Of a stretch of 30,193 bases of DNA, positions 1 to 30,193 are shown in pieces; within the stretch, counting starts at the first letter, position 1; every line of letters starts with the position of its first letter. A program made the translations under genes and the position numbers. This stretch comes from a virus, in the IMG/VR virus record IMGVR_UViG_3300030106_004485, positions 4,943 through 35,135 of that record; one strand, 5' to 3'. The notes under the pieces were generated by a model. The model was not told where the DNA came from. It was given only the letters and a program-made list of their open reading frames with translations, and did no database searches.

Positions 1-90
1 ATGGAAGACCCAATGGACCCATGGGTGGTAATCATCATTAACGGACACGAAATTGTCTTCAAACAAACTTACTTAAAGGTTCTACAATGA
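1..90 (+). CDS. C-terminal part of a small protein cut by the window edge
   Basis: The frame is open from the first base and encodes 29 residues ending I-V-F-K-Q-T-Y-L-K-V-L-Q, with the stop at 88-90. An ATG occupies bases 1-3, so it could be a complete mini-protein, but no upstream sequence is visible to judge this. Its TGA overlaps the ATG of the next gene by 4 nt (ATGA), which implies translational coupling. The L-K-V-L ending resembles the L-E-V-I ending of the VGD-family mini-proteins downstream, so I infer it is the tail of one of them. Confidence 0.45.
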   Translation: MEDPMDPWVVIIINGHEIVFKQTYLKVLQ

Positions 91-278
91 TTAAAAATGG
101 CACCTTACTTGTATGTCTTTGGAAGGATGAACCGCTTCTCGGAGTGCTCATCAGCAGCACAGGCAGGATCAATGGAGGCACAGGTGATTCATGGGCGGAG
201 ATCTTTTGGTCCGATGGCCATACGACTTGGGAAGAATGGGAAGCATCCATTGATGTGTGCTTCAAGGTGATAGCATGA
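87..278 (+). CDS. Small beta-rich protein, divergent member of the VGD mini-protein family
   Basis: A 63-residue protein of unknown function. It lacks the M-K-V-G-D start but keeps the family layout: a short basic N-terminus followed by alternating hydrophobic strands (LLGVLIS), then W-S-D-G and a Trp-rich stretch (TTWEEWEA), ending at K-V-I-A. The ATG overlaps the previous stop by 4 nt, and AAAGGTT lies about 9 nt upstream as a ribosome-binding site. Its stop in turn overlaps the next ATG by 4 nt. The family assignment is by pattern only. An SH3-like barrel is a reasonable fold prediction but is not proven. Confidence 0.65.
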   Translation: MIKNGTLLVCLWKDEPLLGVLISSTGRINGGTGDSWAEIFWSDGHTTWEEWEASIDVCFKVIA

Positions 279-466
279 AAGTCGGTGACTTGGTTAGGGC
301 GACCAGACCAATTCCAGCAGATGCTCTTTATATCGGCCTGATTGTTAGGTTTAGTAAGACTTTGCCCTCTGGCAAGAAGCTCTGGCGGGTTGCTTGGCTG
401 CACCAAAATGGTCGCTTGTCAACTTGTCATGAAGATGGAATGGAGGTTATAAGTGAAAGTGGGTGA
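275..466 (+). CDS. VGD-family small protein (predicted SH3/KOW-like barrel)
   Basis: A 63-residue member of the repeated family, beginning M-K-V-G-D-L-V-R. The second strand is GLIVRF, the third K-K-L-W-R-V-A-W-L, and the C-terminus is M-E-V-I-S-E-S-G. The V-G-D-x-V motif followed by G-(I/L)-(V/I) and V-x-W strands resembles SH3/KOW mini-barrels that bind nucleic acid or protein in other systems. No catalytic residues are evident. The chosen ATG has AAGGTG 5 nt upstream; an in-frame ATG 18 nt earlier lacks that site. The 3' end overlaps the next gene by 14 nt, so its last residues are encoded by the next gene's start region. Confidence 0.8.
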   Translation: MKVGDLVRATRPIPADALYIGLIVRFSKTLPSGKKLWRVAWLHQNGRLSTCHEDGMEVISESG

Positions 467-656
467 CTTGGTGTATTACAGAGGCGACCGCAGCGCGATC
501 GGCATGATCATAGGGTTATACACATCTGCCACATTTAGTGGAAGAGAGGTTGACTACTGGCATGTCTTCTGGCTTAACGATGGCTCCGATCATTGGAATC
601 CCAAGACCGCTCTAACTCATGAAGACGAATACGACATAGATAAACTTTTTTCTTGA
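453..656 (+). CDS. VGD-family small protein, GTG start
   Basis: A 67-residue protein that starts at GTG and reads M-K-V-G-D-L-V-Y-Y-R-G-D, then IGMIIGLY and W-H-V-F-W-L strands. It lies 14 nt inside the end of the preceding paralogue, with GGAGGT upstream at 442-447. The start is supported by this ribosome-binding site and by the family N-terminus. The C-terminus (EYDIDKLFS) departs from the E-V-I-N-E consensus because a promoter rather than another VGD gene follows: the TGA stop (654-656) is inside that promoter's TTGACA. Function unknown. Confidence 0.78.
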   Translation: MKVGDLVYYRGDRSAIGMIIGLYTSATFSGREVDYWHVFWLNDGSDHWNPKTALTHEDEYDIDKLFS

Positions 657-680
657 CAGATTCTCAAAGCAGGTTATATT
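653..680 (+). promoter_or_regulatory. Repeated sigma70-like promoter P1
   Basis: TTGACA at 653-658, a 16-nt spacer and TATATT at 675-680, followed by the recurring leader ATGAACCCGAGAG. A T-rich tract precedes it (AAACTTTTTTC). The -35 element contains the stop codon of the upstream gene. It drives the VGD run at 709-1623. Confidence 0.85.
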
Positions 681-708
681 ATTGATGAACCCGAGAGAAG
701 AGGAAACA

Positions 709-876
709 ATGAAAGTCGGTGACTTGGTTAAGTATCAGGAAAACTGCGATGCGACTGGCTGGGTTGGTCTGGTTGTGGAGACTCGCAAAGATCGAGCGAA
801 AGTATCTTGGCCCAAGATGGGCTGGATAGGGTGGACACACACGGGAACGCTGAAGGTGCTCAATGAAAGTCGGTGA
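709..876 (+). CDS. VGD-family small protein
   Basis: A 55-residue protein with M-K-V-G-D-L-V-K, G-W-V-G-L-V-V-E-T, A-K-V-S-W and W-I-G-W-T strands, ending L-K-V-L-N-E-S-R. First gene after promoter P1. The ATG at 709 has AGAGGAAA just upstream. An ATG at 685 is in frame but belongs to the conserved promoter leader, and equivalents at other promoters are out of frame, so 709 is preferred. The last 14 nt overlap the next paralogue. Predicted cytosolic mini-barrel of unknown role. Confidence 0.8.
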   Translation: MKVGDLVKYQENCDATGWVGLVVETRKDRAKVSWPKMGWIGWTHTGTLKVLNESR

Positions 877-1054
877 CTTGGTTAAGAATCTGCGATGGTG
901 CCCTGACGACAACCAATTCGGCATCATAGTCTCAATCTACGATTCGTCTACGGGTATCTGCAAAGTGCTGATGGCCGATGGTTCTTTGATTGATCAACTC
1001 CCAGAAAACTTAGAGGTAATAAATGAAAAGACCAGTAGCAATGAAAGTCGGTGA
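863..1054 (+). CDS. VGD-family small protein with extended double C-terminus
   Basis: A 63-residue member starting M-K-V-G-D-L-V-K-N-L, with FGIIVSIYD and C-K-V-L-M-A-D-G strands. Its C-terminus carries the tail signature twice: L-E-V-I-N-E, then K-T-S-S-N-E-S-R. The second copy arises because the next gene has two ATG-AAA start motifs 18 nt apart (1023 and 1041), and the reading frame runs through both. The upstream end shares 14 nt with the preceding gene. Function unknown. Confidence 0.8.
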   Translation: MKVGDLVKNLRWCPDDNQFGIIVSIYDSSTGICKVLMADGSLIDQLPENLEVINEKTSSNESR

Positions 1055-1250
1055 CTTGGTGCAGCTTTCTGCTGCTGGCTCAAAGAACCGCCCGAATTGG
1101 TCCATGGAAGGAAAGATGGGCATCATTCTTGCCGTCAATGTTGCCCGTAAAAACCCATATCAGGTGCAGTGGCTCCGTGAGGATTCTCAATACCGCACAA
1201 AGTGGTGGATGAAAAGACACGAACTTAAAATGTTAAGGAGTTTAAAATGA
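1023..1250 (+). CDS. VGD-family small protein, LSAAG subgroup
   Basis: A 75-residue protein reading M-K-R-P-V-A then M-K-V-G-D-L-V-Q-L-S-A-A-G-S, with MGIILAV, Y-Q-V-Q-W-L and T-K-W-W strands. Two starts are possible. The ATG at 1023 has GAGG at 1013-1016 with 6-nt spacing; the ATG at 1041 matches the family N-terminus. I prefer 1023 because of the ribosome-binding site. The L-S-A-A-G segment is shared with the proteins at 8314 and 12969, which suggests a subfamily. The stop overlaps the next ATG (ATGA). Function unknown. Confidence 0.75.
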   Translation: MKRPVAMKVGDLVQLSAAGSKNRPNWSMEGKMGIILAVNVARKNPYQVQWLREDSQYRTKWWMKRHELKMLRSLK

Positions 1251-1432
1251 AAGTCGGTGACATAGTAATGAACAGAACTCGATACTTAGGACAAGTGTTT
1301 ATGGTTATCGATACCAACAAGAAGGGAGCCTCAAGCGACGAGAAGCTCAATCAAGCAGTCCGCTGCGTCCGCGTCGGAGACGGCTACAAGACCCGCTGGA
1401 CCACCGCATCCACATGGACGGTGGTGGCATGA
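1247..1432 (+). CDS. VGD-family small protein
   Basis: A 61-residue member beginning M-K-V-G-D-I-V-M-N-R, with QVFMVID and A-V-R-C-V-R-V-G-D-G strands and a T-W-T-V-V-A end. AAGGAG lies 7 nt before the ATG, which overlaps the previous stop by 4 nt. The stop overlaps the following ATG by 4 nt, so the pair is translationally coupled. It is more divergent than its neighbours in the second half. Function unknown. Confidence 0.75.
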   Translation: MKVGDIVMNRTRYLGQVFMVIDTNKKGASSDEKLNQAVRCVRVGDGYKTRWTTASTWTVVA

Positions 1433-1623
1433 GAAATAAAGACATCAAGGTCGGCCACCTTGTTAAGTGGAGAGACTACACCAAGCCCGAACCCGTGGAA
1501 CACTTTGGCTTGGTCATAGCCACAGACCAGAACATGGGCTGGGCGGACCTGCGAGTGTTGACGGAGGGCGAGTATTCGTGGTGGCCCTCAGTTCAATGTG
1601 AGATTGTTCTTGACAAAGATTAA
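1429..1623 (+). CDS. VGD-family small protein, last gene of the P1 run
   Basis: A 64-residue protein, M-R-N-K-D-I-K-V-G-H-L-V-K-W, with His in place of Asp in the signature. It continues HFGLVIATD and D-L-R-V-L-T, then W-W-P-S and C-E-I-V-L-D-K-D. The ATG at 1429 overlaps the previous stop (ATGA); an in-frame ATG at 1414 would give a longer but less coupled start. Its 3' end is part of the next promoter: the codons for L-D-K are the TTGACA of P2, and the TAA lies in the spacer. Confidence 0.72.
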   Translation: MRNKDIKVGHLVKWRDYTKPEPVEHFGLVIATDQNMGWADLRVLTEGEYSWWPSVQCEIVLDKD

Positions 1624-1637
1624 TAACAGGTTATACT
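1610..1637 (+). promoter_or_regulatory. Repeated sigma70-like promoter P2
   Basis: TTGACA at 1610-1615, 16-nt spacer, TATACT at 1632-1637. The -35 element and part of the spacer are coding sequence for the end of the upstream gene. It drives the 172-residue protein at 1661. Confidence 0.82.
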
Positions 1638-1660
1638 ACTATACTACCCCGGAGGCATAG

Positions 1661-2179
1661 ATGAACATATTCGCAATCGAGCGCAACACGGACGGCAGCA
1701 TTGACTGGGCCAAGTCCGCACAATCACAGGACAACTATCGCGTTGTCAAAATGATTCTGGAGAGCACTCAGATGCTCTGCACAAACCTGAACCTCCTCCA
1801 TGGAGAGCAGGTCACAAGATACAAGAATGCCCATGCCAATCATCCGTCAACCAAGTGGGCCCGAGAATCATCGGACAACTTTGAGGCATTGGTCTATCAT
1901 ACTCTCGCAATGCTGGAGGAGTATACCGAGAGGTTCGGCAAGGTCCACAAGTGCGCTGGCGTATTGGATGACGCGCTCTCGCACTATGACCCCGACATGT
2001 TTCCCTCATCAGATCCAACGCCATTGCCTCTCTGTATGCCTGACGAATATAAATCCTCAGACATCGTGGAATCCTATCGCAGGTTCTATGCCAGCAAGCC
2101 CAGAATGCGCTATCCAGTGGACAAAATCCCTCCATGGTTCCGAAAATACAGACAGGAAGAATTTCAGATTATTTCTTGA
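1661..2179 (+). CDS. Phage-conserved protein of the MNIF...VVKMILE family
   Basis: A 172-residue soluble protein with GGAGG 5 nt before the ATG. The order of motifs matches a family I recall as common in tailed phages: M-N-I-F-A at the start, V-V-K-M-I-L-E-S-T-Q-M-L near residue 28-40, N-x-H-x-N-H-P-S-x-K-W-A-R-E-S, E-E-Y-T-E-R-F-G-K-V-H-K, then M-P-D-E-Y-K and P-P-W-F near the end. Members are usually annotated hypothetical and occasionally as pyrimidine-dimer glycosylase; I cannot confirm that activity. The usual D-K-H before V-V-K appears here as D-N-Y-R, a possible loss of a conserved His. The TGA stop is inside promoter P3. Confidence 0.75.
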   Translation: MNIFAIERNTDGSIDWAKSAQSQDNYRVVKMILESTQMLCTNLNLLHGEQVTRYKNAHANHPSTKWARESSDNFEALVYHTLAMLEEYTERFGKVHKCAGVLDDALSHYDPDMFPSSDPTPLPLCMPDEYKSSDIVESYRRFYASKPRMRYPVDKIPPWFRKYRQEEFQIIS

Positions 2180-2203
2180 CAGATAGTCAAAAGTGGTTAT
2201 ATT
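2176..2203 (+). promoter_or_regulatory. Repeated sigma70-like promoter P3
   Basis: TTGACA at 2176-2181, 16-nt spacer ending GGT, TATATT at 2198-2203. The upstream TGA stop (2177-2179) is embedded in the -35. It reads into a short ORF and then a structured non-coding segment. Confidence 0.82.
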
Positions 2204-2217
2204 ATCTCCATCACCCT

Positions 2218-2394
2218 ATGGTAGGACACTCCGAACTACTTAGGGTGTCAAAACTTTCCACAATACGCAAAGAAATAGGGCAAAGTGGGCATCTTATGGT
2301 GCCTGCTTGCCCTCCCGATTGCATGGCAAACGATGCGAAACAAGACGTATTGAAGCTCATTGTGGAGCGTTACAACGGTTTTGATTACTTTTGA
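2218..2394 (+). CDS. Possible 58-residue protein after P3
   Basis: The ORF begins at an ATG about 15 nt after the -10 box of P3, so the transcript would have almost no leader, and no Shine-Dalgarno sequence is visible. The protein is MVGHSELLRV at the start, has a C-P-P-D-C pair in the middle, and ends N-G-F-D-Y-F. I recognise no family. Its position directly after a promoter and its stop at the edge of a nested inverted repeat favour a real gene. The missing ribosome-binding site argues against one. Confidence 0.4.
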   Translation: MVGHSELLRVSKLSTIRKEIGQSGHLMVPACPPDCMANDAKQDVLKLIVERYNGFDYF

Positions 2395-2490
2395 GGAGTT
2401 GAATTAAGGAAAACACAAAAAAATGGACACTTGATAATCAAGGTTCTAACTTAGTTTTCCGAGACATATAAAAACAAAATTCAACTTCTC
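2393..2490 (+). repeat. Three nested, near-coaxial inverted repeats (about 98 nt)
   Basis: Outer arms are 2393-2405 (GAGGAGTTGAATT) and 2478-2490 (AATTCAACTTCTC), 13 bp with one mismatch that would be a G-U pair in RNA. Middle arms are GGAAAAC 2408-2414 and GTTTTCC 2454-2460. The inner palindrome is CTTGAT-A-ATCAAG at 2430-2442. The three centres fall within a few bases of each other. The segment is non-coding and lies directly before promoter P4. It could be a structured RNA, an attenuator, or a MITE-like element with terminal inverted repeats; I see no clear target duplication. Confidence 0.6.
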
Positions 2491-2492
2491 AC

Positions 2493-2520
2493 TTGACAAC
2501 CAATTACAACGGGTTACAAT
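2493..2520 (+). promoter_or_regulatory. Repeated sigma70-like promoter P4
   Basis: TTGACA at 2493-2498, 16-nt spacer with ACGGGT at its end, TACAAT at 2515-2520. It drives the zinc-knuckle gene at 2551. Confidence 0.8.
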
Positions 2521-2550
2521 ACTCATGAAACCCACCACTGGAGAGCCACA

Positions 2551-3408
2551 ATGGAAATATACAAAAACAAGGGTAAATCAAAGAACGCTTGTTCGTATTG
2601 CCGACAGACTGGACACAATGTTTCATCTTGTGAATTAGCAGAGTATGATTGGCATGAGTGGTCCATGGGAAGAGTACCTCTTAGCTCCAAAACTCTACAG
2701 ACGAATATTGGCTGGTGGTATAGAGAGAACTATACACACTGGTATCAAAATTCCCGAGACGCATTCTTGAAGATAGAGGCAGCGAGAAACAAGTCAAAGC
2801 AGAAACAGCCCAGACGTAAAACAAAGTGCGGTTTTTGCGGAGAGGAAGGGCACACTCGACGAACATGCACCGTCATGGCTCAAGTTCTCAAAGATGCATA
2901 CCAAGCCAATGAGAACTGGAGAAGAGCCTTCTACCAGCGTATGGTGGTGGAGGAGGGCCTGTCCGAGGGCGCAGCCGTAAGGGTTGACAGGGCAAGACAT
3001 AGCTACTGGAGCCGTAACACTCATAAGCCAGAGTATGCCATGGGTCTAATCTCCAGTGTCAATTGGGATGACCTAAGTTTTCTCAGTTCACATGGTAACA
3101 TCTCGCCTGACTATCGGACAGATTTAATGGTTACGGCAGTGGTGGATGGAAAGACCGTAGATGTCATATTTAAGAAATCGTTTGAAAGGCCAGACGGAAA
3201 GGTAGTCTGCGTCGAGACGAAAGCATGGCTTTATGGCCCTTCTTATGATTCCATCGTCGGCAAGTCCGAGAAGCCTCTCTCGGAAGAGTGGGCGTCCGAG
3301 GGCATGAAGGATGAGATACTATTCTTGCTCAAGAAGCGCAGCCTTGCAAAGCTCAAAGAAGCTGGAATCATGGACGCCATCGATACATGGAAGGGTCAGT
3401 CATGTTAA
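2551..3408 (+). CDS. Tandem CCHC zinc-knuckle protein, copy 1
   Basis: A 285-residue protein with GGAGAG about 5 nt before the ATG. Two CX2CX4HX4C zinc knuckles are visible: C14, C17, H22, C27 and C93, C96, H101, C106, separated by a Trp-rich helical linker. Zinc knuckles of this type bind single-stranded nucleic acid in retroviral nucleocapsids and eukaryotic RNA factors, and are uncommon in phages. The second half (from about residue 120) has no motif I recognise and contains alternating strands (VDVIFKKSF, KVVCVETKAWLYG). The gene at 3636 is a paralogue with the same knuckle spacing. Nucleic-acid binding is inferred from the knuckles only. Confidence 0.8.
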   Translation: MEIYKNKGKSKNACSYCRQTGHNVSSCELAEYDWHEWSMGRVPLSSKTLQTNIGWWYRENYTHWYQNSRDAFLKIEAARNKSKQKQPRRKTKCGFCGEEGHTRRTCTVMAQVLKDAYQANENWRRAFYQRMVVEEGLSEGAAVRVDRARHSYWSRNTHKPEYAMGLISSVNWDDLSFLSSHGNISPDYRTDLMVTAVVDGKTVDVIFKKSFERPDGKVVCVETKAWLYGPSYDSIVGKSEKPLSEEWASEGMKDEILFLLKKRSLAKLKEAGIMDAIDTWKGQSC

Positions 3409-3581
3409 AAGTAGGAGACTTAGTTAGGCTCAAGAACCACCCATCCAACAAGGAATTCTGGGTTGGCGTTGTCAAGAGGGTCATATCTGCCGAGGGCTAC
3501 GCTGATAAAGCCGAGGTCCTCTGGCCATCCCAAGATAAAGTTCATACCTTCCTTATGCGAGATTTAGAGAAAATTTCTTGA
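3402..3581 (+). CDS. VGD-family small protein
   Basis: A 59-residue protein, M-L-K-V-G-D-L-V-R-L-K, with FWVGVVKRV and A-E-V-L-W-P strands, ending L-E-K-I-S. The ATG overlaps the 3' end of the zinc-knuckle gene by 7 nt; AAGGGTC lies upstream. The TGA stop (3579-3581) is within the TTGACA of P5. The gene thus sits between two zinc-knuckle genes, possibly in one functional unit with the first. Function unknown. Confidence 0.78.
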   Translation: MLKVGDLVRLKNHPSNKEFWVGVVKRVISAEGYADKAEVLWPSQDKVHTFLMRDLEKIS

Positions 3582-3605
3582 CAGAATCTGATAACGGGTT
3601 ATGTT
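3578..3605 (+). promoter_or_regulatory. Repeated sigma70-like promoter P5
   Basis: TTGACA at 3578-3583, 16-nt spacer, TATGTT at 3600-3605, followed by the leader ATGAACCCC. Contains the stop codon of the upstream VGD gene. Confidence 0.82.
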
Positions 3606-3635
3606 ATTAATGAACCCCAAAACAATGGAATAAAG

Positions 3636-4442
3636 ATGAGTAATTATCGCTGCGGTTACTGCTGGGAATACGGACACAATAAGACTACCTGCCCCAAGAT
3701 GAAGGAAGATTATGAAGCAGCTTCCAAGGCAGTAGAGGAAGGCACTTCAACAAGACATCTAACGTACAGGATGCGGAGAGCACTCAACGAGTATCCGAGA
3801 GTACAACGGAACAAGAAGAAGGTCAGGCGTTGTAGCTATTGCGACGGCGAAGGCCACAGGATCACCACCTGCCCTACCCGTAAGGAACATATCCAGCAGT
3901 ACAAGGACTTGAGTACCGTCTGGCAGACAAGGGTAACCGAGGTTCTCCAAAAGCATGGAGTGGGTCCCGGCGCGATTATTATGCAACAAGGCTGGAGAAC
4001 GGTCAACAACGCATACGAGAGGACTCTGGTCCCTCATATCATCACAGAGCTTAACCCTTTTAACCTTGACTTCGCTGATTTCCTCAAGTGGTCAAGACAT
4101 TCCGAAAACGCACATCGCCTCATAGCCCGCCCGCTGAGTGATCCGACTCGCAACGAGACCCTGCGTGTTCCCTATGTGGTTCTGTATGAACTGAGTGAGA
4201 TGTTGGCGTCTGAATTGGGAGACAGGAGTATAATAAACTGCTTTCGGCACCCTGATACATTCGACGGCGACGGCTCCGTTGTCTCTCGCAGCACTGCTAA
4301 GGTTGAGGCTTCGCCTCTTCTGCCAGAGCAAGAGAAGCTTATATTCAAGGGAGACAAGACATCCGTTGGCCATCGTGTTAGTGGAGTCTATGGCATGGTC
4401 AAGAAAAACAATGATGGAGTCTTCTTTGGGGTCAAGTTGTGA
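3636..4442 (+). CDS. Tandem CCHC zinc-knuckle protein, copy 2
   Basis: A 268-residue paralogue of the 2551 gene. Knuckles are C6, C9, H14, C19 and C66, C69, H74, C79, again CX2CX4HX4C with a basic linker between them (R-N-K-K-K-V-R-R). The second knuckle is followed by helices, then a C-terminal domain ending DGVFFGVKL that I do not recognise. The ribosome-binding site is weak (GGAATAAAG). The stop overlaps the GTG of the next gene by 4 nt. Conserved knuckles joined to divergent C-terminal halves suggest a common nucleic-acid-binding head with different effector parts; that is inference. Confidence 0.8.
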   Translation: MSNYRCGYCWEYGHNKTTCPKMKEDYEAASKAVEEGTSTRHLTYRMRRALNEYPRVQRNKKKVRRCSYCDGEGHRITTCPTRKEHIQQYKDLSTVWQTRVTEVLQKHGVGPGAIIMQQGWRTVNNAYERTLVPHIITELNPFNLDFADFLKWSRHSENAHRLIARPLSDPTRNETLRVPYVVLYELSEMLASELGDRSIINCFRHPDTFDGDGSVVSRSTAKVEASPLLPEQEKLIFKGDKTSVGHRVSGVYGMVKKNNDGVFFGVKL

Positions 4443-4642
4443 TCCCTACGGGCGAATTGAAGTCTGGAACCCTGTTGCGACTTAGATATATCATAGGCGA
4501 CTGCCTATGTATGGTTACAAGGTCCGAATGGATACCAGCCCGTGGAGACTGGAAGCACTATTGCTACTTCTTAGATGATGGCGTGCTGGGGTGGGTATAC
4601 GGGTCTGATGTGGAGGAAGTATGTTCAATCAAGGGGACTTAG
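4439..4642 (+). CDS. Divergent VGD-family small protein, GTG start
   Basis: A 67-residue protein starting at GTG (4-nt overlap with the preceding stop). It reads M-I-P-T-G-E-L-K-S-G-T-L-L-R-L, where K-S-G-T-L-L replaces K-V-G-D-L-V. Strands CLCMVTRS and C-Y-F-L-D-D-G and a V-E-E-V end fit the family layout. The 3' end overlaps the next gene by 22 nt. Function unknown. Confidence 0.68.
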   Translation: MIPTGELKSGTLLRLRYIIGDCLCMVTRSEWIPARGDWKHYCYFLDDGVLGWVYGSDVEEVCSIKGT

Positions 4643-4815
4643 TTGAGAACATGGCTCTGGACAATGCTCTTGGGGTAGTGATAGGCCATGTGATGAAGAC
4701 ACCAGACGGCGAAGACTACTACCTCTGCTTCTATGCGGAGTATGGATTGTGTATGGTATGGGCTGGCAGTCGGCTGAATCTTCTATCTTCTTCGATGAAT
4801 TACTTGACAGATTGA
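4621..4815 (+). CDS. VGD-family small protein (QGDLV variant)
   Basis: A 64-residue protein, M-F-N-Q-G-D-L-V-E-N, with LGVVIGHVM and Y-L-C-F-Y-A-E strands. GGAGGAAG precedes the ATG closely. It lies 22 nt inside the upstream gene, the longest overlap in the array. The codons for its last residues (L-T) are the TTGACA of P6 and the stop lies in the spacer. Function unknown. Confidence 0.72.
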   Translation: MFNQGDLVENMALDNALGVVIGHVMKTPDGEDYYLCFYAEYGLCMVWAGSRLNLLSSSMNYLTD

Positions 4816-4831
4816 AACAACGTGTTATGTT
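4804..4831 (+). promoter_or_regulatory. Repeated sigma70-like promoter P6
   Basis: TTGACA at 4804-4809, 16-nt spacer, TATGTT at 4826-4831, then ATGAACGGAGG. The -35 is inside the coding end of the upstream gene. Confidence 0.8.
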
Positions 4832-4852
4832 ACTAATGAACGGAGGTTAACA

Positions 4853-4945
4853 ATGCAACATATATTCTTTCTTGCTGAACTGGCTGTACTCATGGGATCC
4901 TTTGGAACCTTGTTTTACTTTGTTGAGAAGAGCCTATCCAAGTGA
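4853..4945 (+). CDS. 30-residue single-span membrane peptide
   Basis: A short ORF with a strong GGAGG 7 nt before its ATG and directly downstream of P6. The product MQHIFFLAELAVL... is hydrophobic through residues 4-25 and ends in a short charged tail (E-K-S-L-S-K), a predicted single transmembrane segment. The stop overlaps the GTG of the next gene (GTGA). No family recognised; phage membrane micro-proteins often act on host envelope or transport, but nothing here shows the target. Confidence 0.65.
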   Translation: MQHIFFLAELAVLMGSFGTLFYFVEKSLSK

Positions 4946-5130
4946 AAAATCAGGATCCCATAGCCGTCGGCGACTTGGTTCTCGTACACACTAAGCTTCA
5001 TGGTGAGGCAAAGGTTGGCCTTGTCACTTCCATTGGGGCCTTCATAGATGTGGTGTTCTTAGACGGCGCATATACATGCGTCCACAGAGCATTCATCCAG
5101 AAGATAAAGAAAAACGAAGAATCTTCTTGA
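4942..5130 (+). CDS. VGD-family small protein, GTG start
   Basis: A 62-residue protein with an 8-residue N-terminal extension (M-K-N-Q-D-P-I-A) before V-G-D-L-V-L-V. Strands VGLVTSI and F-I-D-V-V-F-L-D-G follow. The GTG overlaps the stop of the membrane peptide by 4 nt. The stop (5128-5130) is inside the TTGACA of P7, giving a S-S end. Function unknown. Confidence 0.75.
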   Translation: MKNQDPIAVGDLVLVHTKLHGEAKVGLVTSIGAFIDVVFLDGAYTCVHRAFIQKIKKNEESS

Positions 5131-5154
5131 CAGAATCCGACAGCAGGTTATATT
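5127..5154 (+). promoter_or_regulatory. Repeated sigma70-like promoter P7
   Basis: TTGACA at 5127-5132, 16-nt spacer, TATATT at 5149-5154, then the ATGAACCCGAGA leader. Contains the upstream stop codon. Confidence 0.85.
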
Positions 5155-5185
5155 GTTTATGAACCCGAGACAAGAGGTTGTCAAA

Positions 5186-5875
5186 ATGGATAGAGAGCGT
5201 CTGGCTAACATTCTGAAGAACGCCAAAGACTGCGGCAGAATGGGCGACATTCAATTCGTTCAGAGCGTGATCCAATACTACGATAATCGTGGATACATAA
5301 CTGACGGACAGGCACACTGGGCCAAGAAGATAGAGGCGCGGAGTTGCCCTGAAGAGGCTAAGAAGGCTCGCGAATGGTATGATCGCATCGCCACAGATGA
5401 AAGACACAGGGCCGAGGCCCGCATCGTATCGACCTATTACAAGAACCTTCGCCGATATTGGTCGAGACTTGCGGACGATACTCTTAACTATCTGGATGGC
5501 CACACCGACGAGCCTCCGAACTATGTCCAATTCATGAAGATGTTTAATAACAAGTATGCGGAGAATGTGCTTTATACCGCTACAATGGGCAGACTATGGA
5601 ATGTTGGAGATATGGTCATGCTTCGCGCTAATATAAGCCCTGACCATGCCAAGACGATGAGCGGAGGGGCTCTATATTCCGCAATCCAGTGCGATCTGAA
5701 GGACAAGCCTCTGATGGTTGTTGAGGTTGATTGCGAACCAATCCAGCATGCGCTGACCTACCAGTCTGGTAGGGGTGGGTGCCTGCGCTATAAGCTACTT
5801 CCTCTCGGCTCCACCGAAACTATAATCGTGAACGAGCGAGACATAAAGAAGGTTCCAAAGAAAAAACTTAAATAA
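5186..5875 (+). CDS. Helical protein with a C-terminal VGD-like domain
   Basis: A 229-residue protein of unknown function. Residues 1 to about 115 are charged and helical, with many Arg/Tyr (AREWYDRIATDERHRAEAR). From about residue 136 the sequence W-N-V-G-D-M-V-M-L-R-A appears, followed by strands (PLMVVEVDC, RYKLLPLG, ETIIVNERDI) and a Lys-rich tail, so I read it as a helical domain fused to a larger VGD/SH3-like domain. AGAGG lies 8 nt before the ATG at 5186. An upstream in-frame ATG belongs to the promoter leader. It is the only gene of its transcription unit. Confidence 0.7.
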   Translation: MDRERLANILKNAKDCGRMGDIQFVQSVIQYYDNRGYITDGQAHWAKKIEARSCPEEAKKAREWYDRIATDERHRAEARIVSTYYKNLRRYWSRLADDTLNYLDGHTDEPPNYVQFMKMFNNKYAENVLYTATMGRLWNVGDMVMLRANISPDHAKTMSGGALYSAIQCDLKDKPLMVVEVDCEPIQHALTYQSGRGGCLRYKLLPLGSTETIIVNERDIKKVPKKKLK

Positions 5876-5879
5876 AATC

Positions 5880-5907
5880 TTGACAGAACCCAGCAACGGG
5901 TTATATT
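5880..5907 (+). promoter_or_regulatory. Repeated sigma70-like promoter P8
   Basis: TTGACA at 5880-5885, 16-nt spacer containing CAGCAACGGGT, TATATT at 5902-5907. The spacer differs from that of P9 and P10 by at most one base. Confidence 0.85.
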
Positions 5908-5940
5908 CTCTACATCAACAATCAATAAATCGGAGGCACA

Positions 5941-6273
5941 ATGATTAAGACATGTAGACATTGCGAGGATGAATTCAATTGCAAGTCGCCGCAGAAAAGA
6001 TTAGTCGGCGGATATATCGATGAATGTCCTGACTGCGTTGAGGAAAACGGTGGAGACCCTGCCCCTGTTATCCGTGGCTTTGTCACGGGAGACGGAAAGA
6101 TGGCCGCAATGCAGATTTTGAAGTTTAACGATTCAGCGTCAGCAGACGAATATGGTCGCAACTGGAATAATAACAGCGGATGGAACAATCGCAGGACTGG
6201 CTCCATGAACGATGTATATTTTGAAAAGGTTGGCGAGAACATAGGCAACAGCAACCATAAAGGAAAAAATTAA
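5941..6273 (+). CDS. Zinc-ribbon phage protein (CRHC...CPDC)
   Basis: A 110-residue protein with GGAGG 4 nt before the ATG. The N-terminus has two Cys pairs, C5-x2-C8 and C31-x2-C34, separated by a basic segment (KRLVGGYIDE), a probable zinc ribbon. I recall similar N-termini (K-T-C-x-x-C-x-x-E-F-N ... G-G-x-x-x-x-C-P-D-C) in many tailed phages with no assigned function. The rest is polar, rich in Asn and Trp (NWNNNSGWNN), possibly flexible. Nucleic-acid or protein binding is likely for a zinc ribbon, but is not shown here. Confidence 0.75.
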   Translation: MIKTCRHCEDEFNCKSPQKRLVGGYIDECPDCVEENGGDPAPVIRGFVTGDGKMAAMQILKFNDSASADEYGRNWNNNSGWNNRRTGSMNDVYFEKVGENIGNSNHKGKN

Positions 6274-6282
6274 AATACTTTC

Positions 6283-6310
6283 TTGACAGAACCCAGCAAC
6301 GGGTTATGTT
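6283..6310 (+). promoter_or_regulatory. Repeated sigma70-like promoter P9
   Basis: TTGACA at 6283-6288, 16-nt spacer identical to that of P8, TATGTT at 6305-6310. Preceded by TTAAAATACTTTC, as is P10. Confidence 0.85.
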
Positions 6311-6339
6311 ATTTACACAAGACGAAAACAGGAGTTAAT

Positions 6340-6675
6340 ATGTCTTTTATAAAACTAACATCTTTTGAATCATGGACTTCCGAACTATGCAGCAGCGGAG
6401 AAGGACATCCGCCTAACTTGCTGGTCAACACTGATCACGTTCTACGTGTCATCACCGCACCCCGAGGCACTATCGTAGGTCGCCTGCTGTATACGCCTTC
6501 GATTCTAATCTTTGCGGATAAGGCAGTAAAAGTAGCTGAAACGCCTGAATACTTCTATGAGGCCTGGGCCGTTGGCCAAGGCTCCGTCCATCGCGATGGA
6601 TCCTCTTATGTTCAGGGTGTCCGCGTCAATGAATGGGGCAACCCAATTAGCGACGAGGCCACCGCCCAGCAATAA
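6340..6675 (+). CDS. Hypothetical 111-residue protein
   Basis: The ATG at 6340 has GGAG 5 nt upstream. The protein is M-S-F-I-K-L-T-S-F-E-S-W then beta-rich (HVLRVITAP, GRLLYTPSILIFADKAVKV), followed by a helix (PEYFYEAWAVG) and a polar C-terminus ending E-A-T-A-Q-Q. No family recognised. It is the sole gene of its promoter unit. A compact soluble protein is the only safe prediction. Confidence 0.7.
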   Translation: MSFIKLTSFESWTSELCSSGEGHPPNLLVNTDHVLRVITAPRGTIVGRLLYTPSILIFADKAVKVAETPEYFYEAWAVGQGSVHRDGSSYVQGVRVNEWGNPISDEATAQQ

Positions 6676-6691
6676 AAATTAAAATACTTTC

Positions 6692-6719
6692 TTGACAGAA
6701 TCCAGCAACGGGTTATATT
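6692..6719 (+). promoter_or_regulatory. Repeated sigma70-like promoter P10
   Basis: TTGACA at 6692-6697, 16-nt spacer, TATATT at 6714-6719. Upstream 20 bases nearly identical to those of P9, consistent with recent duplication of the promoter module. Confidence 0.85.
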
Positions 6720-6750
6720 CTTTACATCACCCAGACAAACGAGGTAAGCA

Positions 6751-7095
6751 ATGGGTTATAGATCACAGGTAGTTCTCGCCGTTGGCCCAGAGAAAATTGG
6801 TCATCTTCTTACGATGCTCAGTGCCAACCAACAAGCCTTCCAGATGTTTCAAGAGGGCTTGGTAGCGGGCACGAAAGACTACATGCAGAAGGGTGATCTC
6901 CTTCTGGTTTGGCGCGATATCAAGTGGTACACAAGCTATGACTGCGTTGGAGTTTTCGCTGAATTTATAGATTCCTGCTTGCACGAAGACAACGAACAAT
7001 TCCGCTTTGTCCGAGTCGGCGAGGAAGTCGATGACATTAAAGTCCTTGGCGAATACTCATATGATGTCTACCCCACAACCGATATAGTCTACTAA
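6751..7095 (+). CDS. MGYRSxV-family phage protein
   Basis: A 114-residue protein opening M-G-Y-R-S-Q-V-V-L-A-V, a signature I recall from a small-protein family widespread in tailed phages and some prophages, function unknown. The body fits an alpha/beta fold: a helix (EKIGHLLTMLSA), strands (DLLLVWRDIKWY), a second helix (VGVFAEFIDSCL) and an acidic E-E-V-D-D-I-K-V loop near the C-terminus. GAGGTAA lies just before the ATG. The next gene follows 13 nt later with its own ribosome-binding site, so the two form a short operon under P10. Confidence 0.8.
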   Translation: MGYRSQVVLAVGPEKIGHLLTMLSANQQAFQMFQEGLVAGTKDYMQKGDLLLVWRDIKWYTSYDCVGVFAEFIDSCLHEDNEQFRFVRVGEEVDDIKVLGEYSYDVYPTTDIVY

Positions 7096-7108
7096 CCAGA
7101 GGTCAAAA

Positions 7109-7483
7109 ATGGCATATCTCAAGCCCAAACAAACTATCTTCATCTCCAACGAAGGACGCCCTATCTACTCGCTGGTAGAAAAGGTAGCATTCCGACGCTA
7201 CCGAGGAAAATATACTGACAAGAAGACTGGCGAGAAGAAGAGACGCTGGAAGTCAATGCCCTATGCTGTCTGCAAGGTCAAGATGTCCTCTGACCCTGAT
7301 GTCCCTGTCGGCAGCGAATTCCTGATCCCGGGATACAAACTGCGGAATGTCACAATGAAGGGAGAGAAGATCCTCGCTTTCCGAGATCAATACATCGCAG
7401 AGTGGGCCGAGCAATACGGCAATAACTGGGTTAAAAGGATGATTTTGGAGGAGGAGGCAAAAGAAAAACCAGATTCTCCTTGA
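7109..7483 (+). CDS. Hypothetical basic 124-residue protein
   Basis: AGAGGT precedes the ATG at 7109. The protein is basic in its first half (RRYRGKYTDKKTGEKKRR) and ends in an acidic-basic helix (EEEAKEKPDSP). Segments FLIPGYKLRNVTM and WAEQYGNNWVKRM are distinctive but match no family I can name. Second gene of the P10 operon. The TGA stop (7481-7483) is inside the -35 of P11. Confidence 0.7.
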   Translation: MAYLKPKQTIFISNEGRPIYSLVEKVAFRRYRGKYTDKKTGEKKRRWKSMPYAVCKVKMSSDPDVPVGSEFLIPGYKLRNVTMKGEKILAFRDQYIAEWAEQYGNNWVKRMILEEEAKEKPDSP

Positions 7484-7507
7484 CAATTCGCAGCGATGGG
7501 TTATGCT
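7480..7507 (+). promoter_or_regulatory. Repeated sigma70-like promoter P11
   Basis: TTGACA at 7480-7485, 16-nt spacer (a variant, CAGCGATGGGT), TATGCT at 7502-7507. Contains the upstream stop codon. Confidence 0.8.
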
Positions 7508-7538
7508 ACTATCATACCCCCCTACACAGAGGTAACAC

Positions 7539-7853
7539 ATGGATATATGGGTCATCGCAAGGAATCACCACGGAGAGCAGATGATGAGCACGCATCTAAC
7601 AGAAAAGGGTGCGTTGCTCCTCGCTCTCTACGAGGTTATGGACTACCTGTCAATATACACCAAGGAGAACTATCAAAACTTCTTGGAGCACCATAACCTT
7701 GACGGGGAGCCCGTTCCGCTGGCGATATGGCGTCGGGAAGACCTTGAAGAGCAACCCTGTGACCTCCTTTGGGATGTCTGGGGCTTCTGGGCTGACTTCT
7801 GGTGGAGTCAACGTGTAGACTGGCATATACAAAGGACACAGGTACAACCATGA
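7539..7853 (+). CDS. Hypothetical acidic, Trp-rich protein
   Basis: A 104-residue protein with AGAGGTAA before the ATG. It begins MDIWVIARNHHGEQMM and carries a helical middle (LALYEVMDYLSIYTKENY) and a strikingly Trp-rich end (DVWGFWADFWWSQRVDWH). No family recognised. The stop overlaps the next ATG by 4 nt, so it is coupled to the VGD gene that follows. Long shadow frames exist on both strands here, but only this one has a ribosome-binding site and promoter context. Confidence 0.7.
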   Translation: MDIWVIARNHHGEQMMSTHLTEKGALLLALYEVMDYLSIYTKENYQNFLEHHNLDGEPVPLAIWRREDLEEQPCDLLWDVWGFWADFWWSQRVDWHIQRTQVQP

Positions 7854-8068
7854 AGAAGGGAGACCTCGTTAGAGTTGTGTCAGGTTTCGGTGACTACTAT
7901 CACCAGACCGAACATGGATATGTTAGGGTTCACGGGATTGGTATCGTTTTGAGCGACTACAAAACTATGGATCACGAGGTTAAGCTTCTCATAAACGGAG
8001 AAGTATACTACGTCCATGAATGCTACTTAGAGGTTATATCAGAGAAAAAAGATGAAGATTCTCCTTGA
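7850..8068 (+). CDS. VGD-family small protein (KKGDLV variant)
   Basis: A 72-residue protein, M-K-K-G-D-L-V-R-V-V-S-G, with GIGIVLSDY, V-K-L-L-I-N-G and C-Y-L-E-V-I-S-E strands. After the usual L-E-V-I-S-E end it continues K-K-D-E-D-S-P to a TGA (8066-8068) in the -35 of P12. The residual E-V-I-S-E suggests it once stood before another VGD gene. Coupled to the upstream gene by a 4-nt overlap. Function unknown. Confidence 0.77.
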   Translation: MKKGDLVRVVSGFGDYYHQTEHGYVRVHGIGIVLSDYKTMDHEVKLLINGEVYYVHECYLEVISEKKDEDSP

Positions 8069-8092
8069 CACATTCCGAGAGCAGGTTATATT
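8065..8092 (+). promoter_or_regulatory. Repeated sigma70-like promoter P12
   Basis: TTGACA at 8065-8070, 16-nt spacer, TATATT at 8087-8092. Contains the upstream stop codon. Leader is ACATACCCCGAACAGAG, a variant shared with P13 and P14. Confidence 0.82.
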
Positions 8093-8119
8093 ACTGACAT
8101 ACCCCGAACAGAGTGTAAT

Positions 8120-8317
8120 ATGAAAATAGGTTCAGCCGTTAGACTGAAGGACACCAGCCGCCTCCTCGCGATGCAGGATATCCTAAGTGATTATGGAATT
8201 GGAATTATAGTCGGCTATTCCGATGATAATAGAGAACGCTGCTGGCTGGTTTCGTGGCCCAATAAGGGCTTTAAGCAGTGGAGATCCGCCGAGGTTCTGG
8301 AGGTTGTAAGCGAATGA
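8120..8317 (+). CDS. VGD-family small protein (KIGSAV variant)
   Basis: A 65-residue protein, M-K-I-G-S-A-V-R-L, with IGIIVGYSD, C-W-L-V-S-W-P and A-E-V-L-E-V-V-S-E. The start has GAGTGTAAT upstream, a weak site. The stop overlaps the next ATG (ATGA), and the L-E-V-V-S-E tail is formed over the next gene's ribosome-binding site (GGAGGTTG), as in the other tandem pairs. Function unknown. Confidence 0.75.
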   Translation: MKIGSAVRLKDTSRLLAMQDILSDYGIGIIVGYSDDNRERCWLVSWPNKGFKQWRSAEVLEVVSE

Positions 8318-8559
8318 TAGGTCAACTCGTAACCCTGTCCGCATCAGGGAAGAAGTTAAAATGCTGCCAGCACTTGAAAGGGCGCATCGGACTTGTGGTC
8401 GATATAGACCGAGGGCTGCCAGCGTATGCTCAGGACACCGATAAATACTGGATTGACTGGATAGGACTGTCAGTAGACGAAGCATACCCAGCAAGAAAGT
8501 GGGGCTACGGCTTGGCCAACGGCATGTGGGGACGCCGAGACTTCAAAAAAGTAAAATAA
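8314..8559 (+). CDS. VGD-family small protein, LSASG subgroup
   Basis: An 81-residue protein, M-I-G-Q-L-V-T-L-S-A-S-G-K-K, resembling the LSAAG members at 1023 and 12969. It has RIGLVVDID and Y-W-I-D-W-I-G strands and a longer, Trp/Gly-rich C-terminus (KWGYGLANGMWGRR). Coupled to the previous gene by a 4-nt overlap with GGAGGTTG upstream. Function unknown. Confidence 0.72.
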   Translation: MIGQLVTLSASGKKLKCCQHLKGRIGLVVDIDRGLPAYAQDTDKYWIDWIGLSVDEAYPARKWGYGLANGMWGRRDFKKVK

Positions 8560-8563
8560 TTCC

Positions 8564-8591
8564 TTGACAGATTAGAACAACAGGTTATACT
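8564..8591 (+). promoter_or_regulatory. Repeated sigma70-like promoter P13
   Basis: TTGACA at 8564-8569, 16-nt spacer, TATACT at 8586-8591, then the leader ACTACCATACCCCGAACACA, the same as at P14. Confidence 0.83.
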
Positions 8592-8620
8592 ACTACCATA
8601 CCCCGAACACAGGTAAACAC

Positions 8621-8821
8621 ATGGAACGTCAATTCGGACCATTTAAGAAGGGTGATCTGGTTAGGTTCAGACACCAAGAAGGACACAAGGCCCTCGGCGT
8701 CGTCGTTGAGACTGTCTACTATCCCGAAAGCCGCGTCCATAGCTTCTGTTGGGTCGCTTGGAACTTCTTGAATGGCGAACGAGGCCGAAACCCTTGGAAG
8801 CATCTGGAGAGAGTAGCATGA
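8621..8821 (+). CDS. VGD-family small protein (KKGDLV variant)
   Basis: A 66-residue protein with an N-terminal extension (M-E-R-Q-F-G-P-F) before K-K-G-D-L-V-R-F. It continues LGVVVETVYY, C-W-V-A-W and ends H-L-E-R-V-A. AGGTAA is upstream of the ATG. The stop overlaps the next VGD start by 4 nt. Function unknown. Confidence 0.77.
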   Translation: MERQFGPFKKGDLVRFRHQEGHKALGVVVETVYYPESRVHSFCWVAWNFLNGERGRNPWKHLERVA

Positions 8822-8997
8822 AAGTCGGAGACATAGTTAGACACTTCTCAAAGCACAATCAGGGCGTGATAGTGAAGCAACGACCGAATTCCCGTGCTAC
8901 TGGTCAAAATAAGATTTTTGATGTTCTGTGGTTTAACGGCTCTGTCTCTGCTTTTATATGGGATTATGATTTATATAAGCTTGACAAGATAGAATAA
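8818..8997 (+). CDS. VGD-family small protein
   Basis: A 59-residue protein, M-K-V-G-D-I-V-R-H, with GVIVKQR and F-D-V-L-W-F-N-G-S strands and a Y-D-L-Y-K-L-D-K-I-E end. GAGAGTAG provides a weak ribosome-binding site; coupling to the upstream stop is by ATGA. The codons for L-D-K near the end are the -35 of P14 and the TAA is in its spacer. Function unknown. Confidence 0.77.
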   Translation: MKVGDIVRHFSKHNQGVIVKQRPNSRATGQNKIFDVLWFNGSVSAFIWDYDLYKLDKIE

Positions 8998-9008
8998 CAG
9001 GTTATACT
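8981..9008 (+). promoter_or_regulatory. Repeated sigma70-like promoter P14
   Basis: TTGACA at 8981-8986, 16-nt spacer, TATACT at 9003-9008. The -35 is fully inside the upstream coding sequence. From the -10 on, the leader matches P13 for about 30 nt. Confidence 0.82.
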
Positions 9009-9037
9009 ACTACCATACCCCGAACACAGGTAATAGC

Positions 9038-9190
9038 ATGAAAGTCGGAGACTTGGTTAAATGGATAGATGGAGACCTCGGAATCATCACGAAGGCCCAC
9101 CCCGAACACTCGAATGTCTTCTATGTTCTCTGGCTGGACGACTTTGACCAGCCTTCATGGCATGAAGATTGCGAATTGGAGGAGGTATAA
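9038..9190 (+). CDS. VGD-family small protein (50 residues)
   Basis: A short member, M-K-V-G-D-L-V-K-W-I-D-G-D-L-G-I-I, with V-F-Y-V-L-W-L-D-D and C-E-L-E-E-V at the end. It may be near the minimal size of the domain. AGGTAATAGC precedes the ATG. The TAA shares one base with the next ATG (TAATG), and the E-E-V codons (GAGGAGGTA) are the next gene's ribosome-binding site. Function unknown. Confidence 0.78.
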   Translation: MKVGDLVKWIDGDLGIITKAHPEHSNVFYVLWLDDFDQPSWHEDCELEEV

Positions 9191-9378
9191 TGAAAGTCGG
9201 AGACCTCGTTAGATACGTCCCTACCAGCAGGGTATGGGATGACAAGTGGAAGGACTATAGGGGCCTCGTTGTTGAGTGCTTTGCAGGGACCGACAGAATA
9301 AAGCTTGTTCTCTGGATGAATGGAGAGCGGCAGACCATCCCCGAAAGGAATCTGGAGGTAGTCAATGAAAGTCGGTGA
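9190..9378 (+). CDS. VGD-family small protein
   Basis: A 62-residue member, M-K-V-G-D-L-V-R-Y-V-P, with YRGLVVECF and I-K-L-V-L-W-M-N-G-E strands, ending N-L-E-V-V-N-E-S-R. GGAGGTATA precedes the ATG. The final 14 nt overlap the next VGD gene in the standard way, so the N-E-S-R end is dictated by the downstream start sequence. Function unknown. Confidence 0.82.
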   Translation: MKVGDLVRYVPTSRVWDDKWKDYRGLVVECFAGTDRIKLVLWMNGERQTIPERNLEVVNESR

Positions 9379-9556
9379 TCTGGTTCGTAAGTCGCGATTC
9401 AATAGCAAGGGCCCGAATCTCTTTCTTGTTATTGAGACCAAGACCACTACCCACTTCAAACCCCAACAGCGAATACGGCTTTCTCGCTGTTCGGATGGAA
9501 TCGAAAGCCGATGGGTTACCCCAATAAATTACGAGGTAGTAAATGTTCCATCTTAG
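9365..9556 (+). CDS. VGD-family small protein
   Basis: A 63-residue member, M-K-V-G-D-L-V-R-K-S, with FLVIETK, Q-R-I-R-L-S-R and S-R-W-V-T strands and a Y-E-V-V-N-V-P-S end. GAGGTAGTCA precedes the ATG. It overlaps both neighbours by 14 nt, although the downstream overlap has a different sequence from the usual NESR junction. Function unknown. Confidence 0.8.
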   Translation: MKVGDLVRKSRFNSKGPNLFLVIETKTTTHFKPQQRIRLSRCSDGIESRWVTPINYEVVNVPS

Positions 9557-9728
9557 CGCAGCAGACGAACGGCAGAGACTACAAGTCGGTGACTTGGCCA
9601 GAACGTATCACGGAAACGTCGTTGTGATTACTGCGGTTCATCCCGAATCGGAAACGTGTAACGTCTATTTTACTAACACTGCGAATCACAGAACAGGATA
9701 CCCAGCCTACCATCTGAGAAAACTTTAA
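9543..9728 (+). CDS. VGD-family small protein with N-terminal extension
   Basis: A 61-residue protein, M-F-H-L-S-A-A-D-E-R-Q-R-L-Q then V-G-D-L-A-R-T. Strands VVVITAVH and C-N-V-Y-F-T follow, ending Y-H-L-R-K-L. The start codon lies 14 nt inside the previous gene with GAGGTAGTAA upstream. The 14-residue leader makes it the most extended N-terminus of the tandem group. Function unknown. Confidence 0.72.
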   Translation: MFHLSAADERQRLQVGDLARTYHGNVVVITAVHPESETCNVYFTNTANHRTGYPAYHLRKL

Positions 9729-9736
9729 CTTTTTTC

Positions 9737-9764
9737 TTGACAGATTAGAATAGCGGGTTACATT
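9737..9764 (+). promoter_or_regulatory. Repeated sigma70-like promoter P15
   Basis: TTGACA at 9737-9742, 16-nt spacer, TACATT at 9759-9764, preceded by the T-rich tract AACTTTTTTC. Confidence 0.83.
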
Positions 9765-9785
9765 ACTTTCACAAGGAGAGACAAA

Positions 9786-9971
9786 ATGAAACTGAAGAAC
9801 AACGAGATTCAAGTAACAATCAACTTCAGCGATGAGCTACTTCAAAAGGTCACAACGATTCTGCTGGCCGCGAATAGCCCCATGCCGCTGATGGCACTGG
9901 CCCCGCAAGCGGTCGAGGCCAAGAAGGACTCCAAGTCCAAACCCATTGGTTTCCATCGTTCAGCAAAATAA
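9786..9971 (+). CDS. Hypothetical 61-residue protein
   Basis: AAGGAGAG lies 7 nt before the ATG. The product starts M-K-L-K-N-N-E-I-Q-V-T-I-N-F, a probable beta strand, then has a hydrophobic helical stretch (LLQKVTTILLAANSPMPLMAL) too interrupted to be a clear membrane span, and a Lys-rich tail (KKDSKSKPIGFHRSAK). No family recognised. Sole gene between P15 and P16, directly before the ATPase gene. Confidence 0.65.
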   Translation: MKLKNNEIQVTINFSDELLQKVTTILLAANSPMPLMALAPQAVEAKKDSKSKPIGFHRSAK

Positions 9972-9984
9972 TTAAACTTTTTGC

Positions 9985-10012
9985 TTGACAAAATCTGAAA
10001 CCTAATTATATT
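9985..10012 (+). promoter_or_regulatory. Repeated sigma70-like promoter P16 (ATTATAGAC subtype)
   Basis: TTGACA at 9985-9990, 16-nt spacer lacking the usual GGGT, TATATT at 10007-10012 followed by ATAGACAC. The same TTATAGAC continuation occurs at P25 and P26. It drives the MoxR-type ATPase gene. Confidence 0.8.
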
Positions 10013-10053
10013 ATAGACACAATCAAAACAAACCTCATTCAAGGGAGCCTAAC

Positions 10054-11109
10054 ATGGCTATTGACTTCAAGACCTTTCAATCTGTAATCCCTCACATCAT
10101 TGCCGCAAGGTTCCCCGTTCTGATTCGCGGTAGGCACGGCATCGGTAAAAGCACTGTAGTCTATCAGATCGCAAAAGACCTCGGCCTACCCATAGTGGAG
10201 CGGCGTGCCTCACAGATGACGGAGGGTGATCTCCTTGGTCTTCCCAAGGTTGACGGTAACTGCACTTCGTGGCTTGCTCCTGACTGGCTGAAAGAAGCCT
10301 GTGACAATCCCCGTGTGCTCTTTCTGGATGAGGTTGACCGCGCCACAATGGAAGTCCGTCAAGGTATCTTTGAGCTTTGCGACTCTCGCAAGATTGCGGG
10401 ACACACCCTGCATCCCGATACCCTCATCTTCGCAGCAGTCAACGGTGGAGAGCATGGGGCCCAATACCAAGTCGGGGAGATGGACCCTGCGGAGCTTGAC
10501 CGCTACACGGTCTTCGATGTGGAGCCCACTACCGAGGACTGGCTGGCATGGGCCAAGGACAACGTCCTCCAAGAGGTATGGGACTTCATTAACCAGAACC
10601 ACAACCATCTGGAGCACGGCGACGACTACGAGCCCAACAAGGTTTATCCTTCTCGCCGCTCTTGGCAGCGTCTGTCTGATACTCTGACTGGCCTTCCCAA
10701 GGTTGAAAACGGACCCTCCCTGTATCATATCGCTACTTCCTTCGTTGGCTTTGAGGCCGCTGTAGCCTTCAATGACTTCATCCAGAACTACGAACGGCAA
10801 GTCACGGTGGAGGACATCGTTGACGAGGGCAAGGTAGAGCTTACCAAGGAATGGAAGATCAACGATCATAATGCTCTCATTGAGAAAATCAAGGCCAAGG
10901 GACTCTTTGACCAGAGACTGGAAGACCAGCAACTCCAGAACGTAGCTAACTACTTCGTAACCCTGCCATCCGAATTGGCTATGTCCCTCTGGCAAGTCAT
11001 GGGCTCTGGAGAGCAGGCAACGTATAATGTCGCCCAGCTTCATCAGAAGACCGCCTCCAACGGCGTGAAGGTTCAGGAGTACATCGTCGAGATTCTCACC
11101 GCCTCATAA
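10054..11109 (+). CDS. MoxR-type AAA+ ATPase
   Basis: A 351-residue AAA+ ATPase. Walker A is G-R-H-G-I-G-K-S-T at residues 26-34, Walker B is V-L-F-L-D-E-V-D at 88-95, a sensor-1 Asn lies in A-A-V-N-G-G near 130, and E-L-D-R-Y near 147-151 matches the MoxR/CbbQ arginine-finger region. The C-terminal 150 residues are helical, as in MoxR proteins. MoxR ATPases act as chaperone-like motors that remodel targets together with a VWA-domain partner. The next gene is such a partner, so the two probably work as a pair. AAGGGAG precedes the ATG. A strong terminator follows the gene and the partner has its own promoter, so the two are transcribed separately. Confidence 0.9.
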   Translation: MAIDFKTFQSVIPHIIAARFPVLIRGRHGIGKSTVVYQIAKDLGLPIVERRASQMTEGDLLGLPKVDGNCTSWLAPDWLKEACDNPRVLFLDEVDRATMEVRQGIFELCDSRKIAGHTLHPDTLIFAAVNGGEHGAQYQVGEMDPAELDRYTVFDVEPTTEDWLAWAKDNVLQEVWDFINQNHNHLEHGDDYEPNKVYPSRRSWQRLSDTLTGLPKVENGPSLYHIATSFVGFEAAVAFNDFIQNYERQVTVEDIVDEGKVELTKEWKINDHNALIEKIKAKGLFDQRLEDQQLQNVANYFVTLPSELAMSLWQVMGSGEQATYNVAQLHQKTASNGVKVQEYIVEILTAS

Positions 11110-11119
11110 ACAAGGATAT

Positions 11120-11164
11120 ACCTCCTCTTTCGCGATTGTATCAAAAAAGAGGAGGTTTCTTCTT
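11120..11164 (+). terminator. Rho-independent terminator after the MoxR-type gene
   Basis: An 11-bp perfect stem, ACCTCCTCTTT (11120-11130) and AAAGAGGAGGT (11146-11156), with a 15-nt loop and a T-rich tail TTCTTCTT. It is one of only two clear terminators in the window and sits directly before promoter P17, insulating the ATPase transcript from its partner gene. Confidence 0.85.
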
Positions 11165-11190
11165 GACAGAATACGATAGCAGGTTATATT
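11163..11190 (+). promoter_or_regulatory. Repeated sigma70-like promoter P17
   Basis: TTGACA at 11163-11168, 16-nt spacer, TATATT at 11185-11190, then GTGAACCCGAGAAG. It directly follows the terminator. Confidence 0.85.
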
Positions 11191-11218
11191 ATTAGTGAAC
11201 CCGAGAAGAGGAGCCGAC

Positions 11219-12424
11219 ATGGCTGAAGAGTTTGACCTCGATAAACACACTTTCCGACTGTTGCAGCAAGAGCCTTTCTTTGCCGCTCTGTCCAGAAGGA
11301 TTCATAAACAGGCTTCTACTGCCATACCCACCGCTGGGGTGTGCCTCAATAAGCATACGGCACAGTTTGAGATGCTCTATAACAAGGAATTCATGGCTTC
11401 GCTCCCCGATAGCCATAAGCTTGGCGTCCTGATGCACGAATTCTATCATATCATCTATGGCCATGTGACTGGCCGTCTGCCTTCTGAGGGTATGAATAAG
11501 CAATGGAACATAGCGACCGACTTGGCTATCAACAGCCATATAGCGGACAAGCTTCCAGAGGTAGCATGCGTTCCAGGCCGTGGGCCCTTCAAGGACTACC
11601 CGACTGGTAAGGCTGCCGAGTGGTACTACAAGAAGCTGAAGGAAGACGAAGAGAACCAAGAGGGCCCATATGAGCCACAAGACGGCGACGGCGATGGAGA
11701 CCCTGATGGCGATGGCTCTGGACAGGGCGGCCCTGATTCTCTGGATTCCCATGAGGGCTGGGGCGAAGCGTCAGACGAAGTCAAGGAGATGGCTAAGGAG
11801 CGCATGAAGCAAGCCATCCAAGACGCAACCAAGGAGGTCCAGTCCCGTGGACAGGGGTGGGGGAGCGTATCCTCTTCCATGCGCCAGAAGATTATGGACA
11901 TGATAACTCCCAAGGTAGACTGGCGCAAGGTTCTCCGCTACTTCATCAAGACCAGTCAACGGTCCAGCAAGCGGTCTACCGTCCGTCGTATCAACAAGCG
12001 ATTCCCCTATACCCATCCCGGGAAAAGGGTAAGCAGGACGGCGAAGATTGCTATCTCCATCGACCAGTCAGGGTCCGTATCGGATGCAATGCTGGCCGCG
12101 TTCTTCACGGAGCTTGCTGGCCTTGCCAAGTTTGCCACGTTCACCGTCATTCCTTTTGACACCGAGGTAGCAGAGGACATGGTTTTTGAATGGAAGAAAG
12201 GGCAGCGCAAGGCTTGGGAACGGGTCATGTGCGGAGGAACCTGCTTCAACGCTCCGACTAAGTATGTCAACGAGCGACAGTTTGATGGCCATATCGTATT
12301 GACTGATATGTGTGCTCCCAAGCCTATTCCCAGCAAGTGTCAACGTATGTGGATGACTGATACGGCTAACGCACGCAACCCATACTTTCAAACCAACGAG
12401 CGAGTAATCGCGATAGAACCTTGA
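11219..12424 (+). CDS. VWA-domain / metallopeptidase-like partner of the MoxR ATPase (DUF2201 type)
   Basis: A 401-residue protein. An HExxH motif (H73-E-F-Y-H77, then G-H82) lies in the N-terminal part, followed by N-I-A-T-D-L-A-I-N near 97-105, as in DUF2201-type putative metallopeptidases. A linker of Asp-Gly repeats (about 155-170) could bind calcium or act as a flexible acidic hinge. The C-terminal VWA domain has the MIDAS motif I-D-Q-S-G-S (281-286) and a later V-L-T-D-M. VWA proteins of this type are encoded beside MoxR ATPases and act as their adaptor or substrate receptor. GAGGAG precedes the ATG at 11219; an upstream in-frame GTG belongs to the promoter leader. Confidence 0.88.
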   Translation: MAEEFDLDKHTFRLLQQEPFFAALSRRIHKQASTAIPTAGVCLNKHTAQFEMLYNKEFMASLPDSHKLGVLMHEFYHIIYGHVTGRLPSEGMNKQWNIATDLAINSHIADKLPEVACVPGRGPFKDYPTGKAAEWYYKKLKEDEENQEGPYEPQDGDGDGDPDGDGSGQGGPDSLDSHEGWGEASDEVKEMAKERMKQAIQDATKEVQSRGQGWGSVSSSMRQKIMDMITPKVDWRKVLRYFIKTSQRSSKRSTVRRINKRFPYTHPGKRVSRTAKIAISIDQSGSVSDAMLAAFFTELAGLAKFATFTVIPFDTEVAEDMVFEWKKGQRKAWERVMCGGTCFNAPTKYVNERQFDGHIVLTDMCAPKPIPSKCQRMWMTDTANARNPYFQTNERVIAIEP

Positions 12425-12438
12425 TAATGGAGGAAACA

Positions 12439-12684
12439 ATGCAAGACACTATCGAATCCCTAAGAGAAGCAAGAGAGTTTATAATGGAGACATGGACCCC
12501 GAATGGATACTGGTCAGGCCCCGTGGATGACTTCCAAGCCGCATGTATCGGAAACGTAGGACTGCAAGACATCCGAGACTTCATGGAGGCAATTAAAGAA
12601 GGGGAGCCAATGCCCATTGCTGGATTGACCGCTTCCTATGAGAACAATGGAGAAATAAAAGATATTTTCATCTTTCCTGCTTGA
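12439..12684 (+). CDS. Hypothetical 81-residue protein after the VWA gene
   Basis: The ATG at 12439 follows GGAGGAAA at 12429-12436. The protein is M-Q-D-T-I-E-S-L-R-E-A-R-E-F-I-M-E-T-W, then acidic helices (VGLQDIRDFMEAI) and a beta C-terminus (EIKDIFIFPA). No family recognised. It lies 14 nt after the VWA gene under the same promoter, so it may serve the same process. The TGA (12682-12684) is in the -35 of P18. Confidence 0.7.
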   Translation: MQDTIESLREAREFIMETWTPNGYWSGPVDDFQAACIGNVGLQDIRDFMEAIKEGEPMPIAGLTASYENNGEIKDIFIFPA

Positions 12685-12708
12685 CAGAATCCAGCAACGG
12701 GTTATATT
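12681..12708 (+). promoter_or_regulatory. Repeated sigma70-like promoter P18
   Basis: TTGACA at 12681-12686, 16-nt spacer, TATATT at 12703-12708. Contains the upstream stop codon. Confidence 0.85.
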
Positions 12709-12759
12709 ATTCATGTGGGGCAAGAAACCTACTACCTACCTACTACAGGGGCACATAAC

Positions 12760-12960
12760 ATGGCAGACCCAACAAAATCAGTCGGACCTTTCAAGGACGC
12801 ATCAGAATTCGCAACCAACCTGAGCATATCCATCGCTCTCCATCAGGCCATTCAGGAATATGAAAACGCCAAGGAGACGATGTCAGAAGAGGTAGCGAAG
12901 ATGCAACTCGACATCCTATGTCAGGTTCTGATGGCCTCCGACCTAATCGCAGAAGCTTGA
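12760..12960 (+). CDS. Hypothetical helical 66-residue protein
   Basis: The ATG at 12760 has AGGGGC about 8 nt upstream. The product starts M-A-D-P-T-K-S-V-G-P-F and is predicted almost entirely helical (EFATNLSISIALHQAIQEYE, then EEVAKMQLDILCQVLMASDL). No family recognised. First gene of the P18 unit, followed 8 nt later by a VGD-family gene. Confidence 0.68.
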   Translation: MADPTKSVGPFKDASEFATNLSISIALHQAIQEYENAKETMSEEVAKMQLDILCQVLMASDLIAEA

Positions 12961-12968
12961 TCCACCCA

Positions 12969-13277
12969 ATGAATAAAATCAAGGTGGGCGACCTAATCTG
13001 CTTCAACGCCGCTGGTATGAAACGAAAGTCGCTGGGTCTTGTGTTGGACATCACAGTCAGAAACACAAACGGCTATGGGGAGCCCCTGTTCAATGGAGAC
13101 ATGTGGACGGCGATAAAGATTCGATGGATTGAAAAGCCGCCCCTGATGCCCACCATCGATTCTTGGAGCCTTTACCACATTGAGGGCATAGGGTGGAGTT
13201 GCGATAATACAACCAAGCTTGATACACTGTGGCATAAACTCCATCCATCTTTTGAGAAAATTAAAGTTTCCGCTTGA
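12969..13277 (+). CDS. VGD-family protein, long FNAAG member
   Basis: At 102 residues this is the longest simple member. It reads M-N-K-I-K-V-G-D-L-I-C-F-N-A-A-G-M-K-R-K, then LGLVLDIT and A-I-K-I-R-W-I strands, with an extra 40-residue C-terminal part rich in Trp and His. The N-A-A-G segment matches the L-S-A-A-G subgroup at 1023 and 8314. No clear ribosome-binding site is visible; it may be read by re-initiation from the gene 8 nt upstream. The TGA (13275-13277) is inside the -35 of P19. Confidence 0.72.
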   Translation: MNKIKVGDLICFNAAGMKRKSLGLVLDITVRNTNGYGEPLFNGDMWTAIKIRWIEKPPLMPTIDSWSLYHIEGIGWSCDNTTKLDTLWHKLHPSFEKIKVSA

Positions 13278-13301
13278 CAGAATCCGACAACGGGTTATAT
13301 T
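13274..13301 (+). promoter_or_regulatory. Repeated sigma70-like promoter P19
   Basis: TTGACA at 13274-13279, 16-nt spacer, TATATT at 13296-13301. Contains the upstream stop codon. It drives three small genes. Confidence 0.85.
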
Positions 13302-13322
13302 ACTGACATGACCGAGGACAAG

Positions 13323-13472
13323 ATGAAAAAGAAACCTGCTACTACCCTACGCCGCAACCCCGTTGCTCAGGCAATCCGAGAGGGTTATTCCAATACCAAG
13401 AGGGCAGGTTCCCATCGCGACCGTTCCAAGTACAGCCGCAAGATTAAACACAAGGGAGGACAAAATGATTAG
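13323..13472 (+). CDS. Small, strongly basic 49-residue protein
   Basis: The ATG at 13323 follows GAGGACA at the right distance; an ATG at 13308 is in frame but lies only 7 nt from the -10 box. The product, M-K-K-K-P-A-T-T-L-R-R-N-P onward, is dominated by Lys, Arg and Ser (KRAGSHRDRSKYSRKIKHKGG), typical of nucleic-acid-binding or ribosome-associated micro-proteins. No family recognised. The 3' end overlaps the next gene by 8 nt. Confidence 0.68.
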   Translation: MKKKPATTLRRNPVAQAIREGYSNTKRAGSHRDRSKYSRKIKHKGGQND

Positions 13473-13566
13473 TGATAGAGAATTCAATATCTTTGTATTC
13501 TTCATCGGATTACTATGGGGCTTTTGCGTTGGTCCATTTTTCACATGGCTGCTAATTAGTCGTTAA
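13465..13566 (+). CDS. 33-residue single-span membrane peptide
   Basis: GGGAGGA lies upstream of the ATG at 13465. The peptide is M-I-S-D-R-E-F-N followed by a hydrophobic span (IFVFFIGLLWGFCVGPFFTW) and a short L-L-I-S-R end. A single transmembrane helix is predicted. It overlaps the preceding basic gene by 8 nt. Function unknown. Confidence 0.7.
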   Translation: MISDREFNIFVFFIGLLWGFCVGPFFTWLLISR

Positions 13567-13595
13567 GTTATGAACCAAGAACAGGAGGATATATC

Positions 13596-13823
13596 ATGGT
13601 TGAATACTGGGAAGAACAATTGGAAGAGCTTGAAAACGAGGAGAACGAATTGATCTCCCGTATCGGAACAGCAACGAGGCATGGAGACCATCAGGCAGCC
13701 GAAGACCTTGAAGAGAGACTATCGGAGGTTCTCGTAAAGATGGACGCTCTGGAAAATGCTATCTCTACATGCATGACCGAGCCTCTCGACTTCGATGATG
13801 ACGATACGGAAACAATGGACTGA
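13596..13823 (+). CDS. Acidic coiled-coil protein (75 residues)
   Basis: AGGAGG lies 8 nt before the ATG. The sequence is M-V-E-Y-W-E-E-Q-L-E-E-L-E-N-E, with heptad-like Leu/Ile spacing through residues 5-65 (LISRIG, DLEERLSEVLVKMDALE), followed by a very acidic tail (DFDDDDTETMD). A long helical coiled coil is predicted. Acidic DNA-mimic or chaperone-like roles are possible, but nothing specific is visible. Confidence 0.7.
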   Translation: MVEYWEEQLEELENEENELISRIGTATRHGDHQAAEDLEERLSEVLVKMDALENAISTCMTEPLDFDDDDTETMD

Positions 13824-13844
13824 GAACTAATTTAAACTTTTTCC

Positions 13845-13872
13845 TTGACAGAATAGAACAGCGGGTTATATT
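13845..13872 (+). promoter_or_regulatory. Repeated sigma70-like promoter P20
   Basis: TTGACA at 13845-13850, 16-nt spacer, TATATT at 13867-13872, preceded by ATTTAAACTTTTTCC, an upstream tract shared with P21 and P22. Confidence 0.86.
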
Positions 13873-13902
13873 GTTAGTGAACCCAAGAGAAACGGAGAAT
13901 CA

Positions 13903-14121
13903 ATGCTTAATCTTCCTCAGCCGCTCACCGAATCCCAAGCCAACGTCCGCGCTCAATACTGGGCCCGCAAGAGGACGGACGAGGAATGCGGCTTCTGCAT
14001 CTACTTCTGCGAGGACGAGGAAGCTTTCTACGTCGTACCCTTCTCGGAGGCTACGGGGGACCGTGGGAGCCTATACGCTGACCTTGAATTGGTTAAGGTT
14101 GTGGACACCGTCGAGAACTAA
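13903..14121 (+). CDS. Hypothetical acidic 72-residue protein
   Basis: CGGAGAAT precedes the ATG at 13903. The protein begins M-L-N-L-P-Q-P-L-T-E-S-Q-A-N-V and has a Cys-containing central part (EECGFCIYFCEDEEAFYVVP) with a C-x2-C-x3-C pattern, then acidic strands (LYADLELVKVVDTVEN). Metal binding is possible but the Cys count is low. No family recognised. Sole gene of its promoter. Confidence 0.7.
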   Translation: MLNLPQPLTESQANVRAQYWARKRTDEECGFCIYFCEDEEAFYVVPFSEATGDRGSLYADLELVKVVDTVEN

Positions 14122-14135
14122 TTTAAACTTTTTTC

Positions 14136-14163
14136 TTGACAGAATCCAATAGCAGGTTATATT
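14136..14163 (+). promoter_or_regulatory. Repeated sigma70-like promoter P21
   Basis: TTGACA at 14136-14141, 16-nt spacer, TATATT at 14158-14163, preceded by AATTTAAACTTTTTTC. Confidence 0.86.
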
Positions 14164-14193
14164 ACAAGAGAACCCCAGAGAAACGGAGATAAG

Positions 14194-14370
14194 ATGTCCC
14201 TTCGCACCCTTCATAAGCACCGCACCGACGCTACCTACGCTCAGTCCCACTCGCCCAATATGAGCAGCAAGGCCACTAAGCACAAGCGGCACGCTATTAG
14301 CCGCTTCAACCGCGCTCTCCGCCGCACCCAACGCGAAGTTATCGCCGTCGCCCTTCTCTCCGAGGTATAG
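14194..14370 (+). CDS. Small, strongly basic 58-residue protein
   Basis: The ATG at 14194 follows CGGAGATA. The product M-S-L-R-T-L-H-K-H-R-T-D is very rich in Arg, His and Lys (KATKHKRHAISRFNRALRR), ending in a hydrophobic helix (EVIAVALLSEV). Probably binds nucleic acid or an acidic partner. Codons are visibly C-rich in third position compared with the right half of the window. No family recognised. The next gene starts 1 nt after its stop. Confidence 0.68.
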   Translation: MSLRTLHKHRTDATYAQSHSPNMSSKATKHKRHAISRFNRALRRTQREVIAVALLSEV

Positions 14371-14371
14371 A

Positions 14372-14542
14372 ATGAAGTCCAACGAATTCGCATTCTGCAC
14401 CGACTCAGACCTTTTGCGCTACATCTGGAATCTCCGCAAGGTTTCCCCTGTCGTCCTTAGTCCACAATGGGTTGACACCGAGATAGCCAAGACAATGGCT
14501 GAGCTTGACAGAAGAGAAGCGAAGCGTTCCGAGATTATTTAA
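14372..14542 (+). CDS. Hypothetical 56-residue protein
   Basis: The ATG begins one base after the preceding stop, with CGAGGTAT at the end of the preceding gene as ribosome-binding site. The product reads M-K-S-N-E-F-A-F-C-T-D-S-D-L-L-R-Y-I-W, then a Pro/Val-rich segment and a charged helix (MAELDRREAKRSEII). No family recognised; likely coupled to the basic gene upstream. Confidence 0.62.
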   Translation: MKSNEFAFCTDSDLLRYIWNLRKVSPVVLSPQWVDTEIAKTMAELDRREAKRSEII

Positions 14543-14551
14543 ACTTTCTTC

Positions 14552-14579
14552 TTGACAGAATCCGAGAATAGGTTATATT
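14552..14579 (+). promoter_or_regulatory. Repeated sigma70-like promoter P22
   Basis: TTGACA at 14552-14557, 16-nt spacer, TATATT at 14574-14579, then AAGAACCCGAGAGAAGG. Confidence 0.85.
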
Positions 14580-14608
14580 GTATAAGAACCCGAGAGAAGG
14601 ATAACTCA

Positions 14609-14794
14609 ATGAAGCGAACCACAACCGAAACCCACCGTCGCGCAATCGTCAACGCTCTGAACAGCAAGCCATGGGTATATTCCAACAGGGGCTTGAATGA
14701 ATTCATCGACCAGCATCATGCCGACTATGGAGAAGAGGTCCGCGCCCTTGCTCGCTTCGTTATGGATGTTCGCATCCTGAACGGAACGCATTAA
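14609..14794 (+). CDS. Hypothetical 61-residue protein
   Basis: GAAGGATAA precedes the ATG at 14609. The product is M-K-R-T-T-T-E-T-H-R-R-A-I-V-N-A-L, a basic N-terminus followed by an alpha-helical body (GLNEFIDQHHADYGEEVRAL, ARFVMDVRIL). No family recognised. Sole gene of P22. Confidence 0.68.
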   Translation: MKRTTTETHRRAIVNALNSKPWVYSNRGLNEFIDQHHADYGEEVRALARFVMDVRILNGTH

Positions 14795-14828
14795 TCCGAG
14801 ACCCCTTAAAATTATTTTCATAAAAAGC

Positions 14829-14856
14829 TTGACAAGTTAGAGAAACAGGTTACATT
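14829..14856 (+). promoter_or_regulatory. Repeated sigma70-like promoter P23
   Basis: TTGACA at 14829-14834, 16-nt spacer, TACATT at 14851-14856, then AAGAACCCAAAAGAAGG. Confidence 0.82.
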
Positions 14857-14887
14857 ACATAAGAACCCAAAAGAAGGAAGAATCATT

Positions 14888-15160
14888 ATGGCTACAAGAG
14901 AACAAGTTGTTAACGCATGGGTAAGAGGACTTCCAGCCACTACAGGTAACAGAAGTCTTAGCACTAATGGGAAAGAGCTATACAGCTACAACCTTACCAT
15001 CGGCGTTAAGCTTGACGGTTCCCCCGTTGTCCTTGACTATACCGCCCCCGCTGGCCACTTCCACAGTCAGACAACGTCCACCCATGTCCGCTTCGCCGCT
15101 CGTTCCGCAAACGATGTCATGCACCCCGACGCATACTTTGAGGCTTTCCCCCAGCGTTAA
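14888..15160 (+). CDS. Phage-conserved MATREQV-type protein
   Basis: A 90-residue protein, M-A-T-R-E-Q-V-V-N-A-W, followed by a G-N-R-S-L-S-T-N-G segment, strands (LYSYNLTIGVKLDGSPVVLD) and Y-T-A-P-A-G-H-F-x-S-Q-T-T-S-T-H-V. I recall this layout (A-W at about residue 10, Y-S-Y-x-L-x-I-G, D-Y-T-A near the middle, T-T-S-x-H-V) from a family in phages of several hosts, with no known function. GAAGGAAG lies upstream. It closes the long series of promoter units. Confidence 0.75.
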   Translation: MATREQVVNAWVRGLPATTGNRSLSTNGKELYSYNLTIGVKLDGSPVVLDYTAPAGHFHSQTTSTHVRFAARSANDVMHPDAYFEAFPQR

Positions 15161-15176
15161 CCTGCTGCTGCCCTAC

Positions 15177-15208
15177 GGGGGTGGGTGCCTGTATACTGCC
15201 CTACCCCC
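15177..15208 (+). repeat. G/C-rich hairpin after the 14888 gene
   Basis: GGGGGTGGG (15177-15185) pairs with CCCTACCCCC (15199-15208) through one G-U pair, giving about 9 bp. No T-tract follows, so it is not a standard terminator, but it could pause or block transcription. The non-coding stretch 15161-15402 also holds TGACA-TAT-TGTCA at 15273-15285. Confidence 0.5.
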
Positions 15209-15272
15209 CTTGTGCCCTGCCCCCCAATGGGTTGACGGGTAAAGTGTCAAAAAGTCAATTATTTATTTTTTG

Positions 15273-15285
15273 TGACATATTGTCA
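15273..15285 (+). promoter_or_regulatory. Palindrome TGACA-N3-TGTCA, copy 1
   Basis: A perfect 5-bp inverted repeat, TGACA TAT TGTCA. The same core with TTT in the centre occurs at 15656-15670, on the other side of the gene at 15403. It is a candidate operator, or two -35-like sequences facing each other. Confidence 0.45.
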
Positions 15286-15402
15286 ATTTATTGTGGAAGA
15301 ATTGTGTTTGTACTGTGGCTGTATCTGGCCCATTTTCACTGGCAAGTCAAGCGCAATCCCTCATTTTTACTTAGTTCTTACAATTACAAACGGACGATTT
15401 AA

Positions 15403-15600
15403 ATGCTCCCCGATTCAACCGCACTCGATAAAGACCTTCAAACCTGCCTTATCCGCGTCCGTGTTAGAGAGATAGTTAACACTAACCCTGAAGACTGGCA
15501 CAAGCTAATCAATGCAGGCTACGACTTCTCCCAAGAAGCCCCGCACGTTCAACGATTCGCCCAAACCCTCCAGCGATGGAGAGCACGCAAAAAGTCTTGA
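15403..15600 (+). CDS. Hypothetical 65-residue protein between paired palindromes
   Basis: The product is M-L-P-D-S-T-A-L-D-K-D-L-Q-T-C-L-I-R-V-R-V-R-E-I-V, mostly helical, with a basic end (QRFAQTLQRWRARKKS). No family recognised, although its size and charge would suit a small DNA-binding protein. No canonical promoter of the repeated family lies upstream, and the ribosome-binding site is weak. The TGA lies in a TTGACA (15597-15602) that has no matching -10, so a promoter module may have decayed here. Confidence 0.6.
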   Translation: MLPDSTALDKDLQTCLIRVRVREIVNTNPEDWHKLINAGYDFSQEAPHVQRFAQTLQRWRARKKS

Positions 15601-15654
15601 CAGGTTTTTATCTCTCTTAGGGGCAACCTTAATACATGGCCCCGCAGTACAGCG

Positions 15655-15671
15655 TTTGACATTTTGTCAAA
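15655..15671 (+). promoter_or_regulatory. Palindrome TTTGACA-TTT-TGTCAAA, copy 2 of the TGACA-N3-TGTCA core
   Basis: A 7-bp perfect inverted repeat with a 3-nt centre. It contains the same core as 15273-15285. It lies 5 nt before another TTGACA (15676-15681) that is followed by AT-rich sequence, so it may be an operator overlapping a promoter-like site. Confidence 0.5.
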
Positions 15672-15687
15672 ACTCTTGACATGCCCA

Positions 15688-15733
15688 TTACTTTACATAA
15701 TTATAGAGCCCCGAATTTACTTTACATAATTAT
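15688..15733 (+). repeat. 17-bp direct repeat, two copies
   Basis: TTACTTTACATAATTAT occurs at 15688-15704 and 15717-15733, with 12 bp between copies (period 29 bp). It is non-coding and AT-rich. With the palindrome at 15655 it makes the 15601-15858 gap look regulatory: an operator array or iterons are possible. The rest of that gap, up to P24, shows nothing I can name. Confidence 0.55.
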
Positions 15734-15793
15734 TCACATGTGTGTATCAATAGGGAATAGGGAAGAGACCCGAAAAAAAGATTAATTATTTTC

Positions 15794-15821
15794 TTGACAG
15801 GTTCCGACGACGGGTTATATT
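15794..15821 (+). promoter_or_regulatory. Repeated sigma70-like promoter P24
   Basis: TTGACA at 15794-15799, 16-nt spacer, TATATT at 15816-15821. Standard GACGGGT spacer end. Confidence 0.85.
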
Positions 15822-15858
15822 TTCTGTGTAAGACGAAAAACCCAAACCCAGAGAGAAC

Positions 15859-16323
15859 ATGAGAGAATCCGACCTTGAAATGAAAACCGCCAGCGACGCC
15901 CTTGGCGAGTACTTCAACGACTCCAGCAATACCGATTGCGGCATTGGCGACAGGATGGTAATTTACGCCGCTATGGCTGGCAACGAAGCTGCTATCAGCA
16001 AGCTGATTAACCTCTGCCATCGTCACCTCGGCACTAACTGGGTCCAACGTCTGAAGGTTCGCGGGGTTCCCCGTGACATCGTGGACGCTCTGCGGGATGC
16101 TGCCTATGCTCAGAAGGACCGCCGCAAGTCCAACAGGCTGAAGGACAGGAACCGCCATTACGGCCCGAACGGTTACGGCTACGATATGGTTGGCCCTCTG
16201 TTCAAGCCCGAAAGGCAGGACCCCGTTATCGTCCACGGGAACCGCTCCATCCCCCTGTCGGAAATCACGCGCCCCGTTAGCCCTTACCGCTACGACTTCG
16301 AGCACGATACCGACCGCGTGTAA
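15859..16323 (+). CDS. Hypothetical 154-residue protein
   Basis: CAGAGAGA precedes the ATG at 15859. The N-terminal two-thirds are helical (MVIYAAMAGNEAAISKLINL) and look like a small helical bundle; a basic segment follows (YAQKDRRKSNRLKDRNRHYG) and then a Pro/Tyr-rich tail. No family recognised. It uses many C-ending codons, like its left-hand neighbours. Followed at once by the GGACA palindrome. Confidence 0.72.
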   Translation: MRESDLEMKTASDALGEYFNDSSNTDCGIGDRMVIYAAMAGNEAAISKLINLCHRHLGTNWVQRLKVRGVPRDIVDALRDAAYAQKDRRKSNRLKDRNRHYGPNGYGYDMVGPLFKPERQDPVIVHGNRSIPLSEITRPVSPYRYDFEHDTDRV

Positions 16324-16326
16324 AGC

Positions 16327-16341
16327 GGACATTTTCTGTCC
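16327..16341 (+). promoter_or_regulatory. Palindrome GGACA-N5-TGTCC abutting a -35, copy 1
   Basis: GGACA TTTTC TGTCC lies immediately before the TTGTCA of P25. An equivalent (GGACA TAATC TGTCC) abuts the TTGACA of P26. Flanking bases AGC and TT are also shared. It could be an operator or a short hairpin. Confidence 0.55.
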
Positions 16342-16369
16342 TTGTCAATTATAAATCCCGAGATACATT
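16342..16369 (+). promoter_or_regulatory. Variant promoter P25 (TTGTCA / TACATT)
   Basis: TTGTCA at 16342-16347, 16-nt spacer, TACATT at 16364-16369 followed by ATAGACG, the subtype seen at P16 and P26. The weaker -35 and the adjoining palindrome suggest separate control. Confidence 0.72.
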
Positions 16370-16399
16370 ATAGACGAACCCCGAGAACAGGATAAAAGA

Positions 16400-16699
16400 A
16401 TGAACGGATACAGAAACTGGAACCATTACAACGTCGCCCTCTGGATGCACAACGACCGCGAACTCTACCGCACGATGATCTCCACCGTACAGGACAGCGG
16501 AACCCTTGAGCAAGCTATCGTTGGGGTCTACAATCAATTGAAGGGACGGAAGACTCAAGACGGCGCAGCCTTCACTCTTGCCGCTGTACGGGAAGCCATG
16601 GAGGGGCAGGACTTGGAGGAGTTTCTGGACGTTGCCGAACAGGCTTCCCTTTTCAATATGGAGACCTCCGAGCTTCAGGACTTCATTAGCGGAAGTTAG
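16400..16699 (+). CDS. Phage/plasmid-type NWxxYNVALW protein
   Basis: A 99-residue protein beginning M-N-G-Y-R-N-W-N-H-Y-N-V-A-L-W-M-H-N-D-R-E-L-Y. The N-W-x-x-x-N-V-A-L-W-x-x-N-D-x-x-L-Y pattern matches a small family I recall from phages and plasmids (possibly DUF7249), function unknown. The C-terminal half is acidic and helical (EEFLDVAEQASLFNMETSEL). AGGATAA precedes the ATG. Confidence 0.75.
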   Translation: MNGYRNWNHYNVALWMHNDRELYRTMISTVQDSGTLEQAIVGVYNQLKGRKTQDGAAFTLAAVREAMEGQDLEEFLDVAEQASLFNMETSELQDFISGS

Positions 16700-16700
16700 C

Positions 16701-16715
16701 GGACATAATCTGTCC
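16701..16715 (+). promoter_or_regulatory. Palindrome GGACA-N5-TGTCC abutting a -35, copy 2
   Basis: GGACA TAATC TGTCC, ending exactly where the TTGACA of P26 starts. Same geometry as copy 1 at 16327. Confidence 0.55.
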
Positions 16716-16744
16716 TTGACATTCCCGAGAACATAAGATATATT
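16716..16744 (+). promoter_or_regulatory. Variant promoter P26
   Basis: TTGACA at 16716-16721, 17-nt spacer, TATATT at 16739-16744 followed by ATAGACAC. The leader ACTAACCCGAACCAGG is related to the others. Confidence 0.75.
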
Positions 16745-16774
16745 ATAGACACTAACCCGAACCAGGATTTAAAC

Positions 16775-17044
16775 ATGGACTTTCTTGACATCCCCCGCCT
16801 CCCCACTAACGGACAGGTCGCACTCTGCAACGACCTTAACCAGCAACTCAACGAACAGGCCGCACGCCTTGAAGAGTTGTTCCTCGACATTGCCACCGAC
16901 CCGAAAGTAACCCACTTCACTTTTGAAGACATCGTAGCCAAGCGCAAGAGCCGCGCCAAGGTTGCCGAGGTTCCCAAGAAGGACGAAGAGGAAGACGATT
17001 CCGCCGAGTTCCAGAAGTTCCTGACCGAAGAGTTCGACGGATAG
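16775..17044 (+). CDS. Acidic helical 89-residue protein
   Basis: CAGGATTT precedes the ATG at 16775. The protein M-D-F-L-D-I-P-R-L-P-T-N is followed by helices (VALCNDLNQQLNEQAARLEE) and a charged C-terminus (VPKKDEEEDDSAEFQKFLTE). A coiled-coil-like, acidic, soluble protein; no family recognised. Last sizeable gene of the promoter-rich region. Confidence 0.7.
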   Translation: MDFLDIPRLPTNGQVALCNDLNQQLNEQAARLEELFLDIATDPKVTHFTFEDIVAKRKSRAKVAEVPKKDEEEDDSAEFQKFLTEEFDG

Positions 17045-17114
17045 ACTTCACTCAACTGTAACATCTTTCACCCTGCCCGCGTACTACTTACCTCTTTACC
17101 CTGGAGTATATAAC

Positions 17115-17183
17115 ATGGAAGCAATTCTAATCCCCGTTCTCGCTGTTCAACTTTTGGCCTTTCTTCTGTTTGCGCGCTGTTAA
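17115..17183 (+). CDS. 22-residue hydrophobic peptide
   Basis: The ATG at 17115 follows CTGGAGTATATAAC, which supplies GGAG at 8-nt spacing. The peptide is M-E-A-I-L-I-P-V-L-A-V-Q-L-L-A-F-L-L-F-A-R-C: one hydrophobic span with a positive end. Very short but well framed by the ribosome-binding site. No promoter of the repeated type lies directly before it, so it is probably read through from P26. Confidence 0.5.
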   Translation: MEAILIPVLAVQLLAFLLFARC

Positions 17184-17189
17184 CAATAA

Positions 17190-17202
17190 GGGGGGGTCCC
17201 CC
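17190..17202 (+). repeat. G-tract/C-tract inverted repeat
   Basis: Seven G followed by T and five C, then TACCCCCTCCCC. It can fold as a tight GGGG/CCCC hairpin and resembles the G/C tract at 15177-15208. It sits in the 17184-17314 gap that closes the left region and may act as a transcription block. Confidence 0.4.
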
Positions 17203-17288
17203 TACCCCCTCCCCACTATATAGCCGGCGAAATAAGTACTTAGAAGGTAGATAATCGGCCGCTGGCCGCCATGGTACATTCTATATCG

Positions 17289-17316
17289 CCAAGAAAAATC
17301 TGAGATTTGGCTTTTC
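17289..17316 (+). repeat. Flanking direct repeat, left copy (28 bp)
   Basis: CCAAGAAAAAT then AGATTTG and TTTTC. It matches 17852-17879 at 23 of 28 positions. The two copies bracket the single minus-strand gene and its promoter. In the minus direction the left copy also forms a GCCAAATCT/AGATTT hairpin after the gene, so it may double as a terminator. Confidence 0.6.
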
Positions 17317-17746
17317 ACCGCCACCATCCATAGTCTTCGTTGTGGTCATCGAGACCGTAGTCTTCATCAGCGCAGTCATCGTCATCCCAATGTAAATGAT
17401 CGTCGTCATAGTACCACGCATCGTCATCGTTTTCCTCTTTAGGATTCATATATGACGGGATATCGTTCGGGTCGTAGTATGCCACACTATATCCGTTGTA
17501 ATAAACGATTGTCCCAATATAATCACCAACAATACTCCAATGCGGAATCTTCATGCTATGGATCCCGGTTCCAAGACTTACCGACCATTTGCCGCCTTTG
17601 GAATTCTCAGTATAGGCTAAGAAGTCTTTTTCATCATCATAGCCCAGAGTGCTTATATGCTCTATGGTGCCGGCTCGGAGCTTCCAGCCGTAAAACTCTC
17701 CAATTTTTAAGGATGCTGCCGCTTTTTCAAAGGTCATATCAATCAC
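17315..17746 (-). CDS. Sole minus-strand gene: hypothetical 143-residue protein with Asp/His-rich tail
   Basis: The stop (TGA) is at 17317-17315. The start is a GTG at 17746 (4 nt after GGAGG) or an ATG at 17737 (13 nt after it). The protein has a beta-rich body (KIGEFYGWKLRAG, KWSVSLGTG, YIGTIVYYNG) and an extremely acidic tail with Trp and His (DDDAWYYDDDHLHWDDDDC...) that could bind metal. No family recognised. The open frame extends further upstream, but a matching promoter (17798-17826) lies between, so the upstream residues are non-coding leader. Opposite orientation, its own promoter and flanking repeats suggest an inserted cassette. Confidence 0.72.
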   Translation of the reverse strand: MIDMTFEKAAASLKIGEFYGWKLRAGTIEHISTLGYDDEKDFLAYTENSKGGKWSVSLGTGIHSMKIPHWSIVGDYIGTIVYYNGYSVAYYDPNDIPSYMNPKEENDDDAWYYDDDHLHWDDDDCADEDYGLDDHNEDYGWWR

Positions 17747-17797
17747 GCTTCCTCCAATGTGATTCGCAAAACAGATGTCTTTATCCGTTATATTATT

Positions 17798-17826
17798 AAT
17801 ATAACACGGCAGGCCCGTCTTGTCGA
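17798..17826 (-). promoter_or_regulatory. Repeated promoter on the minus strand (P27)
   Basis: Read on the minus strand: TCGACA (17826-17821), 17-nt spacer ending GTGT, then TATATT (17803-17798). It has the same end-of-spacer GT and the same -10 as the plus-strand family, with one base off in the -35. It drives the minus-strand gene at 17315-17746. Confidence 0.7.
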
Positions 17827-17851
17827 GGAGAAAAGATGAAAAAATAACCCA

Positions 17852-17879
17852 CCAAGAAAAATTCCAGATTTGAGTTTTC
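17852..17879 (+). repeat. Flanking direct repeat, right copy (28 bp)
   Basis: Second copy of the 17289-17316 sequence, 23 of 28 bases identical, 563 bp to the right. Lies between the minus-strand promoter and the gene at 17904. Confidence 0.6.
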
Positions 17880-17903
17880 GTTGTACTGCGCACTATTTAC
17901 AAC

Positions 17904-18359
17904 ATGGAATCAATGTTGGAGATATTATTGGACCATGGGTCCTTGGGTCTGTTTGCCGCATTTCTTATTTGGCTTTATACAGACATGCAGAAGCGCATGG
18001 ATGCTTTAGTTGATCGTTTTCGTCAACAGTTAGAGAAGTCGAGAGCAGATCAAAAAAATGACGTTGAGGAATTGCGCAAAAGATATGATGCCGTTATTAA
18101 AGGCTATAACCAAGAGCGCTCCCAAGTTAGGACCAACATCAAAGAAAGAGTCCAGAAGGTCATGCAGGCTTGTGGTGTATTGGACAGTAAACTTACCGAC
18201 ATATTGATTCGTCAAGAGTCCTCCCAAGCCAACGTAGAGTCCGTGCGTAGTGACTTAAACGCATTAGTTGAAATTGTGAAGCAGATGCAGACAGAACAGC
18301 GCATGCGCGACCTTGCCAAAATGGCAGGCAGCGGCATGACAAATCCGCCCTCCAATTAG
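17904..18359 (+). CDS. Membrane-anchored coiled-coil protein
   Basis: A 151-residue protein. Residues 4-24 (MLEILLDHGSLGLFAAFLIW) form a single transmembrane segment; residues 30-140 are a long charged coiled coil (MDALVDRFRQQLEKSRADQK and on), ending in a short polar tail with P-P-S-N. The layout recalls phage inner-membrane proteins, including some i-spanins and injection-associated proteins, but there is no proof. No Shine-Dalgarno precedes the ATG; instead ACTATTTACAAC abuts it, similar to the sequence before 18382. First gene of the AT-rich right-hand region. Confidence 0.72.
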   Translation: MESMLEILLDHGSLGLFAAFLIWLYTDMQKRMDALVDRFRQQLEKSRADQKNDVEELRKRYDAVIKGYNQERSQVRTNIKERVQKVMQACGVLDSKLTDILIRQESSQANVESVRSDLNALVEIVKQMQTEQRMRDLAKMAGSGMTNPPSN

Positions 18360-18368
18360 CCCCGTTTG

Positions 18369-18382
18369 TACTATTTATAGTA
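18369..18382 (+). promoter_or_regulatory. TACTATTTATAGTA motif, copy 1
   Basis: A 14-nt near-palindrome ending in the A of the ATG at 18382. The identical 14-mer occurs at 27971-27984, upstream of the gene at 28006, and a relative (ACTATTTACAAC) abuts the ATG at 17904. It is a candidate late-type promoter -10 region, possibly giving leaderless transcripts here. There is no recognisable -35. Confidence 0.4.
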
Positions 18383-18531
18383 TGGAGATAGACGGCGACT
18401 TGGTAATGAGTAACTTTATTGCTCACATGAGCGATTTGGTTCTACTTATGTTTTGCGCTGCTGTAGCCGCCGCATTAATTGCGGGAGTGTTCTCTTATTT
18501 TGAACACTACAGGGGGTCCGATAGTGAATAG
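18382..18531 (+). CDS. 49-residue single-span membrane protein
   Basis: The ATG at 18382 directly follows TACTATTTATAGT and has no Shine-Dalgarno. The product M-E-I-D-G-D-L-V-M-S-N-F-I-A-H-M has a hydrophobic span (LVLLMFCAAVAAALIAGVF) and a polar end (EHYRGSDSE). The N-terminal D-G-D-L-V is only a chance similarity to the VGD family. The 3' end overlaps the next gene by 8 nt. Function unknown; small membrane proteins next to a coiled-coil membrane protein could be lysis-related. Confidence 0.6.
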   Translation: MEIDGDLVMSNFIAHMSDLVLLMFCAAVAAALIAGVFSYFEHYRGSDSE

Positions 18532-20113
18532 TATATTTGAACAATGGCGTCAGAACACTCTTGAAGAAGCAAGAGAAGATGATTTGAAGAAGAAATATGG
18601 TCCGCGCTTTTTGAATATCAAACGCTATATCGGCTCCTTTGAGCTAATGAACGATATGATTAAGTGGGTTAACGAAACTGACTATGATCAGTTCCAGCGC
18701 CGCTATACAAAAATAAAAAAACGTTCTGAGTTATTCCCAGGGGATGAGGGATATCTGGATTATGACGAAATGAAGGCCGCAGTAAGCCGTTTGCGCGGAG
18801 AAGGACGCCCGACATTCCGCAAAGATCGTCTTAAGTATCTCGACTGGATGCTTGGCCAAGTTGAGCTTTTTGCTAATCGCGTTGAACTACCCAATGCCGA
18901 AGGCAAGCATTCAACTCTCAGAGATCTTCAGGCTCTCGCCGACAAAGAAGCTGCGGAACTCACGGGCAATGCCATCCGAAGATATGTGGCTGATTACGTT
19001 AAGAACCCCGGGCCCAATATAAAGGCTTATGAGAGCGCGCTTAAAACTGTTAGTAATTTTCGTAATGGCCTCAAGAGCATGGTTGACGACTTTGACAAAA
19101 ATAAGCGAGCAATGAAAGAGAAAGATATTAATCGCTATGAAAATATGGGAACTCTTCGTGCTGCCTTAGACGCCGATGTCTATGAGCCGCGAATTGATAA
19201 GAGCATTGCTGGCTATGAGACACGAGTTCGCGAACAAGACGCAAGGTTCTTCGACCTTCCAAGGCCGTTCACAATGGTGCGTCCCTTGTCCACCAAGGCA
19301 TCTTGCGCCTATGGGTCGGGTAAGTGGTGTATCGCGCAAAAAGGCAACGAACATTTTGATGATTATACACAAAATAACGATATTGTGTTTTATATTGTGC
19401 AAGATCATTCGCAAAAGAAAGAGAGCAAGTATTCCATTATTACTTTTCAAGTTGTAAAAGATACCGATTTTGATGGCAATTATATTGACTGGAAGGTTGA
19501 GGGATATTGGGATTATCCGAATAGGTTTCACGACAACTTTGGTCGCTTAAGGTTTGAATATGGTGATGAAATCGTTGATAGTATGTTGAAGTTTATTGAT
19601 GATGATATGGAAAATTTTAGTGGCGAAAAGAAAGACGACGAAGAAAAAAATGCCGACATGGAGCCGGGGGCTCCAATGCAAGTTGATCGGGATGATGACT
19701 ATGATGCTCCTGGGCCTCGATTTCAAAATGCCGGCGAGCAATATGCGGATGATCGTGCTATGAGAGGTGGTGACTGGTATAGTGACGATGAGGAGCCCGT
19801 TCGCGAAAGCAAGAAACTCAAGTTGTCAATAAAAGTAAAATTTGTCGAAAAGAAGAAAAAGAAGGCGGGTACTGAATCAAGCAAAGAATCGTCTCTGCAT
19901 CATTGGTTCAAAAGAAAGGGTGCCAAAGGAAAGAAAAGTGGATGGGTTGATTGTAACGCTCCCGATGGAAAGGGTGGTTATAAAGCTTGTGGTCGCGAAT
20001 CGGGAGAGAAACGAAAAAAATATCCCGCATGTCGTCCTACTCCCGGGGCCTGTAAAGAACGAGGACGAGGTAAGAGTTGGGGCAAAAAAGCATCAAAGAG
20101 GAAAAAGAAATGA
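18524..20113 (+). CDS. WCI-domain protein with basic Cys/Lys C-terminal module, paralogue 1
   Basis: A 529-residue protein starting at GTG with GGGGG upstream, N-S-I-F-E-Q-W-R-Q-N-T-L-E-E-A-R-E-D-D-L-K-K-K-Y. The N-terminal block recurs in the gene at 20891. The middle (about residues 245-310) holds R-P-L-S-T-K-A-S-C-A-Y-G-S-G-K-W-C-I-A followed by F-D-D-Y-T and a Y-I-V-Q-D-H strand, conserved with the paralogue. An acidic region follows, then a Lys-rich beta tag (KLKLSIKVKFVEKKKKK) and a tail with H-H-W-F-K-R-K-G and paired Cys (VDCNAPDGKGGYKACGRESG) that I recall from marine phage and viral proteins (possibly DUF5872-like). Function unknown; nucleic-acid binding of the tail is plausible. 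Confidence 0.72.
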   Translation: MNSIFEQWRQNTLEEAREDDLKKKYGPRFLNIKRYIGSFELMNDMIKWVNETDYDQFQRRYTKIKKRSELFPGDEGYLDYDEMKAAVSRLRGEGRPTFRKDRLKYLDWMLGQVELFANRVELPNAEGKHSTLRDLQALADKEAAELTGNAIRRYVADYVKNPGPNIKAYESALKTVSNFRNGLKSMVDDFDKNKRAMKEKDINRYENMGTLRAALDADVYEPRIDKSIAGYETRVREQDARFFDLPRPFTMVRPLSTKASCAYGSGKWCIAQKGNEHFDDYTQNNDIVFYIVQDHSQKKESKYSIITFQVVKDTDFDGNYIDWKVEGYWDYPNRFHDNFGRLRFEYGDEIVDSMLKFIDDDMENFSGEKKDDEEKNADMEPGAPMQVDRDDDYDAPGPRFQNAGEQYADDRAMRGGDWYSDDEEPVRESKKLKLSIKVKFVEKKKKKAGTESSKESSLHHWFKRKGAKGKKSGWVDCNAPDGKGGYKACGRESGEKRKKYPACRPTPGACKERGRGKSWGKKASKRKKK

Positions 20114-20886
20114 ATATCACGCAAGATGAACTTGTTATAATCATCCGGGAGGAACTTGAGGCTGTCCTTGATGAGAAGAAGGGTTCCAAAAGACTTCGGA
20201 AGAAAAAAGCAAAAAAGAAAGCGAAGAAGAAGCTTGACCGCTGCGCTCGTATCGCAAAGCGCAAGTATAAGGTCTGGCCTTCGGCTTATGCTTCTGGTGC
20301 TGCCGTTAAGTGCCGTAAGGGCAAGATCTGGAAGGGTCTCAAAGAAGCAATGGACGAGGAGAACTTCCAGCCACATGACATGTATAATCCCGAAACTGGT
20401 GAAGAGAAAAGAGCCATGACATATGATGAACATATTCAGTTGGCCTCCCAAGGATTTACCCACATTGATCCCGAAGAATTAATAGACACGTTAGAAGATG
20501 AGGGAGGAGCCGCAGGGCTTAATGCCTTTGATGGAGAAGAAGAAGAGGTTGAAAAAGCTTTGGCCGGAATGCCTAATGTTCAAAAGCATGAAGATGGAGA
20601 TTATATTCTAACAGACGAGGAAGGCAAGGTTCTTGATGAGGCAGAATACCAAGGTCGCAAGGTGCCCCTTAACAAAAGAATGCGCGGAGACGTAAAGAAG
20701 TTCAAAGTCTATGTCAAAGGTTGCGCTAAAGATAAAGACAAGGTTACAAAGATTAACTTTGGAGACAAAAACATGAAAATCAAAAAGTCCAACCCAAAGA
20801 GAAGAAAGTCCTTTAGGGCTCGGCATAAATGTAAGACAGCGGATGATAAGTGTACGCCAAGATACTGGTCTTGCAAAGCATGGTGA
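20110..20886 (+). CDS. Protein with IITxDEL-type N-terminus and KVWPSAYASG Cys/Lys module
   Basis: A 258-residue protein whose ATG overlaps the previous stop (ATGA). It starts M-N-I-T-Q-D-E-L-V-I-I-I-R-E-E-L, an amphipathic helix also seen at 28006. A Lys-rich stretch leads to L-D-R-C-A-R-I-A-K-R-K-Y-K-V-W-P-S-A-Y-A-S-G and V-K-C-R-K-G-K-I-W, a motif I recall from marine phage proteins. An acidic middle follows, and the C-terminus reads F-G-D-K-N-M-K-I-K-K-S-N-P-K-R-R-K-S-F-R, then R-H-K-C, ending Y-W-S-C-K-A-W, a second phage-associated basic Cys module. Roles are not established; virion association or nucleic-acid binding is inferred. Confidence 0.72.
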   Translation: MNITQDELVIIIREELEAVLDEKKGSKRLRKKKAKKKAKKKLDRCARIAKRKYKVWPSAYASGAAVKCRKGKIWKGLKEAMDEENFQPHDMYNPETGEEKRAMTYDEHIQLASQGFTHIDPEELIDTLEDEGGAAGLNAFDGEEEEVEKALAGMPNVQKHEDGDYILTDEEGKVLDEAEYQGRKVPLNKRMRGDVKKFKVYVKGCAKDKDKVTKINFGDKNMKIKKSNPKRRKSFRARHKCKTADDKCTPRYWSCKAW

Positions 20887-20890
20887 TTAA

Positions 20891-23083
20891 ATGAAAGAAT
20901 TATTTGAAGCATGGAACCAACACCTCCTTGATGAGGCAAAAGAAGACGATCTCAAGAAGAAATACGAAAAGAAGATTGCGGGTTGGGTTATAAGTTTTTT
21001 AAACCGTTGGACTAACGAAACCGAAAAAGGTGTGTCTCTTCGCAAACAGAGACTTAAATATTTGCCGTGGATGTATAGAGAAGCAAGTCGTAATCCTAAT
21101 TTTGAATATGTTGAAGGACTTGATGATCAAGACGATTATAGCCGTGAGGGCGATATTGATATAGAAGAGGCCCAGCGTGACTGGATGATACTTTCCGATA
21201 GTATTGAAGACTTTATAAAGTACGGCTCAGCGTTGCCCAAAGATAAGCGAGATATCAATAGGCTTAAAGATATCATTGAACTAAAAGATCTAATATGGGA
21301 AAACGTTCTTCAAAAAAGAATTGACAAATCTCTTGCCGCTTGGCAAGCACTTGACAAAGAGGATACACTTTTAGGCAAGGTGTATGACAACAGGTATACT
21401 TTGATTAGACCTCTGACAAGAGAGGCCGCTGCTAGGTTTGGTTGCACAGCCGAGTGGTGTATCGGGCAAGGTGGCCCGATGTTTGATCAATACACAAGCG
21501 AAGGTAAGGTCTTTTATTATCTCCAAGACCATGCGCGCAAAAATACGGGAGACCCATATGAACAAATTACAATTGAATATGTTTATCCTCGTGGACACAT
21601 GGAGGAGCCCGTGATAAACCAAGTATGGGATCGATATAACAATTCTCATGATCAAGACTTTATCGATCCCGGTGGTGGATGGTATGAGGCCATGATGGAG
21701 ATGCATGGCGATGATATGATACTTAATCAGATGGTATTTGAAGCAGAGACATCAGCCGAAGGCAACCCTCCTCAGTCCCGAGAACTAATGAAATATGAGG
21801 ATGACGACCTGCTAAACGAAGAGATGGGTGTTAATGAAGACAACCTTGAGGTTACTTGGAATGGGTCATATGACGATGGCTATTTATATATCGGCGGGCG
21901 GGCAAAATGGAGAATCCCGATAAGGACTAGTTTTCAAATGAACCCACAGCCACGAGATGAGCGATACAATCTCGACTTAACTCATCCAAAGATTGTCGGT
22001 GATCAAGATACTAGAATGGACTTGGTAGATCTAGACGAAAAACTTGATGAGTTTGTTCAAGAAAACGCATACTTCTTCGCGGACGACACCGGGGATACTG
22101 ATGGTATTCTATCGCGAGATGAAAGTGATCCTGGTTATCTGTTCTTCTCATATAACATATATCTTGACGAGTCAGCATTTGATCACGAAGAACGATTACA
22201 AGATGAAATTGGACACATGGCATACCTGTTCAAAGACCACATGGAAGAATACACCGATCTTCTTGCCAACTTCTGTGTGTCTGAATTTCCTCAACTCTTT
22301 GACATTCAAACATTACAAAAAATTACAGACATGGCAGAGGAGCAACTTATTGGTCTTGATAACTTTTCCGTTGTTGAGTGGGACCGCGATAAGCCTCTTG
22401 AGGGTTTCCGTCTTACTTTAAAACAAGGCGAAATAACAATGCCGCTTAATTGGGCTGCTGGTGACATCCGCTTTCGCGACAAAGCCACGGCAAATGTAAT
22501 GGCCATGCCGCACACAGTAATGAGAATAGCTAGTGCTGCATACGACGCAATGAGACAGACAGCAGTTGATATATCCAACAAACACAACCTTCACCATGAA
22601 GGGGCAACTGAGCAGTTGTATAAGATTATTGGCTCTTTACATGACAAGGCTTTGGCTTTCTCTCAAAGACAATTACAGTTGGACTTTGGACCAGACTTTA
22701 AGCTACAGCCGCAAGTTGTAACCAAACTTGAAAAGTCACTACACTTCAGAGTTAATTGGAGTAATCCAAATACAAGAACTTTAGAAAAAAAATCTAACTC
22801 ACAAATGACAATGAATTACATCTTCAATCCCGATAAGAGCGAAGACTTTGCGGCTGCGGCTGCTTACATCAAATATATTGATCAAAACTTTGAGTATATT
22901 GTGAAAGAAATGAGAAACTGGTGTCTAGAGGCGCAAGACGATGTTAATCAGAAGATTGGCGAAATAGCAAACAATTTCCGAAGGGCAGCAGATGCTACTT
23001 TTAAAGACTATGGATATCCGACCGGTCTACAAGAATCAAAGAAACATAAAAAGTTTCGGTTCAAGGTCAGAAGAAGGTCTTAA
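20891..23083 (+). CDS. Large WCI-domain protein, paralogue 2
   Basis: A 730-residue protein, M-K-E-L-F-E-A-W-N-Q-H-L-L-D-E-A-K-E-D-D-L-K-K-K-Y, matching the start of the 18524 protein. The shared core at about 172-220 is R-P-L-T-R-E-A-A-A-R-F-G-C-T-A-E-W-C-I-G, then F-D-Q-Y-T and FYYLQDHARK. The C-terminal 450 residues, absent from the paralogue, are acidic with many aromatic residues, and end in a basic beta tag (ESKKHKKFRFKVRRRS). The ATG lies 4 nt after the previous stop, with GGTGATTAA as a weak site. Followed by a strong terminator. Size and position would suit a virion protein, but this is not shown. Confidence 0.72.
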   Translation: MKELFEAWNQHLLDEAKEDDLKKKYEKKIAGWVISFLNRWTNETEKGVSLRKQRLKYLPWMYREASRNPNFEYVEGLDDQDDYSREGDIDIEEAQRDWMILSDSIEDFIKYGSALPKDKRDINRLKDIIELKDLIWENVLQKRIDKSLAAWQALDKEDTLLGKVYDNRYTLIRPLTREAAARFGCTAEWCIGQGGPMFDQYTSEGKVFYYLQDHARKNTGDPYEQITIEYVYPRGHMEEPVINQVWDRYNNSHDQDFIDPGGGWYEAMMEMHGDDMILNQMVFEAETSAEGNPPQSRELMKYEDDDLLNEEMGVNEDNLEVTWNGSYDDGYLYIGGRAKWRIPIRTSFQMNPQPRDERYNLDLTHPKIVGDQDTRMDLVDLDEKLDEFVQENAYFFADDTGDTDGILSRDESDPGYLFFSYNIYLDESAFDHEERLQDEIGHMAYLFKDHMEEYTDLLANFCVSEFPQLFDIQTLQKITDMAEEQLIGLDNFSVVEWDRDKPLEGFRLTLKQGEITMPLNWAAGDIRFRDKATANVMAMPHTVMRIASAAYDAMRQTAVDISNKHNLHHEGATEQLYKIIGSLHDKALAFSQRQLQLDFGPDFKLQPQVVTKLEKSLHFRVNWSNPNTRTLEKKSNSQMTMNYIFNPDKSEDFAAAAAYIKYIDQNFEYIVKEMRNWCLEAQDDVNQKIGEIANNFRRAADATFKDYGYPTGLQESKKHKKFRFKVRRRS

Positions 23084-23095
23084 AAAATGAAAATG

Positions 23096-23125
23096 CCCTC
23101 CTATTTATCTTTAGGAGGGTTTTTT
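23096..23125 (+). terminator. Terminator whose right arm holds the next gene's Shine-Dalgarno
   Basis: Stem CCCTCCTA (23096-23103) and TAGGAGGG (23112-23119), 8-nt loop, then six T. This is a standard Rho-independent terminator for the 20891 gene. The AGGAGGG of the right arm is also the ribosome-binding site for the ATG at 23127, so any read-through transcript would hide the site in the hairpin. Confidence 0.88.
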
Positions 23126-23126
23126 A

Positions 23127-23711
23127 ATGTTTGGATTATTTCTTTCGCTTATGATGGGGTGTGTTGACAAGCCAACACCAAGGGATTCAGCGGAGATCGC
23201 TGACTCATCGGAGCCTGTTGAGGAGCTTGTTTCGTTTGATACCTGCTCATTCCGCATTGGGGAGAATATCTGTAACATTGAATCAGTTGATCAGAATGCA
23301 GATGTTTTTAATTTGTATTCTTATCACGGGAGGCCCATTGTTATTGACTTGTCAACAATGTGGTGTCCAGTGTGCCAAAGGGCTGCTCCATACGCTGAAC
23401 AATTTATGACAGATTGGGCAGATTATGATTTGCTTTGGGTCACTATTTTAATTGAAGATGAGTATGGTGACGATGTTGATGCTTCTGAATTAGCACAATG
23501 GTCCTTGGAACATGGCATTGTAGACTCACTGGTTGTTAAAGGCGGACGAAACATGCTTGACCTTGAGGGCCTCAATGGCTTCCCTGCAACGGGGTGGCCA
23601 ACATTTGTCTTTATTGACGAAAACCTACTTATATTCCACGGTGTCGGCGGGTGGTCTGAAGAATACGTTGAACAAAAATTAACTGAAATGTTGGCGTTAG
23701 GACCCGAATGA
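23127..23711 (+). CDS. Lipoprotein with thioredoxin-like (TlpA/redoxin) domain, CPVC active site
   Basis: A 194-residue lipoprotein. The leader M-F-G-L-F-L-S-L-M-M-G-C gives a lipobox ending at C12; it is very short and has no positive n-region. An acidic Pro/Ser linker follows (PTPRDSAEIADSSEPVEE). The thioredoxin-like domain has P-I-V-I-D-L-S-T-M-W-C80-P-V-C83, a cis-Pro segment (GWPTFVFID) and the usual strand order. Such proteins catalyse thiol-disulfide exchange on the periplasmic side. C-P-V-C is close to the C-P-x-C of TlpA/ResA types. Phage-encoded periplasmic redoxins are unusual. The start sits at the end of the terminator T-tract. Confidence 0.85.
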   Translation: MFGLFLSLMMGCVDKPTPRDSAEIADSSEPVEELVSFDTCSFRIGENICNIESVDQNADVFNLYSYHGRPIVIDLSTMWCPVCQRAAPYAEQFMTDWADYDLLWVTILIEDEYGDDVDASELAQWSLEHGIVDSLVVKGGRNMLDLEGLNGFPATGWPTFVFIDENLLIFHGVGGWSEEYVEQKLTEMLALGPE

Positions 23712-23721
23712 TGTGCTGCTC

Positions 23722-23745
23722 TCCTAGTTACTTTAGAGGGGGGCG
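23722..23745 (+). repeat. Hairpin overlapping the next Shine-Dalgarno
   Basis: CTCCTAGTTACTTTAGAGGGG: an imperfect stem (CTC-C-TA with TA-GAG) whose right arm runs into the GAGGGGGG that serves the GTG at 23751. Weaker than the 23096 hairpin but with the same arrangement, before the second lipoprotein gene. Confidence 0.4.
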
Positions 23746-23750
23746 CTAAT

Positions 23751-24734
23751 GTGTTTTATTTTATTATTCTTTTGTTCATGAGTTGCACCGATGCTTTGTT
23801 GTCTCAGACAATTGTGGAGGATCATTATATATATCCTTCCTATTATAACGTCTATATTGAGACAGATACGGCGATAGTAACAGAATATGTCGCAGATACA
23901 TCTGAAGAGTTTTATCCGATATGGGTCGACTCAGTTGTTCAACCTGCTATGTCAAATGGTATTGATATTATTTGGGTTATTGATCCATCTGGATCTATGA
24001 ATGATGATAGGCCAAGGATTTTAGCGGGCATCAATGCTATGATGGAAGCGTTGCCATTAAACGTTGCTTGGAGATTATCAATAATCTCTGGTGATGATAA
24101 TATTGCCTCTACAACAAGTGAGTTTCCTTTACTTCCTGGTGATGGTCCAACAGAAGCGCAACAAATGTATAGCTCAGCAATTTATGGATTTTTTGAAGAA
24201 GGGTTCGCAGCAGTTTACAATTACATAACCCAAAACCCTTTTTCGTCTTCGTGGATGAGAGATGACGCAGCGTTGCTTGTTGTTTTTGTTTCTGATGAGG
24301 ACGACCAAAGCAATATGTACCCCACAGCGTTAGATTTTTCTCTATGGTATGAGGGACTAAGAGATGGTGTGTATCTTGCTACAATAAATCATCTTGACCC
24401 CGCTACTAGCCTTTGTAATCTCAGAACTGTTGACATTGGGCATCGATATATGGAAGCAGCAAATTACTTTAATGGACAAATAATTGATATTTGCTCCAGT
24501 GATTGGTCTGCTGGTGTACAAGACGCAGCAGCGCAGGTTCAACCTTACACAAGTATGCAGCTTAGTCAAGAACCGGTGTACGATGATCAGATTTTCGTCT
24601 TTGTTGACGGTGCTGTCTGGACACATTGGTTATATGATGTGGGAGGTAACGAAGTTAAGTTTACTGTTGTGCCTCCCGAGGGTTCACTTATAGAGGTTGC
24701 ATACTATTATGACGACCAAGATACTGGAAACTGA
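23751..24734 (+). CDS. Lipoprotein with von Willebrand factor A domain
   Basis: A 327-residue protein starting at GTG (GAGGGGGG upstream; the ATG two bases earlier is out of frame and closes quickly). The short leader M-F-Y-F-I-I-L-L-F-M-S-C places the lipidated Cys at 12. The VWA domain begins about residue 70: I-D-I-I-W-V-I-D78-P-S80-G-S82-M is a complete DxSxS MIDAS motif, and L-L-V-V-F-V-S-D-E-D-D-Q-S near 180 is the later MIDAS strand. VWA lipoproteins mediate metal-dependent protein adhesion on the cell envelope. The S-D-E-D-D-Q-S form recalls myxobacterial and other delta-type VWA proteins, which may hint at the host, with low certainty. Confidence 0.82.
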   Translation: MFYFIILLFMSCTDALLSQTIVEDHYIYPSYYNVYIETDTAIVTEYVADTSEEFYPIWVDSVVQPAMSNGIDIIWVIDPSGSMNDDRPRILAGINAMMEALPLNVAWRLSIISGDDNIASTTSEFPLLPGDGPTEAQQMYSSAIYGFFEEGFAAVYNYITQNPFSSSWMRDDAALLVVFVSDEDDQSNMYPTALDFSLWYEGLRDGVYLATINHLDPATSLCNLRTVDIGHRYMEAANYFNGQIIDICSSDWSAGVQDAAAQVQPYTSMQLSQEPVYDDQIFVFVDGAVWTHWLYDVGGNEVKFTVVPPEGSLIEVAYYYDDQDTGN

Positions 24735-24747
24735 CTAGTTATCTTTG

Positions 24748-25002
24748 ATGAAGAAGATAAAAATAACCACAAAAAGTAAAAAGTGTGTCAAAAAAGAAGA
24801 AATTCGTAAAGTTGGCAAGAAGAAGTGGTGTCTCTATTCAAAAAAGAAAGGAAAAGACGGCAAAAGAAAGAATTTAGGTTGCTATTCCTCTCGCAAAGGG
24901 GCGGAGAAAAGAGAAAAACAAGTAAATTATTTTAAAAATGTAGATGAACGCTACAATATACCGCCAAGCACTAATGATGATGGTAAAGAATTAGGAAGGT
25001 AG
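24748..25002 (+). CDS. Small basic KWCLYSKK...NLGCYSSR protein
   Basis: An 84-residue, Lys-rich protein. It begins M-K-K-I-K-I-T-T-K-S-K-K-C, the alternating Lys/Ile tag, and then has K-K-W-C-L-Y-S-K-K, N-L-G-C-Y-S-S-R-K-G-A-E-K-R-E-K-Q-V-N-Y-F-K, a module I recall from marine phage proteins where it follows other domains. Three Cys may bind metal. The ribosome-binding site is poor. It lies 13 nt after the VWA lipoprotein gene and 7 nt before the Cys-rich gene. Function unknown. Confidence 0.7.
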   Translation: MKKIKITTKSKKCVKKEEIRKVGKKKWCLYSKKKGKDGKRKNLGCYSSRKGAEKREKQVNYFKNVDERYNIPPSTNDDGKELGR

Positions 25003-25009
25003 TCAATAA

Positions 25010-25864
25010 ATGCGCATTAAAATTAAAATCAAAAGAGCAAAAGACAAGATCATGAACATGATATGTCCCCCAGCGACACAGGATCTCGCTCTAAACACAA
25101 AGAATCGTGACGCAACAATCAAAGATTTTAATTATGGGCCCTTAAATGTTGATGAGCCGGCGGATTATTGGCAAAAAATAGCCGATTATTGGAACACTAC
25201 AGAGGAAGCTGCTAAAAAATCTGTTTGCGGCAACTGTGTGGCGTTTGATATATCTCCAAGAATGAAAGATTGTATGCCCGGTGATACATTTGATGAGGAT
25301 GGCGAACTGGGATACTGTTGGATGCATCAATTTAAGTGTCATTCTGCTAGGTCTTGTCACACATGGGCCAAGGGTGGACCAATTGCGAACGATTTAGAGT
25401 CTGCCAAGTGGCAAGAAAAGAACAGAGATCAAATTGAAGAACGATGTCAAAAAGGGTATAAGACGCATCCCACCAGAAAAACAAAAAAAATGTATGGTAA
25501 GACTTATCGTAATTGCATAAAGGCCGAAGGTGAAATACAAGAAGCGGATCCCAAAAAGGGCACAGGTAAAAAACCAAAAGGTTCTGGACGTAGACTGTAT
25601 ACTGACGAAAATCCCAAGGATACAGTAAGCGTCAAGTTCAAAACAGTGCAAGATATTAAAGATACGCTTTCCAAGGCGTCTTTTAAAAGCAAAAGCCACA
25701 AAAGGCAGTCCCAAATAATCAATCTTATACACCAAAGGGTAAGGGCTGCTTATCAGAATGCTAAAGACCCTGATACAAAAGCTAGGTTAAAACGAGCATA
25801 TGACTATGCCGAGGAGAGAAAGGAAGCATCAAAAAGAAAAACTAAAAAAATGAGGGAGAAATAA
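25010..25864 (+). CDS. Cys-rich CPPATQD-family phage protein
   Basis: A 284-residue protein. It starts with the basic beta tag M-R-I-K-I-K-I-K-R-A-K-D-K, then M-I-C-P-P-A-T-Q-D-L-A-L-N-T-K-N-R and Y-G-P-L-N-V-D-E-P. A Cys cluster follows: C-G-N-C-V-A-F, M-K-D-C, G-Y-C-W-M-H-Q-F-K-C, S-C-H-T-W. This order matches a family I remember from marine cyanophages and relatives (CPLATQDI ... YGPLNP ... CGNC ... SxRTC), function unknown; the Cys pattern could hold a metal or Fe-S centre. The C-terminal 100 residues are basic helices (KSKSHKRQSQIINLIHQRVR). The next gene starts at its last base (TAATG). Confidence 0.78.
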   Translation: MRIKIKIKRAKDKIMNMICPPATQDLALNTKNRDATIKDFNYGPLNVDEPADYWQKIADYWNTTEEAAKKSVCGNCVAFDISPRMKDCMPGDTFDEDGELGYCWMHQFKCHSARSCHTWAKGGPIANDLESAKWQEKNRDQIEERCQKGYKTHPTRKTKKMYGKTYRNCIKAEGEIQEADPKKGTGKKPKGSGRRLYTDENPKDTVSVKFKTVQDIKDTLSKASFKSKSHKRQSQIINLIHQRVRAAYQNAKDPDTKARLKRAYDYAEERKEASKRKTKKMREK

Positions 25865-26301
25865 TGTTAAAATATATTTTTATGGCCTTGTTTATGTCTT
25901 GCGCTGTCAAGAAATATGATGAACCAAGGAGATACGAGGCGATGGAAAAGGTCGAACTTAACGAGGACTGGTATCATCACCTTAGAACAAAGCAAATCAG
26001 CGACAGTTTGTGTGTTGAGGGACTCATAAATCGACTTAAGAACTGGGATTGTGCAAAAATCAACGTTGAGAAGTTTGATTATCACATTGAAATTGAGTGC
26101 CAACGCCGAAACAACGAAACACGAGATACGTTTTGGGAGCGAAACGTGTTTATTATCAAAACACCAGTGTTTACAAAGAACGGACTCAAAGCTGTTAATG
26201 TTTACAAGAACCCAACCGTCATTTGTATTGACACAATTCAGTCTGTTGAGGTCATAAAATTCCAAGTTCCTGAGATTGAGAAAGTTAAAATCAAAAAATA
26301 G
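25864..26301 (+). CDS. Small lipoprotein of unknown function
   Basis: A 145-residue protein whose ATG shares one base with the preceding TAA. The leader M-L-K-Y-I-F-M-A-L-F-M-S-C gives a lipobox with Cys at 13. The mature part is charged, with three further Cys (S-L-C-V, W-D-C-A, E-C-Q-R), a beta-rich middle (FDYHIEIECQ, ERNVFIIKTPVF) and a basic end (VKIKK). No domain recognised. Third lipoprotein of the cluster. An o-spanin role is conceivable but the length and extra Cys do not support it strongly. Confidence 0.7.
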   Translation: MLKYIFMALFMSCAVKKYDEPRRYEAMEKVELNEDWYHHLRTKQISDSLCVEGLINRLKNWDCAKINVEKFDYHIEIECQRRNNETRDTFWERNVFIIKTPVFTKNGLKAVNVYKNPTVICIDTIQSVEVIKFQVPEIEKVKIKK

Positions 26302-26330
26302 TTGACAAAACAACCAAAACAGGTTATAAT
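26302..26330 (+). promoter_or_regulatory. Consensus promoter P28 before the HAD-Nudix gene
   Basis: TTGACA at 26302-26307, 17-nt spacer ending AGGT, TATAAT at 26325-26330: a perfect sigma70 consensus and the only member of the repeated family in the right-hand region. It begins one base after the stop of the upstream lipoprotein gene. Confidence 0.9.
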
Positions 26331-26345
26331 AAGAGAAACTGTATC

Positions 26346-27557
26346 ATGAATAAGACTATTACCTTTGATTTTGACAACACGATAGCTATGTCATACATGG
26401 ATGATAAATCCGAAAAGGTAAATTATATCTTTCAAGAATACAATGAGGATATTCTCGACCTAATTCGGTCTCATATCCAAAATCAAGATAGTGTATTTAT
26501 TGTCACATCGCGCATCGAAACGAAAGAGTCGATGTTTCCCGAGGACACCATACCAAAACACTTGGAAAGGTTGAATCTAGCTGGCTATTTCCTTCCAAAT
26601 AGACTATATTACACCAATTCTGAACCTAAGCTGAACACTCTTAGGCAGTTGGGCTCGGAAATGCACTATGATGACGATGTTGAGGAGATAACTCTTCTTC
26701 AAAAAGCTGGGATGAACGTCAAATCATCCCTTGATTTCTATTCTGATGTCCAAACTGTTGCCAAGTCAATAATTTTTGACTCCGAAGATAGGGTATTGCT
26801 TCTTCAAAGAACCGATGGGGGGCGCAAATGGGACCTTCCGGGTGGACACGTCAAGAGTATTGAGGCCGAGAGGGGTCTTTTGGGTGTGGAAAATGGTCTG
26901 GTTAGAGAGGTTGCGGAAGAAACGGGCCTTATTTTGCCGTTTCAGAAGCTTCAAGCACGCTTGACACACCATTGGCGTGGTAATGATATCGCTATTTATT
27001 CATTTTTGAGCAAACTACCGCATCCACAGCCCGAAATTGATTTAAATTTGCAGGATTTCCAAGAGAACGATAATTACATATGGGCAAATGCTGAAGAGAT
27101 TGAACAGTATTATAACAAATGTACCAGTCTTGTCAAGAGGATTATCGATATTATGAAGAAAAACAATGATAAGGTGACTGATTCACAAGCTTTACGTTAC
27201 ACAAAGGACGGAAAGCATCGTAAAATGAAGATGAGACTCATCGGACAGGGCGAAAACAAGAGTGATGGCGGTGGGCCATATACCGAAGACCCCGATATGG
27301 AACGCTCAAAGTCTGCTCCTCCTCTTGGTGAGGGCAAAAATAAAAAAAAACTAAAGATTAGAGTTAAGATTCGACCCAAATCTGATGATCTTGACGAGAA
27401 AAAGAAAAAAAAGAAGAAGAAAAAGAAGAAATCTCGTAGAAAGAGCAGAAGATCGCCCTATAGGGGCGTAGGATACGGTGGATATTACCCATTTCACAGC
27501 GTTTATGACAGCGGTGGAGACGCTGGCGGTGGTGATGGCGGGGGTGGTGGTGAATAA
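26346..27557 (+). CDS. HAD phosphatase - Nudix hydrolase fusion with basic and Gly-rich tail
   Basis: A 403-residue protein. Residues 1-135 are a HAD-like domain: D8-F-D10-N-T12 (motif I), I-V-T54-S55-R (motif II) and Y-D-D-D109-111 (motif IV). Residues 136-270 are a Nudix hydrolase: D-L-P-G-G-H-V at 163-169 and R187-E-V-A-E-E-T-G form the Nudix box, with about six extra residues between its G-x5-E and REV parts. The tail has S-K-S-A-P-P, a phage-type motif, then the beta tag KLKIRVKIR, eleven consecutive Lys with Arg/Ser, and a Tyr/Gly-rich end. Nudix enzymes cleave nucleoside diphosphate-X bonds; HAD domains remove phosphates. Together they may process one nucleotide substrate in two steps; this is inference. 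It has its own promoter. Confidence 0.85.
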   Translation: MNKTITFDFDNTIAMSYMDDKSEKVNYIFQEYNEDILDLIRSHIQNQDSVFIVTSRIETKESMFPEDTIPKHLERLNLAGYFLPNRLYYTNSEPKLNTLRQLGSEMHYDDDVEEITLLQKAGMNVKSSLDFYSDVQTVAKSIIFDSEDRVLLLQRTDGGRKWDLPGGHVKSIEAERGLLGVENGLVREVAEETGLILPFQKLQARLTHHWRGNDIAIYSFLSKLPHPQPEIDLNLQDFQENDNYIWANAEEIEQYYNKCTSLVKRIIDIMKKNNDKVTDSQALRYTKDGKHRKMKMRLIGQGENKSDGGGPYTEDPDMERSKSAPPLGEGKNKKKLKIRVKIRPKSDDLDEKKKKKKKKKKKSRRKSRRSPYRGVGYGGYYPFHSVYDSGGDAGGGDGGGGGE

Positions 27558-27559
27558 CC

Positions 27560-27868
27560 ATGTCAGAGGAGCAAGATGAAGCGACAACCGAGGCTATTGC
27601 CAAGTATGCTGCTACTTTATTAAAGCTCGTCCAGACAAAAGACAAAGGATTACTCCAAGCAATACACATAAAAGGTGAAGGATACGGCTGTTACTACTCC
27701 GTGAGTGATAAAAAGTTCTTATTGGTCCCTAAAAAAGGCGAAATGTATTTATTACCGTGGAAAAAGGATGAAAAGGGTCGATTTTTTGTATTTACGACTT
27801 ATAAATTCTCACAAGGGGCTGTTTTGATGATCCCAGAAGACGAATTAGAGATACTAGGGTTTAATTAA
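27560..27868 (+). CDS. Hypothetical 102-residue protein
   Basis: The ATG lies 2 nt after the fusion gene's stop. The protein M-S-E-E-Q-D-E-A-T-T-E-A-I-A-K-Y has an N-terminal helix followed by strands (HIKGEGYGCYYSVSDKKFLL, EMYLLPWKKD, GRFFVFTTYKF, GAVLMIPEDELEIL). The last part, ending E-D-E-L-E-I-L-G-F-N, recalls SH3-like barrels, but there is no V-G-D motif. No family recognised. Likely co-transcribed with the HAD-Nudix gene. Confidence 0.68.
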   Translation: MSEEQDEATTEAIAKYAATLLKLVQTKDKGLLQAIHIKGEGYGCYYSVSDKKFLLVPKKGEMYLLPWKKDEKGRFFVFTTYKFSQGAVLMIPEDELEILGFN

Positions 27869-28002
27869 TGGAATTTAACATCGATAAAGTGGTTTTTTTC
27901 CTCATTTCCGTCATGATGGGTATGTTTTCATACTCATTGTTCGGTTTTGAGCCGACAATCATCGTTATTTTACTATTTATAGTAGCTAAAATGAGGAATT
28001 AA
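27868..28002 (+). CDS. 44-residue membrane protein with two predicted spans
   Basis: The ATG shares one base with the previous stop. Sequence M-E-F-N-I-D-K-V then hydrophobic VFFLISVMMGMFSYSLFGF, a short F-E-P-T turn, and a second span IIVILLFIVA ending K-M-R-N. A hairpin membrane protein is predicted, the size of small holin-like or superinfection-exclusion peptides, with no direct evidence. The TACTATTTATAGTA motif lies within its second span codons. Confidence 0.62.
   Translation: MEFNIDKVVFFLISVMMGMFSYSLFGFEPTIIVILLFIVAKMRN
27971..27984 (+). promoter_or_regulatory. TACTATTTATAGTA motif, copy 2
   Basis: Identical to 18369-18382. Here it lies in the coding end of the 44-residue membrane protein gene, about 21 nt before the ATG at 28006, whose Shine-Dalgarno (GAGGAATTA) falls between. 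The position suits a transcription start for the 28006 gene, but coding constraint could also explain the sequence. Confidence 0.35.
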
Positions 28003-28005
28003 GCA

Positions 28006-28344
28006 ATGTTTATCACCGAAAGTCGCCTAAAACAGATAATTTTGGAAGAAATGGGTGCCCTAGAGGCCGAAAAACTCCAAAATATGGAGCCAGAAGGGTC
28101 GATGGTGAGGGATCAATTGCTCCAAATGGCTGAATATGCGACGTTTTTAGCCAATAATATGCCCGAAGACGCCCATTTGGCGGGTTGGGTACAGTCTAAA
28201 ATTACGCTTGCAAACGACTATATCAGCAAAGTAAAGCATTATTTAGAGGAAGAAATGGGGCCTCAAATGGGTGGTGGGTGCGGAGAACCCGAAGAAATGC
28301 CTGTTCCAGCCGTTGATGCAGTCGCTATTCAAGAAGAAACGTGA
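28006..28344 (+). CDS. Phage helical protein with ITESRLKQII N-terminus
   Basis: A 112-residue protein with GAGGAATTA before the ATG. It begins M-F-I-T-E-S-R-L-K-Q-I-I-L-E-E-M, the amphipathic helix type also at 20110. The core (DQLLQMAEYATFLANNMPED, then L-A-G-W-V-Q-S-K-I-T-L-A-N-D-Y-I-S-K-V-K-H-Y-L-E-E-E) matches a pattern I recall from marine phage proteins (W-V-Q-S-K-I-x-x-A-x-D-Y-I-x-x-V-x-H-Y-L). The tail is Gly/Pro-rich and acidic. Function unknown. Confidence 0.74.
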   Translation: MFITESRLKQIILEEMGALEAEKLQNMEPEGSMVRDQLLQMAEYATFLANNMPEDAHLAGWVQSKITLANDYISKVKHYLEEEMGPQMGGGCGEPEEMPVPAVDAVAIQEET

Positions 28345-28354
28345 CCTGATCTAT

Positions 28355-28371
28355 TGGATTAGGCTAATCCA
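28355..28371 (+). promoter_or_regulatory. 8-bp palindrome before the VOC gene
   Basis: TGGATTAG-G-CTAATCCA, perfect arms with one central base, directly before the AGAGGT ribosome-binding site of the ATG at 28381. No T-tract follows. It could be an operator, or a hairpin controlling translation. Confidence 0.5.
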
Positions 28372-28380
28372 GAGGTAAAA

Positions 28381-28719
28381 ATGACAACAGTTGACCATAT
28401 TGCGCTTCGTGTGCATGACTTAAACAAGGCTCGCAAATGGTATGAGGAAAATCTGAACGCTAAGGTGATCTTTAATAGCGAGTTCTATGTCAGAATGTCC
28501 CTTAATAACACAACTTTGGCACTTATTGACGAACAGAGGTATCTCCATAACCATATTGGGATACTTGTTGAAAACATTGACAATTTGCCAAAAAATGGAC
28601 AAAGAATTGAACATAGAGATGGAACAGTCGGAGTGTATGTCCGAGACCCTTTTGGCAATGTCATAGAATACATATGGTATTCCGAAGAGGCCAAAAGAAA
28701 AGTAAATGGCGAAACCTAG
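28381..28719 (+). CDS. VOC-superfamily (glyoxalase/fosfomycin-resistance type) protein
   Basis: A 112-residue single-domain VOC protein. The two beta-alpha-beta-beta-beta modules are visible: V-D-H6-I-A-L-R-V-H-D-L-N-K-A-R-K-W-Y-E-E-N-L and, later, H58-I-G-I-L-V-E-N-I, then V-R-D-P-F-G-N-V-I-E96-Y-I. H6, H58 and E96 are positioned as metal ligands, as in glyoxalase I, FosA/FosX and dioxygenases. The substrate cannot be told from sequence. Length is normal for the family. AGAGGT lies 6 nt before the ATG. The next gene overlaps the end by 14 nt. Confidence 0.82.
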   Translation: MTTVDHIALRVHDLNKARKWYEENLNAKVIFNSEFYVRMSLNNTTLALIDEQRYLHNHIGILVENIDNLPKNGQRIEHRDGTVGVYVRDPFGNVIEYIWYSEEAKRKVNGET

Positions 28720-28936
28720 ATTAATCGATTATATGAAGAAAAGGTTTATCGCCTATAATGTTTGTATAATCGATCCCCAAGCGGCTTGCGGTATGCGAAG
28801 GCAATCTATTGGTCCGTATACCAAAGAACACGCGTATAAAATAATGTTCGATCACCTAAGTAATGGTATATGCGCTTGGGTTGAAGAAGATTATGTCAAA
28901 GTCTCCATTGGGCGGAAGCCAACTAGAAAAATTTAA
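28706..28936 (+). CDS. Hypothetical basic 76-residue protein
   Basis: The ATG lies 14 nt inside the VOC gene, with AGAAAAG as a weak ribosome-binding site. Sequence M-A-K-P-R-L-I-D-Y-M-K-K-R-F-I-A-Y-N-V-C-I-I-D, then a G-P-Y-T-K-E-H-A-Y-K-I segment and strands (CAWVEEDYVKVSIGRK). No family recognised. The end overlaps the following gene by 44 nt in another frame. Confidence 0.62.
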   Translation: MAKPRLIDYMKKRFIAYNVCIIDPQAACGMRRQSIGPYTKEHAYKIMFDHLSNGICAWVEEDYVKVSIGRKPTRKI

Positions 28937-29141
28937 TATCGGAGACCTTGTATATTGGACAGAGTTTTGTTTTGATAGCAAATGCAGTCCGCCAGTTGAA
29001 GTGTTTCACGGAATAATACTTGGATTCATAACAGAATACAAGAGCGGCAGAGGTGTTTTGCTTGCTGATGTCTTACCTGTAAACAACAGTGTTTCGATTC
29101 AGATTGTAATTACGAAATTAAGAAGAGTAAAAACTAATTAA
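28893..29141 (+). CDS. VGD-family protein in the right-hand region
   Basis: An 82-residue protein with M-S-K-S-P-L-G-G-S-Q-L-E-K then F-N-I-G-D-L-V-Y-W, followed by VFHGIILGFITEY and G-V-L-L-A-D-V-L strands. The I-G-D-L-V-Y-W plus G-I-I-L-G layout fits the VGD family of the left region, and it is the only such copy to the right of 17 kb. GAAGAAGA precedes the ATG at 28893. It overlaps the upstream gene by 44 nt. Function unknown. Confidence 0.68.
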   Translation: MSKSPLGGSQLEKFNIGDLVYWTEFCFDSKCSPPVEVFHGIILGFITEYKSGRGVLLADVLPVNNSVSIQIVITKLRRVKTN

Positions 29142-29145
29142 TTAC

Positions 29146-30024
29146 ATGAACAGAGTAAGGCTTTTAAAAAACACAACTGACTTTAATGATTTTGAGGATC
29201 TCCTGCACAATTTTCTTGATTATGCTCAAAGCTATATGGGACTCAGGTCTGTGCCTGACATTGAGTTTATCCACGACGAGCAAAATGGAAAAAACATCTT
29301 GGGCAAAACCGCTCAATACGACCCCGGGACATCTGAGATCCATGTGTACTCTTACGGGAGACACCCAAAAGATATGCTGCGTTCCATTGCACATGAATTA
29401 GTTCACCATATGCAGAACGAACAAGGGCGCTTAAATGTTGGAGGTTATCACGGCCCGGGATATGCCCAGAAGAACCCTGCGCTAAGAGAAATTGAAAAAG
29501 AAGCGATGCTTAAATCAAACATATGTTTGCGAGACTGGGAAGATGGTCTAAAAGGCCAAAAACGAACTATTTACAAAGAATGGAGAAATAATACTATGTC
29601 TTTAAAAGAATGGAAAAACAAAGAGTTAAACACTCTCCTCGTTGAGAAATGGGGTTTTGGAAAAATTCAGGAAGCAAAAGAGGAAAAGGAAGAAGCTAAG
29701 GATAAAGAGAAGGAAGAAGGTGGGAAAAAAAAACACCCTCTTGATGTTGCTCCCCCACACACTGGAGAGCCTGATGAAGAAGACTTTGCTAAATTACGAA
29801 AAGATAAAGAAGAAGAGGAACTTGAAGAATCTGATAAACAAAAGACAGATGAGAAGGAACTCCCGGATGAACTTAAGACACCTACCGATCGCAACAGGAA
29901 GCAGGGACAGAACCCCTTCAAACCAAACAGTGACCTTGGCACTTTTGAAGAGCGTCTCGCAAAAGAGATTGCCACTAAGATGCTTCAAAACGAAAGTCTT
30001 ATGAAAAAACTAAGAGGAAAGTAA
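29146..30024 (+). CDS. Zinc metalloprotease with charged linker and phage C-terminal module
   Basis: A 292-residue protein. The zincin motif is I-A-H83-E84-L-V-H87-H, with an acidic R-E-I-E-K-E-A segment at 114-120 supplying the likely third ligand (E117 or E119). Residues 150-172 carry M-S-L-K-E-W-K-N-K-E-L-N-T-L-L-V-E-K-W-G-F-G, a module I recall from marine phage proteins. A very charged Lys/Glu linker (about 175-260) precedes a helical end (FEERLAKEIATKMLQNESLM). It could process virion proteins or attack host proteins; the target is unknown. The ATG lies 4 nt after the previous stop, with weak ribosome-binding signals. Confidence 0.82.
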   Translation: MNRVRLLKNTTDFNDFEDLLHNFLDYAQSYMGLRSVPDIEFIHDEQNGKNILGKTAQYDPGTSEIHVYSYGRHPKDMLRSIAHELVHHMQNEQGRLNVGGYHGPGYAQKNPALREIEKEAMLKSNICLRDWEDGLKGQKRTIYKEWRNNTMSLKEWKNKELNTLLVEKWGFGKIQEAKEEKEEAKDKEKEEGGKKKHPLDVAPPHTGEPDEEDFAKLRKDKEEEELEESDKQKTDEKELPDELKTPTDRNRKQGQNPFKPNSDLGTFEERLAKEIATKMLQNESLMKKLRGK

Positions 30025-30025
30025 A

Positions 30026-30193
30026 TTGAACGACGAGCAAAAGAAAATCATTGAGGTCACGACCCTCAAGCAACTGCTTGAGTTGTCTGCTGTTGGTGCT
30101 GTCTCTGGACATGTCAACCCCAAAAACAAAAGTGCCCGAGAAGAACTTGCGGGCGAAGAGCTTATTCGCAAATATATCCGCAAGAAATTACGC
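30026..30193 (+). CDS. Start of a phage LLELSAVGAVSG protein, cut by the window end
   Basis: The first 56 codons of a gene with a TTG start (AAGAGGAAAG upstream at good spacing), one base after the metalloprotease stop. It reads N-D-E-Q-K-K-I-I-E-V-T-T-L-K-Q-L-L-E-L-S-A-V-G-A-V-S-G-H-V, then E-E-L-I-R-K-Y-I-R-K-K-L-R. L-L-E-L-S-x-x-G-A-V-S-G followed by a basic R-K-Y-I-R helix is a pattern I recall from phage proteins of unknown function. The rest is beyond the window. Confidence 0.65.
   Translation, partial: MNDEQKKIIEVTTLKQLLELSAVGAVSGHVNPKNKSAREELAGEELIRKYIRKKLR

Follow-up and report, generated by a model that had tools for sequence, protein, structure and literature searches.

The window analysed here, a stretch of 30,193 nt corresponding to positions 4,943 to 35,135 of the 35,135-nt virus record IMGVR_UViG_3300030106_004485, carries a series of M-K-V-G-D-L-V mini-genes, all located on the + strand and coding for products of 50-102 aa. 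The initial annotation had listed about 23 standalone copies, and all 23 were found to translate as listed (24 starts were examined, the gene at 1023 being also read from 1041). Each copy was recovered by a leave-one-out profile trained on the remaining copies (22 in each case; E <= 0.0033, Z=1). When the N-terminal motif was fixed and the remaining residues were permuted 300 times per copy, 0/300 shuffles matched the real score for 14 of the 23 copies, and 1-14/300 did so for the other nine. The rarity of such shuffles argues that the homology, whose absence beyond the first seven residues had been named beforehand as counting against a family, extends past this motif; it appears weakest in 1247, 7850, 9543 and 4439.

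At the 5' end of the window, a divergent copy beginning MIKNGTLL (87..278; leave-one-out E 0.0006, 2/300 shuffles, with a relative in L015 at E 7e-6) is followed by the gene 275..466, supported by translation, profile and junctions, whose stop codon falls within the beginning of 453..656, the gene that follows, giving a 14-nt overlap. The latter copy, with a GTG start, and 863..1054 were both identified by translation and leave-one-out profile, and the copy between them, 709..876, was recovered at E 3e-14. The gene first listed from 1023 is read here as 1041..1250, from a start six codons downstream that gives it a 14-nt overlap with 863; it is 43% identical to a relative in segment 2410-2637 of L013. 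The copy at 1247..1432 (leave-one-out E 1e-6, with 14/300 shuffles nonetheless) forms a subfamily with 9365..9556 (35% identity, E 1e-6), and that at 1429..1623 is 45% identical to a copy of L012. Further copies, again supported by leave-one-out profile, are located at 3402..3581, 4942..5130 (1/300 shuffles), 8120..8317, 8621..8821 and 8818..8997 (46% identity to a copy of L084). The gene 4439..4642 is divergent (leave-one-out E 0.001, 8/300 shuffles) and had no relative at E<1e-3, as was the case by BLAST for 4621..4815 (0/300 shuffles). The copy 7850..8068 (8/300 shuffles) is 34% identical to a copy of L013, and 8314..8559 carries long inserts (2/300 shuffles). The shortest copy, of 50 aa (9038..9190), precedes 9190..9378, 9365..9556 and 9543..9728, the last with an off-seam start (leave-one-out E 0.003, 8/300 shuffles, 43% identity to a copy of L016). 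A copy of 102 aa with inserts is found at 12969..13277 (4/300 shuffles), and an outlying divergent one at 28893..29141 (4/300 shuffles) has one relative, in L034 (E 7e-5). A gene coding for a MoxR-type AAA ATPase (10054..11109, + strand; AAA_5 E 7e-10) adjoins the array; MoxR relatives occurred at four loci, spread over three metagenome-assembled bins, and indicated no single host.

A six-frame scan of the whole record (677 segments), with a profile trained on the 23 copies themselves, gave 25 matches at E < 0.01, all on the + strand, corresponding to the 23 known copies and two more 5' of the window (L009:4626-4841, E 1e-10; L009:3816-4022, E 0.0015). Weak matches were seen at L009:2237, 2945 and 4480 (E 0.4-0.8); for 4480, other loci nonetheless contain ten relatives at E<1e-3. 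A 98-member profile built around 9190 detected 16 copies in the record and copy 87 dropped to E 3.3 in a poorly aligned iterated profile; the most divergent copies therefore depend on the 23-copy profile. MAFFT-based iteration at 600-800 members degraded the profile, and the searches relied on the 23-copy and 98-member versions. Alignment A2 comprised 9190, 88 of 90 chosen relatives (two omitted) and nine other window copies, and alignment A3 comprised 8314, 15 of 16 chosen relatives (one duplicate omitted) and two window copies. A fused copy proposed for the C-terminal half of 5186 was not supported, with a profile E of 0.31 and a best stretch of 14 profile positions; this protein had no relatives in the viral_contigs scan.

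We then considered the distribution of the family, which the earlier description had confined, too narrowly, to one phage. Related loci were fetched with the MoxR-type ATPase, the best 80 of 241 viral relatives being kept. In 1.26 Mb of these 80 loci, 843 profile matches were found, 841 of them on the + strand, and 77/80 loci were positive; 841 of the 843 called genes were kept for comparison, two being outside 40-140 aa. With the 98-member profile, 11-32 copies were counted in each of the 14 related records that are 180-205 kb long, and a Gp23-family major capsid gene was above cut-off in the same 14/14 long records (the 35-kb record of the window not included). The arrays are thus a trait of a whole group of uncultivated T4-type phages. 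The family-profile search gave zero copies in eight named phages; neither the T4 genome nor RM378 had a match, and phiPMW, to which three structural matches pointed, gave one sequence match (E 6.6e-4, 23-copy profile). By tblastn against 50,697 phage records, 709 had no match (E<=1) and 9190, 9038 and L066:91-243 had nothing better than E 0.03.

Searches of family databases with the 98 members gave few matches: 0/98 in PADLOC, a single stray match in NCBIfam, and in PHROG eight member matches over six families, none with a described function (best 1.5e-5, phrog_1690, 2/98 members). Pfam KOW (PF00467) was matched by 1/98 members (E 0.002) and by 0/10 window copies listed. For DUF2158 (PF09926), copy 1041 reached 13.5 bits, below the curated cut-off of 22.3 bits, the other nine window copies were not listed and 1/98 members matched at E 0.0021. 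Arrays of such genes were not described among the literature matches listed (titles and abstracts of open-licence PubMed Central papers, the rows listed often being a minor share of all matches, which does not prove absence).

The AlphaFold2 models of 9190 (pLDDT 85.6) and of the divergent copy 8314 (pLDDT 81.9) both exhibited five strands. The 9190 model matched the KOW domains of DSIF/Spt5/NusG, Ssl0352/NdhS and the PHF19 Tudor domain with VIA Z of 8.0-8.7, and structural matches of the models included KOW, Tudor, NdhS and PsaE chains; the 8314 model reached Z 7.2 at best, in the range that the tool calls common. Many of the viral fold-library matches carry A0A516M/L accessions, which we take to be a batch from uncultured marine dsDNA viruses. 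A PDB profile search gave 27 weak matches to solved structures, none significant (best E 0.09), including NusG, uL24, eL21, eL14 and five PrgH chains. The predicted fold is a single-domain, five-stranded, SH3/KOW-like small barrel, in agreement with the fold first proposed from the strand pattern; two divergent copies of the 23 were modelled, and both gave barrels.

About half of the junctions between copies, which follow one another head to tail, take the form of a shared seam. Mini-mini junctions overlapped by exactly 14 nt at 198/394, versus 48/1844 junctions between other genes (called on the + strand by a greedy longest-ORF rule, some of which may be undetected copies), and GGTGA was present at +10..+14 in 189 of the 198 overlaps. 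The surrounding seam of about 33 nt has the consensus TTGGAGGTnATCAGTGAAAGTCGGTGATTTGGT and serves three purposes: it codes for the upstream C-terminus and stop (..LEVISESR*), supplies the following gene with its Shine-Dalgarno and start, and codes for the MKVGDLV N-terminus of that gene. It holds 45.9 bits over 48 nt versus 17.6 at starts after a gap. The seam Glu codon was GAG in 203/216 copies followed by a 14-nt overlap, in 65/94 copies before a gap and in 796/1757 cases within genes. Seven near-identical loci (L014, L021, L024, L027, L030, L047 and L059) do not enter into the counts for junctions, seams, promoters and empty sites. In the window, the full seam is present at only three junctions and a fourth has the overlap alone. 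The seam 275->453 (440..472, + strand), with a GAGGT Shine-Dalgarno, the GTG start and the upstream TGA stop, matches the seam pattern exactly at 443-466 (overlap -14), as does 9190->9365 (9352..9384, + strand) at 9355-9378 (overlap -14), and 709->863 (850..882, + strand) has two mismatches at 853-876 (overlap -14). The 863->1041 junction is without the Shine-Dalgarno half and gives no full seam-pattern match, and the 14-nt overlap of 9365->9543 differs in sequence from the seam. This daisy-chaining of copies via a shared overlapping seam is new here.

Whole units differ between strains exactly at these seams. L037 and L038, strains 95.6% identical, showed two exact seam-to-seam unit differences within 0.5 kb, and three further ones were read in other strain pairs, with a flank identity of 0.85-0.99 versus 0.25-0.33 for the flank of the wrong seam. 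Ends of conserved blocks between strains fell at -15..+35 of a seam in 39 of 58 cases, against 22% expected, the 58 ends coming from 20 strain pairs with shared loci and not being independent; they could also reflect whole-gene divergence around a fixed seam. A loose empty-site test gave 9/357 mini units, versus 28, 10 and 0/357 with ends shifted by 50, 70 and 90 nt. The strict test gave 5/357 mini units (one of these sites, u58, was not resolved by eye) and 0/283 others; its controls gave 9/357 for mini units at +50 nt and 0/712 at +70 and +90, and 2/847 for other genes across the three shifts. We think that the +50 positives arise since the shifted ends still contain the seam. These systematic tests separate seams from controls poorly, and the case for exchange therefore rests on the five directly read junctions.

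A TTGACA-type element occurs in 22 copies in 16 kb. One of them, ahead of 709, reads as a sigma70-like promoter TTGACA..TATATT with one mismatch (653..680, + strand, record positions 5595-5622; repeat family D1). Such boxes precede 6/7 gapped mini-genes in the window versus 0/35 shuffles, and 46/139 in the relatives versus 27/695 shuffles, and they are equally common before other gapped genes (387/1005).

The alignments showed a mean entropy of 0.6 bits in the first seven columns, versus 2.6 in the strands and 3.6 elsewhere, with the inner columns G25, V40, W42 and G45 keeping a single residue in 53-89% of sequences. Between paralogues, identity was 9% in loops and 26% in strands, and the kept core with divergent loops of the initial annotation holds at this level. 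Within a lineage the loops are not hypervariable: orthologues share 63% of their residues in loops and 77% in strands (87 pairs chosen at >=45% identity). The dN/dS of mini-genes, computable for 11 of 14 strain pairs, was 0.06-0.60, which shows purifying selection on orthologues; the rate for small non-mini genes was almost as high. The kept loops together with these dN/dS values indicate that selection preserves the individual copies as separate proteins.

On balance, we lean towards tandem, single-domain SH3/KOW-like genes joined by seams and acting as exchangeable early binders for host takeover or counter-defence. Every unit is a single gene, and the arrays sit in an accessory region of these T4-type phages. 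Since the joints are alike, recombination from seam to seam, which we infer as the route of the unit differences, would gain, remove or swap a whole unit with frame and ribosome site intact. The outcome would be a rapidly re-assorted set of little barrels that keep the same core and differ in their loops. Host sigma70-type promoters would turn the array on immediately after infection, translation of seam-joined neighbours may be coupled, and the products would most likely bind various host proteins or complexes. More tentatively, and somewhat short of an even chance, the fixed-length coding overlap may serve as a universal joint of a self-sealing cassette array, in which short repeats recombine and single-domain binder genes are thereby swapped, lost or imported singly; this would give a phage lineage an evolving library of early binders directed at the host, without integrase or mutator.

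Alternatively, all copies could be KOW-like binders of DNA, RNA polymerase or the ribosome, being many for dosage or for different sites. We consider this rather unlikely, even with the Spt5/NusG KOW domains among the best structural neighbours of 9190, NusG and the ribosomal proteins uL24, eL21 and eL14 among the weak PDB matches, and a predicted N-terminal KOW in T4 MotB, which is described in PMC7827196 as an early DNA-binding protein: net charge is not uniform, spanning -9 to +9 among the copies of the record (mean -0.5 over 864 copies), so that it is unlikely that all are plain nucleic-acid binders, loops are unrelated in paralogues and kept in orthologues, and Pfam KOW matches just one member. 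Still less probable is a passive amplification of the array by unequal recombination at the seams, most copies having little function. Repeated seams and unit differences would yield arrays without selection on number, and the copy-number range of 11-32 is wide; against this stand the purifying selection on orthologues, the divergence of paralogues (listed within-record matches of at least 50 residues reach at most 36%) and the presence of arrays in every long record. That the conserved termini reflect only the overlapping seam, through translational coupling, with unrelated proteins in between, would fit the conservation being strongest at the start and is nevertheless highly improbable given the post-motif shuffle results, the four kept inner residues, the 111 KVGDLV starts outside 14-nt overlaps and the like barrels of two divergent copies.

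Many small early phage genes lack known function, and here hundreds of small genes in a widespread uncultivated group reduce to a single family that shares a predicted fold and a joint and whose gain and loss can be seen. The gene row looks like an exchangeable toolkit of small, putatively barrel-shaped binding proteins. If the host or defence proteins bound differ from copy to copy, the arrays would form a natural library of single-domain binders, pre-sorted by selection. The seam would offer a simple DNA probe for finding more arrays, and a coding overlap may double as a safe exchange point.

NdhS/Ssl0352, PsaE and PetP, which rank high among the structural matches, are lone small barrels comparable in length to the mini-proteins and attach to large complexes, in keeping with the titles of their entries; they differ in being cellular photosynthetic subunits with no significant sequence match to the family. 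Integrons are arrays of exchangeable single-gene cassettes with a common joint, a likeness to the units described here, whereas the joint of the mini-gene arrays is coding sequence of both neighbours. Among phage proteins, T4 MotB resembles the mini-proteins as an early T4-type protein with a predicted KOW/SH3-like domain; in vitro it changes how H-NS binds DNA (PMC7827196). It has two predicted domains (N-terminal KOW and C-terminal OB), in contrast to the single barrel of both our models. The array-bearing relatives are also comparable to the Far-T4 phages, a divergent T4-type group that has Gp23 capsid proteins and is known mostly from uncultivated members (PMC4360716), with the difference that RM378 is without a copy and that the main text of that paper does not mention SH3, MoxR or paralog. 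Finally, duplication and divergence is a known habit of T4-like phages, with seven putative duplications in pf16 and none found in phiPMW by the authors, according to PMC5587285; those are pairs of varied genes, whereas here one predicted fold recurs in arrays that reach 32 copies and have a seam in common.

The initial annotation had described a large family of small proteins starting with MKVGDLV or a variant of it, and the 23 standalone genes, named here by their start coordinates in the window, do encode small proteins (24 starts were tested, the gene at 1023 also from 1041). A leave-one-out profile of the 23 recovered 23 of the 23 copies (E ≤ 0.0033, Z = 1). In 300 shuffles of the residues after the start motif, none matched the real score for 14 of the 23 copies, and for the other nine 1-14 of the 300 were as good; 1247, 7850, 9543 and 4439 were the weak copies in this test. 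From these two results, the homology therefore extends beyond the first seven residues. A fused copy proposed at 5186 found no support in the profile search or in the search for relatives in viral contigs. A profile scan showed two further copies in the same record, upstream of the window, and a 98-member profile centred on 9190 detected 16 copies in this record; copy 87 was lost by the degraded iterated profile. No good match was obtained between family members and family libraries.

The SH3/KOW fold that had been proposed for the family holds for the two models, 9190 and 8314, of the 23 copies, both predicted as five-stranded SH3-like barrels. The 9190 model (98 sequences) has a pLDDT of 85.6 and a pTM of 0.72, and that of 8314, which carries long inserts (18 sequences), a pLDDT of 81.9 and a pTM of 0.70. 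Structural matches of the predicted models were mostly small SH3-like barrels: for 9190, DSIF KOW6-KOW7 (Z 8.7, rmsd 2.1, 56 aligned), Ssl0352/NdhS (Z 8.4, rmsd 1.8, 52 aligned), Spt5 (Z 8.3), the PHF19 Tudor domain (Z 8.3) and NusG (Z 8.0); for 8314, PsaE (Z 7.2, rmsd 2.5, 60 aligned) and DSIF (Z 6.3, rmsd 1.8, 54 aligned), both under the value of 8 below which, as the comparison tool cautions, a score may reflect merely a common arrangement. Foldseek alone against the PDB gave no match at E ≤ 0.001 (best 3.5e-3, PetP), and the profile gave no significant match by sequence to solved structures (best E 0.09, NusG). In a viral fold library, the fold was matched by unnamed viral proteins in a long run of A0A516M/A0A516L accessions, one deposited batch that seems to hold many copies, and by RIIB of Pectobacterium phage Arno162.

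The window covers positions 4943-35135 of a virus record of 35,135 nt. At 10054-12424 it encodes a MoxR-type AAA ATPase and then a DUF2201 metallopeptidase/VWA-like protein, whose PHROG is labelled HNH endonuclease; both adjoin the arrays. For the ATPase, viral contigs contain 241 relatives, of which the best 80 were kept (at most 79% identity); matches also occur in 390 cultured phage records, the best 30 of the 390 reaching 32.9% at most. Across the 80 related loci (1.26 Mb), 843 segments matched the 23-copy profile at E ≤ 0.01, 841 of them on the + strand, and 77 of the 80 loci had mini-gene matches. Each of the 14 among these records with a length of 180-205 kb has 5-24 copies according to the 23-copy profile, or 11-32 according to the 98-member one, and all 14 encode a Gp23-type capsid protein. 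T4, Va1, S-PM2, P-SSM2, HTVC008M, KVP40, G and RM378 gave no match to the 98-member profile; phiPMW gave one, to the 23-copy profile. A bacterial 'chromosome' from a metagenome bin (CP070664.1, candidate division WOR-3) contains the locus of the phage ATPase together with 11 matches to the family, in three places, so phage sequence was binned or integrated there.

We found also that many mini-genes are joined by a fixed coding overlap. The stop of 275 lies inside the start of 453, and likewise for 709/863, 863/1041 and 9190/9365; the upstream C-terminus, SESG or NESR before the stop, corresponds in another frame to ATGAAAGTCGGTGA of the next gene, or to the GTG version of it. The full seam pattern, a joint of about 33 nt running from the upstream C-terminus through the next gene's Shine-Dalgarno to its N-terminus, occurs (≤3 mismatches) at three of these four junctions, 1041 being without the Shine-Dalgarno half; at 9543 there is also a 14-nt overlap, of a different sequence. 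In the window record together with 73 related loci, counted after removal of 7 near-duplicates, an overlap of exactly 14 nt was present at 198/394 mini-mini, 86/368 mini-other, 76/371 other-mini and 48/1844 other-other junctions. The consensus at these junctions is TTGGAGGTnATCAGTGAAAGTCGGTGATTTGGT, with GGTGA at +10..+14 in 189 of the 198 mini-mini overlaps and the Shine-Dalgarno GGAGGT within the codons of the upstream LEV. The Glu codon of the seam is GAG in 203/216 genes before an overlap, 65/94 before a gap and 796/1757 inside genes. Codon 4 is GGT, which the upstream TGA requires, in 122/122 KVGDLV starts with an overlap versus 75/111 without. The longest chains comprise seven overlapping mini-genes, and the seam pattern by itself retrieves at least 119 viral stretches.

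T4-type phages recombine readily between short repeats. The related loci L037 and L038 (14.0 kb aligned, 95.6%) show two exact differences within 0.5 kb, each of one unit, that is, one mini-gene from seam to seam: a 148-nt unit at L037:4983-5130 has no counterpart in L038, nor has a 145-nt unit at L038:5287-5431 in L037. In both cases, the single seam of the unit-less strain corresponds to the left seam upstream and to the right seam downstream, so the crossover would lie within the shared stretch. Three further unit junctions were read directly (L031/L045, L050/L052 and L039/L050); the last of these has a gene other than a mini-gene downstream and shares only the first half of the seam. At the five junctions, flank identities were 0.85-0.99, compared with 0.25-0.33 when the stretch preceding the wrong seam was used. 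Systematic empty-site tests give weaker support than these directly read junctions. The loose test retained 9/357 mini units and 1/283 others, with 28, 10 and 0 of 357 for controls shifted by 50, 70 and 90 nt; the strict test retained 5/357 and 0/283 (u58, one of the five, aligned uncleanly), with 9/357, 0/356 and 0/356 for mini and 1/283, 1/282 and 0/282 for other shifted controls. We suppose that the 50-nt counts are high because the shifted ends still contain the seam. Of 58 conserved-block ends located close to arrays, in 20 strain pairs that have loci in common, 39 lie between -15 and +35 relative to a seam start, with 22% expected at random; whole genes diverging fast would yield the same pattern. 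In gene order, 15 strain pairs had many unmatched mini-genes between conserved ones.

The dN/dS of mini-gene orthologues, computable in 11 of 14 strain pairs, was 0.06-0.60. It was higher than for large genes in 9 of the 10 pairs having both, and higher than for other small genes in 8 of 11. Between L051 and L053 the large genes have a dS of 0.014, the strains being almost identical there, and the mini-genes 0.222, which suggests that these units may have been imported from other strains. The window record shares four reciprocal-best mini-genes with L012 (mean identity 39%) and nine with L013 (41%); large genes are at 54%. Orthologues (87 pairs, chosen at ≥45% identity) retained 77% of their strand residues and 63% of their loop residues, and paralogues of the same loci (1822 pairs) 26% and 9%, so the copies are mutually different yet each maintained, as distinct functions would predict.

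A 44-nt sigma70-like promoter element (TTGACAGAATC..GGTTATATT, TTGACA-type) has 22 copies at 647-15831, in the first 16 kb of the window, with 61-82% identity to the reference copy; a promoter pattern gave 19 matches, none on the minus strand and none to the reversed control. Promoter-like boxes precede mini-genes and other genes alike. Judging from sequence, host RNA polymerase would most likely read these promoters, ribosomes would then move from gene to gene at the overlaps, because of the overlap and the Shine-Dalgarno placement, and each small barrel would offer loops of its own to some host protein or complex. Charges among the copies run from -9 to +9, and a single nucleic-acid role common to all is therefore unlikely.

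Elsewhere in the window, two proteins (2551-3408 and 3636-4442) carry repeated CxxC-x4-H-x4-C knuckle-like motifs; the former matches zf-C2H2_10 and the latter no Pfam family at E 0.01. Several larger proteins at 18479-30024 contain stretches rich in lysine, with patterns such as LKLSIKVKF..KKKKK or LKIRVKI..KKKKK. The protein at 26346-27557 has a Nudix hydrolase domain (PHROG match, residues 130-268) and its N-terminal part may be a phosphatase-like domain. The GC content is roughly 0.49-0.51 between 15 and 18 kb and drops to about 0.40 past 22 kb.

Among the matches listed, no account of such mini-gene arrays was found in the open-licence literature, and the combination of a shared fold with a fixed coding overlap that serves as joint and exchange point seems, as far as could be seen, to be new. 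The bolder reading of a cassette system without an integrase is tentative, and we lean slightly against it. Gene duplication is already known in T4-like phages (PMC5587285). A precedent exists in T4 MotB, an early phage protein for which a KOW domain is predicted and which alters the H-NS-DNA interaction in vitro (PMC7827196).

Follow-up and report, generated by a model that had tools for sequence, protein, structure and literature searches.

The capsid-targeting sequence (CTS) of phage T4 is ten residues long (PMC9026906), and the T4 internal proteins IPII and IPIII start with MKTYQEFIAE|A. T4 Alt loses both of its ends, and in phage SPN3US the protease motif is AxE (PMC5694885). A cytidylyltransferase is among the proteins detected in cyanophage S-SM1 virions (PMC3037559), but it is only a lead here because a tblastn search of phages with the nucleotidyltransferase part of a protein from G051, a related 185-kb contig, gave no match. 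In the open-access literature searched, capsid targeting was linked to marine phages in no paper except a T4 review.

The window, a 30,193 nt stretch of an IMG/VR virus record (IMGVR_UViG_3300030106_004485), carries a gene block whose products would be cargo that a T4-like phage of aquatic origin packs inside its prohead. We consider it probable that these are internal head proteins of the T4 kind with two interchangeable, cleavable leaders, and infer their virion location, cleavage and injection. All features described below lie on the + strand.

Basic beta-strand tags

The original prediction drew attention to five short strands of alternating Lys/Arg and hydrophobic residues. All five were confirmed in position, each at a protein end or at the border of a module. 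The protein at 18524, which has a GTG start, carries KLKLSIKVKFVEKK (about 19808-19855), and the 20891-23083 protein has KKFRFKVRRRS as its C-terminal strand; MKKIKITTKSKK and MRIKIKIKRAKDK are in the proteins at 24748 and 25010, and KLKIRVKIRPK is inside the 26346-27557 protein (27333-27380). The strands are strongly basic, and Lys-rich stretches often come after them. A strict 7-residue strand pattern was observed 4 times in the window, compared to 0.9 in shuffled proteins, while the count over the whole G051 proteome (6, and 4.8 in shuffled proteins) was not above chance, and so the claim of a tag rests on position rather than number. Relative to protein interiors, the strand pattern was enriched 5.6-fold at N-termini and 3.0-fold at C-termini (927 nonredundant proteins). 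A search beyond the window found the strand again in uncultured phages related to this one, both on these proteins and on others, including kinase, WC/PcfJ-like, Cys-rich, Nudix and nucleotidyltransferase-like proteins. The tagged proteins had been described as unrelated, but those at 18524 and 20891 have a common domain and so are not entirely unrelated. The basic beta leader is apparently a kind of tag so far undescribed.

Proteins of the proposed cargo block

Protein A (529 aa, GTG start, 18524-20113) consists of a CTS-like leader, a WC domain, a beta-tag and a Cys/Lys module. The T4-CTS-like leader, MNSIFEQWRQNTLEE|A (18524-18568), has a protease-type site, and the beta-tag SKKLKLSIKVKFVEKK (19808-19855) has VRE|S before it and FVE|K behind it. 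The Cys/Lys module (SSLHHWFKRKG..WVDCNAPDGKGGYKACG, 19889-20110) shares 81.5% identity over 54 aa with a protein of Flavobacterium phage immuto. Protein C (730 aa, 20891-23083) begins with the T4-CTS-like leader MKELFEAWNQHLLDE|A (20891-20935), followed by a WC domain (DINR..WCI..F..Y, 21248-21670) and a C-terminal beta-tag, SKKHKKFRFKVRRRS, located behind LQE|S (23036-23080); a scan for its close relatives found none. The WC domain had no Pfam match and, by fold search, no PDB match below 0.001, but Foldseek returned several PcfJ-like viral models at E-values of 5e-4 and weaker (query model pLDDT 71). A homologue of this domain in phage PA5oct (EST35_0205), with homology spanning only about 100 residues, has been reported by others as a virion protein (ESI-MS/MS).

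Protein B (258 aa, 20110-20886) lies between them and carries the KVWPSAYASG and SFRARH..YWSCKAW motifs, but has a helical leader (MNITQDELVIIIREELEAVLDE) instead of a beta-tag; in relatives, the tag is found at the C-terminal end of a B-like protein. Its VWPSAY module is followed by a YWSC module (20641-20883) with LDE|A before it. At least 524 relatives of protein B were confirmed, and searches of the PDB by sequence and by fold found no solved structure resembling the YWSC module. A 112-aa protein at 28006-28344 also has a helical leader like that of B (MFITESRLKQIILEE).

Protein F (84 aa, 24748-25002) is a beta-leader (MKKIKITTKSKK) joined to a KWCLYSKK module, and lacks a strict protease site. 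Protein G (284 aa, 25010-25864) has a beta-leader (MRIKIKIKRAKDK, 25010-25048) in the place where relatives have CTS-like helices, then a Cys-rich domain and a GTGKKPKGS module (25544-25861). No site lies right behind its leader, and protein G has just one strict site, the IQE|A that precedes the module. The name high-potential iron-sulfur protein for protein G comes from the annotation of homologues; neither Pfam nor NCBIfam gave a match for protein G.

The 403-aa protein at 26346-27557 has a weak HAD/PNKP-like N-terminal part, a Nudix domain, a beta-tag and a Lys-rich and Gly/Asp-rich tail. It is a predicted Nudix hydrolase (Pfam NUDIX, 44.1 bits; curated cut-off 21.1). Over the proteins searched, NCBIfam gave only Nudix and weak kinase-like matches. 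The tag, GKNKKKLKIRVKIRPK (27333-27380), is flanked by LGE|G and LDE|K, and in orthologues its place is conserved while its letters have changed.

The tags had also been described as joined to small Cys/Lys modules. This is so for WVDCNAPDGKGGYKACG, which lies behind the tag of the protein at 18524, and for KWCLYSKK, behind the leader of that at 24748, but the other modules are not on tagged proteins of the window. Such modules are widespread, occur with and without leaders, and are not part of the tag.

Helical leaders and leader exchange

The helix found here, MKLLLENWRKYLNE, can be compared with the T4 sequence MKTYQEFIAE|A. Judged by eye, proteins A and C, like many relatives, have a helical leader resembling the approximately 10-residue MKTYQEFIAE, and candidate cut sites at the leader end are predicted as LEE|A in A and LDE|A in C. 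Beta-tags differ in sequence from leaders of this type. On homologous cargo the two kinds are exchanged: members of the Cys-rich, kinase and WC families carry a beta-leader where relatives have a T4-CTS-like helix. This exchange, the position of the tags and their recurrence on unrelated proteins of related phages together give good support to the idea that one tag directs different cargo to a common place.

Prohead-protease motifs at tag and module borders

Borders of tags or modules with cargo carry (L/I/V)xE|(A/G/S), the motif at which T4-type prohead proteases cut. It borders 40 of 43 YWSC modules, compared to 2.0% per position, although part of this border could be a domain edge. Among GTGKKPKGS modules it precedes 18 of 31 internal copies and 1 of 49 N-terminal copies (background 1.2%). 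Beta-leaders end in a site in 11 of 17 cases, compared to 58 of 502 other proteins (p=7e-7), or 5 of 8 when counted by family (p=8.5e-4), and the border is constant behind leaders of differing length. For tags near C-termini, a downstream site is present in 10 of 14 (K allowed after Glu; background 11.5%) and an upstream site in 5 of 14 (background 5.8%). No strict site adjoins the beta-leader in protein F or in the Cys-rich family. Across all G051 proteins this short motif is no more frequent than by chance (244, against 228). Sites per protein in the cargo block are not clearly raised (26, against 20 expected), so lone sites away from borders were left unused. A count based on a CTS pattern was dropped as site evidence because it is circular, the pattern MKLLLEN itself containing LxEN.

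Head genes and the probable destination of the cargo

A T4-type protease is encoded on 16 of 50 module-bearing contigs, and together with a Gp23 capsid protein in all six long genomes examined, G051 included. In the capsid proteins from G051 and immuto, LxE|(G/S/A) is found at residues 8-9, 34 and 59, and G051 also encodes an acidic scaffold-like protein (118124-119326). Cultured relatives with the modules include Flavobacterium phage immuto, Pelagibacter phage HTVC008M and Pseudomonas phage PA5oct. In the 35-kb fragment record from which the window is taken, neither a T4-type protease nor a Gp23-like capsid gene was recognized, and megablast of the second half of the window against phages gave no match.

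Three destinations had been suggested. Of these, the capsid interior, as prohead, fits best, since tags and modules alike are bordered by the prohead-protease motif; DNA or an infection compartment is without support here. The tags and modules of the original prediction are confirmed as observations, with the corrections given above, and their interpretation as a sorting system is partly supported. In the process we propose, each cargo polypeptide would carry a short targeting peptide at its N- or C-terminus or between a cargo domain and an accessory module, and this peptide would be either a T4-CTS-like helical leader or a short basic beta-strand. The acidic core of the prohead may bind the basic tag. 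As the head matures, the T4-type prohead protease would cut at the (L/I/V)xE|(A/G/S) borders, removing the targeting peptides and separating the modules, and the mature enzymes and small Cys/Lys modules would remain with the packaged DNA, and presumably enter the host along with it.

The beta-strand could instead be a DNA- or RNA-binding tail that holds cargo on the packaged genome, with only the helical leaders and LxE sites reflecting T4-like packaging. The strong basic charge and the Lys-rich stretches that often follow would suit such a tail, as would the beta-leaders of protein F and the Cys-rich family, which would stay on the mature protein for want of an adjoining site. Nevertheless, we regard this as unlikely, as beta-leaders occupy the place of CTS-like helices in relatives, and most of them end in or border a protease-type site that would remove the strand. 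Still less probable is a role in the infected cell, such as at a replication site, with the LxE borders cut by another protease or left uncut. Nudix and kinase enzymes have plausible intracellular roles, and the tagged genes adjoin lipoprotein-like genes, outside the capsid cluster, but ipII and ipIII are likewise separate from the capsid cluster on the T4 map, the motif is the one cut by T4-type head proteases, relatives encode such a protease, and the PA5oct homologue is found in virions. That the strand is a functionless by-product of Lys-rich, low-complexity composition agrees with the total count in G051 but is very improbable given the enrichment at termini, the Nudix orthologues that keep its place but not its letters, and the constant borders after leaders of varied length.

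Comparison with known systems

Beyond internal head cargo with two leaders, it is possible, and put forward more tentatively, that T4-like phages of aquatic habitats use a second head-targeting code, one only loosely defined in sequence: a strand of alternating basic and hydrophobic residues that acts from either end of a protein or between modules. Head maturation, by cuts at the bordering protease sites, would then divide multi-domain cargo into kinase, Nudix and nucleotidyltransferase enzymes, along with small Cys/Lys proteins, for injection with the DNA. The strand could also serve as another tag with which to load proteins into heads of the T4 type. A rule of leader plus LxE|A/G/S border would predict head cargo and mature starts among the many uncharacterized aquatic-phage proteins with these modules, and would name candidates delivered at the start of infection, a protein kinase among them.

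The closest parallel is T4 IPI-IPIII and Alt: proteins with little else in common share a short leader with (L/I)xE|(A/G/S) at its end, and a T4-type protease and capsid protein are encoded, here in the genomes of relatives; processing at both ends, as in Alt, is predicted here. In contrast to T4, there is a second leader, the basic beta-strand, tags are also C-terminal and between modules, several leader types occur in one gene block, and the cargo extends to kinase, Nudix and nucleotidyltransferase-like domains and small Cys/Lys modules. The ejection proteins of phiKZ and SPN3US are similar in that many head proteins of different kinds carry propeptides that are removed by cutting after xxE, but those propeptides are mostly long, whereas the leaders here are of 8-16 residues, and the AxE of SPN3US differs from the aliphatic P3 seen here, where the protease was found by the T4 family model PF03420. 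The WC model resembles several PcfJ-like phage proteins, but the similarity is weak (E 5e-4 or worse), there is no Pfam match, and the PA5oct member is a virion protein. Protein B shares its YWSC and VWPSAY modules with PHROG families 7595, 727 and 9979, which have no assigned function. No processing is described for those families, whereas here each gains a predicted mature start.

Basic Strands in the Window

The window covers bases 4943-35135 of a record 35,135 bases long, a fragment with no recognised capsid genes. All five basic, alternating strands named in the original prediction were observed directly, lying on or near the C-terminal side of three proteins (18524, 20891 and the Nudix protein at 26346) and at the N-terminus of two (24748 and the Cys-rich protein at 25010). 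The tagged proteins had been described as unrelated, which does not wholly hold for A (18524) and C (20891), as these share a domain marked by WC(I/T)..F..Y (WC domain), and the Cys/Lys-module protein B (20110), also taken to be tagged, carries a helical leader instead of a beta-tag. Untagged lipoprotein-like thioredoxin-fold and VWA-like proteins (23127-24734) lie within the cargo block, and the VWA protein, conserved in 52 loci, is a marker of this block. Elsewhere in the window are more than ten consecutive, apparently paralogous small proteins starting MKVGDLV or similar (257-9378), and a gene for a MoxR-like AAA ATPase with a VWA/metallopeptidase-like gene after it (10054-12424), an order also seen in G051, a related 185-kb contig (G051:3196-5553).

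Position of the Tag

The window contains four instances of a strict 7-residue alternating pattern, where shuffled proteins would give 0.9; in the full proteome of G051, the closest relative, the count of six does not exceed chance (4.8). The non-random feature of the tag is its position: in a set of 69 clade sequences with 927 nonredundant proteins, many contigs in the comparison being fragments, the pattern frequency per position was 0.0027 at the N-terminus, 0.0015 at the C-terminus and 0.0005 in the interior. In Nudix orthologues the place of the tag is constant while its letters vary: KKLKIRVKIRP in the window, KKIKVKINSN in L252 (same contig as L187), KKIKVKIVKK in L267 and L277, and KKIKIKIVKK in L090. 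The count in G051 is what a simple composition effect would give, but the positional bias and the place conserved in orthologues speak against such an effect. A Lys-rich and Gly/Asp-rich tail (..YYPF..DSGGDAGGGDGGGGGE, 27420-27557) is common to the Nudix family and some members of the kinase family (L185, L270).

A Motif at Tag and Module Borders

T4-type prohead proteases cut after Glu at P1 with an aliphatic residue at P3, and the motif at tag and module borders is, as read from sequence, this pattern. Sites (bar, putative cut point) lie upstream of the window tags of C (LQE|S), A (VRE|S) and the Nudix protein (LGE|G), and of the modules of B (LDE|A) and G, the Cys-rich protein (IQE|A). Each of these window proteins except C holds no more than one or two sites of this kind, mostly at borders.

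When copies of two modules, YWSC and GTGKKPKGS, were gathered from IMG/VR, (L/I/V/M/F/Y)xE|(A/G/S/N) was found exactly at the border in 40 of 43 nonredundant extended YWSC copies, against 2.0% per upstream position, and the regions upstream of module copies are for the most part mutually unrelated. GTGKKPKGS has a border site in 18/31 internal copies and 1/49 near the N-terminus (background 1.2%). In many small contigs (L127-L172) this module lies near the N-terminus with neither leader nor border motif, and therefore also has a processing-free use.

Beta-leaders end in a site in 11 of 17 proteins versus 58 of 502 others, protein-level counts being inflated by related kinases. Collapsed by hand into families, 5/8 have a terminal site (p = 8.5e-4), a value that, like the other p-values, is descriptive because the tag and leader patterns were fixed after inspecting the sequences. 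The border is constant despite differing leader length (MKVRIIKE|GSF, MKIKIKKKLNE|GSF, MIKVKIKKSLAE|GG). For C-terminal and pre-module tags, a strict upstream site was present in 5/14 (background 5.8%), and a downstream site, with K also allowed after Glu, in 10/14 (11.5%).

Exchange of Leaders

One cargo domain may carry either kind of leader, as was directly observed for the Cys-rich, kinase and WC domains. The Cys-rich domain has a beta-leader in the window, L009, L187 and L005, and a helix in L199 (MKLVLENWRKFIVE|A), L188 (MKHLFENWNKFITE|A) and, in similar form, L189, L195, L196 and L278; gene starts were script-called and a few are wrong, e.g., for the L187/G051 Cys-rich protein, where the leader was taken from the open frame. 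The kinase domain (Pfam Pkinase, above cut-off) follows about ten beta-leaders versus MKLLLENWRKFVNE|E in L299. In the window the WC domain follows MNSIFEQWRQNTLEE|A and MKELFEAWNQHLLDE|A; its leader is MKLFEVFTLYED in PA5oct and MKVRIIKE|N in G051. A MSLKEWKNKELNTLLVEKWGF segment inside a protein with a HELVHH zinc-protease-like motif (29146-30024) is found again in relatives and is perhaps a further leader type.

Head Proteins of Relatives

Of 50 contigs bearing modules, most of them fragments, 16 have a T4-type prohead protease (PF03420), versus 0 of 14 control genomes; the protease occurs together with Gp23 in all six long genomes tested (G051, G060, PA5oct, immuto, HTVC008M and C48C1). 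In G051, terminase is followed in order by a portal-like protein, the protease, further structural genes, a scaffold-like protein (400 aa, net charge -55) and the capsid protein; family models account for the protease and capsid protein alone, the other names being drawn from size, position and the character of the sequence. In the capsid proteins of both G051 and immuto, LxE|(G/S/A) occurs at residues 8 or 9, 34 and 59, consistent with the clade's protease using this motif; the capsid proteins of HTVC008M and C48C1 have no such sites within the first 100 residues. The scaffold-like proteins of two distant phages, G051 (118124-119326) and PA5oct (L233, adjoining its protease), both end in RRLAGIK.

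The only direct virion evidence is borrowed from PA5oct, where EST35_0205, whose homology to the WC domain spans about 100 residues, carries an ESI-MS/MS-based annotation as a structural protein and is surrounded by other MS-detected proteins. An actinophage homologue of the Cys-rich domain adjoins genes annotated as capsid maturation proteases and major capsid protein.

Comparison with T4

The T4 capsid-targeting sequence, taken from the T4 genome, is MKTYQEFIAE|A in IPII and IPIII. The first ten residues are enough for targeting, with residues 4 and 7 important for targeting and residues 8 and 10 for processing (PMC9026906). The helical leaders resemble this sequence and can be assigned to it on that likeness. 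The beta-tag does not match it, and is a separate, apparently undescribed leader; no description was found in the open-access literature. Cleavage occurs at both ends of T4 Alt (PMC5694885), which is therefore a precedent for a removable C-terminal tag. Both helical and beta leaders would dock cargo onto the acidic core, the basic strand binding the acidic scaffold at a guess from charge; the protease would then cleave the borders, leaving cargo and modules in the head for delivery along with the DNA. We infer that the tagged-cargo system works like the internal-protein system of T4.
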